Virus record (IMG/VR): IMGVR_UViG_3300023242_000352
Coordinates: 1-33,205 of that record
Source of the DNA: a virus
Length of the DNA stretch: 33,205 nt
Strand: one strand, 5' to 3'
Part shown: one piece after another, positions 1-33,205 of the stretch
Layout: every line of letters starts with the position of its first letter
How positions within the stretch are numbered: the stretch's first letter is position 1
The notes under the pieces: model-generated
Databases searched by the model: none
What the model was told of the DNA's origin: nothing
Seen by the model: the letters and a program-made list of their open reading frames with translations, nothing else
Program-made: the position numbers and the translations under genes

Positions 1-1131
1 GGCGTTAATAACACGGCTAGTGGCCACACCGCACTCTTTAGCAACACCACAGGCAGCTACAATACAGCTAGTGGAAAAAGCGCACTTTATAGCAACACCA
101 CTGGTGGCGGAAACACAGCTAGTGGAAACAGCGCACTTCAAACCAACACCACGGGTAGCAGCAACACAGCTATTGGAAACAGCGCACTCTTTAGCAACAC
201 CACTGGTAGCAACAACACAGCTAGTGGACAAGGCGCACTTCAAACCAACACCACTGGTAGCAACAACACTGCTAGTGGAATTAACGCACTCTATAGCAAC
301 ACTACTGGCGTTAATAATACGGCTAGTGGCCACACCGCACTCTTTAGCAACACCACTGGTAGCAACAACACAGCTAGTGGAAAAAGCGCACTTCAAACCA
401 ACACCACGGGTAGTAACAACACTGCTAGTGGAATTAACGCACTTTATAGCAACACCACAGGTACTAGCAACACGGCTAGTGGATACACATCCCTTTATAG
501 CAACACCACGGGTAGTGAAAACACAGCTAGTGGATACACATCCCTCTATAACAACACCACTGGTAATAGCAACACAGCTAGTGGATACACATCCCTTTAT
601 AGCAACACCACGGGTAGTTTCAACACAGCTAATGGAGCAGACGCGCTCTATAGCAACACCACGGGTAGCGGAAACACAGCAATCAATCCGCGCAATTCAG
701 CAGGCTCTAACGCACCAGTCTTCAACCCAACGACCCAAAATAACCGTTTTTGCATGGGTTCGACGGGTGTTACCAATGCCTACATTCAAGTGGCATGGAC
801 AGTTGTGTCAGATGCGCGGGACAAGATTAACTTCGCACCTGTTCCTCACGGCCTTGAGTTTGTCAAAGCGTTGCAGCCCACGGCGTATCAGTTCCGTACT
901 GCGCGGAACTCTGAAGAAACCAATGGCGGTGTGCGCTATGGCTTCAAAGCTCAAGACGTATTGGCGCTTGAGGGTGATAGCCCAGTCATCGTAGACAATG
1001 AAGACAAAGACAAACTTCGCATGATAGATACAGCATTAATTCCAGTGCTTGTCAAAGCGTTACAAGAACTATCAACCAAGAACGATGCGCTTGAAGCGCG
1101 TATTTTAACCTTAGAAGGACAGACAAAATGA
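1..1131 (+). CDS. Tail fibre/spike, 3' part, with S74 chaperone domain (5' truncated)
   Basis: The true frame starts at base 1 and stays open to TGA at 1129-1131 (376 visible residues; N-terminus outside the window). Residues about 4-224 are thirteen 17-residue repeats of the form NTASGxxALxxNTTGxx. The C-terminus is an intramolecular chaperone of the Peptidase_S74 family: VVSDARDK (about 268-275) carries the Ser-x4-Lys dyad (S270, K275) known for self-cleavage after trimerisation, then LEFVKALQPTAYQFR, YGFKAQDV and a C-terminal coiled coil. By family, this is a trimeric receptor-binding fibre whose C-terminus folds the shaft and is then cut off. A longer open frame at 20-994 is a repeat-driven shadow; the S74 motifs lie only in this frame. 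A start at 754 would discard the shaft and is not used. Confidence 0.9.
   Translation, partial: GVNNTASGHTALFSNTTGSYNTASGKSALYSNTTGGGNTASGNSALQTNTTGSSNTAIGNSALFSNTTGSNNTASGQGALQTNTTGSNNTASGINALYSNTTGVNNTASGHTALFSNTTGSNNTASGKSALQTNTTGSNNTASGINALYSNTTGTSNTASGYTSLYSNTTGSENTASGYTSLYNNTTGNSNTASGYTSLYSNTTGSFNTANGADALYSNTTGSGNTAINPRNSAGSNAPVFNPTTQNNRFCMGSTGVTNAYIQVAWTVVSDARDKINFAPVPHGLEFVKALQPTAYQFRTARNSEETNGGVRYGFKAQDVLALEGDSPVIVDNEDKDKLRMIDTALIPVLVKALQELSTKNDALEARILTLEGQTK
10..672 (+). repeat. 13 tandem 51-bp repeats in the tail-fibre shaft
   Basis: Units begin with AAC/AAT-ACN-GCT at 10, 61, 112, 163 and so on every 51 bp to 622; a fourteenth begins at 673 and diverges after NTAIN. Each encodes 17 residues. 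Units cluster into subtypes: GYTSLY variants at 469, 520 and 571; GINALY at 265 and 418; GHTALF at 10 and 316 (six units apart). This indicates block duplication. The periodic small/Asn/Thr pattern suggests a trimeric beta-roll or beta-helix shaft like YadA-type heads; that fold is inference. Confidence 0.9.
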
Positions 1132-1376
1132 ACGAAAAAAGAACTGAAGTAGAATTACTACAAGACTTTACATCAATGGGTCACTCAATAGCACTCATCA
1201 ACGATGTTATTGCAGGAGTAAGAATGGTCGATGAGACCGCTGAAGAAAGACAATCATGTGTAGATAGAAATGTCGAGCATCTTGTCTTAATGAAAGCAAA
1301 AGACGATTGGGGCAACGAAAGTATGGTAGACGCAGATAGCGCTATCACTGCAGGCAACGGTTACACAGCTGGTTAA
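1128..1376 (+). CDS. Small protein after the tail fibre, unknown function
   Basis: 82 residues. ATG overlaps the fibre stop (ATGA), so it is probably translationally coupled to the fibre. The protein is charged and mostly helical by eye (KRTEVELLQDF; VDRNVEHLVLMKAKDDWG) and ends in a small-residue tail (ITAGNGYTAG). The position immediately after a fibre suggests an assembly factor or capping protein, but I do not recognise a named family. Confidence 0.75.
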   Translation: MNEKRTEVELLQDFTSMGHSIALINDVIAGVRMVDETAEERQSCVDRNVEHLVLMKAKDDWGNESMVDADSAITAGNGYTAG

Positions 1377-1396
1377 TAACAGATGGAGTATCCTAA

Positions 1397-1477
1397 GTGA
1401 GCGATACCGCCAAACGTAACTTATTTAACGAGTTGCAAGAAGCTTTTAAAGCACTTACCAAGAGGAAACTAAAATGA
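1397..1477 (+). CDS. Possible 26-residue ORF, perhaps a remnant
   Basis: GTG start; the product begins with SDTAKRNLFNELQEAFKAL and stops after 26 codons with TGA overlapping the next ATG. The KRNLFNELQEAFKAL segment resembles the N-terminal leader found in several small HTH antitoxins of the HigA type, but no HTH follows. It could be a decayed gene or a chance ORF. No strong ribosome site is visible. Confidence 0.3.
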   Translation: MSDTAKRNLFNELQEAFKALTKRKLK

Positions 1478-1551
1478 TTGAAATAGAAATGACAGCAGCC
1501 CCTTCTGATATTACTAATGCCAGAGATGCGGCTAGATTATTAGTTGTTTAA
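1474..1551 (+). CDS. Possible 25-residue ORF
   Basis: ATG overlaps the preceding stop (ATGA) and follows AGAGGAAACTAAA, a good ribosome site. The product has 25 residues, starts MIEIEMTAAPSDI and ends RLLVV. No family is recognised. The ribosome site and coupled overlap are the only support. Confidence 0.35.
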   Translation: MIEIEMTAAPSDITNARDAARLLVV

Positions 1552-1558
1552 ATAAATA

Positions 1559-1578
1559 CGAGGGTAGCAATACCCTCG
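1559..1578 (-). terminator. GCAA-loop hairpin, probable leftward terminator
   Basis: CGAGGGTA-GCAA-TACCCTCG is a perfect 8-bp stem with a 4-base loop. On the minus strand it is followed by a T-rich run (TATTTATTTAAA); on the plus strand the T-tract is weak. It lies between convergent genes, so it may end the leftward operon. A 20-residue minus-strand ORF at 1540-1602 with a strong ribosome site (AGGAGAATAAC-ATG) runs through the hairpin and may be a leader-like peptide. Confidence 0.5.
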
Positions 1579-1741
1579 CATTAGCCTGTCTTCTGTGTCC
1601 ATGTTATTCTCCTAATTGAAATTAATGCCTGTTCTTCTACAGCTATTATAAAGACTCTCGTTGAGTACCGATACAAAACAGGACTTCGCTTATTACGAAT
1701 CAATATCAATTCGGGATCTGGCCCAGCTCCATGCTTAAACT

Positions 1742-1963
1742 TTATTCCGGTCTATTGTAATCGTCTTTATGGGCGTAAAAGCAGCCAGCTATTATTTGTT
1801 TATCCATTACTTTAATTTGATCAATACAGTCCTGCTTGCTTGATCCTAGCCCACATAGCCCGTTAGTACCGTCATAGTCTTTATGCCAATAGACCCAATC
1901 AAATTGCGTAGTGCCGACAGACTGCCTTTCATGCTCAAACTCCCACCCTATTAATTCAGTCAT
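1742..1963 (-). CDS. Hypothetical phage protein (73 aa)
   Basis: The chosen start begins MTELIGWEFEHERQ and has a clear ribosome site (GAGGATAATATA then ATG). A longer reading from 2005 lacks one. It is rich in Trp and Tyr (FDWVYWHKDYDG) with a Cys-containing middle (LCGLGSSKQDC). No family recognised. It is last in the leftward block, downstream of the 59-residue gene and probably on the same transcript from the promoter at 2484-2512. Confidence 0.65.
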   Translation of the reverse strand: MTELIGWEFEHERQSVGTTQFDWVYWHKDYDGTNGLCGLGSSKQDCIDQIKVMDKQIIAGCFYAHKDDYNRPE

Positions 1964-1982
1964 TATATTATCCTCTATGCCG

Positions 1983-2162
1983 TTAATAAACGGGTAGCCC
2001 ATCATTTAAACGCATTATTTCGTCATCAGACAAATCAGCTTGAGCCTCAGCAATTAGATCAACATCTGCAAATACAGTCTGATTCTGTGCCAGCTCTTTA
2101 GTTAAAAAACAGCAAGCGTCTTGACTGTCTTTTTTGTAAGCTTCCCATACTTTAACTAGCAT
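1983..2162 (-). CDS. Hypothetical small acidic protein (59 aa)
   Basis: The chosen start begins MLVKVWEAYKKDSQDACC, preceded by GGGGATAATAGA, nearly the same ribosome site as the next gene. A longer reading to 2303 runs through a tRNA-like stretch with unnatural composition and is rejected. The C-terminal half is acidic (ADVDLIAEAQADLSDDE). Function unknown; probably co-transcribed with the gene ending at 1742. Confidence 0.6.
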   Translation of the reverse strand: MLVKVWEAYKKDSQDACCFLTKELAQNQTVFADVDLIAEAQADLSDDEIMRLNDGLPVY

Positions 2163-2483
2163 TCTATTATCCCCGTTAGTTGGTAAAGTGCTTTGAATGT
2201 GGCTGGCAAGGAATCGAACCTTAATATCATCTAAGTATTTACCAAATATCACAAGCCTGAATCGAACAGAAATACAGTCAAAATTTACCAAATACAGCCA
2301 CAATCAAAACACTCTAATTGATTTTATACCAACAAAACCGAACTTAATCGGCTTTGCAAACTTGGCATTATTCTAGTCATCGTCTACCTTTAAAGAATAC
2401 CCGTCTAGTGCCTGGGCCGCTTCTAAGGGCTAAATTGTCGAATAATATAACTCCTAATCTTGCGATTGTGAATGCGAACTGCC
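2163..2483 (-). other. Non-coding leader between leftward promoter and small genes
   Basis: About 320 bp without a convincing gene. On the minus strand it holds only very short ORFs: one of 20 codons opening at the promoter -10, and one of 18 codons after AAAGGTAGACG. A weak hairpin (CCGA-TTAAGT-TCGG then TTTTGTT) lies near 2327-2345, and the tRNA-like element is at 2200-2300. It could be a long untranslated leader or a small RNA. Confidence 0.4.
2200..2300 (-). other. tRNA-3'-end-like element, degenerate
   Basis: On the minus strand TAAGG-TTCGATT-CCTTG (2223-2207) is a textbook T-arm, followed by CCAGCCA (2206-2200). That pairs at six of seven positions with TGGCTGT (2300-2294), like an acceptor stem. 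A second TTCGATTC lies about 48 bases upstream, and each copy is preceded by TATTTGGTAAAT, so the element looks like two diverged tandem copies. I cannot build a normal D-arm and anticodon arm, and the span of 101 bases is too long. I read it as a tRNA fragment or relic, not a working tRNA. Confidence 0.35.
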
Positions 2484-2512
2484 ATGGTATCTGTTATGTG
2501 CTAACAGGTCAA
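2484..2512 (-). promoter_or_regulatory. Leftward repeat-family promoter P1 with palindromic spacer
   Basis: Minus strand: TTGACC (-35, 2512-2507), 17-bp spacer, TACCAT (-10, 2489-2484; 4 of 6). The spacer contains TGTTAGCACA, shared with the promoters at 13362 and 18933. Here CTGTTA-GCACA-TAACAG (2507-2491) is a perfect 6-bp inverted repeat, as expected for a repressor operator. It starts at the end of the annealase gene and faces the two small genes to its left. Confidence 0.65.
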
Positions 2513-2515
2513 TAG

Positions 2516-3316
2516 TTAATTACACTCATATTCTAAAAAACCTTTGAGTATTGTATTTAGCTGGCGTTTCTCAAACTTATGCTCTTTCAGGTTATTGTTT
2601 ACAGCTACTTGCTCATCATTGGTTAATCGATTGTAAGCGGCTTTAATTCTAGGCGCTACAGCATCCTCGTCTTCGTCAGCATTGATCTGATTGATAAAGT
2701 ACGTTGTGGCTCGGCTTACTTTGTCTAGGTCTAATGGTTCGTTTGATATAGTCTCAATTGGCTCAACTATTACGTCATCAATAACTTCTGTTGACTTCAT
2801 TAAACCCCATTTGTAGCGAGTTGCCACACCATCGCTGGCAGCTAGAAAACTTATCTTGCCATCTTCAAATTCTGAGTACCAAACCCATTCTTTTAATTTT
2901 AATTCCCAAGTAGGCATTACTTTATTATTGTCAACCTTAAATTCTTTTGGGTTTAATTTAATTTGAATAACTGGGTATTCGTACAACTCGCGACCAATAC
3001 CCCAGTTAAAGCAAGATCGTTTAAACGAATCACTAGCCAAGCCCTTCTGAGCCTCTGCGTTGCTCTCTGTGCCTGTATCCTCTTTACCTACCCATTGGTT
3101 ACTTTCTTCGTTATAAATCGACACAGTACAGTTTTTATTGTCCCTAGTGTGCTTTCTTTCCCAATTAAGCGGCCCACAAACATCATCAAGCCGTTGCATA
3201 TCACATCTGGCGTTTTTATAAGCCAGTATAGTTGCGTAACCACCCTTGTTAATTGACTGGATGCGAAAATCAATCTGGTCAACAGTCAAAGGCTCTGCTA
3301 GTTTTAATAAGTCCAT
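2516..3316 (-). CDS. Rad52/Sak-type single-strand annealing protein
   Basis: 266 residues. The N-terminal half shows the Rad52/Rad22 phage family pattern: IDFRIQSINKGGYATILAYKNARCDMQRLDDVCGP-type opening with ARxxMxRLDxVxGPxNW (about 36-52), then TESNAEAQKGLASDSFKRSCFNWGIGRELYE (about 82-112). Family members anneal complementary ssDNA for phage recombination, usually with SSB, which is encoded here at 9374. The C-terminal third (about 175-266) is a variable linker and a helical tail. The start has a strong site (AGGAGGAAATATA-ATG) and overlaps the upstream stop (TAATG). It is the last gene of the leftward overlapping operon. Confidence 0.85.
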   Translation of the reverse strand: MDLLKLAEPLTVDQIDFRIQSINKGGYATILAYKNARCDMQRLDDVCGPLNWERKHTRDNKNCTVSIYNEESNQWVGKEDTGTESNAEAQKGLASDSFKRSCFNWGIGRELYEYPVIQIKLNPKEFKVDNNKVMPTWELKLKEWVWYSEFEDGKISFLAASDGVATRYKWGLMKSTEVIDDVIVEPIETISNEPLDLDKVSRATTYFINQINADEDEDAVAPRIKAAYNRLTNDEQVAVNNNLKEHKFEKRQLNTILKGFLEYECN

Positions 3317-3414
3317 TATATTTCCTCCTGTTCGGCTTGCTCGTCTTCGCTTAACTGAGCATAGTCAGCTTCGTCCGTTCCATCATCAAGTACGTGTTGA
3401 CTCATTTTACTCAT
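3316..3414 (-). CDS. Very small acidic protein (32 aa)
   Basis: ATG overlaps the stop of the upstream gene (ATGA) and its TAA overlaps the ATG of the annealase gene (TAATG). The product starts MSKMSQHVLDDGTDEADY and ends in a Glu/Gln-rich tail that encodes the AGGAGG used by the next gene. It may be a real peptide or a coupling ORF for the annealase. No family recognised. Confidence 0.55.
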   Translation of the reverse strand: MSKMSQHVLDDGTDEADYAQLSEDEQAEQEEI

Positions 3415-3539
3415 ATCAAAATATCCTCGTTAGTTTTAAGTACTGCAATTAATAACAGCGCAACACCAATTAAATTTATACCGATGTGGCTGAAACATAA
3501 TGTTAGCACAAGACCAAATAGCAATGCTAGCTTAATCAT
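3411..3539 (-). CDS. Small membrane protein (42 aa)
   Basis: Start chosen at the second of two adjacent ATGs because GGAG lies seven bases upstream. The body is almost wholly hydrophobic (LALLFGLVLTLCFSHIG, then LIGVALLLIAVL), enough for one or two inner-membrane spans, ending KTNEDILI. It overlaps genes on both sides. Function unknown. Confidence 0.6.
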   Translation of the reverse strand: MIKLALLFGLVLTLCFSHIGINLIGVALLLIAVLKTNEDILI

Positions 3540-3669
3540 CATCTTTCTCCAATAGTTCAGCTTTTGCATTATTTGCGTCTGTAACTTCCTGCCAGGCTTT
3601 TAGTGTAGCTACATTGCTAGGATAGCCAGCCTTAATCAAGCGCTGAACTCTGATATCAAATTCACTCAT
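3532..3669 (-). CDS. Hypothetical small protein (45 aa)
   Basis: Starts MSEFDIRVQRLIKAGYPSN, with ATG overlapping the upstream stop (ATGA) and GGTGAG just before it. The C-terminus is charged and helical (WQEVTDANNAKAELLEKDDD). It lies in a chain of overlapping leftward genes. No family recognised. Confidence 0.6.
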   Translation of the reverse strand: MSEFDIRVQRLIKAGYPSNVATLKAWQEVTDANNAKAELLEKDDD

Positions 3670-3938
3670 AGCTCACCCTTTTCTTCTGCTGTTTGCGCCC
3701 TGCAAGCGTCCCAATGGTTATGAGTGCATATATATTCGCCCTTGTCTGACATTGCTTTAAATTTTTCATAGGCTACAAATTCCGCGTTATCCATATCCCA
3801 GCAAAGCACAACCTGACCAACTCTAGGCACAAACTTAGGCGGGAAGGCTTCGTCCATAATGCTTTTAACATTGCTAATCAACCATCCAGCTTTTACTAAT
3901 CTTGACGCTAAATCTTCTCTCGTAATTAAATCAGTCAT
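3666..3938 (-). CDS. Hypothetical phage protein (90 aa)
   Basis: Start chosen at MTDLITREDLASRLVKAG, preceded by GGGAGAGTAATA; the longer reading from 3965 has no such site. The N-terminal half is helical. The middle is beta-like with a VGQVVLCWDMDNAEFVAYEKF stretch, followed by CTHNHWDAC, a Cys/His cluster that could bind metal. No family recognised. Confidence 0.65.
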   Translation of the reverse strand: MTDLITREDLASRLVKAGWLISNVKSIMDEAFPPKFVPRVGQVVLCWDMDNAEFVAYEKFKAMSDKGEYICTHNHWDACRAQTAEEKGEL

Positions 3939-4068
3939 TATTACTCTCCCATTGATTAACTTCATATTGTTCTTTGCGTTCTTCGTCAGTCAGCTCGCCT
4001 TCTTCTGGCTCGTCTTCATCATCCCATTTTTCAGGGTATGCTAATTTCCATTCGTCGTAGGCAGTCAT
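3931..4068 (-). CDS. Very acidic small protein (45 aa)
   Basis: ATG follows the upstream stop directly (TAAATG), with GAGG eight bases before. The product begins MTAYDEWKLAYPEKWDDEDE and is dominated by Asp/Glu. Its last bases overlap the next start by eight bases. Small acidic phage proteins often mimic DNA or inhibit host factors, but nothing specific can be claimed. Confidence 0.65.
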   Translation of the reverse strand: MTAYDEWKLAYPEKWDDEDEPEEGELTDEERKEQYEVNQWESNND

Positions 4069-4314
4069 TTATTCAGCCTCGTCTATTGCATCACGTAAAG
4101 CAAATCGCGCCTTACCAATGCTTGATTCACTTAAATCATCTATTATATTAACGCTACTTCCGTTATGTCCCACAGGAACCATTAAAGCAATTAGCTCAAT
4201 CAAATCTTCATGGTTAAAATCGTATACTGCTTCAGCATGTATGTTCTCACCAAAGACAATATCTATCCGTGGAAGTGGTGGTGCGCCAAGTGGTCTTATA
4301 GTGTATTCATTCAT
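4069..4314 (-). CDS. First gene of leftward operon, hypothetical (81 aa)
   Basis: Starts MNEYTIRPLGAPPLPRIDIV, with GAGGAAATAGAA as ribosome site. The product is mildly acidic; the middle is helical and hydrophobic (DLIELIALMVPVG), the end is RFALRDAIDEAE. It is first behind the divergent control region and heads the chain leading to the annealase. No family recognised. Confidence 0.65.
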   Translation of the reverse strand: MNEYTIRPLGAPPLPRIDIVFGENIHAEAVYDFNHEDLIELIALMVPVGHNGSSVNIIDDLSESSIGKARFALRDAIDEAE

Positions 4315-4435
4315 TTCTATTTCCTCGTTTGATGTTTGGTTAGTATGCGCTCTATTTATCTGGATGTAAACTATTTATTTCGCTATTCTGTAAAATATAA
4401 CTTGAATTAATTTGAGGATGCTGTAAATTAGCACA
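4315..4435. promoter_or_regulatory. Divergent early control region
   Basis: Separates the leftward operon (ATG at 4314) from the rightward operon (ATG at 4436). Minus-strand candidate: TTTACA, 17 bp, CATACT. Plus-strand candidate: TAAAAT or TATAAC near 4391-4400 with a poor -35. TTAGCACA (4428-4435), the core of the dispersed promoter motif, touches the start codon of the HTH gene. GAGG at 4414-4417 is too far (18 bases) to be a normal site for that start and sits directly before a start-stop mini-ORF (ATG CTG TAA). Confidence 0.55.
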
Positions 4436-4609
4436 ATGACAAGAAAAGAAAAGGCGGTGTACCTCATACAACACACACAATTATCAGTGAAGCAAATAGC
4501 AGAAGCGACAGGGCTTACGCAAAGCTGGTTATATCAACTAAAGAATAACGAATATAAATCGAATGATAAAATCGATGTTCTTTATAATTATTTAAGGAGG
4601 AGGAAATGA
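4436..4609 (+). CDS. Small HTH DNA-binding regulator, Cro-like (57 aa)
   Basis: The product has a canonical helix-turn-helix: LSVKQIAEATGLTQSWLYQL (residues about 16-35), followed by a basic tail YNYLRRRK. The size and layout match Cro/XRE-type phage repressors: first gene of the rightward early operon, behind a divergent promoter region. The start lacks a good ribosome site, but TTAGCACA abuts the ATG, so autoregulation and tuned translation are plausible. Its last codons hold AGGAGGAGG, which serves the next gene (ATGA overlap). Confidence 0.7.
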   Translation: MTRKEKAVYLIQHTQLSVKQIAEATGLTQSWLYQLKNNEYKSNDKIDVLYNYLRRRK

Positions 4610-5193
4610 GCAAAACATGCGTATTATGCAATATTAAGCCTGTTGTAAATCCCCATTGGAATGCGACAAAATGCGAAAATTGTAGAAATCTACGGACAGT
4701 TAAGTCATGTTATGTTTGCGGTATTGACATAACAAGCACAAACAAACATAAATATTGTACGGATTGCAAAGAGAAATTAAGGTATAAGCCTAATTACTGT
4801 ATTGATTGTGGAATATGTATATCTAGATCAAGAGCAAGTAGTAGCGCTAAAAGGTGTCTACCTTGTGTTGAATGCGATCTTAAATATAAAGCGTCTGGAA
4901 ATCGCGCTAGAGGCTGTCATAGTATTGTTGCAATAGCTGTTAGATATGGAATATTACCGAAGCTAGACGGGGTTATACAATGCGTAGACTGTGGAGGTGT
5001 AGCATCGCAGTATGAGCATAGGGATTACATGAAGCCACTAGACGTTGATCCGGTTTGTCGTAAATGTAATGCAGAAAGAGGATCGGCTATAAATTGCAAT
5101 AACCTGAATTTATTACCACAACAATTTGACGGTATTACGGGCGCAGCATTACGCTTAAATATCAGATTAGAATATCCAGAGGATTTGAAATGA
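4606..5193 (+). CDS. Cys-rich zinc protein with HNH-like C-terminal domain
   Basis: 195 residues with at least six CxxC pairs. The N-terminal two thirds are successive zinc-ribbon knuckles (CVLCNIKP, CENC, CYVCG, CTDC, CIDCG, CLPCVEC). The C-terminal part (about 125-170) reads CVDCGGVASQYEHRDY-x-KPLDVDPVCRKCNAERG. That matches the phage HNH-type zinc fold in which two CxxC pairs bracket an EHRDY/PLDV segment. It may be a homing-type nuclease or a non-catalytic zinc-binding protein; the usual second catalytic His is not obvious. It follows the HTH gene by an ATGA overlap and has a very strong ribosome site. Confidence 0.65.
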   Translation: MSKTCVLCNIKPVVNPHWNATKCENCRNLRTVKSCYVCGIDITSTNKHKYCTDCKEKLRYKPNYCIDCGICISRSRASSSAKRCLPCVECDLKYKASGNRARGCHSIVAIAVRYGILPKLDGVIQCVDCGGVASQYEHRDYMKPLDVDPVCRKCNAERGSAINCNNLNLLPQQFDGITGAALRLNIRLEYPEDLK

Positions 5194-5351
5194 AAAGCAT
5201 AGAGGTTAACAGTATATTAATTATAATTGGAGTTATAATTGGAACTATAATTATGCCAGCAATGCTAGATCCAACACCAGATTTAAAAATAGGAATTAGC
5301 ATGGTAGCAGGCTCTTTTCTTACTGCCATAGCTTTGATAGTTTGGGATTAA
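5190..5351 (+). CDS. Small two-span membrane protein (53 aa)
   Basis: ATG overlaps the upstream stop (ATGA), with GAGGATTTGAA as ribosome site. Two hydrophobic segments (about 8-24, ILIIIGVIIGTIIMP; about 36-52, GISMVAGSFLTAIALIV) are split by a short DPTPD loop. Function unknown. The first segment is encoded by near-repeats of TATAATTGGA. Confidence 0.65.
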   Translation: MKSIEVNSILIIIGVIIGTIIMPAMLDPTPDLKIGISMVAGSFLTAIALIVWD

Positions 5352-5375
5352 CACAACATTACCACAGGTGTCAGA

Positions 5376-5663
5376 ATGAAACAAACAAGAAAGGAAATGA
5401 TTGCCGTTTTAGAGGCAGCGCAAGAAGGAAAAACGATTCAAGGAAAGCGTCATATAGCTGCTAACGCTGGCGAATTTTACACTTATGACAATGATCACAG
5501 GCCAATGTGGAATTTTGATGCGATTGAGTACAGAGTCAAACCAGAGCCTAGAGAATATTGGATAAGAAAAGATCAGGCTCAATTTGAAAGCTCAACAGCT
5601 TTTAGCAATAAATTAATGGGCTTTGATAGAAGGGACTTTATTAAAGTAACCGAGCAGCTTTAG
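5376..5663 (+). CDS. Conserved phage early protein with RVKPEPREYW motif
   Basis: 95 residues. It matches a widespread early-phage family by its N-terminal KEMIAVLEAAQEGKTIQ, a WNFDAIEYRVKPEPREYWI centre (about 46-63) and a short C-terminal part. The family is found next to phage replication and regulation genes and has no established function. Ribosome site AGGTGTCAG-A-ATG. A terminator-like hairpin follows. Confidence 0.75.
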   Translation: MKQTRKEMIAVLEAAQEGKTIQGKRHIAANAGEFYTYDNDHRPMWNFDAIEYRVKPEPREYWIRKDQAQFESSTAFSNKLMGFDRRDFIKVTEQL

Positions 5664-5669
5664 CAGTAC

Positions 5670-5699
5670 CCACGTTAGCACCATCCTCAACTAACGTGG
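5670..5699 (+). other. 9-bp inverted repeat containing GTTAGCAC
   Basis: CCACGTTAG, 12-base loop, CTAACGTGG: a perfect 9-bp stem just downstream of the gene ending at 5663. No T-run follows. The left arm and loop contain GTTAGCAC, close to the dispersed operator-like motif TGTTAGCACA. It could be an RNA hairpin or a protein-binding site. Confidence 0.45.
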
Positions 5700-5705
5700 T
5701 CTTGT

Positions 5706-5734
5706 GTCAGGTCGTAGTGGCCTGGCGCTCTTTT
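5706..5734 (+). terminator. Probable intrinsic terminator in early operon
   Basis: GTCAGG-TCGTAGTGG-CCTGGC forms a six-pair stem (one G-U) followed by GCTCTTTT. It lies in the gap between the genes ending at 5663 and starting at 5754, downstream of the 5670-5699 hairpin. It would separate the first early transcript from the replication genes unless antitermination occurs. Confidence 0.6.
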
Positions 5735-5753
5735 AATTAAACTGAGATAGACG

Positions 5754-5918
5754 ATGGATAATTTAACTGTAAAATCAGCACAAGTATTATGTGAAGCGCT
5801 AGAAATATATAGCGATTATTTTGACGAAGATAACGAAGAATGCGTGATGCTAAAAGAAAATAACCTAGACTTATTTAATGCATACGTTGAATTATTTGAG
5901 CTGGCTAATAAAAGCTAG
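5754..5918 (+). CDS. Hypothetical acidic protein (54 aa)
   Basis: Starts MDNLTVKSAQVLCEALEIYS after GAGATAGACG. It is helical and strongly acidic (DYFDEDNEEC). No family recognised. It is isolated between a terminator and the promoter at 5935. Confidence 0.6.
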   Translation: MDNLTVKSAQVLCEALEIYSDYFDEDNEECVMLKENNLDLFNAYVELFELANKS

Positions 5919-5934
5919 ACAATAAAAAACTCAC

Positions 5935-5964
5935 TTGACCGAGGAATCGGATTTCTAGTATAAT
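5935..5964 (+). promoter_or_regulatory. Promoter of the replication genes
   Basis: TTGACC (5935-5940), 18-bp spacer, TATAAT (5959-5964). The spacer lacks TGTTAGCACA but carries its own small dyad CCGA-GGAA-TCGG (5939-5950) at the -35 edge, a possible operator. Transcription should begin near 5971 and read into the structured leader and the O/helicase genes. Confidence 0.75.
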
Positions 5965-5970
5965 ACTCAA

Positions 5971-6045
5971 AGCGGCTTACTTGGACTTCGAACCCAAGGA
6001 TAGCTTACCCCCTTCAGAGTTGCCGCTATCTATTTTCCAGAAGGG
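5971..6045 (+). promoter_or_regulatory. Structured 5' leader with competing stems
   Basis: The predicted transcript start coincides with AGCGGC (5971-5976), which pairs with GCCGCT (6022-6027) and encloses CTTGG (5980-5984)/CCAAG (5994-5998). GATAGC (5999-6004) can instead pair with GCTATC (6025-6030), followed by TATTTT, which is terminator-like. CCCTTC (6010-6015) can pair with GAAGGG (6040-6045). The outer and GATAGC stems share bases 6025-6027 and exclude each other, as in attenuators. An alternative view is that this is coding from a TTG at 5981. Confidence 0.4.
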
Positions 6046-6064
6046 TCTGCATGAAGGTTTAACA

Positions 6065-6283
6065 ATGAAAAAACAAATTAATTACAAGCCGGGAACCGAT
6101 AAGGTTTTATCACCGCGTATTGTTAATTACTCCGTACGATGGGGTAAATTAGTATTAATAACAGCAAATATATCGACCGATACATATCATTTAAAAGCCT
6201 ATAGAAAGGTTTTGCATTCCTTATGGGAAGGAGGGTATAGCCATAAAGACGCAGCTCATTTGATTATAACGGGTGATGCATAA
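6065..6283 (+). CDS. Hypothetical basic protein (72 aa) before the initiator gene
   Basis: Start chosen at MKKQINYKPGTDKVLSPRI, with GAAGG eight bases upstream. An in-frame TTG at 5981 would add 28 residues (DFEPKDSLPPSELPLS...) but has no ribosome site and lies in the structured leader. The protein is small and basic, with mixed strands and helices. The stop overlaps the next start (TAATG). No family recognised; it may regulate or assist replication because of its position. Confidence 0.65.
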   Translation: MKKQINYKPGTDKVLSPRIVNYSVRWGKLVLITANISTDTYHLKAYRKVLHSLWEGGYSHKDAAHLIITGDA

Positions 6284-6918
6284 TGGAAATCAATAATTGG
6301 GATAAGTGGCAAACCTTTAGAAAAGACAGGGGTACGCCACCGTGGATTAAAGTCTACAGGAACTTATTATCAAATGAACAATGGGTAGATTTAACTGATT
6401 CAGAGAAAGGCCAGTTAATTTCTATTTGGATTCTTGCGGCTGATAAAAATGGACAAATATCAGACAATCCAAAAATGATTCAACGAATGGCAATGCTTGA
6501 GTCACCACCAAACATCAATAAATTCATAGAGTTAGGTTTCCTGTCAACCACCTGTCAACCACCTGTCAACCAAGCGGTAACCGATTGTCCGCAACTTGAC
6601 GCACCAGAGGAGAGTAGAGCAGAGACAGAGCAGAGTAAAATAGATAGCCGGTTTGATGATTTTTGGATAATGTACGACAAGAATGTAAACAAGCCAAAAT
6701 GCAAAGCTAAGTTTGAACGATTGAGTAAAAAATCAGTAGACACTATATTTAACACTCTCCCAAAATACATCAACTCAACGCCTGACAAACAATTTAGAAA
6801 AGCGCCATTAGTTTATTTGAATAATGATTGTTGGAATGATGAGATAGTAATACCAACGAATAAAAGTGGTTTTAACAATCAGCCATCAACATCAAGTTAC
6901 CGGGATTTTCCATTATGA
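6283..6918 (+). CDS. Phage replication initiator, lambda-O/replisome-organizer type
   Basis: 211 residues. The N-terminal domain (about 1-80) has the winged-helix opening common to phage replication organisers: WQTFRKDRGTPPWIKVYRNLL, then LTDSEKGQLISIWILAADKNGQIS. A low-complexity linker (about 85-118) contains the iteron repeats. The C-terminal domain (about 120-190) reads FDDFWIMYDKNVNKPKCKAKFERL, as in DnaT/O-like helicase-recruiting regions. By family, the N-terminus binds origin iterons and the C-terminus recruits the helicase encoded next (ATGA overlap). Confidence 0.8.
   Translation: MEINNWDKWQTFRKDRGTPPWIKVYRNLLSNEQWVDLTDSEKGQLISIWILAADKNGQISDNPKMIQRMAMLESPPNINKFIELGFLSTTCQPPVNQAVTDCPQLDAPEESRAETEQSKIDSRFDDFWIMYDKNVNKPKCKAKFERLSKKSVDTIFNTLPKYINSTPDKQFRKAPLVYLNNDCWNDEIVIPTNKSGFNNQPSTSSYRDFPL
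6540..6635 (+). repeat. Candidate replication origin: 11-bp iterons inside the O-like gene
   Basis: CCTGTCAACCA is repeated three times without a mismatch and without gaps (6540-6550, 6551-6561, 6562-6572). The 11-bp period puts each copy on the same helix face. Because 11 is not a multiple of three, the repeat is not selected as a peptide repeat. A purine-rich tract follows (about 6606-6640), with AGAGCAGAG at 6616 and 6627, again 11 bp apart, then AT-rich DNA (about 6650-6672). Iterons, then a tract easily melted, inside the initiator gene, is the lambda ori layout. Confidence 0.7.
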
Positions 6919-8213
6919 ATAAACAATGGCAAGCACCTGAAGCGGAAAAGGTATTTATTGGCTCAATTCTAACTAGGCCATCGAGATTACTTGAAGTCAC
7001 AGCTACGAAAGCTAGTTTTATGATTGAAGCACACGCGACTGTATTTGATGTGATTATGGATATGAACCAATCTAATAACCTGATTGATTTAATATCAGTA
7101 GCGGATCGCTTGACAGAGTTAAATGCTAGTTCAAAAAATAACGTTTATGCTTACCATGCTTCGTTTACTGGTGGTTGGTTACATCAGTTATCTAATTGGA
7201 TGGAGGCGGCTGTTGTTGATTCTTTTTTCTATTCATCGCAAGAAATTATAATACGCGAGTATCGCAAGCGAGAAATAACAAAGATCAGTTATAACTTGAG
7301 CGAAGATTATGATGCTGATGTCGCCATACAAGAATTAATGAATTTAGAAGTGGTTGAGAAAAAGCACACCCACACGATTACTGAGGCTTTAACAGTTGCT
7401 ATTGATAAAGTACAAGAGTTGGCACAGCATGGTGGTGTTGTTGGTTTGACAACTGGTTTAAAGGCTTTGGATGACGCTATTGGTGGATTCCAATCACCAG
7501 ATTTATATATTATTGGAGCAAGGCCAGCAATGGGTAAAACAGCAGTTGCTATGAACATGATGCTATCTAATAATTGCGCGGCTGGATTCTTTTCGACTGA
7601 GCAACCAATGGAACAAATAGGAATTAGGACATTATCAATACAAAGCGGTGTTTCTGCTAATCGAGTAAGAAAGGCTGACTTCCAAAATGGCGATATAGAA
7701 AGGCTTATATCTACACTAGGACAACTTAAAGGTCGCAATGTATTAATCCATGACAAGGCTAATATAACGATTGGTGAGCTAATGCGTGAAGCTAGGCAAA
7801 TGAAGTTTACTCACGATATACAAGCGGTCTATGTTGATTACATTCAGCGAATCAAAAGCCCGAAGGCAGAAAACAGACGGTTAGAAGTTGCTGACGTTGT
7901 GACGGGCCTTAAAACACTTGCCAGAGAACTAAATATTCCAGTTATAGCATTAGCACAGGTATCGCGAGAAGTTACTAAGCGGCCTGACAAGCGTCCTCAC
8001 ATGGGCGATCTTTTAGAGTCTGGTGTCATAGAGCAAGAAGCTGACGTTGTGATGATGCTTTACCGTGATGAGGTCTACAACGAAGACACAAATGAAAAAG
8101 GTATTATTGAAATATTAATCGATAAGAACCGACACGGGCCAACTGGCAAGCTTAAATTTGCATGGATTGGCGATCAAATGAAAATAGCGGATCTGCAAGG
8201 GGGGTCGTTTTAA
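6915..8213 (+). CDS. Replicative DNA helicase, DnaB family
   Basis: 432 residues, near the usual DnaB length. The N-terminal helical domain (about 7-120) is followed by a RecA-type ATPase: Walker A GARPAMGKTA (201-210), STEQ (227-230), Walker B VYVDYIQ (305-311), ALAQVSR (345-351) and the SGVIEQEADVVMMLYRDE signature (369-386). It unwinds the phage fork as a hexamer and is probably loaded by the preceding initiator (ATGA overlap). No intein or disruption is seen. Confidence 0.95.
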   Translation: MNKQWQAPEAEKVFIGSILTRPSRLLEVTATKASFMIEAHATVFDVIMDMNQSNNLIDLISVADRLTELNASSKNNVYAYHASFTGGWLHQLSNWMEAAVVDSFFYSSQEIIIREYRKREITKISYNLSEDYDADVAIQELMNLEVVEKKHTHTITEALTVAIDKVQELAQHGGVVGLTTGLKALDDAIGGFQSPDLYIIGARPAMGKTAVAMNMMLSNNCAAGFFSTEQPMEQIGIRTLSIQSGVSANRVRKADFQNGDIERLISTLGQLKGRNVLIHDKANITIGELMREARQMKFTHDIQAVYVDYIQRIKSPKAENRRLEVADVVTGLKTLARELNIPVIALAQVSREVTKRPDKRPHMGDLLESGVIEQEADVVMMLYRDEVYNEDTNEKGIIEILIDKNRHGPTGKLKFAWIGDQMKIADLQGGSF

Positions 8214-8362
8214 TGTTAAAGCATATTACAGAATATCTACCAAAGCACTTAGCCAAGGGTTATCGAGAATACTTAGAAAGGCAAATAGCCAATCAAACAA
8301 GCACGATGACAGACGAAGAAATACAGGATAATTTAAAGCAACTGAAAGAGGCTGTGAAATAA
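8213..8362 (+). CDS. Small helical protein after helicase (49 aa)
   Basis: Start MLKHITEYLPKHLAKGYREY overlaps the helicase stop (TAATG). A longer same-frame reading from 8162 would lie mostly inside the helicase gene and is rejected. The product is helical and amphipathic. Function unknown; the repeat-family promoter P2 follows. Confidence 0.65.
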   Translation: MLKHITEYLPKHLAKGYREYLERQIANQTSTMTDEEIQDNLKQLKEAVK

Positions 8363-8375
8363 AGCAAATTAACTA

Positions 8376-8403
8376 TTGACCTGTTACCACAAATCTATAT
8401 AAT
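8376..8403 (+). promoter_or_regulatory. Repeat-family promoter P2
   Basis: TTGACC (8376-8381), 16-bp spacer, TATAAT (8398-8403). The spacer is TGTTACCACAAATCTA, one base different from the shared TGTTAGCACA. The downstream sequence AGCAACCGAGAAATAAAATG resembles the leaders after P3 and P4. It should drive the second half of the early operon (SSB, NinG, phosphoesterase, Q-like). Confidence 0.85.
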
Positions 8404-8441
8404 GGCATAAAGCAACCGAGAAATAAAATGACTGAGGCACT

Positions 8442-8618
8442 ATGAAAAAAGCAAAGAACGCTGGCAACCAACACAATAAGCTTCCGCTTGATAAAGTAAT
8501 CGGGGATTATTGGCGCATACGATGCACAGCAGCAGATAAATTAAAGTGGAAAGCTAAAGCCAGATCGGCTGAATTAAGCGACTCAGACTGGACGCGATTA
8601 AAACTAAACAAGGACTAG
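8442..8618 (+). CDS. Hypothetical basic protein (58 aa), first gene after P2
   Basis: Starts MKKAKNAGNQHNKLPLDKV, with GAGG five bases upstream. A five-codon ORF (8428-8445, MTEAL) overlaps its ATG by ATGA and may couple translation. The product is rich in Lys, Arg and Trp (DYWRIRCTAADKLKWKAKARS), consistent with nucleic-acid binding but without a recognised family. Confidence 0.65.
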   Translation: MKKAKNAGNQHNKLPLDKVIGDYWRIRCTAADKLKWKAKARSAELSDSDWTRLKLNKD

Positions 8619-8621
8619 ACA

Positions 8622-8879
8622 ATGAGTAAGCAATCAACAGCAGACAAGTCATACTTTAATCAATGCGATGAAGAAGATTGTGGCAAAGACATTCCGCGCA
8701 AAGAAGACCAGTCAAACAGTAATTATAATCGTATTAAAAAATGCTCACCCGAATGCGCGACTAAAGCAAGAAATAGAGGTGCTTTAATTAAGCTGGGCCA
8801 TATAGAACGAAAGATTAACTTTGACGCAATAAGCTGTTTTTATCTGGGCAAGCAACATTTATTGAAGAGGGCAACATGA
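8622..8879 (+). CDS. Small putative zinc-finger protein (85 aa)
   Basis: Four cysteines in the order CDEEDC (C-x4-C) and CSPEC (C-x3-C), separated by a basic polar loop, then ATKARNRG. This is a zinc-knuckle layout (about residues 15-50), often seen in phage HTH/FCS-like proteins. The remainder is basic. Unknown function; ATGA overlap with the DUF3310 gene. Confidence 0.65.
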   Translation: MSKQSTADKSYFNQCDEEDCGKDIPRKEDQSNSNYNRIKKCSPECATKARNRGALIKLGHIERKINFDAISCFYLGKQHLLKRAT

Positions 8880-9157
8880 AAGACAACGAAGCATTGCTAG
8901 ATTTTAACGACGATATACCCAACGCACTAGACACGCAAATAGGAGGTGATCACTACAATACTCAAGGTTTGCAGCCATTTGAAATTGCATATGCTAATTT
9001 TGGATATTATGCAATACAGCATTCAGTTTATGTAAAAGTCTTGAAATACCTTAACCGAAATAAAGGAACACACCGCGAAGACGTAGAAAAAGCAATACAT
9101 TGCTTGCAGATACAACTTCAATTTTTAGATCAGCATGAAGCCGAACAGGAGAAATAA
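8876..9157 (+). CDS. DUF3310 family protein
   Basis: 93 residues with the family signature QIGGDHYNTQGLQPFEIAYAN (about 21-41), then VKVLKYLNRNKGTHREDVEKAIHCLQ (about 53-78). DUF3310 proteins are common in phage early regions and are sometimes labelled nucleotide-kinase-like, without firm proof. ATGA overlap with the upstream gene. Confidence 0.85.
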   Translation: MKDNEALLDFNDDIPNALDTQIGGDHYNTQGLQPFEIAYANFGYYAIQHSVYVKVLKYLNRNKGTHREDVEKAIHCLQIQLQFLDQHEAEQEK

Positions 9158-9158
9158 G

Positions 9159-9356
9159 ATGAATCCAATATTATTTACAGTAACAATATTTACAGGTGTA
9201 ATACTTTGCGCTTTAAAATTGTCAACGATAATCGATTGGTCTTGGTGGTGGGTAACTTTGCCGTTTTGGGGAATGGTTGGTGGGTGTATGCTTTACATTA
9301 TCGGAACATGGGTATGGTATTACATGCAAATGAGCTTTGATAAATTTTTTAAATAA
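9159..9356 (+). CDS. Two-span membrane protein (65 aa)
   Basis: Start at MNPILFTVTIFTGV, with CAGGAGAAATAAG upstream; the in-frame ATG at 9135 would overlap the DUF3310 gene. Two hydrophobic segments (about 3-21 and 28-52) include a tryptophan-rich loop (DWSWWWVTLPFWG). Early phage membrane proteins of this kind may act in exclusion or replication anchoring; function is not known. Confidence 0.7.
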   Translation: MNPILFTVTIFTGVILCALKLSTIIDWSWWWVTLPFWGMVGGCMLYIIGTWVWYYMQMSFDKFFK

Positions 9357-9373
9357 TTAAATAGGATAGTAAG

Positions 9374-9817
9374 ATGGCTAGAAACTTAAATTCATGCTCG
9401 TTTATTGGACGGCTTGGTAAAGACCCAGAAATAAAAAACATGCCTAACGGTAATGCGGTGGCTAACTTTGGTATTGCTGTAGGTGATGATTACAAGGATA
9501 AGCAAGGCCAGAAGGTTGAGCAAACCAATTGGGTCAATGTTGTGATCTTTGGGAAACTGGCTGAAATTTGTGGTCAGTATCTAACAAAAGGATCACAGGT
9601 TTACATTAACGGAAAGTTTGTAACTAGAAAATGGCAAGACAAAGAAGGTAACGATAAATACAGCACTGAGATAGTAGCCAATGAAATGGAAATGTTAGGC
9701 GGTAAGCAGGATGATGGGGCTAAAGCTGCTCAACCAGATAAATACCCAAGTCATCAACCACAGCCAGCTAATAACCAGCCTGTAGATGATGTGTTTGATC
9801 AAGAAATCCCTTTTTAG
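9374..9817 (+). CDS. ssb: Single-stranded DNA-binding protein
   Basis: 147 residues. OB-fold core (about 1-110): NSCSFIGRLGKDPEIKNMPNG, ANFGIAV, TNWVNVVIFGKLAEICGQYL and KGSQVYINGKFVTRKWQDKEG are SSB hallmarks. A Gln/Pro/Asn linker follows, then an acidic tip DDVFDQEIPF that in SSBs docks DNA-processing partners. It protects ssDNA at the fork and would pair with the Rad52-like annealase. Confidence 0.95.
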   Translation: MARNLNSCSFIGRLGKDPEIKNMPNGNAVANFGIAVGDDYKDKQGQKVEQTNWVNVVIFGKLAEICGQYLTKGSQVYINGKFVTRKWQDKEGNDKYSTEIVANEMEMLGGKQDDGAKAAQPDKYPSHQPQPANNQPVDDVFDQEIPF

Positions 9818-10005
9818 TGAGCAACATGACCGAAGCTTACCGCCTAGAATGCGAGATACGAGAGCATTTAAGGCGGGTATCGGCTAAAGGCGAAATGGGC
9901 CGAGCATGGTGGACTAATATTATGCGGCCTATGCTAGTCAAGCACAGGGGCGAAGAAGCAACACAGAAGATTTGTGATTTAATGAATGAGGCTAGAAAGA
10001 AATGA
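9817..10005 (+). CDS. Hypothetical protein (62 aa)
   Basis: GTG start overlaps the SSB stop (TAGTG); an in-frame ATG nine bases later (MTEAYRLECEIREHLRRV) is equally possible. The protein is helical and basic, with GRAWWTNIMRPMLVKHRGEEATQKI. It resembles small Arg-rich phage proteins with a YRxECExR opening that lack known function. Confidence 0.65.
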   Translation: MSNMTEAYRLECEIREHLRRVSAKGEMGRAWWTNIMRPMLVKHRGEEATQKICDLMNEARKK

Positions 10006-10006
10006 A

Positions 10007-10132
10007 ATGTGGCGAGCAATCAAGATGAACATTACAATTATAGCCGTTACAATTTTAATTATTGCAGCGATTGCTATACTTGCATTGTTTGCATGGCTTT
10101 TTGACTTTAACAAAAAAGACAACGAGAGCTAA
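10007..10132 (+). CDS. Single-span membrane peptide (41 aa)
   Basis: MWRAIKMNITIIAVTILIIA leads into one long hydrophobic helix, followed by FDFNKKDNES. An internal ATG at 10025 (35 residues) is the alternative; neither has a strong ribosome site. The basic N-terminus and acidic C-terminus suit a membrane-anchored peptide. Function unknown. Confidence 0.5.
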   Translation: MWRAIKMNITIIAVTILIIAAIAILALFAWLFDFNKKDNES

Positions 10133-10136
10133 TCTA

Positions 10137-10289
10137 ATGAACGATAAAACAACAATCATTGAGTGGAAAGACCTAGCCCACATGTATTATAAAGCATGGC
10201 AGCTAGCACTAGAAGAAGCTGAATTATTACAGTTAGAAATTCAGGTCTTGCAGCAGTTAGCGAAAGACAAGCAACGAGGTGATGTATGA
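10137..10289 (+). CDS. Small coiled-coil-like protein (50 aa)
   Basis: Start MNDKTTIIEWKDLAHMYYKA follows GAGAGCTAATCTA. A longer same-frame reading from 10062 runs through the preceding membrane gene and is rejected. The C-terminal half is Leu/Glu/Gln-rich (LALEEAELLQLEIQVLQQL), a likely helix or coiled coil. ATGA overlap with the next gene. Confidence 0.6.
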   Translation: MNDKTTIIEWKDLAHMYYKAWQLALEEAELLQLEIQVLQQLAKDKQRGDV

Positions 10290-10627
10290 GTGAGGAGATC
10301 GAAGGCATTAACATAAGCAAGGCTTTAGATTATATCCGAGTCCACGCACCAGAATTGGCAGCGGCTAAAGCGGCTAGGATTTACTTAGAACAGTTTAGAA
10401 AAAGTAAAAAGGCTTTGCTGATTAATGACGCACCGACAGGCACTATTCAGTCTAAAGAGTCCTATGCTTATGCTCACGATGAATATTTACAACTACTGAC
10501 AGACCTTCAGTCAGCAGTAGAGCAAGAGGAGCACTTTAAATGGATGATGGTAGCAGCGCAGCTCAAAGTCGAGGTGTACCGCACACAGCAAGCTAACAAC
10601 AGATTTATTGATAGGGCGCATACATGA
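10286..10627 (+). CDS. Conserved phage early protein, helical (113 aa)
   Basis: It matches a common family in phage recombination/early regions: APELAAAKAARIYLEQFRKSKKALL (about 21-45), AYAHDEYLQLLTDLQSAVEQEE, then WMMVAAQLKVEVYRTQQANNR near the C-terminus. Function is not established. Both ends overlap neighbours by ATGA. Confidence 0.75.
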   Translation: MSEEIEGINISKALDYIRVHAPELAAAKAARIYLEQFRKSKKALLINDAPTGTIQSKESYAYAHDEYLQLLTDLQSAVEQEEHFKWMMVAAQLKVEVYRTQQANNRFIDRAHT

Positions 10628-10755
10628 ACACGGTCAAATTCAACTTTTACTTTGAAGACATTAACGCTCAAGTATTTGCAATAGCTTTGATAGCATTGGC
10701 AATTATCAGCTACCAGGTATGTAAATGTATAATTAACTATGTGAGGGGTAAGTAA
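10624..10755 (+). CDS. Single-span membrane protein (43 aa)
   Basis: ATGA overlap with the upstream stop. An amphipathic N-terminus (MNTVKFNFYFEDINAQ) leads into a hydrophobic helix (VFAIALIALAIISY) and a basic tail (CKCIINYVRGK). Function unknown. The stop overlaps the next start (TAATG). Confidence 0.6.
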   Translation: MNTVKFNFYFEDINAQVFAIALIALAIISYQVCKCIINYVRGK

Positions 10756-10880
10756 TGAGTAATACAATACTAGTAGAGCTTAAAGAAGCAATAAGAACTG
10801 AAAACGTATCATGGCTTCGTGAGTTAACGGTAATGATACAAAGAATTGCGGATGATTTGGAAAGGCAAGGAGCAAAGTAA
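10755..10880 (+). CDS. Hypothetical helical protein (41 aa)
   Basis: ATG overlaps the upstream TAA, and its own TAA overlaps the NinG start (TAATG). It starts MSNTILVELKEAIRTENVSW and ends IADDLERQGAK; the last codons supply the AAGGCAAGGAG ribosome site of ninG. Likely a real small gene in a tightly coupled operon. Confidence 0.55.
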   Translation: MSNTILVELKEAIRTENVSWLRELTVMIQRIADDLERQGAK

Positions 10881-11458
10881 TGAGTAAGACTCTACGCGCT
10901 AAAGCATTAAAGCAAAAGAAGTGTAAGAACTTAGATTGCAAATCTTTATATACACCGTGGAAATCAACACAGCAAGCCTGTTCAATTACATGCGCGTTAA
11001 AGATAGTTAAGCAAAAGCAAAAGATTAAGTACAAAGCTGAAACGCGTAAAATGAAAAAAGAGGTGAACGATAATAGTAGATCGCACCAACTTAAATTAAC
11101 ACAGACCGAATTTAATAAGTACATTAGGCTAAGGGATGAATTAAACCCTTGCATTAGTTGCGGTACAACGGCAAATGTTGAATACTGTGCTGGTCACTAT
11201 AAGACTGTAGGTGCAAATCCAGAGTTAAGATTCTGTGAAATAAACGTGCATAAGCAATGTAATAAAAACTGCAACCTTGAACAGTCCGGCAATATTCTAA
11301 TGTATAGAAAAAGCTTAATAAATAAAATCGGCCTAAAAGAATTAGACTGGCTAGAAGGCCCACACGAAGCAGCGAACTACACGCTAGACGATATAAAAGA
11401 AATTAGGAAGAAGTACAAAGATAAAATTAAACATCACGAACAAAGGATAGGAGAATAG
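10880..11458 (+). CDS. ninG: NinG/Rap-like recombination protein
   Basis: 192 residues, close to lambda NinG. It has the family order: an N-terminal zinc knuckle (KKCKNLDC, then ACSITC, about 14-39), a basic helical linker, then RLRDELNPCISCGTTANVEYCAGHY (about 82-107), LRFCEINVHKQCNKNCNLEQSGN (about 115-138) and the C-terminal YRKSLINKIG. Lambda Rap (NinG) cuts branched recombination intermediates. Here it would resolve structures made by the Rad52-like annealase. The context between SSB and Q matches the lambda nin region. Confidence 0.88.
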   Translation: MSKTLRAKALKQKKCKNLDCKSLYTPWKSTQQACSITCALKIVKQKQKIKYKAETRKMKKEVNDNSRSHQLKLTQTEFNKYIRLRDELNPCISCGTTANVEYCAGHYKTVGANPELRFCEINVHKQCNKNCNLEQSGNILMYRKSLINKIGLKELDWLEGPHEAANYTLDDIKEIRKKYKDKIKHHEQRIGE

Positions 11459-11460
11459 AT

Positions 11461-11673
11461 GTAAGTAAATTATTATTAAGTAAACACACAGAAGCAAAAG
11501 TAATTGCCGCAATTTGGGAAATGGGTATTGAGTCTCTAAATCCTGACGACTTTGATGATGTTGAAAGAATCATTAAAAACATCACTAACACGCGACACAT
11601 CAATTCTGAAACTATAAAAATAGAAAGAACAATTCTCAATGGGTATAGATATGAACAATCACACAAAGTTTAA
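11461..11673 (+). pseudogene. ORF with broken start (ATG-TAA), 70 codons
   Basis: An open frame from 11461 to TAA at 11671-11673 encodes a natural-looking helical product with KHTEAKVIAAIWEMGIESL and DDFDDVERIIKNI, but no in-frame ATG/GTG/TTG occurs before M21 (11521). A near-ideal site AGGAG-AATAG-ATG stands just ahead, yet the ATG (11459) is followed at once by TAA. Removing the two bases TA after ATG would give MSKLLLSKHTEAK in frame. This may be a real two-base insertion, a sequencing error, or internal initiation at 11521 (50 aa). Confidence 0.5.
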
Positions 11674-11896
11674 AAGATGGCTCGACACCCAGACTGGTGC
11701 TAAAGAAGCGCCGAAAAAAGTCTATAGCGAAGACGACATGAAGACCGCATGGTTCAACGGTTACTCAACGCGCAATGTTGAAATGCGAGAATTGATTGAT
11801 GTAGAAGCCGAGAAACATAATTCATTTTTATCAGAGCTTGCAGTCGCTAATACTATAAATCGAATGGCTGCAGCTAGTGGAGATCAAGAATGCTAA
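11651..11896 (+). CDS. Hypothetical protein (81 aa)
   Basis: Start taken at MNNHTKFKRWLDTQTG; an in-frame ATG at 11639 adds four residues, and neither has a strong site. The protein is soluble and helical, with EDDMKTAWFNGYSTRN and EMRELIDVEAEKHN. It overlaps the broken ORF upstream and the phosphoesterase gene downstream. No family recognised. Confidence 0.65.
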   Translation: MNNHTKFKRWLDTQTGAKEAPKKVYSEDDMKTAWFNGYSTRNVEMRELIDVEAEKHNSFLSELAVANTINRMAAASGDQEC

Positions 11897-12999
11897 CACC
11901 TAAACAACAAGAAGTATTTGACCTAAAGCAACAAGGAATGAGTGTTGCTGAAATAGCGGTTAAGCTAAACATTAACCCGTCATCAGTCACACGAAGGTGG
12001 CAGGGCGCTATAAACCGATCAGTTACACAAAAAATGTCGCCAGGGTTTGAAATAGACCGCAAGACCGAGGGCCGATGGTATGAAGACCCAGAAACAGGAG
12101 AACGTCGAGTCGAGTATTTAAAGTCTAAGCGCACTAAGGAAACAACTACTGGTATGGCTGATGCTTTCAGGGCTTCTATATCCGACATTAAGCCATTAAA
12201 GAATATTAAAATACCAAAAACCAGCATGAAAGATAGCATGGTTGTCTACCCAATGGGCGACCCACACATAGGCCTATACGCATACCATAAAGAAGTTGGT
12301 GAAGATTTCGACTGTGATATAGCAGAGCGTGATTTATTAGCAGCTGTTGATTATTTATTCAGTGTTGCGCCTCCTACAGACGAGGCTTTAGTCGTAAACT
12401 TAGGTGATTTTTTCCACAGTGATAGTGGGCGCAACGCAACAACCAAAGGAACCCCTGTAGACGTCGACACTCGTTGGAGCAGAGTTTTATTAATAGGAAT
12501 AAAGGTTCAGATTAGAATGATAGAACTGGCATTGGGCAACCACAAGCGAGTAACTGCAATTATAGCACCTGGAAACCATGACGCAGAATCAAGTATATTA
12601 TTAACTATAGCCTTGCAGCTTTATTTTGAAAACAATAAACGAGTTACGATTCAAGAACCAAATATGTTTCATTTCTACGAGTTCGGCGCTAACTTGATAG
12701 GTGTTTGTCATGGTCACACTGTCAAAAAAGAAAACTTACCACAGTTAATGGCTGAAGATATGCCAGAAGCATGGGGAAGGACCAAACATAGATATTGGTA
12801 CACTGGACACATTCATCACAGAACACTACTAGAGGTTGGCTCGACTATCGTAGAATCATTCCGAACGCTGGCAGGCAAAGACGCATGGCATCACGGTCAA
12901 GGCTACCGAGCAGGCCGAGATATGAACGCTATTGTATTACATAAGAAGTACGGTGAGACAGACCGACATAGGTGTGACATACTGAGAGCAAGGGCCTAA
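11890..12999 (+). CDS. HTH-metallophosphoesterase fusion protein
   Basis: 369 residues. The N-terminus (about 1-45) is a helix-turn-helix of the LuxR/sigma-like kind: LTPKQQEVFDLKQQGMSVAE then IAVKLNINPSSVTRRWQGA. The rest is a calcineurin-like phosphoesterase with all metal motifs: GDPH (123-126), GDFFH (172-176), GNHD (228-231), CHGHT (273-277) and GHIHH (306-310). By family it is a two-metal hydrolase, probably on nucleic acid or nucleotides. The HTH suggests DNA recruitment. Its substrate is unknown. It sits just before the Q-like gene. Confidence 0.85.
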   Translation: MLTPKQQEVFDLKQQGMSVAEIAVKLNINPSSVTRRWQGAINRSVTQKMSPGFEIDRKTEGRWYEDPETGERRVEYLKSKRTKETTTGMADAFRASISDIKPLKNIKIPKTSMKDSMVVYPMGDPHIGLYAYHKEVGEDFDCDIAERDLLAAVDYLFSVAPPTDEALVVNLGDFFHSDSGRNATTKGTPVDVDTRWSRVLLIGIKVQIRMIELALGNHKRVTAIIAPGNHDAESSILLTIALQLYFENNKRVTIQEPNMFHFYEFGANLIGVCHGHTVKKENLPQLMAEDMPEAWGRTKHRYWYTGHIHHRTLLEVGSTIVESFRTLAGKDAWHHGQGYRAGRDMNAIVLHKKYGETDRHRCDILRARA

Positions 13000-13000
13000 T

Positions 13001-13342
13001 ATGAAAATATCACCATACCTAGACAATCTTTTAACAAGATGGGGCAACAGTGCCAGAAAGGATAAGCCTTGGTACACAGAATGCCCTTACCTTAAAGAAG
13101 CTATAGGGCGAACCACCAGAACGCCCACAGTCATCACAGACGGCGACGAAGTAGAAAACATAGGCAAAGCCATAGGTAATCTAGCAGAGTCGCTTAGAAA
13201 GGCGCTAGAGGCCCACTACAAGCATAAGCTGAAGACTAATGAAGTTAAGGCTAATTGGTGTCGATGCTCAAAACAAGATTACGCGGCAAATTATTGGGAA
13301 GCAATTCGAAAGTTAGAGGAAGTGGTTGCGGTGGCTATTTAA
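13001..13342 (+). CDS. Putative late antiterminator, phage Q-like
   Basis: 113 residues. The N-terminal LDNLLTRWGNSARKDKPWY matches the opening of phage antiterminator Q-type proteins (L..WG...R). The middle RTPTVITDGDEVENIGKAIGNL and the C-terminal helical part CSKQDYAANYWEAIRKLE resemble their DNA-binding HTH region. Its place, last in the early operon just ahead of a promoter, a leader terminator and the lysis genes, supports this role. The sequence match alone is moderate. Confidence 0.6.
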   Translation: MKISPYLDNLLTRWGNSARKDKPWYTECPYLKEAIGRTTRTPTVITDGDEVENIGKAIGNLAESLRKALEAHYKHKLKTNEVKANWCRCSKQDYAANYWEAIRKLEEVVAVAI

Positions 13343-13361
13343 AAATAAGTTAAATTAGTTA

Positions 13362-13389
13362 TTGACTTGTTAGCACAGTACTATATAAT
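13362..13389 (+). promoter_or_regulatory. Repeat-family promoter P3
   Basis: TTGACT (13362-13367), 16-bp spacer, TATAAT (13384-13389). The spacer is TGTTAGCACAGTACTA, with the shared decamer at its start. The downstream leader CAACTACCGAGGAAAAG leads to the ATG at 13426. With the terminator at 13624 it forms a complete one-gene unit. Confidence 0.85.
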
Positions 13390-13425
13390 GAACTTATTGA
13401 AGCAACAACTACCGAGGAAAAGAAA

Positions 13426-13602
13426 ATGCAAATAATTACTAATACATACAAGCACGCAGCAGACGGTTTTAAAGTTACGGTTACAACTTGTAATAAAAAA
13501 ATTGCTACAACTAAAAATGTAGAAACAGACGAAGTAATTAAATTTAATCGGTCTAAGTTTGAATGGATGATTAACAAAGGTGTGTTTGCTTTAGTTGATT
13601 GA
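13426..13602 (+). CDS. Small moron-like gene product (58 aa)
   Basis: Starts MQIITNTYKHAADGFKVTVT, with GAGGAAAAGAAA as ribosome site. It looks like a compact alpha/beta protein with a Trp/Phe-rich end (SKFEWMINKGVFALVD). Own promoter and own terminator between the early and late regions is the classic layout of a moron (an added accessory gene). No family recognised. Confidence 0.7.
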   Translation: MQIITNTYKHAADGFKVTVTTCNKKIATTKNVETDEVIKFNRSKFEWMINKGVFALVD

Positions 13603-13623
13603 TAGTGACATTAACCCAACCCT

Positions 13624-13645
13624 AGCCCATTAATTGGGGCTTTAT
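13624..13645 (+). terminator. Intrinsic terminator of the P3 unit
   Basis: AGCCC (13624-13628), eight-base loop, GGGCT (13637-13641), followed by TTTATT. It is short but placed exactly after the small P3-driven gene and before the candidate late promoter. Confidence 0.65.
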
Positions 13646-13663
13646 TAACTAATTTTAAACTAT

Positions 13664-13692
13664 TTGCAATATTTCTAAAATTATGGTAGTGT
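13664..13692 (+). promoter_or_regulatory. Candidate late promoter (pR'-like)
   Basis: TTGCAA (13664-13669), 17-bp spacer, TAGTGT (13687-13692; only 3 of 6). TATGGT at 13682 is an alternative -10 without a good -35. An inverted repeat GTGTA/TACAC (13689-13693 and 13712-13716) with an inner CCA/TGG lies at the start of the transcript. The position between the Q-like gene and the leader terminator is the main support. Confidence 0.35.
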
Positions 13693-13746
13693 AGCCATTA
13701 CGGTGGATTTTTACACACTAAACAAACTTACTCGGCAAGACCCCAG

Positions 13747-13770
13747 CCCACTCCATACGTGGGTTTTTTT
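13747..13770 (+). terminator. Strong U-tract terminator ahead of lysis genes (tR'-like)
   Basis: CCCAC (13747-13751), TCCATAC loop, GTGGG (13759-13763), then seven T. A strong terminator upstream of all late genes and right behind the Q-like gene makes sense only if antitermination lets late transcription through, as in lambda. Confidence 0.8.
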
Positions 13771-13879
13771 ATGCTTGCTACTATTTCAGCCCCACGCCGC
13801 CAACAAACTCAACTAATTGCTAACACAGCAATAAACTAATGAACGCGGATATGTGGGGCGAATCTATTTAGGTAACACA

Positions 13880-14236
13880 ATGGGCGATCTATCTAAACAC
13901 TTTAACAGACACGAGTTTACATGCCAGTGCGGTTGTGGCTTTGATACTGTTGATGCTGGATTAATAGAAGTGCTTGAAGACATCAGGCAACATTGGAACG
14001 CAGCGGTGACTATTAACTCATCAGCTAGATGCCTAACACATAACAGAGCTATAGGCAGCACAGACAGTAGCCAGCACACTAAAGGCCGAGCCGCAGACAT
14101 TGTAGTACGTGGTGTTGCTCCTATACACGTTTATGAATACCTAGATCAGACGCATTCAGGCGCATTAGGCTTAGGTAGCTACAAAGATTTTACACATATT
14201 GATACTAGAAATAGCAAAGCAAGGTGGTCAGCATGA
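13880..14236 (+). CDS. M15-family peptidase, probable endolysin
   Basis: 118 residues from ATG 13880 (AGGTAACACA upstream); a GTG at 13853 is a weaker alternative. It belongs to the peptidase M15A type. The motifs are SSARCLTHNRAIGS (47-60), SQHTKGRAADIV (64-75), with zinc ligands H66 and D73, and FTHIDTR (104-110), with H106. By family it cuts peptidoglycan stem-peptide cross-links; no signal peptide is seen, so it would need the holin encoded at 14481. A Cys cluster CQCGCG (15-20) is common in this family. Confidence 0.85.
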   Translation: MGDLSKHFNRHEFTCQCGCGFDTVDAGLIEVLEDIRQHWNAAVTINSSARCLTHNRAIGSTDSSQHTKGRAADIVVRGVAPIHVYEYLDQTHSGALGLGSYKDFTHIDTRNSKARWSA

Positions 14237-14484
14237 TTAGAGCATTATTTTTATTATTATTCAGTACAAGTCTAGGTGCGGCTACATTTCTTAAAGCAGC
14301 GCCGCCTATTTATTTCTTTGATATGCCCGATGAAACTTTTATCTGTAATGCAAGCTCTGTTCCACTAACTTGTATCGGCTATCATAAAGAAACTGACGTT
14401 AAAATTAAGTATTACTGTATTGCAACAACACCAGAACTAGGTTATTTAAAAGAGTGCGCGGTTGTTAATGGTGTTTTGATATGA
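14233..14484 (+). CDS. Exported small protein of the lysis cluster (83 aa)
   Basis: ATGA overlap with the peptidase gene. A clear signal peptide, MIRALFLLLFSTSLGAATF, is followed by a short mature part with four cysteines (CNASSVPLTC; YYCIATTPELGYLKEC) that could form two disulfides in the periplasm. It could have a spanin-related or inhibitor role, but there is no lipobox, so it is not a classical Rz1. Confidence 0.65.
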   Translation: MIRALFLLLFSTSLGAATFLKAAPPIYFFDMPDETFICNASSVPLTCIGYHKETDVKIKYYCIATTPELGYLKECAVVNGVLI

Positions 14485-14996
14485 GCTTTAATTGGAAAAG
14501 CATAGTCAGCACAGTGGCTCCCGTTTTAGGTGTCGCAGTGGGCGGTCCATTCGGTGCAATAGCCAGTAAAGCAATTCAATCGGCATTAGGTGTTGAAGAC
14601 GAAGAAGCCGCCATTGCTGAAATTAGAGATAACCCAGACGCTTTGTTAAAGCTGAAAGCGGCTGATGGTGATTTCAAATTAAAAATTAAAGAGCTAGGCA
14701 TTAAAGAAAGCCAGCTTCACGCAAAAGATCGAGATTCGGCAAGAGACTTGGCAAAGTCTAAAGGCATTTACTTTCAAGCGTTTCTGACATCGGTTTTTAT
14801 CGGTGGTTACTTCGGTTTATTTTGGTTGTTCTTTGCCAGCAGCGCGCCCGAAACAGTGTTAAACGATTGGCAGCGAGGCCAGGTCGGTGTATTGATCGGC
14901 GTTTTAACGGGCGCTATCCCACAGTTGTTAGCTTTCTGGTTTGGGTCATCCAAAAGTTCAAGTGATAAAACTCACTTGATGAATAAAGGCAAATGA
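14481..14996 (+). CDS. Holin, three-TM GTA-type family
   Basis: 171 residues. A Gly-rich hydrophobic N-terminus (VAPVLGVAVGGPFGAIASKA) and a charged helix with the KDRDSARD motif (about 82-89) precede two membrane spans (about 98-118 and 134-153). The order and the DxxSARD motif are typical of the holin family first noted in gene-transfer agents. It would permeabilise the inner membrane to release the peptidase. ATGA overlaps at both ends. Confidence 0.8.
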   Translation: MSFNWKSIVSTVAPVLGVAVGGPFGAIASKAIQSALGVEDEEAAIAEIRDNPDALLKLKAADGDFKLKIKELGIKESQLHAKDRDSARDLAKSKGIYFQAFLTSVFIGGYFGLFWLFFASSAPETVLNDWQRGQVGVLIGVLTGAIPQLLAFWFGSSKSSSDKTHLMNKGK

Positions 14997-15283
14997 CGGT
15001 GGCGAGGTATGAAGGCGACGAGAAGCGCGCAACCAAATTACACCTAGACCCGACGATAAGCTGGGGTCATATTTTAACGACTGTTGCACTGATCGGAACG
15101 TTACTAACAACGCTGTCAGGCGTTAATAATAGACTCACACTGAACGAGTCAAACACAAAACATAACCGCGAATTAATTGACCGCCAAGAACGCCAATTAA
15201 ACAAAGACCGCGCTGAATTAAATCAAACAATTACAAAGATGAGCGAGAAGATTGACCGCTTAATTTTACGGCTTAGTAAGTAA
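14993..15283 (+). CDS. Membrane-anchored coiled-coil protein, possible spanin
   Basis: 96 residues: a basic N-terminus, one membrane span (about 25-43, HILTTVALIGTLLTTLSGV), then a long charged helix (NESNTKHNRELIDRQERQL and on). This topology fits an inner-membrane spanin (Rz-like) or an XhlA-like lysis protein. Its place after the holin supports a lysis role, but no partner lipoprotein is evident. Confidence 0.6.
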   Translation: MTVARYEGDEKRATKLHLDPTISWGHILTTVALIGTLLTTLSGVNNRLTLNESNTKHNRELIDRQERQLNKDRAELNQTITKMSEKIDRLILRLSK

Positions 15284-15292
15284 GGGTAATAA

Positions 15293-15370
15293 ATGAAATT
15301 CAAGCAGCTAGACACTATATCAAGTCAACTTAACGACATAACTAAGCTTTTGCTTGCTGATAAAAAATGA
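15293..15370 (+). CDS. Tiny coupled ORF (25 aa)
   Basis: AAGGGTAATAA-ATG is a good site. The product is MKFKQLDTISSQLNDITKLL and five more residues, one helix. Its stop overlaps the next start (ATGA), so it may serve mainly for translational coupling. Confidence 0.5.
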   Translation: MKFKQLDTISSQLNDITKLLLADKK

Positions 15371-15945
15371 CTGATACTGTTGTATATTGTAATTTAGATA
15401 TTGGAGCTAACGCACCAACACCGTGGAGTTACAATGAATTTACATCTACCAGTGTTCAGCAATTATCGTCAGATTTAAAAGATGAAAGCAATGCCGGCAC
15501 AGGTTTTACGTTAGATATAACAGCGGCTTTTACTAACGCTACTGGTGCAACAGGAGCAGCAACATCAGGCGCGGGAAGTTGGCCTGAAGAAATCTTTGAT
15601 TACTATTTTTACATGGGCGCAACCACTGCAACATTACAAGTTGGTGGGCTGACTAATGGTGATACTTACGTTATAGAATTGGCAGGCCATCGGGGTAATT
15701 CAGGGCGTAATACAACTTATGACATAGACGGCGGCACTTCACAAACATATACAGCAAGCTCAGGCAGCACTCCTAACGCTCCGTTGTCTTTTTCAGGCAC
15801 GGTATCAGGGACAACATTAGATATAAATGCTTCTCGTGTTTCTGTTTTTGGTTATATTAACGGGTTTAAAATGACAATTACTAGTGGTGGCGGTGGCGGA
15901 ATATCAATACCAGTAATCATGCATCATAGAAGGCAAATGCAATGA
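15367..15945 (+). CDS. Beta-rich structural or decoration protein
   Basis: 192 residues, rich in Thr, Ser, Gly and Ala, with alternating hydrophobics suggesting a beta-sandwich: TLQVGGLTNGDTYVIELAGH, TTYDIDGGTSQTYTASSG, FSGTVSGTTLDINASR. A Gly5 linker (about 172-178) leads to a short basic hydrophobic tail ISIPVIMHHRRQMQ, a type of ending seen on phage fibre and decoration proteins. Possibly a carbohydrate-binding or capsid-surface domain. Confidence 0.6.
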   Translation: MTDTVVYCNLDIGANAPTPWSYNEFTSTSVQQLSSDLKDESNAGTGFTLDITAAFTNATGATGAATSGAGSWPEEIFDYYFYMGATTATLQVGGLTNGDTYVIELAGHRGNSGRNTTYDIDGGTSQTYTASSGSTPNAPLSFSGTVSGTTLDINASRVSVFGYINGFKMTITSGGGGGISIPVIMHHRRQMQ

Positions 15946-16367
15946 GTTATACAGTTAAAATACTAAGCAAAGAAAAAAGAAACGACACATGGAAGGCAGT
16001 GCTTGAATATTCTGATGGCGCTAAAACGTTTAAAAAGGGCTACAGTTTAGAGCCTATGACCGAAGAAAGAGCAAAGGGTATGCTAAGGGCTAAAGTTGCG
16101 GAGCTAGACAGCTTTGATTTAGATGTTTTTCCGTTTCCGCTTAATGAAGTTTTAGACTTGACAGCCAAAGAAGTGGTTAAGCCTACGCCTAAAGTGCTTG
16201 CAGATAGCGAAATAGCGCAGAACGAATGGCTAAATAATTTTTATAAAATGAAAAAGTACGAGCAATTAATATCTATGGGTGTAATGACTTCAGGTGCTAA
16301 CGAAGTAACTGAGTTAAAGGCCATGCTTAAAAATGATTATTTGCCTGATTATTTGGAGTTTATATAA
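15942..16367 (+). CDS. Hypothetical virion-associated protein (141 aa)
   Basis: ATGA overlap upstream; TAATG-type overlap downstream. The N-terminus is beta (TVKILSKEKRNDTWKAVLEY), the C-terminus helical (EWLNNFYKMKKYEQLISMG). It is placed within a run of structural genes. No family recognised; it may be a chaperone or adaptor for the neighbouring fibre-like proteins. Confidence 0.6.
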   Translation: MSYTVKILSKEKRNDTWKAVLEYSDGAKTFKKGYSLEPMTEERAKGMLRAKVAELDSFDLDVFPFPLNEVLDLTAKEVVKPTPKVLADSEIAQNEWLNNFYKMKKYEQLISMGVMTSGANEVTELKAMLKNDYLPDYLEFI

Positions 16368-17332
16368 TGCTAGTTCTAAGGCAGTCAACATCTATCGATA
16401 TACGCATTGGGCCTGCTATGGACGCGGGTAACGGCGTAGACCCTGAAACTGGCGTAGGTTTAGTTGCTGCGGATCAAGCGGAAGTATTGAAAGCAAACGG
16501 AGCCGCTACAGTAACTATGGGCGGTGCTTTTTCTGCGGTTAGTGGTTGTGACGGTTGGTATGATTACACTGTGGCTACAGGCGATGTAGATACTATTGGC
16601 GAAGTAATATTTGTAGTCCAAGACAGTACCCTATGCCTTCCTATGTTTGTAAAAGCTATGGTAATGGAACCGGTAGTATATGACGCAATCTACGCAGATG
16701 GAGCCACAGGTATAGCGTCTGGTATTGCTTTAGCGTCAGCACTAGCTACGGTTGATAACGAAATTTACACTTTACAAGGCAACGTGACTGATATTCTTGC
16801 AGACACTAACGAGCTGCAAAGCGACGATTTGCCAGGACTTATAGCAACATTAGACGCAGTAGTTGACACAGTAAAAGCAGAAACAGTGCTTATACTAGAA
16901 GATACCGCAAATATTCAAGCTAACTATGCCACGGCATCAGCATTAGCAACAGTCGATACGGTGGTTGATGGTATACAAACAGACCTTTCCAACGGTACGG
17001 ACGGACTAGGTGCAATAAAATCAGCTTGTGCTACGGCCACAGGATTTGCAACAGAAGCAAAGCAAGATGTTATTGATGGGATTGTCGATCAATTAAATTT
17101 AGGCATTATTTACGGAGTAGCCGAAACTGGCACATTATCAACTACTCAAGCAACAACCAATATTACGGGCTATACAGCAGATCAACTAGTTGATGCTGTT
17201 ATAATTGTGACAAGTGGTGACGCTGAAGGAGAAAGGAAAGAAATAACGGCCTCGGCAGTAACAGACGGCTTGTTAACTTTTGGAGCAATGACAGAAGCTA
17301 TGGCAAATGGCGATACTTTCAAAATAGTCTAA
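16367..17332 (+). CDS. Fibre/adaptor-type structural protein (321 aa)
   Basis: The N-terminal domain (about 1-115) follows a layout common in environmental phages: LRQSTSIDIRIGPAMDAGNG, LKANGAATVTMGGAF, DGWYDYTVATGDVDTIGEV, PMFVKAMVMEPVVYDAIYADG. It looks like a beta-sandwich that attaches to the virion. A helical spacer with repeated ATVD and DTV elements (about 120-240) follows, then a C-terminal beta domain ending GDTFKIV. Probably a head or neck fibre. Confidence 0.65.
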   Translation: MLVLRQSTSIDIRIGPAMDAGNGVDPETGVGLVAADQAEVLKANGAATVTMGGAFSAVSGCDGWYDYTVATGDVDTIGEVIFVVQDSTLCLPMFVKAMVMEPVVYDAIYADGATGIASGIALASALATVDNEIYTLQGNVTDILADTNELQSDDLPGLIATLDAVVDTVKAETVLILEDTANIQANYATASALATVDTVVDGIQTDLSNGTDGLGAIKSACATATGFATEAKQDVIDGIVDQLNLGIIYGVAETGTLSTTQATTNITGYTADQLVDAVIIVTSGDAEGERKEITASAVTDGLLTFGAMTEAMANGDTFKIV

Positions 17333-18108
17333 TGAGTGCAATTACCCGATTAGGATTAGGAGGTAGCAGTAGAAGAATATACAAAGCTTTTAGCGGTAGC
17401 GTTTTAATAATGACTATTTCTGAAGGAATAGCGGCAGCAGATATTAGCTCTGGCAAATTATCGGCATTGTTAAGCGTATCTGAATCAGCAGGCGCATCAG
17501 ATGTTGATGCAGGGCAATACGCGACAAGTCAAGAAGTCATAGAAGCCGTAGAAGCTAACGATCTATCAAGCGCATTATTTAACGCAATATTAACACAGAA
17601 TATTAATGCTATTGCATCAGACGCGGTAAGCATAAAAGCAAACTTTGGTGTAACATTAAACGAATCTTTGTCGGGTGTTGACAATGACACCGGTAAGGTT
17701 TCATTTATTGCAACACTATCAGAATCAATTGTAGGTGTTGACGCTGCAAGCATTGTATCAAGCGCTATAACAGCGACCATTGGCGAAGTAATAGCATCAG
17801 CAGATGGTGTTAGTATGAAAGCTAATTTTATTATGACGTTAGGCGAATCAGTAAATGTTAGCGATATACAGTCTAGTCAAGCGTCCTTAATATCGACTAT
17901 AAACGAAGCTATAACGTCAAATGATGCCTTTAATGCAGTATCAGTGTATACTTTAACAATTGGCGAAACTTTAACCGCTTTAGATGCGCTTAGTAATGCG
18001 TTAGGAAGTATAAAAGGCTTTATCACAGCAACGATAACTATCAACCCTTTAATTAATATAGAAACGAGCATCAACCCGATTATCACAGGAACAATAACGG
18101 TAACTTAA
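17332..18108 (+). CDS. Repeat-built virion protein (258 aa)
   Basis: After a short basic head it has about ten imperfect repeats of 20-21 residues with the core TLxESxxxxDxxS: ISEGIAAADISSG, VSESAGASDVDAG, LNESLSGVDNDTG, LSESIVGVDAAS, LGESVNVSDIQSS, INEAITSNDAFN, IGETLTALDALS. It ends in ITATITINPLINIETSINPI, another short repeat. The pattern suggests a beta-solenoid fibre. It lies in the structural cluster between lysis and terminase. Confidence 0.65.
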   Translation: MSAITRLGLGGSSRRIYKAFSGSVLIMTISEGIAAADISSGKLSALLSVSESAGASDVDAGQYATSQEVIEAVEANDLSSALFNAILTQNINAIASDAVSIKANFGVTLNESLSGVDNDTGKVSFIATLSESIVGVDAASIVSSAITATIGEVIASADGVSMKANFIMTLGESVNVSDIQSSQASLISTINEAITSNDAFNAVSVYTLTIGETLTALDALSNALGSIKGFITATITINPLINIETSINPIITGTITVT

Positions 18109-18110
18109 AT

Positions 18111-18599
18111 ATGAATACTGAATTAGCAAAAGCAGCAATGCACTGGACAATGGTTGCCAAAGATAAATTAGGCAATGTAAAATGGAAGGATGAAGGCAAA
18201 AATCTTATTGTCAATACTGGACTGGATTATTTGCTTGAAAATGATGTAGTAGCTGCAACGCTCTATATCGGATTAACTGACGGAACGCCAACAATCGCAG
18301 CCGGTGACACAATGGCCTCGCATTCAGGCTGGACTGAAGTAACGGCTTATGACGAAGGCTCACGACCCGAGTGGGGCCAAGGCGCAGCTAGTGGCGGTGT
18401 AACGACTAATGGAACAGCAGTAACGTTTACGGCTAGTGGTTCCACAACAGTAGGCGGTGGCTTTCTAACAACTAACGCAACTAAAGGCGGTACTACCGGT
18501 ACTTTGTTTAGTGTTAAAGCAGCAACAGAAGGCAATCGTTCTTTAGTAGACGATGATACACTTGATGTTACTATTTCGTTGACTGTTACCAGCTCATAA
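18111..18599 (+). CDS. Conserved phage structural protein (162 aa)
   Basis: It matches a recurrent phage virion family: LIVNTGLDYLL (about 31-41), LYIGLTDGTPTIAAGDTMAS (about 50-69), SGWTEVTAYDEGSRPEWG, then a beta C-terminus with FTASGSTTVGGGFL and GGTTGTLFSVKAA. Often found near capsid or fibre genes; exact role unknown, probably decoration or tail surface. Confidence 0.7.
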   Translation: MNTELAKAAMHWTMVAKDKLGNVKWKDEGKNLIVNTGLDYLLENDVVAATLYIGLTDGTPTIAAGDTMASHSGWTEVTAYDEGSRPEWGQGAASGGVTTNGTAVTFTASGSTTVGGGFLTTNATKGGTTGTLFSVKAATEGNRSLVDDDTLDVTISLTVTSS

Positions 18600-18916
18600 T
18601 GGATGTATTTATTGACAACACGGGCTTACTTCGTGTAACGAACGCAAAAATAACGGCGCTCGATGGGACAAAGACCGCTTTAAGCCTAGCTGGTGAAATG
18701 ACAATAGTTGATAAATCAGGCGTGACGGTAACGGGTCAGACATTCCCAACGGCATTAACATTAAACGCGGCTGGTGACTATTCAGCTATACTAGAATCAG
18801 ACCTTGCTCTTATAGCTCGTAGAACGTACACAGCTCAATTAACTTTTGGAACAGCACCCAATACAAGGGGTGATTTTAACGTCCCTTTCACAGCGGTAGA
18901 AAGATCAGGAACATAA
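18599..18916 (+). CDS. Small beta-rich structural protein (105 aa)
   Basis: The stop of the previous gene overlaps its ATG (TAATG). The product has an alternating pattern (LLRVTNAKITALDGTKTALS; GDYSAILESDLALIARRTYT; GDFNVPFTAVERSG) typical of a beta-sandwich accessory protein of phage heads or tails. It is last before promoter P4. Confidence 0.65.
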   Translation: MDVFIDNTGLLRVTNAKITALDGTKTALSLAGEMTIVDKSGVTVTGQTFPTALTLNAAGDYSAILESDLALIARRTYTAQLTFGTAPNTRGDFNVPFTAVERSGT

Positions 18917-18932
18917 ATAAATTCGATAGTTG

Positions 18933-18960
18933 TTGACCTGTTAGCACATATCTATATAAT
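18933..18960 (+). promoter_or_regulatory. Repeat-family promoter P4
   Basis: TTGACC (18933-18938), 16-bp spacer, TATAAT (18955-18960). The spacer TGTTAGCACATATCTA has the exact shared decamer. The leader AAAACAAACGAGGAAAATAAA before ATG 18997 matches the P3 leader. It would drive the small gene, the ParB-like and Mom-like genes and probably packaging genes. Confidence 0.87.
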
Positions 18961-18996
18961 AGTGTGTATTGAACCAAAACAAACGAGGAAAATAAA

Positions 18997-19239
18997 ATGA
19001 CTTATCCAAAATCAGAAGCATTAAAAGAAATTAGAGCCGCCGCCGCATCAGTTGGACTTACATTCAAACAGTCAAATACACGATTAACTGGCGCATATTT
19101 ATATAAATTAGTAGTGCGTAAAACCGGTGAAGAAGTTATGTCGAATTATCAGTTTTCCGCCGCATACAATGATTGTTGTTCTGGATTTATATCAAGCTGG
19201 AACGGTGATAGATTTGAAGGGGTCAATTGTTATCAGTAG
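18997..19239 (+). CDS. Conserved small phage protein (80 aa)
   Basis: It resembles a small family found in several phages: SEALKEIRAAAASVGLTFK, TGAYLYKLVVRKTGEEVMSN, CCSGFISSWNGDRFEGVN. It is an alpha/beta domain with one Cys pair. Function unknown. It is the first gene after P4, with ribosome site GAGGAAAATAAA. Confidence 0.7.
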   Translation: MTYPKSEALKEIRAAAASVGLTFKQSNTRLTGAYLYKLVVRKTGEEVMSNYQFSAAYNDCCSGFISSWNGDRFEGVNCYQ

Positions 19240-19245
19240 GGTAAA

Positions 19246-19755
19246 ATGTTAGAAGTAGAGTATAAGCAAACATCGAATGTTTTTGGCTATGTAAATAATA
19301 GCCGAACGCATTCTAGTGAGCAGATATCACAGATAGCGGCAAGTATAAAAGAGTTTGGGTTTACTAACCCGCTATTGATTGATGAAAGCGGTGGAATTAT
19401 TGCAGGGCATGGGCGATTGTCAGCAGCTAAAAAGCTGAATATGGACGAAGTGCCTACAATCACACTGACAGGATTAAACGATACACAGCGCAAGGCTTAT
19501 GTTATAGCAGATAACAAGTTGGCATTGAATGCTGGATGGGATGACGAACTATTGGCGTTAGAACTTAAGGGATTGCAAGAGCAAGACTTTGATTTGTCGC
19601 TTATTGGCTTTGATGTTGAAGAATTGGAATCATTATTAGGTGAAATCTCTTTCGATCCGGGGAGTGAAGAAGACCAAGGACAACTTGACGAATTAGACCC
19701 GAAATATATTGATTGCCCACATTGCGGCAAAGAATTTGACATGAGGCTAAAATAA
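19246..19755 (+). CDS. ParB-like nuclease-domain protein with C-terminal zinc ribbon
   Basis: 169 residues. ParB/Srx-type domain: NPLLIDESGGIIAGHGRLSA (about 41-60), then AKKLNMDEVPTI and QRKAYVIADNKLALNAGWD (about 81-99). The GHGR core is the conserved ParB-N box. A short acidic linker leads to CPHCGKEFDMR (about 158-168), a zinc ribbon or half-ribbon. In phages this domain often sits with DNA methylases or other DNA-modifying enzymes; here a Mom-like gene follows. Confidence 0.85.
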   Translation: MLEVEYKQTSNVFGYVNNSRTHSSEQISQIAASIKEFGFTNPLLIDESGGIIAGHGRLSAAKKLNMDEVPTITLTGLNDTQRKAYVIADNKLALNAGWDDELLALELKGLQEQDFDLSLIGFDVEELESLLGEISFDPGSEEDQGQLDELDPKYIDCPHCGKEFDMRLK

Positions 19756-19955
19756 TGCAAACAATAGAGTCAAAGAATAGCAACATATTAAATAGATTTG
19801 AAAATAATGAGCCTACTGGTAAAATGACATCATTTAGAATATCACTTGATGGTAAAAACATGAGCTATCTTTCAAGAATATTCACAACCCAGAATCAAGT
19901 CGTTAGAGAAATGACACAAAGATTCCCAGGCAGAGAGTTAAAGTTTATTGAATAA
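19755..19955 (+). CDS. Hypothetical protein between ParB-like and Mom-like genes (66 aa)
   Basis: The ATG overlaps the upstream TAA (TAATG). It starts MQTIESKNSNILNRFENNEP and ends RFPGRELKFIE. Basic and mixed in structure. No family recognised. It overlaps the next gene by eight bases, so it is probably co-translated with the Mom-like protein. Confidence 0.6.
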   Translation: MQTIESKNSNILNRFENNEPTGKMTSFRISLDGKNMSYLSRIFTTQNQVVREMTQRFPGRELKFIE

Positions 19956-20631
19956 GTCAGACTTAAGAATTGATTGGGCTACGCATGAGGCGGCAAAATA
20001 TGCCGTTATGAACTGGCATTATTCTAAATGTATGCCTGTTGGTAAGTTAGTTAAGATAGGCGTCTGGGAATTTAATAAATTTATTGGAGTTATAATTTTT
20101 GGGCGAGGCGCTAACCCTGGGCTATACAGCCCTTATGGTTTAACGCAGACAGAAGGGTGCGAGTTAGTAAGAATAGCTTTAAATTCCCATGTTAGCTCTG
20201 TTAGTCGAATAATGAGTATAGCTTTTAAGTTTTTAGTTGAGTCTAATAGTTCATTACGGCTGATTGTTAGTTTTGCTGATCAGTCGCAAGGGCATCATGG
20301 CGGCATATACCAAGCAAGTAACTGGATTTATAATGGTCAAAGTCAATCAGCAGAGGAATATCTATATAATGGAAAGCGATGGCATGGACGGGCGTTTAGG
20401 AAGTCGCATGGTAGCCATTTAAAGTATATTGACAAAGGACTAGAAATTGTTCAAGGTTCAAGAAAGCATAGATATTTAATGTCATTAGATTCTGACATGA
20501 GAAATCAAATTGAACCATTATCAAAACCATACCCAAAGCGTGTGACAAGGGCTAACTCTGGCGACCAGCTAGAAAGCGGCGGTTCAATACCGACCCACAC
20601 GCTCCATATTGAGGGTTCAGCCAATGGCTAG
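19948..20631 (+). CDS. Mom-like DNA-modification protein
   Basis: 227 residues. It matches phage Mu Mom-type proteins (GNAT-like fold): LRIDWATHEAAKYAVMNWHY, GKLVKIGVWEFNKFIGVIIF, GCELVRIALNSHVSSVSRIM, SLRLIVSFADQSQGHHGGIY and a GKRWHGRAFRKSHG segment. In Mu, Mom converts adenines to an acetamido form that blocks restriction. Start TTG at 19948 fits the conserved N-terminus; the next ATG would cut it off. The C-terminal tail (about 190-227) is variable. The role in this phage, restriction evasion, is inferred. Confidence 0.75.
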   Translation: MNKSDLRIDWATHEAAKYAVMNWHYSKCMPVGKLVKIGVWEFNKFIGVIIFGRGANPGLYSPYGLTQTEGCELVRIALNSHVSSVSRIMSIAFKFLVESNSSLRLIVSFADQSQGHHGGIYQASNWIYNGQSQSAEEYLYNGKRWHGRAFRKSHGSHLKYIDKGLEIVQGSRKHRYLMSLDSDMRNQIEPLSKPYPKRVTRANSGDQLESGGSIPTHTLHIEGSANG

Positions 20632-20971
20632 ACCTAGAAAGACACTTACACCTGCACAAGTAGCAGAGGTTGAAACACTAGCAGCGGTATTGAATCAAGA
20701 ACAGATAGCCGATTATTTTGGTATGGATCAAGATACGTTTGCAGCAATTAAAAAACGTGATCAAGGGGTTTTTCGGTCTTATAAAAGAGGAAAAGCTAAA
20801 GCGATTGGCTCAATTGGGTCTAATCTTATAACGCAAGCAAAGAACGGCAACACAGCAGCGGCTATATTTTACCTAAAGACGCAGGCAGGCTGGAAAGAGA
20901 CAAGCGATTTAAACGTAAAGGACACTACTGATAAAGAGCAGGTAAGACGGGTATTTCATGTTGTCGAATGA
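20624..20971 (+). CDS. Terminase small subunit
   Basis: Start at MARPRKTLTPAQVAEVETLA, with GAGGG eight bases upstream; the ATG at 20609 is less well placed. 115 residues. An N-terminal HTH (LNQEQIADYFGMDQDTFAAI, about 24-43) is followed by GNTAAAIFYLKTQAGWKET (about 75-93), typical of phage small terminases that recognise packaging sites. The large subunit follows with a 14-bp overlap. Confidence 0.8.
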   Translation: MARPRKTLTPAQVAEVETLAAVLNQEQIADYFGMDQDTFAAIKKRDQGVFRSYKRGKAKAIGSIGSNLITQAKNGNTAAAIFYLKTQAGWKETSDLNVKDTTDKEQVRRVFHVVE

Positions 20972-22235
20972 GCAAATACTTATAACAAGGCCTCAAGAGG
21001 TTTTAATAAACTCATTACACACTAATCCTGCCATGTTTGGTGGGTTTGGTAGTGGTAAGAGTGAAGGGTTAATAATACGGCTAGTAACTTTGATGGAGCA
21101 AGACCCTGGCGTAAGTGTTGGGCATTACTTCCCTTCGTACAAGTTAGCAAAAAGACGCGGATTGTCAGGTGTTCAGGCTTACCTTAAAAAACTAGGCTAT
21201 GAATACATTTTAAATAAGTCAGACTTGACTATTAAGATACCGGCATTAAATAACGGCATTTATTATTTAGATACTTACCACGACCCAGACGCGATAGTCT
21301 CTTACGAGATAGCACACGGGGGAGTTGATGAGCTTGACACGCTAAAGAAAGAACAAGCAGAACATGCATGGCGTAAAATATCAGAACGAGTACGAGAAAA
21401 GACAAATCATCCTTGCGGCAATACATTAGCTGTAGCTAGCACAACAGACCAAGGCGTAAATGGTTTCTGTTTTGACAAATGGGGCGATGGTGAAAACCTA
21501 GAGCAAGGCTATCATTACATAAAAGCTGGGACTGATAGTAACAAATTCTTACCTGATGGCTATATTGATCAGATACTAAAAAACTACGACCCAATAATGG
21601 CAGATGCTTTTATTTATGGCGGTTGGGTTAGCTTTAACAAAAACAAGGTATATCATTTTTTTAATCGTGCAGACCATCACACTAATAGAGCTATTACAGA
21701 AAGCGACCAGTTCTTATATGTCGGATTAGATTTCAATATTGGTGGAACATGCGCGACAATATGGGTCATTGATGATAATAAACCAATTGCTGTTGATGAG
21801 TTTACGAGCCATGACACATACGATTTTATAAATAACTTGAATGATAGATACACAGATAAAACCGTTATAATATTTCCAGACGCTTCGGGTCGATCAGGCA
21901 GCACAAACGCCACCTTGTCAGATATAGGGTTGATTGAAAACGCAGGCTACCAAGTAGACGCTCCAGCAGCAAACCCAATTGTACGCGATAGAATAAACGC
22001 GGTGAATGCTTTGCTGTCTCATAGGACAATAGCTATTAATACTGATAAATGCCCTAACTTAACTCACGCCTTTGAAACTCAAGGTTATATAACTGAAGGC
22101 GCTGGCAAAGGCTCACCTGAAAAAAGCGACAAGCACCCAGCCATCGATGACTGGGTTGACTCAGGCGGTTATTTTATTAATCGTAAATGGCCGGTAAGAA
22201 AGCCAGCCACCGACTTAAATATAAGGTTTAACTAA
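20958..22235 (+). CDS. Terminase large subunit
   Basis: 425 residues. ATPase half: Walker A GGFGSGKS (28-35) and a Walker B-type HGGVDELD (120-127). Nuclease half: acidic clusters LDFN (257-260, D258), FPDAS (306-310, D308) and AIDDWVDS (395-402) form the RNase-H-like two-metal centre. It translocates DNA into the procapsid and cuts concatemers. The next gene starts within its stop (TAATG). Confidence 0.93.
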   Translation: MLSNEQILITRPQEVLINSLHTNPAMFGGFGSGKSEGLIIRLVTLMEQDPGVSVGHYFPSYKLAKRRGLSGVQAYLKKLGYEYILNKSDLTIKIPALNNGIYYLDTYHDPDAIVSYEIAHGGVDELDTLKKEQAEHAWRKISERVREKTNHPCGNTLAVASTTDQGVNGFCFDKWGDGENLEQGYHYIKAGTDSNKFLPDGYIDQILKNYDPIMADAFIYGGWVSFNKNKVYHFFNRADHHTNRAITESDQFLYVGLDFNIGGTCATIWVIDDNKPIAVDEFTSHDTYDFINNLNDRYTDKTVIIFPDASGRSGSTNATLSDIGLIENAGYQVDAPAANPIVRDRINAVNALLSHRTIAINTDKCPNLTHAFETQGYITEGAGKGSPEKSDKHPAIDDWVDSGGYFINRKWPVRKPATDLNIRFN

Positions 22236-23605
22236 TGCCCATTGATTCTCAAAACCCTACATATACTGATAGCCTTTCGAAATGGACGCTTGTTCGTAAG
22301 TGCGTGTCAGGCGCAAAGGCCGTGAGACAAGAAGGAATAACTTTTTTACCCGATCCAGAGCCGAAAGAGCTAGACAAGAACAAGCGGTACAACCCATACA
22401 AAGCTAGGGCGCAGTTTGTAAATGTAACGGCAAGAACTCGTAACGCTATGGTAGGTATGGCATTTAGGCGCCCCCCAGAGGTTGAGTTAACCGGCATAGA
22501 GTACATAGAAGACAACGCAACAGGCTCAGGCACTGGCTTAGAGCAATTAGGCAAAGTTGTTGTAGGTGATTTACTTGAAGTTGGGCGTATTGGATTACTT
22601 GCAGATTATCCAGAGTCAGAACCAAATTTAAGCAAAGAGCAGATTACAGCTTTAGGATTTACAGCAAGTATTAAAGTCTACACGGCTGAAACAATCATAA
22701 ACTGGAAAACCAGCGTAATTGGTGGACAGAACGTATTATCACTGGTGGTATTGCTTGAGGAGTATAATTTAAACGCAGATGAGTTTGACCAAGACACCGC
22801 AAAGCAATATAGAAAGCTTTGTTTAGTTGATGGAGTCTACACGGTAGAAGTTTATCGCGATGACGTTATTTACCAAAGCTTTCAACCAAGGGCCAACGGT
22901 AAATTATTAGATCGAATCCCGTTTATTATCGCTGGCTCATATAGTAATGACCCTGCTGTAGATGATGCGGCATTGTACGACATAGCAGAGATAAACATAG
23001 GGCATTATAGAAACAGCGCAGACTATGAAGAAGGTATATTCTTGCATGGTCAGCCTATGCTGCACATTGACGTAGGCACGACATCAGCGATTGAATTTGA
23101 AACGCTAAATCCTAACGGGATAGAAGTCGGCTCAAGGCGCGGCATAGCAACTACGGGCGGCGGCTCGGCCCAGCTATTACAGGCAGCATCAAACGGTGCG
23201 GCGCACGAAGCTATGGTGCAAAAAGAAGAACAAATGGTAAGTATTGGCGCTCGCATGATCGAATCAGGTGGTCAAGCCGAAACAGCAGAAGCCGCAAGAA
23301 TCAAACATGCCGGTGATAACTCGGTATTGACAAACATTGTTCAGAACGCCTCAAATGCTATTGAAACAGCCCTAGAGTGGGTATCTTTATTCATGGGCGT
23401 TACGGTAGAGCCAGTTTTTCAGATCAATGATGACTTTTACGATAAAGGAATAGACGCTCAAATTATGATGGCTAAGATTCAATTGTTTGATCGAGGTGTT
23501 ATAGCTAAAACTGACTTACGCGATGGTTTGCGTAAAGCTGGCGAGATCGACAGAACAGATGAAGAAATTGATGTTGACGCTGAAGCTATTAGTCCTGTTG
23601 AATGA
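22235..23605 (+). CDS. Portal protein, DUF4055 family
   Basis: 456 residues. It matches DUF4055 phage portals: YNPYKARAQFVNVTARTRNA (about 52-71), then MVGMAFRRPPEVEL, VGDLLEVGRIGLLADYP, and IAEINIGHYRNSADYEEGIF with a downstream HGQPMLHIDV. It forms the dodecameric ring for DNA entry. It lies between the terminase and the Mu-F-like gene, the expected place, with overlaps at both ends. Confidence 0.88.
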   Translation: MPIDSQNPTYTDSLSKWTLVRKCVSGAKAVRQEGITFLPDPEPKELDKNKRYNPYKARAQFVNVTARTRNAMVGMAFRRPPEVELTGIEYIEDNATGSGTGLEQLGKVVVGDLLEVGRIGLLADYPESEPNLSKEQITALGFTASIKVYTAETIINWKTSVIGGQNVLSLVVLLEEYNLNADEFDQDTAKQYRKLCLVDGVYTVEVYRDDVIYQSFQPRANGKLLDRIPFIIAGSYSNDPAVDDAALYDIAEINIGHYRNSADYEEGIFLHGQPMLHIDVGTTSAIEFETLNPNGIEVGSRRGIATTGGGSAQLLQAASNGAAHEAMVQKEEQMVSIGARMIESGGQAETAEAARIKHAGDNSVLTNIVQNASNAIETALEWVSLFMGVTVEPVFQINDDFYDKGIDAQIMMAKIQLFDRGVIAKTDLRDGLRKAGEIDRTDEEIDVDAEAISPVE

Positions 23606-24633
23606 GTAGCAATCACGGCCTTGTAGACGCTTTAACGCTTCACCAAATATTAATTGAAAGGTATTCAAAGGGCGAGGCAAAAAGGTTATTAAAGCATTTA
23701 ACAAGGCTTTCAACGCAACTAAAAAACACTATTAGCTCAGAATATGAGCGTGTAAGGGCTGTTACATTAGCCCGTCAAGTAGAGCAGATCACTAAAACAT
23801 TCTTGAAAGAATACGGCGATGATATGTTTGTTGGTTTAAAAGAATTTGGGAAGGCAGAGTCAGAGTTTGCAAGGCAAGCATTGCTAGCTACAACAGCAGC
23901 CGAAGTTATTGCCCCTGCGTCAATTAGACAAATACAAGCATCAATCACTAAAGCCCCGATGAAGCTAATTAGCGGCAAGACAACCAAGAAGATCACAATT
24001 GATCAGGCCGTCAAGACGTTTACAATTAGTCGAGCAAGAGAAATAGGCCAGATTGTACGCGATGGCTCCTTATTGGGCAGGACATCAAACGAGATAGTTA
24101 AAGAGGTCACAAGTCTAGTCAAAAACAAGACCACGCGCCAAGCTGAAGCACTCGTAAGGACGTCAACTAATCATATTGGCAGTCAAGCAAGGTCAGCGAC
24201 ATATAAGGCCAATGACGACGTTATAATCGGCGAAGAATACATTGCTACACTGGATAGTCACACAACAATTTCATGTTCAAGTTTAGATGGTCAGATTTAT
24301 GACATAGGCAAAGGCCCAATGCCTCCAATACATTGGAATTGTCGAAGCGTTCGCTCACCTAAAGTAAACCCAGAGTTTAATCTAGGTTCTGAGATAGTCG
24401 GCGAACGCGCAAGTATAGATGGGCCGGTATCAGGTGATGTGACATACGGCGGCTTTTTAAAGCGTCAGAATAATGCCGTACAAGACGAAGTGTTAGGCAT
24501 TGAAAGAGCGAAATTATTTAGAAGCGGCAAATTATCAATAGGTAAGTTTACCGATGATAGTGGAAAAGTTTACAGTTTAAAGCGGTTAAGGGAGTTAAAC
24601 CCCTTAGCATTCAATAGTGCCAGTGGCACGTAA
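23602..24633 (+). CDS. Minor head protein, phage Mu F / SPP1 gp7-like
   Basis: 343 residues. The C-terminal half carries the Mu-F-like signature: AEALVRTSTNHIGSQARSAT (about 181-200), EYIATLDSHTTISCSSLDGQ (about 213-232), then MPPIHWNCRSVRSPKV (about 240-255). Family members bind the portal and help head morphogenesis or DNA ejection. The N-terminus is helical. ATGA overlap with the portal gene. Confidence 0.85.
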   Translation: MSSNHGLVDALTLHQILIERYSKGEAKRLLKHLTRLSTQLKNTISSEYERVRAVTLARQVEQITKTFLKEYGDDMFVGLKEFGKAESEFARQALLATTAAEVIAPASIRQIQASITKAPMKLISGKTTKKITIDQAVKTFTISRAREIGQIVRDGSLLGRTSNEIVKEVTSLVKNKTTRQAEALVRTSTNHIGSQARSATYKANDDVIIGEEYIATLDSHTTISCSSLDGQIYDIGKGPMPPIHWNCRSVRSPKVNPEFNLGSEIVGERASIDGPVSGDVTYGGFLKRQNNAVQDEVLGIERAKLFRSGKLSIGKFTDDSGKVYSLKRLRELNPLAFNSASGT

Positions 24634-24657
24634 AACGGTCAGTGACCAGGTAATACA

Positions 24658-25320
24658 ATGAGCGAAGAACAGACAACAGAAGAACTAGCAGCAGCCAACG
24701 AAGCGGCAACAGTAGCAAATAACCTTGAATGGCAAGGTAAGCTTGACGCTATCATTGCAGACAACGAAAGGCTAACTGCTAAGATTACGGAATCAAACAA
24801 ACACACTAAAGCTGCTGAGACTAAAGCGGCCAAGGAAGAAAAAGAAAGGCTTGAAGGCGACAAGAACTTTGAGCAGCTATACAAAAGCTCGGAATTAGAG
24901 CGTGAAGCGTTAAATCAGCAAATTACAGACGGTAATTTAAAGGCAGCATCAACAAGCGAAGAGAATGCGGCTATGGCGTTAGCTAATGAGTTGACGAAAG
25001 ACACCAAACGTGCTAGATTACTAGCAAAAGAGTTAAAGGGTCGTCTAAAATATATGGATGACGGTATTAAAGTAACAGATGTAAACGGGAATTTGACAGT
25101 GTCAACTCTCGCAGATTTAAAATTAGAAGTACAGAAAAATCCAGACTATGACTTTCTCATTGATGGTGTTAATTCCTCAGGTGGCAGTGCTACTGGAAGT
25201 AACAATAACGGCGGTGCCAAAAAAACAATTACACGTGCAGAATTTGAGGCACTTAATCCGGCATCTCGCATGAGTTTCGCGAAAGAAATGAAAGCAGGTA
25301 AAGCCGAAATCATCGATTAA
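24658..25320 (+). CDS. Scaffolding protein
   Basis: 220 residues. The N-terminal two thirds are a highly charged helix/coiled coil (Ala/Glu/Lys-rich, about 1-120). A small domain follows with KVTDVNGNLTVSTLADLKLE (about 143-162), a GGSATGSNNNGG linker, and a short helical C-terminus (TRAEFEALNPASRMSFAKEM). This order, just upstream of the coat gene, is typical for phage scaffolds, which guide procapsid assembly and then leave. Confidence 0.85.
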   Translation: MSEEQTTEELAAANEAATVANNLEWQGKLDAIIADNERLTAKITESNKHTKAAETKAAKEEKERLEGDKNFEQLYKSSELEREALNQQITDGNLKAASTSEENAAMALANELTKDTKRARLLAKELKGRLKYMDDGIKVTDVNGNLTVSTLADLKLEVQKNPDYDFLIDGVNSSGGSATGSNNNGGAKKTITRAEFEALNPASRMSFAKEMKAGKAEIID

Positions 25321-25334
25321 TTATAGGAACTAAA

Positions 25335-26477
25335 ATGGCTGAAAATACAATTACGGCACTCGTGCCAGATATCTATGAAGCATTAGACATAGTATCACGC
25401 GAACTGACTGGAATGATCCCAGCAGTATCTATGAACGCATCCGCAGCAACCGCTGGTATCAATCAAAACATTCGTGTTGACGTTGAGCCTGAAGGCAACA
25501 TTGGCGATATTACGCCAGCTATGACCATCCCTGACCCAACTGGTCAAACATCTGGATCTGTTGATATTAAAATTACCAAGTCACGTGCTGCGGAATTTGG
25601 CTTTATTGGCGATGACCAAATGAAGCTTAACACAGGCCCAGGCTATCCAGGCGTTCGCGCTCAAAAGATTGCACAAGCAATCCGAAAGGTCGTGAATGAA
25701 GTTGAAACTGATCTATGTGGTCTTTACTCTACAATGAGTCGGGCAGTAGGAACAGCAGGAACAACTCCTTTTGGCACTGCTAACGATTACACAGCGGCGG
25801 CTTTGGCTCGACAAGTCCTGAAAGATAACGGCGGCGATATAGACCCACAGCTAGTATTTAATACTACTGCCGGCGTCAACATGATCGGTTTACAATCAGC
25901 GGTTAACTCTGCTGGTACTGATAGCATATTACGACAGGGCGTGTTGCTCGACGTTGCTGGTATGCCTTTACGTGAGTCAGCGCAGATCTTAACCCCAGCA
26001 ATTGGTGACAGTGATGGAAACTTCACTACTACCACGGCTGGATTCGCAGTTGGTGTGACTAACATTCCTTTGATTACCGGCGCTAATGAGATTATCGCAG
26101 GTGATTCAATTACTTTCGCCGGCGACTCTAATCAGTACCTTGTTACAACTGGTATTGACGGGCCTGGCACTATTGTTATCGCGGCTCCTGGCTTACGACA
26201 AGCTATTGCAGCCTCAGCCATAGCAGTGGCAAGTGTTGCCGCTGGTGCGCGTAATATGTGTTTTGCACGATCTGCCTTAGTATTGGCGGCTCGTTCTCCT
26301 GCGCGTCCTGAAGAAGGCGATATGGCGGAAGACGTTATCATTATAACTGACCCGCGTTCTGGTCTGTCGATGGAATTCGCCATCTATAAAGGATATAGAA
26401 AGGTTCGTTACGAAGTTGGTCTAGCTTGGGGTGTGAAAAACATCAAGCCTGAACACACTGTAAACCTTTACGGCTAA
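25335..26477 (+). CDS. Major capsid protein, P22 coat type (HK97 fold)
   Basis: 380 residues. The N-terminus ITALVPDIYEALDIVSRELT (about 6-25) and GMIPAVSMNASA resemble the P22-like coat family. A probable insertion (I-domain-like) lies about 220-300, and the C-terminus ends SGLSMEFAIYKGYRKVRYEV, typical of this fold. It forms the capsid shell. Located directly behind the scaffold, with a UUCG hairpin after its stop. Confidence 0.87.
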   Translation: MAENTITALVPDIYEALDIVSRELTGMIPAVSMNASAATAGINQNIRVDVEPEGNIGDITPAMTIPDPTGQTSGSVDIKITKSRAAEFGFIGDDQMKLNTGPGYPGVRAQKIAQAIRKVVNEVETDLCGLYSTMSRAVGTAGTTPFGTANDYTAAALARQVLKDNGGDIDPQLVFNTTAGVNMIGLQSAVNSAGTDSILRQGVLLDVAGMPLRESAQILTPAIGDSDGNFTTTTAGFAVGVTNIPLITGANEIIAGDSITFAGDSNQYLVTTGIDGPGTIVIAAPGLRQAIAASAIAVASVAAGARNMCFARSALVLAARSPARPEEGDMAEDVIIITDPRSGLSMEFAIYKGYRKVRYEVGLAWGVKNIKPEHTVNLYG

Positions 26478-26496
26478 TATTAACCGTTTACTTTTG

Positions 26497-26510
26497 CGGC
26501 CTTCGGGCCG
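26497..26510 (+). terminator. UUCG-tetraloop hairpin after the capsid gene
   Basis: CGGCC-TTCG-GGCCG, a very stable 5-bp stem with a UUCG loop, 19 bases after the coat stop. The following bases (TGATTGTATT) are not a clean T-run. More likely an mRNA 3' stabiliser or partial terminator that raises coat over neck gene expression. Confidence 0.6.
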
Positions 26511-26536
26511 TGATTGTATTACTAACAGGTAATCAA

Positions 26537-26677
26537 ATGAGCCACAAATTAGAAACAGTTACAGTATATCGAAACGGTAAGCCCGTATTGGTCAATAAAT
26601 CAGATTTAAAAGATACTGACAAGTTAACCAACACTGTCAGTAAGTTAAAGAAATCAAAATCATCATATAAAGCATAG
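26537..26677 (+). CDS. Small head-region protein (46 aa)
   Basis: AACAGGTAATCAA-ATG gives a good site. The product opens MSHKLETVTVYRNGKPVLVN and ends in a Lys/Ser-rich tail. Similar short TVYRNGKPVxVN proteins occur between capsid and neck genes in other siphoviruses; role unknown. Confidence 0.65.
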   Translation: MSHKLETVTVYRNGKPVLVNKSDLKDTDKLTNTVSKLKKSKSSYKA

Positions 26678-26686
26678 GTTTTTATA

Positions 26687-27166
26687 ATGACAACAGTAGT
26701 CGAAACTGGTGCAATAGTAGCTGGAGCAAATTCCTATATAAGCGATGCAGATTTTGAAACTTATGCAACGAATCACGGCGCTATTGTTTTAGGTATTGCA
26801 GCCGAGTTATTGCTAAATGCGGCTATCTATGTAGAGCAACTACCGTTTATCGGTGACAAGCAAACCAAAGCCCAGACAATGCAATGGCCTAGATTTAATG
26901 TGTATCTTGATGGCTTCATAATAGATACAAATGAAATTCCCACACTATTAAAAGATTTGCAGTGTGAGGTAGCATTAGCGATTGATGGCGGCGACGATCC
27001 ATTGGCTACAGTAGCTCGAGCAGTCAAACGCGAAAAAGTAGATGTAATCGAAGTTGAATATGCTGATAACGCAGCACCATTTGTTTACAATCTTAAAATT
27101 AAAGCATTAGAACGAAAGCTAACTAACATTAGTAGCGGTCTAGCGTTTAAAGTTGCTAGGGTATGA
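26687..27166 (+). CDS. Neck adaptor / head completion protein (gp15/gp6-like)
   Basis: 159 residues. It fits head-tail connector proteins often mislabelled DnaT-like: VVETGAIVAGANSYISDADF (about 4-23), then LLNAAIYVEQLPFIGDKQTKA and a MQWPR motif (about 64-68). It would attach under the portal ring. ATGA overlap with the next gene. Confidence 0.75.
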   Translation: MTTVVETGAIVAGANSYISDADFETYATNHGAIVLGIAAELLLNAAIYVEQLPFIGDKQTKAQTMQWPRFNVYLDGFIIDTNEIPTLLKDLQCEVALAIDGGDDPLATVARAVKREKVDVIEVEYADNAAPFVYNLKIKALERKLTNISSGLAFKVARV

Positions 27167-27519
27167 CTTTTTACACTGGCCTAGCGTCAACAGCAGCAAG
27201 GCTGTTAAAAGATAAAGGGCAAACAGCAACGTGGTCGCATGATAACGAAGATGGCACGTTTAATCCAGCTTTAGGTGCAACAACAGGCGGCAGTACAACA
27301 GCATACACGGCAAAAGGTGTGTTGCTTGATTTTCAAACCAGTAGAATAGACGGAGCTTCAATACTGGCGACTGACAAACGGTTTTTGTTGGAAGTTGGAA
27401 GTAAGCCAGAAACCAATGATGTATTTACAGTTAATTCGGTGGCTTATCAGGTGGTAATGGTTAGAGAGACAATCCCAGCCGGAACTCCAGTTATATATGA
27501 AGTTCAGTTAAGGAGTTAA
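27163..27519 (+). CDS. Head closure / stopper protein
   Basis: 118 residues. The N-terminal helix FYTGLASTAARLLKDKGQ and beta core with TAYTAKGVLLDFQTSRIDG, RFLLEVGSKPETNDVFTVN and YQVVMVRETIPAGTPVIYEV match phage stopper proteins of the gp16/FII type. It would seal the head before tail joining. Order in the neck operon supports this. Confidence 0.75.
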   Translation: MTFYTGLASTAARLLKDKGQTATWSHDNEDGTFNPALGATTGGSTTAYTAKGVLLDFQTSRIDGASILATDKRFLLEVGSKPETNDVFTVNSVAYQVVMVRETIPAGTPVIYEVQLRS

Positions 27520-27520
27520 C

Positions 27521-27910
27521 GTGTCATTCGCTTCAGAATTAAGAAATTTTACAGTAAAAGCCGAGCGCAATGCGGAGAAAGTATTTCGTGACACGACTAT
27601 TGCACTGTTTAGTCAAATAATTAAAAGAACGCCCGTTAAGACGGGTAGGCTTCGAGGTAATTGGCAGACAGACGTAAACAGAGAAAAGGAAGCGGTTATC
27701 GAACGCTCCGGCGCTGAGGCCGCAATCAATGAGGTCGTCTTAGAGGCCTCACAAGCTAATCTAGGCGACTCTATCTATTTAACTAACAATCTACCCTATG
27801 CAAAAGTAATTGAAGATGGTAGCTCTACACAAGCCCCTAGCGGTATGGTTAAGGTCACAGCACTGGAATTTGAGCGAGAAATTAAAAAGCAATCTAGGCG
27901 TTTAATATGA
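27521..27910 (+). CDS. Tail completion protein, HK97 gp10-like
   Basis: 129 residues from a GTG start with a strong AAGGAGTTAAC site. An N-terminal helix leads into KRTPVKTGRLRGNWQTDVN (about 36-54), the defining motif of the gp10-like family, then SIYLTNNLPYAKVIEDGSS. It acts at the head-tail interface. ATGA overlap with the tail terminator gene. Confidence 0.83.
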   Translation: MSFASELRNFTVKAERNAEKVFRDTTIALFSQIIKRTPVKTGRLRGNWQTDVNREKEAVIERSGAEAAINEVVLEASQANLGDSIYLTNNLPYAKVIEDGSSTQAPSGMVKVTALEFEREIKKQSRRLI

Positions 27911-28323
27911 GTTCTCACTTTTTAGACATATCAGCGGCACTTGACACGAACTTAAATACATTTGCGACAGACAATAGCATTCCAGTCGCTTGGGAGAATA
28001 TCGACTACAAGCCAACTGTACGAACATTATTTGTAAGACCTACATTATTACCAGCAGACACCGCCCCGATAGGGATTAGCTATATTAGCGCGTTAGATCA
28101 CTTAGGTGTTTATCAAGTTGACGTAATCGCCCCATTGGACGGGGGAAAAGGGCAAGCAATACTAAAAGCAGACTTATTAGCCACGGCATTCCCACGCGGT
28201 GACTTAATATACAACAGTAAGATAGTAAGAATTAAATCAACATCGCGAAGTGCAGGCGTTCGTGATGGTGCATATTACATAGTGTCTGTTATAATCAATT
28301 ATCAATCAATCACAGGAAATTAA
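27907..28323 (+). CDS. Tail terminator protein (DUF4128/gpU-like)
   Basis: 138 residues. LDISAALDTNLNTFATDNSI, VAWENIDYKPTVRTLFVRP and YQVDVIAPLDGGKGQAI match tail-terminator proteins that cap the tail tube and set its end for head joining. It sits immediately before the tube gene. Confidence 0.8.
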   Translation: MSSHFLDISAALDTNLNTFATDNSIPVAWENIDYKPTVRTLFVRPTLLPADTAPIGISYISALDHLGVYQVDVIAPLDGGKGQAILKADLLATAFPRGDLIYNSKIVRIKSTSRSAGVRDGAYYIVSVIINYQSITGN

Positions 28324-28324
28324 C

Positions 28325-28780
28325 ATGGCTAACCCAATTACATTTGACGGCGTTGAAGTATCCATTAGCGCAGACGCACCACCAACTTATGATGCGGCAG
28401 GATTTGCCGATGCGGGTGTAACTTACACGGTTGTTGGCGAAGTAACAAACTTCCCAGACAAGGGCCGCGTTTATACTGACATTGCATACAATAACCTAGC
28501 TATTCGTGGAACTCAGCACATAAAAGGCTCATACGACGAGCCAGAAGTTCCCCTTGAAATTGGTGTCAGTCGAACTGATGCAGGACAGGTTATCTTAAAA
28601 ACTGCCAGCACATCAGACGACAGCTACACGTTTAAGTTTGAATTTTCAAGCGGTGAGATTGATTACTTCCAAGCTAAAGTATTTAGCCTTGTTAGTGCCG
28701 GTGGTGATAGTGACACGCTTAGAGCTATTACAGCTAACTTGCGTATCGATTATCAAGGCGTTGTTGAAGTAGCTGCGTAA
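28325..28780 (+). CDS. Major tail tube protein
   Basis: 151 residues, the usual length for a short siphovirus tube protein. Beta-rich: VSISADAPPTYDAAGFADAG, YTVVGEVTNFPDKGR, HIKGSYDEPEVPLEIGVSR, SYTFKFEFSSGEIDYFQAKV. Hexameric rings of this protein form the tail tube around the tape measure. The next gene's ATG lies in its stop (TAATG). Confidence 0.85.
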   Translation: MANPITFDGVEVSISADAPPTYDAAGFADAGVTYTVVGEVTNFPDKGRVYTDIAYNNLAIRGTQHIKGSYDEPEVPLEIGVSRTDAGQVILKTASTSDDSYTFKFEFSSGEIDYFQAKVFSLVSAGGDSDTLRAITANLRIDYQGVVEVAA

Positions 28781-29118
28781 TGGACTTATCTCTATTAATA
28801 GCAAATGATACAGCTGATTGCACTATTGTAAACCCGATCACGGGAAAGGATAGTGATATTGTCATAACGGTTTATGCTAGCCACACAAAGCAAGCTCAAG
28901 ACGCCAGATTAAAAGCTGGCGATTTAAAAGACGTTGAAAGGTTTGCTGAATATTTGGCTGATATAACTACCGGCTGGGTTAATGTTGAACTTGAAGGAAA
29001 AGAGCTTATTTTTAACCGGAAAAATGCCTTAGATATTTACAATCATAAGGGGCAAATAGTAGCTGTACAGATAGCAAACTTTCTAGGTGATGAAAAGAGT
29101 TTTTTGCCCAAACGCTAG
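28780..29118 (+). CDS. Tail assembly chaperone, short form (gpG-like)
   Basis: 112 residues, zero-frame product. It occupies the lambda G position between tube and tape measure. Contains AEYLADITTGWVNVELEGK and the helical DIYNHKGQIVAVQIANFL, and ends KSFLPKR at TAG 29116-29118. The slippery site at 29100 would divert a fraction of ribosomes into the downstream frame. By family it binds the tape measure and tube subunits and is not in the virion. Confidence 0.8.
   Translation: MDLSLLIANDTADCTIVNPITGKDSDIVITVYASHTKQAQDARLKAGDLKDVERFAEYLADITTGWVNVELEGKELIFNRKNALDIYNHKGQIVAVQIANFLGDEKSFLPKR
29100..29106 (+). promoter_or_regulatory. Programmed -1 frameshift site T-TTT-TTG
   Basis: In the G frame the codons are AGT TTT TTG. 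The heptamer T TTT TTG fits the X-XXY-YYZ rule for simultaneous -1 slippage, four codons before the G stop. The downstream frame is open from 29094 onward, so slippage here yields a G-T fusion. Conserved frameshifting at this gene position is well established in siphoviruses. Confidence 0.82.
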
Positions 29119-29471
29119 ATGATTTGTGCAATTATGCGGATCAACTAGCTTGGGTTAATTCTCGGTCAAAAGATAGTAAGATTCCAAGGAGGGAATCACT
29201 AAAGTTTGACATGCCTAATATCGATTATTGTTATTATGTTGCAGAAATGGCAATGGAGTATGGGTTTAAAACTGAATGGTCAGAATTGAATGCGTGGAAC
29301 AGTCTCACAGGGTCTAATTTAAACAGGTTTGAATCGAAAGCGGTGTATTTAATGAGCGTTACTTATCAAAACAAGCATGGTGAATATGACGGTAAAGACG
29401 CGCCACGTCCGTTTGTTGGTAACACTAGGCCAGATAGCAATTTAATTAAAATCGCGCTTAGGGGCAAATAA
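29106..29471 (+). CDS. Tail assembly chaperone, T part of the G-T frameshift fusion
   Basis: Read by -1 frameshift as join(28780..29106,29106..29471), a 230-residue fusion. After SFL it continues AQTLDDLCNYADQLAWVNSR and ends LIKIALRGK. A TTG at 29124 could be taken as an independent start, but there is no ribosome site and the fusion is the expected product. The T part links chaperone to tube protein. Its stop overlaps the tape measure start (TAATG). Confidence 0.78.
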   Translation, partial: AQTLDDLCNYADQLAWVNSRSKDSKIPRRESLKFDMPNIDYCYYVAEMAMEYGFKTEWSELNAWNSLTGSNLNRFESKAVYLMSVTYQNKHGEYDGKDAPRPFVGNTRPDSNLIKIALRGK

Positions 29472-32170
29472 TGACTGATGTTGCAAACCTATCAATACGA
29501 GTAGATTCTAAAGGCGTGCGTAGAGCTACGGGCGATCTGGACAGATTAGAAGGCAAGGGTGGAGCGGCTGCTTCAACAATTAAAAGACTCGGAACGGCAT
29601 TTGCCGCACTTGGGGCGGCGGCGGCAATAAGAAGCACGATCAATTCCTTTGCTGAGTTCGAGCGCGGATTAATCGGCGTTGGAAAAACAACCAATATTGC
29701 TGGCGATGAGCTTGCAGGGTTAGGCCAAGACATTCGGGAGCTTTCTCGTGTTCTGCCTGTTGCTTCGTCTGAATTATTAGAGATTGCACAAAGTGCAGGC
29801 CAGCTTGGTGTTAATGGTACGGCTAATATTCTAAGATTTACTGAAACGGTTGGTAAACTGGGGTTGTCTTCTGACTTGGCAGGCGAGCAAGCAGCAACCT
29901 CGCTTGCAAGAATCCTGACAGTTACCGGAACGGCTATTAGTGATGTTGACCGACTCGGTTCTACTATTGTTCAGCTAGGTAATAATTTCGCAGCAACAGA
30001 ATCAGAGATCACTAGCGCAGCCACGCGAGTAGCACAGGCCACCTCGCAGTTTGACGTTAGCGCGGCACAAGTACTAGGCATTTCCACAGCATTAAAAGCA
30101 GTAGGCGTGGAAGCAGAAGCCGGCGGTACGCAGATTGGTCTTTCTTTTCAAGCGATCAATGACGCACTGCGCGGTGGCGGCCAAGAATTGCAGCTTCTAC
30201 AAGAAGTTACTGGCCGTGCAGGTGACGCACTGCGCGATGATTTCTTTAATGGGAAATCAGCACAAGTTTTTCAGGATTTTATAAACGGGCTTGGTGAAAT
30301 ACAATCTTCGGGAGGTGATGTTGCGTCAGTCTTGGGTGTAATGGGTTTAAATGGCGTTAGGGCAACTCAAGTCCTCGGTACGCTATCAACCAGAACTGAT
30401 GTTCTAGCTGATGCTCTATCTCAAGCCAATAGTGAGTGGGAATCAAATATAGCACTAAACAAGGAAGCTGCGGTGGCTTCTACCTCATTTAGCGCACAAT
30501 TGCAATTAGTTATGAGTGCTGCCGACGAAGCTGGGTCAGCTATAGGCGCAATTATAGCCCCTGCCGCTTTAGATGGGATGGCGTCATTTCGTGATGTGGC
30601 AATTTCTGTTGCTGAGAACATAGACACAGTGAAGACCGTAGGGCAAGGACTAGCACTTGTCATGGGTGCCAACCTTGTAACGGCAATGAGCAGGGCTGTT
30701 ATTGGAATGAACGCGGCATCATTTGCAGCAACAACCCTAAAGGTGTCAATGGCCTTTTTAGGTGGCCCTCTCGGTGTGTTTATTATTGCGGCAGGATCTT
30801 TATTTCTATATGCGCGTAATGCCGCAGGCGCTAGCGACAGCACAGCATTGCTTGCAAAATCTGTTGATAAATTGACAGTAGCAGGAGCGAGAAAACGGTT
30901 ACTAGAACTAAGCGATAATTTCGAAGATGCTAAAGAGAGGGCAAAAGATTTAAGCGAAGAACTAGCGGCTGTTCAAAAGTCGGAAAGTTTGTTCCCTGGG
31001 ATGGCCGAGACAAAAGGTCTGCTAAAAACGGTACAAAAGAATTTTGATGACGCCACCAAAAAAGCAAATGAGTTTAAGCGTGTAAATAAGATACTAACGG
31101 ATATTGTTAACGATCCAGATCGAGACGGAACGATAGCTGCCGCAGCCGCTAAAATTGTCGCTGAAGAAAAGGAAAAAGTAGATGCCATACTAGCCGGAAA
31201 CATAGAAACAGCGGCGGCATTAGCTGCAAAAAAACAGTTGTTCCAAGATTCAGAGCAATTTCTACAGTCACTTAAAAGCCCTACTGATTTATTTAACGAC
31301 CAAGTTTCTCAACTAGTAAAGTTCAGAACTACGGTTGACGCTGAAACGGGCAAAGCCTTGATTAGTTTTGATGAATATACACTGGGCATAAAGCTTGCTC
31401 GCGAAGAAATGGAGGAGTTGATTAAAAGCGGCAAAGTAGAAAACCCGCTAATTGCACAGGCTGACCAGTTCGCGCAATCAATAAAAACCTCAACACAGTT
31501 ATATGATGACCAGATTGAAAAATTAAACCTTTGGAAAAATACCGTAAATAAAGCTACTGGTGAAGCACTAATAAGCCAGAAGCAATACGAGGTTGGAGTT
31601 GATCGGGCAAGATTGGCGCTAGACGGACTGAATGAAGCAGCCGGAGAAAGTAAATCATTATTTGGCGATTTAAAATCAGCATCAGAACAGTGGAGCAGGT
31701 CATTTGCCGATTCACTGGTTGAAGGCGGCCTAAACTTTGAGAACTTTGCCAATGGTATATTAAAACAGCTTCAAAAGATCGCGCTTGAAAAAGCATTCGC
31801 CCCAGTGTTTGGTGAGTTTGCTAGCGGCCTTACAAAATTATTTCAGCCTTCAACAATAGAAGGCTCTACAGCATCATTATTTGGTGGCGCACCATCAGCC
31901 AATGGCGGCGGATTCACAGGAAGCGGCCCCAGAAGCGGCGGTGTTGACGGTATAGGTGGATTCCCTGCAATACTTCACCCAAACGAAACTGTAATTGATC
32001 ACACAAAAGGTCAGAAATCTGGTAACTCTATGAATATTGTGGTTAATGTTGATGCATCAGGCTCAAGCTCAACGGGCGATGAAGACGGTAAGAACATCGG
32101 AAACTTAATAGGTATAGCGGTTCGATCAGTATTGATTGAAGAAAGCAGACCTGGGGGTATGCTAGCATGA
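29471..32170 (+). CDS. Tape measure protein
   Basis: 899 residues. The N-terminus (about 1-330) is of the TP901 tape-measure type (LSIRVDSKGVRRATGDLDRL; QSAGQLGVNGTANILRFTET). Hydrophobic membrane-active segments lie about 375-450 (AFLGGPLGVFIIAAGSLFL). The charged helical middle contains an internal duplication: LKSPTDLFNDQVSQLVKFRT and IKTSTQLYDDQIEKLNLWKN, each followed by GEALIS/GKALIS. The C-terminus has GGFPAILHPNETVIDHTKG (about 836-854), a lambda-family signature. Length implies a tail of roughly 130 nm by the usual proportion. Confidence 0.93.
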   Translation: MTDVANLSIRVDSKGVRRATGDLDRLEGKGGAAASTIKRLGTAFAALGAAAAIRSTINSFAEFERGLIGVGKTTNIAGDELAGLGQDIRELSRVLPVASSELLEIAQSAGQLGVNGTANILRFTETVGKLGLSSDLAGEQAATSLARILTVTGTAISDVDRLGSTIVQLGNNFAATESEITSAATRVAQATSQFDVSAAQVLGISTALKAVGVEAEAGGTQIGLSFQAINDALRGGGQELQLLQEVTGRAGDALRDDFFNGKSAQVFQDFINGLGEIQSSGGDVASVLGVMGLNGVRATQVLGTLSTRTDVLADALSQANSEWESNIALNKEAAVASTSFSAQLQLVMSAADEAGSAIGAIIAPAALDGMASFRDVAISVAENIDTVKTVGQGLALVMGANLVTAMSRAVIGMNAASFAATTLKVSMAFLGGPLGVFIIAAGSLFLYARNAAGASDSTALLAKSVDKLTVAGARKRLLELSDNFEDAKERAKDLSEELAAVQKSESLFPGMAETKGLLKTVQKNFDDATKKANEFKRVNKILTDIVNDPDRDGTIAAAAAKIVAEEKEKVDAILAGNIETAAALAAKKQLFQDSEQFLQSLKSPTDLFNDQVSQLVKFRTTVDAETGKALISFDEYTLGIKLAREEMEELIKSGKVENPLIAQADQFAQSIKTSTQLYDDQIEKLNLWKNTVNKATGEALISQKQYEVGVDRARLALDGLNEAAGESKSLFGDLKSASEQWSRSFADSLVEGGLNFENFANGILKQLQKIALEKAFAPVFGEFASGLTKLFQPSTIEGSTASLFGGAPSANGGGFTGSGPRSGGVDGIGGFPAILHPNETVIDHTKGQKSGNSMNIVVNVDASGSSSTGDEDGKNIGNLIGIAVRSVLIEESRPGGMLA

Positions 32171-32499
32171 CCACATTTAGCTTTTCACCCACTTATGGCG
32201 CATCTGAAAGCAACAAGCCAAAAGTAAGAAAAGCCGTGTTCGGTGACGGCTATCAGCAAAGAGTTGGTGATGGCATAAACAGAACGGCTAGAATGTGGTC
32301 GCTAGGCTTTGAAGGAACTAAATCTGACATAGACGCTATTGATTTATTTTTAGAAACTGAAGACGGCATAACAGCATTTGACTGGACACCTCCTTCTGGA
32401 TCAGCCGGTAAATTTATTTGTAGCGAATGGACTACATCGATTAATGAGTATGATAATTGGGTGCTTAATGCAAATCTGCAAGAGGTGTTTGGAGAATGA
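32167..32499 (+). CDS. Minor tail protein, lambda gpM-like
   Basis: 110 residues. FSFSPTYGASESNKPKVRKA, FGDGYQQRVGDGINRTAR (about 26-43) and FLETEDGITAFDWTPPSG are the M-family hallmarks. It joins the distal tail ring below the tape measure. ATGA overlaps with tape measure and L-like genes. Confidence 0.9.
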   Translation: MTTFSFSPTYGASESNKPKVRKAVFGDGYQQRVGDGINRTARMWSLGFEGTKSDIDAIDLFLETEDGITAFDWTPPSGSAGKFICSEWTTSINEYDNWVLNANLQEVFGE

Positions 32500-33179
32500 T
32501 ATCAACTGACGTGCAAAAACTATCAGCCGGTAGCCTTATAGATTTATATGAAATAGACGCAACATCAATTGGCGGCTCTGTTTTGAGATGGGCAAATGAA
32601 ACTAATGTTCTTGGGGCAGATATAGTCTGGCAAGGGAATACTTATACAAGACTTCCCATTGAGGCTAATGGCTTTGCCAAAAGCGGTAGAGGTACGCAGC
32701 CTCGACCAACCCTAAAAGCTTCTAACGTAGCTGGAACATTAGGTGCTTTGGTAAGAGATAACGAAGATTTAGTTGGCTCTAAATTTACGCGGCGTAGAAC
32801 CTTTGTTAAATATTTAGATGCTGCTAATTTTAGTGGTGGCAATGCTTCAGCAGACCCTAATGTTTATTTTGCTGATGAAATTTGGTATGTTGATAGAAAG
32901 GCCTCAGAAAACGGGATATTTATTGAGTTTGAATTAGCCTCGGCAATGGATTTAACTAATGTCAAGCTACCTAAGCGACAAGTAACGCAGAATGTTTGCG
33001 CTTGGCAATATAGAAGCACAGAATGCGGATACGCAGGCGGCCCAGTAGCCACTATTGTAGACTTACCAACTAGTGATTCAGCGCAAGACGTTTGTGGGCA
33101 TCGGGTTTCTTCATGCAAGCTAAGGTTTGGAAATAATGCGACTCTGCCCTATGGTGGTTTTGAAGGATCATCTAATTAA
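32496..33179 (+). CDS. Minor tail protein, lambda gpL-like
   Basis: 227 residues. N-terminal beta domains (LIDLYEIDATSIGGSVLRWA; GRGTQPRPTLKASNV) precede a Cys-bearing C-terminal domain with NVCAWQYRSTECGYAGG and DVCGHRVSSCKLRFG. The four cysteines match the metal or iron-sulfur cluster ligands known in lambda gpL. It ends NATLPYGGFEG, typical of the family. Confidence 0.9.
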   Translation: MISTDVQKLSAGSLIDLYEIDATSIGGSVLRWANETNVLGADIVWQGNTYTRLPIEANGFAKSGRGTQPRPTLKASNVAGTLGALVRDNEDLVGSKFTRRRTFVKYLDAANFSGGNASADPNVYFADEIWYVDRKASENGIFIEFELASAMDLTNVKLPKRQVTQNVCAWQYRSTECGYAGGPVATIVDLPTSDSAQDVCGHRVSSCKLRFGNNATLPYGGFEGSSN

Positions 33180-33205
33180 TGACAATTAAAAGCGATATTT
33201 TAAAC
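33179..33205 (+). CDS. Start of the next tail-tip gene (truncated by window end)
   Basis: ATG overlaps the L-like stop (TAATG). Only MTIKSDILN is visible. In lambda-like order the next product is K, an NlpC/P60-type peptidase, but nine residues cannot confirm this. Confidence 0.6.

Follow-up and report, generated by a model that had tools for sequence, protein, structure and literature searches.

Four sites in a stretch of 33,205 nt of DNA from an uncultured bacterial virus (IMG/VR record IMGVR_UViG_3300023242_000352, positions 1 to 33,205; hereafter the window) are probably homologous, each representing one and the same short regulatory cassette; a 58-aa protein encoded within the window would be its likeliest repressor. 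The narrower statement, that the sites are related, moron-like promoter cassettes, is very probable from the sequence comparisons. The cassette would represent a strong host sigma-70-type promoter with a conserved element, TGTTA[GC]CACA, between the -35 and -10 hexamers, and one or two short genes would follow each good copy, an arrangement known from morons. A repressor covering the spacer element, which would then be an operator, would block the polymerase from binding; the likeliest repressor would be the ribbon-helix-helix-like 58-aa protein made from the promoter at 8376, and it would repress its own gene as well as the other copies. The sequences directly show the copies and their extended likeness, and they show relatives in which the genes behind the copies are absent or replaced by others.

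Promoter copies in the window

The core TTGACNTGTTANCACA has four exact matches in the window, at 2512-2497 on the minus strand and at 8376, 13362 and 18933 on the plus strand; the four sites with TTGAC[CT] and a common spacer opening, from which the sequence-only reading had started, were all found in place. With up to one mismatch there are still four sites (0.02 expected from shuffles; none of 100 shuffles reached four), and also with up to three mismatches (shuffle mean, 1.44), a count that is unconvincing taken alone because 5 of 100 shuffles reach four sites. A separate scan of the window for TTGACNTGTTANCACA yielded the four exact sites, and the next site after them already had 4 mismatches. 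The three plus copies carry CTA ahead of TTGAC[CT]-N16-TATAAT and agree with the consensus at 11 of 12 positions each, and the 16-bp spacers and TATAAT that had been noted for them were borne out; one further site in the window scores 11 consensus positions (5935; spacer of 18), and it lacks TGTTAGCACA. Among 83 sigma-70-like sites (3,403 pairs), at least nine of the first ten spacer bases are common to six pairs, all of them among these four copies. Chance likeness of strong promoters, which would be compatible with the three-mismatch count, is refuted by these counts (0.02 expected for the exact core), by the likeness beyond the core and by the pairwise comparison of spacers among the 83 sites, and retains next to no probability.

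Copy 1 (predicted promoter, 8376-8403, plus strand) comprises the -35 hexamer TTGACC (8376-8381), a spacer (8382-8397) that begins TGTTACCACA, and the -10 hexamer TATAAT (8398-8403); its upstream flank, AAATAAAGCAAATTAACTA (8357-8375, plus strand), is common to relatives and partly to the minus copy. Copy 2 (predicted promoter, 13362-13389, plus strand) reads TTGACT, spacer TGTTAGCACAGTACTA and TATAAT, and is followed by a leader (13390-13425, plus strand) with ATTGAA.CAA and the ribosome-binding region ACCGAGGAAA. Copy 3 (predicted promoter, 18933-18960, plus strand) reads TTGACC, spacer TGTTAGCACATATCTA and TATAAT. A similar leader had been attributed to all plus copies; this holds for 13362 and 18933, with 64 nt from the first -35 base to the ATG in both, but 8376 has another leader type.

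Copy 4 (2484-2512, minus strand) adjoins the erf stop codon on its 3' side and comprises TTGACC, TGTTAGCACA and a weak -10, TACCAT, at a distance of 17; this -10 reads TACTAT in two other loci (L070 and L091). It had been put forward as a promoter with a perfect CTGTTA/TAACAG dyad, and the dyad is present (CTGTTAgcacaTAACAG, 2491-2507, minus strand), but the -10 is poor and the three plus copies do not have the dyad, which is therefore no family-wide feature. A LexA-like reading of CTGT-N9-ACAG in this copy was rejected for its spacing of nine and for its restriction to the minus copy; the LexA consensus has a spacing of eight. With its weak -10 and no ORF close behind it, the minus copy fits the cassette reading poorly.

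Likeness beyond the core and probable spread by copying

When the upstream regions of 47 starts, hand-picked from the ORF list, were aligned at the start, those of 13426 and 18997 agreed in 58 of the 87 bases that precede the start codon, against a background of 26.4 (sd 4.1), and the next best of the 1,081 pairs had 40 identical positions. The earlier suggestion that the units were spread by copying, with moron promoters as precedent, is supported by such alike leaders and upstream flanks, and by units that are present, absent, or followed by other genes in relatives. Recombination may have spread the copies, possibly with the aid of the phage's Erf annealing protein, an Erf/Rad52-type single-strand annealing recombinase (2516-3316, minus strand; PHROG 1097, E 3.4e-25; PF04098, E 3.1e-5) that is a possible agent of module exchange. 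Counting against Erf-aided spread, the exact runs common to the window copies are only 10-20 nt, shorter than the 23-27 nt given for efficient Red-beta pairing in a passage of PMC3945230.

Breakpoints between the window and its relatives were not enriched at the promoters when gene borders were taken as control: 3 of 37 breakpoint clusters lie in promoter zones, compared to 2.3 under a gene-border null (P 0.41) and 0.59 under a uniform null (P 0.02). The list (38 clusters, one beyond the tested range) was based on 11 loci chosen by the analyst from those retrieved, with HSPs of at least 60 bases and at least 80% identity and with contig ends excluded; its rows are not independent, because some loci overlap or come from one contig or allele group (L126/L077, L118/L193/L199, L085/L130), and the cluster at 19000 is a copy-to-copy match of L181, not common gene order.

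Genes behind the promoters in the window and in relatives

The genes behind the promoters belong mostly to unknown families. Copy 3 precedes an 80-aa gene of no family (18997-19239, plus strand), which ends seven positions ahead of the next gene start, at 19246. Promoter and gene together are missing in L131, where the 105-aa gene is separated from the ParB-like gene (a 77%-identical allele) by 41 nt instead of 329 nt, so that this relative has the two flanking genes but not the one between them, as is characteristic of morons; the promoters predicted at the three plus copies, at 11 of 12 consensus positions, would represent another moron trait, a promoter of their own. The 18933 unit and its gene are missing in L181 too, with a different ORF as right neighbour there. 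Copy 2 precedes a 58-aa gene of no family (13426-13602, plus strand), and this unit is likewise absent from L181, where the adjoining DNA is replaced as well. A terminator-like hairpin (13620-13639, plus strand) follows this gene and is found behind copy 2 only; it is weak, and the total from the hairpin scan was about that of shuffles.

The genes behind 8376 differ between contig groups. In the window, the gene for the candidate repressor (58 aa, 8442-8618, plus strand) lies directly behind the promoter; in L126, a 90-aa gene comes first and then a homologue of the 58-aa protein; in L118, which is a different phage in other respects, the 58-aa homologue comes after a 91-aa gene that has diverged but has the same ends; and in L124, it comes after a 50-aa and a 69-aa gene. 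A mini-ORF in the window, MTEAL (8428-8445, plus strand; overlapping the next start codon), equals the last five codons of the 90-aa gene at this place in L126 and would be the remnant left by an in-frame deletion of 255 bp at an ATGA repeat. The likeness between L124 and the window stops where the -10 ends; the L124 leader matches that of 18933 at 13 of 20 positions vs. 3 of 20 for that of 8376. Copy 1 is kept in three other contig groups (L126/L077, L124/L127, and an L118 type with the -10 TGTAAT). In the L118 contig, and likewise in that of L124/L181, there is one promoter copy along with a 58-aa homologue, and because of this single copy no multi-gene set is seen in either. The units provide a small, clean case in which related contigs show where a gene behind one reused phage promoter is present, where it is absent and where another has taken its place.

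The spacer element as putative operator

Between the plus copies, the first ten spacer bases are identical at 9-10 of 10 positions, while 17-23 of 43 flanking bases agree (Fisher P 0.0008, 0.005 and 0.07 for the three pairs; the 43 flanking bases were chosen by the analyst, and the test comprised the plus copies only); the three spacer bases that follow are variable. The better conservation of the first spacer half than of the flanks, in two of the three pairs, suggests an operator, and because of it one controller for all copies is plausible; whether the element is a protein-binding site is evenly balanced on this evidence. The sequence-only reading had gone further, to a phage-wide regulon, which is too strong a term where 33 kb hold three good predicted promoters and, besides these, a single weak copy.

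Strong constitutive promoters might instead have been copied with their small genes and no regulator reading the spacer, whose conservation would then be due to recent descent or to its being part of a good promoter. This explanation has a substantial, though minor, share of the probability. It accounts for the third pair, where the excess of spacer conservation is not significant (P 0.07), for the likeness also of upstream flank and leader, and for the lack of a common dyad: TGTTAGCACA has TGT-N4-ACA symmetry only, with no second half-site common to all copies. It accounts less well for ten near-identical spacer bases next to flanks that agree at about half or less of their positions and to three further spacer bases that vary, or for the unchanged core in the otherwise different phage of L118. 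The G/C change within TGTTA[GC]CACA does not track the two alleles of the 58-aa protein (8442-8618).

Candidate controllers

For the 58-aa protein (8442-8618), a weak NikA-like/ribbon-helix-helix match was obtained (Pfam PF21983; E 0.002 for the window, 5.3e-5 for L126 and 3.9e-5 for L124, all below the Pfam cut-off), and the exact core lies ahead of its homologue in all 10 of the loci found, which represent just four allele groups, the window's included. Searches with the protein gave no sequence match in the PDB and none in named phages. The AlphaFold2 model (mean pLDDT 70.7) has a helix in place of the expected strand; Foldseek returned nothing at E <0.001, and seven of the eight rows with a probability of at least 0.2 were AtaR, Rv0298 (two chains), NikA, VapB12, MazE-mt10 and CopG (all at E of at least 4.8), which share the ribbon-helix-helix fold. 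That this protein binds the spacer element is a tentative proposal; it is a plausible common switch, and a better candidate for the controller than a second small protein, of 57 aa (4436-4609, plus strand).

The 57-aa protein, the sole repressor-like match among 30 window proteins scanned with PHROGs (no integrase was found among them), had been nominated as the controller; its HTH and repressor matches are weak (PHROG 6223, E 5.9e-5; Pfam hits below cut-off). Its gene is located at a divergent control region, within a stretch of 95% identity to L070/L126, but this control region (4315-4435) holds no site within four mismatches, and the L118 contig, which carries the unchanged core, gave no BLASTP match to the protein (E up to 1e-4; ORFs of at least 35 aa; 32.5-kb contig, possibly incomplete); the protein at the equivalent place there does not align. 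A phage-wide regulon under the 57-aa protein is therefore very improbable.

Host regulators are able to control phage promoters, and one of them might read the spacer element, so that the phage would borrow a host switch. A promoter-shaped site with the core in an unrelated viral contig (L084) speaks for this; but the full pattern was found in four stretches of 84,980 species genomes, all of them in Clostridia and built with a 17-bp spacer and their own dyad. This collection may not include the true host, and a host operator need not share the promoter frame; the host explanation appears unlikely. A host-wide motif was set aside, the four Clostridia stretches in this collection being of a different build, and a high frequency of the motif in hosts and unrelated phages, named in advance as evidence against a phage regulon, was not observed.

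A bolder extension of the repressor reading is rather doubtful: promoter and operator would travel as a cassette among phages that are otherwise different, accompanied by the gene for the cassette's own small ribbon-helix-helix repressor, and any gene landing behind a further copy would come at once under the same switch. A named candidate regulator and a ten-base element make the idea that accessory genes join an existing switch by copying testable at the bench.

Occurrence elsewhere

The core was found in at least 119 stretches of viral sequence; among the matches listed, which were judged by eye, the remainder of the unit is missing outside the clade. A longer pattern was found in 15 stretches, seven within the clade and eight outside, and all eight were examined. 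The L084 site reads TTGACG-N16-TACAAT before an ATG, with the same core; this contig has nothing else in common with the window (BLASTN) and no 58-aa homologue (TBLASTN), which counts against the 58-aa protein as the reader of the element; the site may reflect chance or independent use. Neither a 111-base piece of copy 1, compared with the collection of named phages, nor 87 bases of copy 3, compared with the plasmid collection, had a match. A literature search with the letters of TGTTAGCACA gave, among the matches listed and judged by title, titles far from phage promoters. Rfam and ARAGORN found nothing in the window at default thresholds; by E-value, Rfam gave isrF (0.018) and hammerhead (3.4) on 1400-2600, both far under the cut-offs.

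Comparison with known systems

The units fall within already known kinds, i.e. morons and mobile promoter cassettes. Morons of lambdoid and other temperate phages are accessory genes with a promoter of their own; further moron traits are a separate terminator and expression in the lysogen that does not depend on the lytic genes. Like these, the units described here place a small accessory gene, under a predicted sigma-70-type promoter of its own, between phage genes, and are missing in relatives; unlike these, several units have one promoter sequence in common, spacer included, and a terminator-like hairpin follows only one of them.

The promoter early stem-loop cassettes (PeSLs) of T4-like phages (Arbiol 2010, Comeau 2014), as far as they are described in PMC4503421, are repeated early-type promoter cassettes linked to gene shuffling among related phages, and are in this respect similar. 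A PeSL is a unit of an early promoter and a stem-loop terminator, whereas the four units have no common stem-loop; further differences are the three or four copies only, in a small tailed-phage genome, and breakpoints at the units that are not above those at gene borders.

The start-associated sequences (SAS/ESAS) of Cluster K mycobacteriophages, according to the account consulted in PMC3203893, are asymmetric repeats before a subset of genes, kept across relatives and of unknown function, as is the element here; the SAS are located at the ribosome-binding site, whereas here the conservation is found in the spacer of the promoter, from -35 to -10. Mycobacteriophage stoperators (PMC9283540) are likewise scattered sites at which a single phage repressor could act; they are numerous and also end elongation, whereas every good copy in the window is itself a predicted promoter.

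Promoter family

Four promoters with a common TTGAC[CT] and a spacer opening with TGTTAGCACA had been proposed from the sequence, and four exact matches to TTGACNTGTTANCACA were found at the places claimed, three on the plus strand (-35 starts at 8376, 13362 and 18933) and one on the minus strand (2484-2512). The chance expectation for TTGACNTGTTANCACA in the window is 0.02 sites at one mismatch or fewer; with three mismatches allowed, 5 of 100 shuffles reach four sites, and this count is not decisive by itself. A separate scan of the window gave four sites with no mismatch, none with one to three, and many with four. The plus copies each have 11 of the 12 sigma-70 consensus positions and 16-bp spacers; one further site of equal sigma-70 score (5935) has an 18-bp spacer and lacks the spacer element. 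The minus copy (-10 box TACCAT, spacing 17) lies directly behind the erf stop codon, with no ORF close behind it.

Compared pairwise, the plus copies agree at 9-10 of the ten bases that open the spacer and at 17 to 23 of 43 flanking bases (Fisher P for the three pairs: 0.0008, 0.005 and 0.07). In two of the three pairs, this conservation of the spacer above its flanks speaks for a constraint in addition to descent. The symmetry of the spacer element is TGT-N4-ACA at most. The dyad described in the sequence-only reading is present in the minus copy, and in both relatives seen to cover it (L070 and L091), and is absent from the other window copies.

The likeness extends beyond the core. Upstream of the starts at 13426 and 18997, 58 of 87 start-aligned positions are identical; among the 1,081 pairs of 47 window starts, the mean was 26.4 (sd 4.1) and the second-highest pair reached 40. 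Read by eye, the leaders are of two types, one (ATTGAA.CAA, then GAGGAAA or CAGGAAA) at 13362, 18933 and in contig L124, and the other at 8376 and in contigs L126 and L118; the minus copy has 20 exact bases in common with 8376. As judged from these alignments, the sharing exceeds an operator alone, so the four units look like copies rather than convergence on one operator. The family is real: its members are probably moron-like promoter cassettes whose spacer holds a putative operator, and it is of a known kind although its sequence is new.

The units may spread with the help of an Erf-type annealing protein, whose gene the phage carries. One source describes phage Rad52-like recombinases, including Erf of D3, as recombining diverged sequences and making mosaics, and cites 23-27 nt for Red-beta (PMC3945230). 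The exact runs common to the window copies (10 to 20 nt) are below that length, and the promoter units show no excess of breakpoints over gene borders in general (3 of 37, P 0.41); both results count against a special recombination role of the promoters.

Comparison with relatives

Megablast of window bases 1-25000 against a collection of named phages gave zero matches; close relatives are present in IMG/VR, several presumably from Antarctic lake samples, judging by their record numbers. In these alignments, units are absent or exchanged among them. In locus L131, 41 nt lie between the genes for the 105-aa protein (96% identical DNA) and the ParB-like protein (77%); the corresponding 329 nt of the window hold the 80-aa gene with its promoter 18933. 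Both are missing from L181 (the longer locus on the L124 contig), where another ORF follows the 105-aa homologue (69%) immediately. L181 also lacks the 13362 unit: likeness to the window ends at 12995 and restarts at 13683, and a different gene lies between (Phage_antitermQ, PF06530, E 1.3e-6).

The best witness is site 8376. In the window, the promoter is followed by MTEAL, a mini-ORF of 18 bases overlapping the 58-aa gene's start; its place in L126 is taken by a 90-aa gene whose last five residues are MTEAL. The shared ending is most simply explained by an in-frame loss of 255 bases from the window between two ATGA repeats, a direction of change that we infer. In L118, which resembles the window in patches only (longest 710 nt), a diverged 91-aa gene separates the promoter from the 58-aa homologue, and a 61-aa fragment with weak methyltransferase matches (best E 0.02) lies upstream; the window's helicase has no match in L118, and a 633-aa gene there is taken by us to be a DNA polymerase I. 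In L124, likeness to the window stops at the end of the -10 box, where a leader of the other type begins. Two different genes then precede the 58-aa homologue, which there has 63 aa.

Candidate regulator

No match to the 57-aa HTH protein (4436-4609), earlier proposed as the controller, was found in the L118 contig, where the core is unchanged. From the sequence comparisons, the 58-aa protein behind 8376 (8442-8618) is the better guess. In all ten loci of the relatives search, the start of its homologue is preceded, at a distance of 66 to 423 bases, by an exact core; the loci represent only four allele groups, the window's own included. The protein matches a NikA-like Pfam profile weakly, below the cut-off (E 0.002 for the window, 5.3e-5 for L126, 3.9e-5 for L124). 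Its structure model (mean pLDDT 70.7) has a helix at the position expected for a strand, and no Foldseek match was significant, including the top-probability rows, which are presumably ribbon-helix-helix proteins. Its two alleles do not track the G/C difference in the spacer element. The L118 and L124/L181 contigs each hold the homologue and one promoter copy, which would mean that there the protein regulates its own operon only, unless copies lie outside the contigs. An unrelated viral contig (L084), with no 58-aa homologue and no likeness to the window beyond this site, also carries this core, within a site shaped like a promoter and ahead of an ATG (6148-6175; TTGACGTGTTAGCACA-N6-TACAAT, 16-bp spacer).

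Other sequence elements

A conserved noncoding element with tRNA-like parts (window 2321-2176, minus strand; L193, 4412-4557) contains a GTGGCTG/CAGCCAC stem and two occurrences each of GTTCGATTC and TTTGGTAAAT. The window and the L118 phage, which is otherwise different, have 96.6% identity in this element over 146 nt, and the element's core occurs in eight viral stretches of two groups; ARAGORN (default) and Rfam gave no match there, and the fold z-score of 2480-2165 is -2.4. The minus promoter copy lies some 160 nt upstream of its start and may therefore read into it.

Behind the 13362 cassette, 13655-13772 resembles a pR'/tR' late-promoter leader: it holds a terminator-like hairpin (13745-13765) and, as read by eye, a promoter-like box, and the endolysin gene follows; a block overlapping part of it (13683-13873) is 99.5% identical in L124/L181. 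Noncoding inverted repeats (CCACGTTAG...CTAACGTGG, by eye) lie between two small genes at 5663-5740, with a terminator-like hairpin at 5704-5728. A 51-bp tandem repeat at 1-760 (ten 300-nt registers in steps of 51 bp) is probably, we infer, coding sequence of a tail fibre gene. Immediately ahead of the terminase genes, 19246-20631 holds two genes, one for a ParB-like nuclease and one for Mom-like DNA modification (PF25680, E 2e-46). Four rumen or omasum Clostridia genomes (L159-L162) have promoters of the form TTGAC[AG]TGTTA[AG]CACA[CT]GCTAA[CT]TATAAT, which apparently carry an inverted-repeat operator of their own.

Follow-up and report, generated by a model that had tools for sequence, protein, structure and literature searches.

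Where replication starts is unknown for most environmental phages, and the locus described here raises the question whether an origin can be located within an initiator gene by the repeats that it holds. The window, that is, the whole stretch of viral DNA of 33,205 nucleotides that was analysed, carries on its plus strand (6283–6918) a gene for an O-like replication initiation protein of 211 amino acids. Judged from the sequence, 6541–6643 is very likely a theta-type replication origin inside the phage's own initiator gene, with a repeat lattice presumably read by the N-terminal domain (NTD) of the product and a C-terminal domain (CTD) that would recruit DnaB.

The product of the ORF matches phrog_270, replication initiation protein, over residues 23–202 (E 8.9e-16). 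A gene for a DnaB-type replicative helicase (6915–8213, plus strand; Pfam DnaB_C, E 1.4e-79; phrog_19) follows directly downstream, its start overlapping the initiator stop. The O-like initiator proposed in the initial annotation is upheld by the match and the adjoining helicase together. Also near the initiator are an SSB gene (9374–9817), an Erf/Rad52-type annealing protein gene on the minus strand (2516–3316) and an exonuclease-like gene (11890–12999).

Elsewhere in the window, the region of 10–680 and 754–1131 carries 51-bp/153-bp tandem repeats ahead of a Peptidase_S74 chaperone domain (E 3.6e-9). This region is probably the terminal part of a tail-fibre gene, truncated where the contig stops. 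A Mom family protein, a DNA modification protein (Pfam PF25680, E 2e-46), is encoded at 19948–20631, and a ParB-like ORF recognised by eye lies shortly before it at 19246–19755.

The initiator appears to be built of two domains. The NTD (6283–6546, plus strand) is the presumed iteron reader and is predicted to be winged-helix-like by its AF2 model (pLDDT 86). The structural matches of the model are weak, Z ≤ 4.0 being middling by the tool's own grading; the best are the DnaD NTD (2v79, Z 4.0), plasmid initiator NTDs (4pql and 4pt7, Z 3.8 and 3.6) and a Rep–DNA complex (5kbj, Z 3.3). The NTD profile gave no credible match among PDB sequences, Foldseek of the model against PDB gave nothing at E ≤ 0.001, and RepA_N (PF06970) was absent from the window protein in a Pfam search at E 0.1. 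The predicted fold is thus a lead, short of proof. The CTD (6649–6918, plus strand) is presumed to recruit the helicase and is exchangeable, as the same CTD occurs with other NTDs and the same NTD type with other CTDs.

Three perfect tandem iterons of 11 bp, CCTGTCAACCA, occupy 6540–6572 on the plus strand without a gap (6540–6550, 6551–6561 and 6562–6572), exactly as first annotated. They form the sole run of at least 16 same-lag matches at any lag of 7–40 in the 33-kb window. Their run of 22 matches at lag 11 is not reached in length by any of 5,000 synonymous-codon shuffles of the ORF, in which the protein and the codon set are held constant (largest, 16). In first-order Markov versions of the whole window (n=30), the longest run is 13 versus the real 22.

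The iterons belong to a larger, phase-locked 11-bp lattice of six units at 6541–6606. By alignment with relatives (L018–L022 and L031), the first five units on the plus strand are CTGTCAACCAC, CTGTCAACCAC, CTGTCAACCAA, GCGGTAACCGA and TTGTCCGCAAC (6541–6595), the fourth and fifth being degenerate. The sixth is a terminal box, TTGACGCACCA (6596–6606, plus strand), of the family TGAYGCACCAG. The lattice sits between the NTD and CTD coding parts, and the earlier placement of the repeats in the linker-coding part of the gene therefore stands. A further array or operator elsewhere in the window was looked for and rejected: the other iteron matches, each with 2 mismatches, are about as many as chance would give.

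Next to the box is a purine-rich simple-repeat tract (GAGGAGAGTAGAGCAGAGACAGAGCAGAG..., 6607–6643, plus strand), a possible strand-opening or helicase landing site, which ties for the most purine-rich 36-nt stretch in the window. The span of 6540–6672 initially proposed covers both the lattice and the tract, but with some excess at the right. The tract had been described with an 11-bp-spaced pair, and AGAGCAGAG does occur at 6616 and 6627, 11 bp apart. The pair, however, is part of the tract. As a second iteron set it was rejected, because relatives carry 5- or 6-nt periodic purine-rich tracts at that place, and for this reason its 11-bp spacing is probably incidental.

The AT-rich DNA reported after the tract is present but modest. 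The segment 6636–6700 is 69% AT, the purine tract intervening between it and the repeats, and 60-bp windows starting at 6636–6730 rank weakly, at about the 8th–22nd percentile for instability within the window. DnaA boxes occur as one-mismatch matches only, such as TTATCCAAA at 6662–6670 on the minus strand, and were not counted. GC skew, which had been suggested as a check, changes at about 4–4.5 kb, where gene orientation switches. Because the change follows gene orientation, it gives no independent support for an origin.

The initial annotation also called for comparing the iterons among relatives. Protein-selected loci split into group A, of the window type (WQTFRKDRGTPPWIK), and group B (FQHFKDRRPPWIKLYRD); one contig scan yielded a single locus, L118. 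Arrays of 11-bp units, read at the DNA level, follow the NTD in the loci of both groups with differing site sequences. The group A self-match is 0.508 at lag 11 and 0.441 at lag 22 (17 dereplicated arrays), every other lag giving 0.21–0.29 and the NTDs of the same genes, taken as control, 0.268 at lag 11. For group B it is 0.616 and 0.588, respectively, versus a control of 0.256 (31 arrays), the remaining lags again being close to background. The best lag is 11 or 22 in 16/17 of the group A and 30/31 of the group B arrays.

The units are followed, on the same lattice, by a terminal unit, TGAYGCACCAG or one of its variants, and next by the purine-rich tract. Counted from the tract modulo 11, 91 of the 97 GATATCA-like sites in group B share a single phase class. 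One locus of this group (L097) has an irregular array after 1773, where GATATCA-like sites leave the 11-bp phase. The box is in phase in the loci of groups A and B and of a further one, group D, introduced below.

The sites are TGnCAACCA in A1, the window's subclass, TGRCGYCAA-like in A2, TGATATCA in B and ACGTCAC in D. The site sequence thus varies with the NTD, whereas the spacing, the box and the tract are constant. The comparison bears out the expectation from the window, the 11-bp spacing and the terminal box being kept as the iteron sequence changes. The units of A2, B and D show more dyad symmetry than a column-permuted control, whereas those of A1 do not, so dyad symmetry is not used as a general rule.

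A DNA-only scan of viral contigs with an iteron-free query, TGAYGCACCAGAGACAGAG, found 86 stretches. Besides groups A and B, this box scan retrieved an unrelated NTD (DGGRYELDxAEVAYFLR...), that of group D, with ACGTCAC iterons of 11 bp in phase; a search for this NTD among isolated phages gave no match. A strong lag-11 run is present in 84% of the box-centred segments; among 1,865 background windows drawn from the same set of contigs the figure is 1.3%. The 84% is descriptive only because the box segments overlap and are non-dereplicated. One match of the box (L185) falls within a protein that seems to be unrelated; the box by itself is therefore no proof.

In another locus, L027, the NTD has no recognisable anchor next to it; the 11-bp array follows an inserted domain and, as judged by eye, keeps its phase with the box. 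The inserted domain, between NTD and lattice in the initiator-like gene of L027 (1501–2472), has Pfam matches to T5orf172 (GIY-YIG-type) and MUG113. A T5orf172 domain occurs also in another initiator-like protein with a DUF6291 N-terminus (L207, 829–1728). Such initiators recall the origin-directed nuclease Odn of ICP1 (PMC8263062), and their domains suggest that initiator genes or origins are targets of homing. A Manatee Spring phage (L010) has a homing-type HNH_3 endonuclease gene (2558–2998) directly upstream of its initiator gene.

Among isolated phages, the scan found an 11-bp array in the initiator genes of Xanthomonas PBR31, Limnohabitans DC33, Iodobacter PhiPLPE, Vibrio 1.116.O and Gordonia Gsput1, the array of the last being followed by a (GGGAA)n tract; in lambda the scan gives 20/23/24 instead. 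The PBR31 array is made of GATATCA sites, that of PhiPLPE of GCTAGC sites. By eye, Cylindrospermopsis Cr-LKS3 and Vibrio phiV208 have GCTAGC-type sites 11 bp apart before the tract. These two are not counted since the scan's lag-11 signal lies elsewhere in both genes.

The array and tract could be low-complexity coding that arose by slippage and is kept only as a flexible, acidic linker. In favour of this, the linker stretch encodes repetitive, hydrophilic peptides (ETETET, EAEAEA), and slippage could lengthen the tract. Yet 11 is not a codon multiple, and the reading frame is not kept. The box is in frame 0, 1 or 2 in 12, 2 and 1 group A loci, respectively, and the tract is translated as QRQRQR in L128. 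In L031 and L032 (around 1761–1800), the NTD ORF ends at the array, and the array, box and tract persist beyond it; a second ORF of these split initiators can start within the iterons and holds the box and tract.

The codon choice in the tract is extreme as well. Glu is encoded by GAG at 99% in group B tracts versus 30% elsewhere in the same ORFs, and Thr by ACA at 93% versus 33%; in group A tracts ACA makes up 96% of Thr codons versus 31% elsewhere. The other frames of box and tract, the split ORF and the strong codon bias indicate that selection acts on the DNA. The same had been argued from the spacing in the window, and it holds among relatives, where spacing and box are kept while frame, iteron sequence and CTD change. 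Slippage could add to the codon bias of the tract but cannot account for iterons that differ in sequence, not being mutual copies across loci, and yet hold phase. We regard the linker explanation as most improbable.

The tract end also marks a boundary of module exchange. The window and L003 are 70–91% identical in nucleotides through NTD, array and tract, and the identity falls from 0.79 to 0.36 at 6643/6644, the tract end. Their CTDs match different PHROGs, phrog_270 in the window and phrog_678 in L003, and other members have further replication CTDs (phrog_2514/391, 10469/345 and 16167). Altogether the CTD matches are to several distinct replication-initiation, O-like and DnaD-like loader PHROGs. 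L003 has, in addition, an 18-bp tandem repeat array of the TGGCAATGCTCGGGTGTC type at 7466–7748, away from its initiator.

The end of homology and the exchange of CTDs at the tract end are also what one would see if repeats and tract were a recombination hinge for swapping initiator CTDs, with no role in replication. A hinge needs shared sequence, however, and the iterons differ between classes with the spacing kept and phase-locked; the 11-bp phase would have no role in it. A hinge alone is therefore very unlikely to be the explanation, while the tract may serve both as hinge and in the origin.

The CTD of the window is found behind many other NTDs, often after a 5- or 6-nt repeat tract. Of 39 CTD-selected loci, 7 exceed all shuffles at lag 11 and 7 at lag 22. 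Other lags exceed the shuffles too, chiefly multiples of 5 and 6 from the tracts, so the generality of the 11-bp spacing beyond groups A, B and D is only suggestive. The lag scan found no 11-bp array in some initiator genes with the window's CTD. In the CTD-selected L207–L283, many of them AT-rich, the linker has 6- or 5-nt tracts such as GATGTA, GACAAT, GAAAAT and GAACAA, and in Gordonia phage Daredevil (L296) the repeat is (CCCGA)n. At the linker position, repeats of short period seem more general than the 11-bp array.

Within group A, NTD and iteron sequence co-vary (Mantel r 0.36, 3/5000), as physical linkage alone could bring about. Binding of the gene's own product would yield the same co-variation if the array were an operator through which the initiator regulates its own gene, replication beginning elsewhere. 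The site is, however, about 260 bp inside the gene and away from its start. Moreover, box and tract persist where NTDs and CTDs differ, the whole being tied to replication proteins, and the same placement is that of the origin in lambda, SPP1 and pSK41 (PMC7466680, PMC6316719, PMC5703833). An operator is thus improbable.

The analysis shows a lattice that is phase-locked to box and tract and recurs with other site sequences beside other NTDs, together with constraint on DNA and module exchange. In the preferred reading, an origin, NTD binding, cooperative assembly, strand opening at the tract and helicase loading are inferred. The winged-helix-like NTD of the 6283–6918 product would read the 11-bp units with one molecule or dimer per turn. 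Its presence on the lattice is expected by analogy, because in-gene repeats are established initiator sites for lambda O, SPP1 G38P and pSK41 Rep (PMC7466680, PMC6316719, PMC5703833).

An 11-bp unit spans roughly one turn of the helix, so that neighbouring molecules would lie side by side on one DNA face and build a cooperative array ending at the box. The array would then open or hand over the adjoining purine-rich tract, whose strands would form little secondary structure, and the CTD would recruit DnaB, the helicase that the following gene encodes. The fixed phase between the units, box included, and the tract suggests an assembly that has to reach the tract at one set rotational position. 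This is expected if strand opening or helicase hand-over begins at the tract.

More tentatively, and with doubts outweighing belief, the locus may represent a widespread and unnamed origin class. Its members would have NTD-specific 11-bp helical-turn lattices, phase-locked to a box and a strand-asymmetric 5/6-nt purine repeat acting as a phage counterpart of the DnaA-trio, where the array moves from duplex onto single-stranded DNA and loads the helicase. The class would span several initiator domain families that are unrelated to one another and several hosts, and its carriers would range from phages of proteobacteria to those of actinobacteria.

In-gene origins (lambda, SPP1 and pSK41) and the exchange of NTD and origin as a block (pSK41/pPR9) are already known. 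A search of non-subscription literature gave no description of the 11-bp in-gene lattice, the TGAYGCACCAG box or the 5/6-nt tract. A rule of lattice, box and tract would locate many origins in uncultured phages and supply natural initiator/site pairs for studying how initiators choose sites. With different NTDs and CTDs around one box and tract, DNA opening and helicase landing also become directly testable.

Among known systems, the lambda and lambdoid (Stx phage) ori in gene O is like the candidate of the window in having iterons and then an opening region, putative in the window, in the linker-coding middle (PMC7466680). The next gene is helicase-loading P in lambda and DnaB itself in the window. 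By its annotation, lambda has 18-bp iterons whose starts are separated by 20, 24 and 23 bp, whereas the window has contiguous 11-bp units in strict phase and falls outside the strict lambdoid pattern of 18-bp iterons at 20–24 bp spacing. Lambda has an AT-rich region; the window instead carries the purine-rich tract of 5/6-nt repeats and ends its lattice in a conserved box. Hence the initially noted resemblance to lambda holds for the linker-coding placement but not for the iteron geometry.

SPP1 oriL in gene 38 is bound at direct repeats by G38P, the product of that same gene, and has an adjoining unwinding element (PMC6316719). SPP1 and the window phage both encode a DnaB-type helicase, gp40 in SPP1 (PMC6316719). 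SPP1, unlike the window, has a separate loader, gp39, and a second origin, oriR; the likeness is drawn from description, not from sequence.

In the RepA_N theta plasmid pSK41, Rep boxes midway along rep are the binding sites of a winged-helix NTD, and the linker-encoding DNA is the origin (PMC5703833). NTD and ori are exchanged as a block in RepA_N plasmids, and the chimeric pPR9 initiator has a phage-like NTD (PMC5703833). The window NTD has its weak structural likeness to plasmid initiators; pSK41, however, has four Rep boxes and a CTD that binds DnaG primase, whereas the window protein is without a RepA_N match. In the PLE satellites, the RepA_N domain and the origin co-vary with the CTD kept (PMC8263062), but the origin is intergenic with three semi-palindromic iterons of about 30 bp, not an in-gene 11-bp array. 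Finally, the DnaA-trio beside the DnaA boxes is a loose parallel to the tract beside the lattice (PMC10797057).
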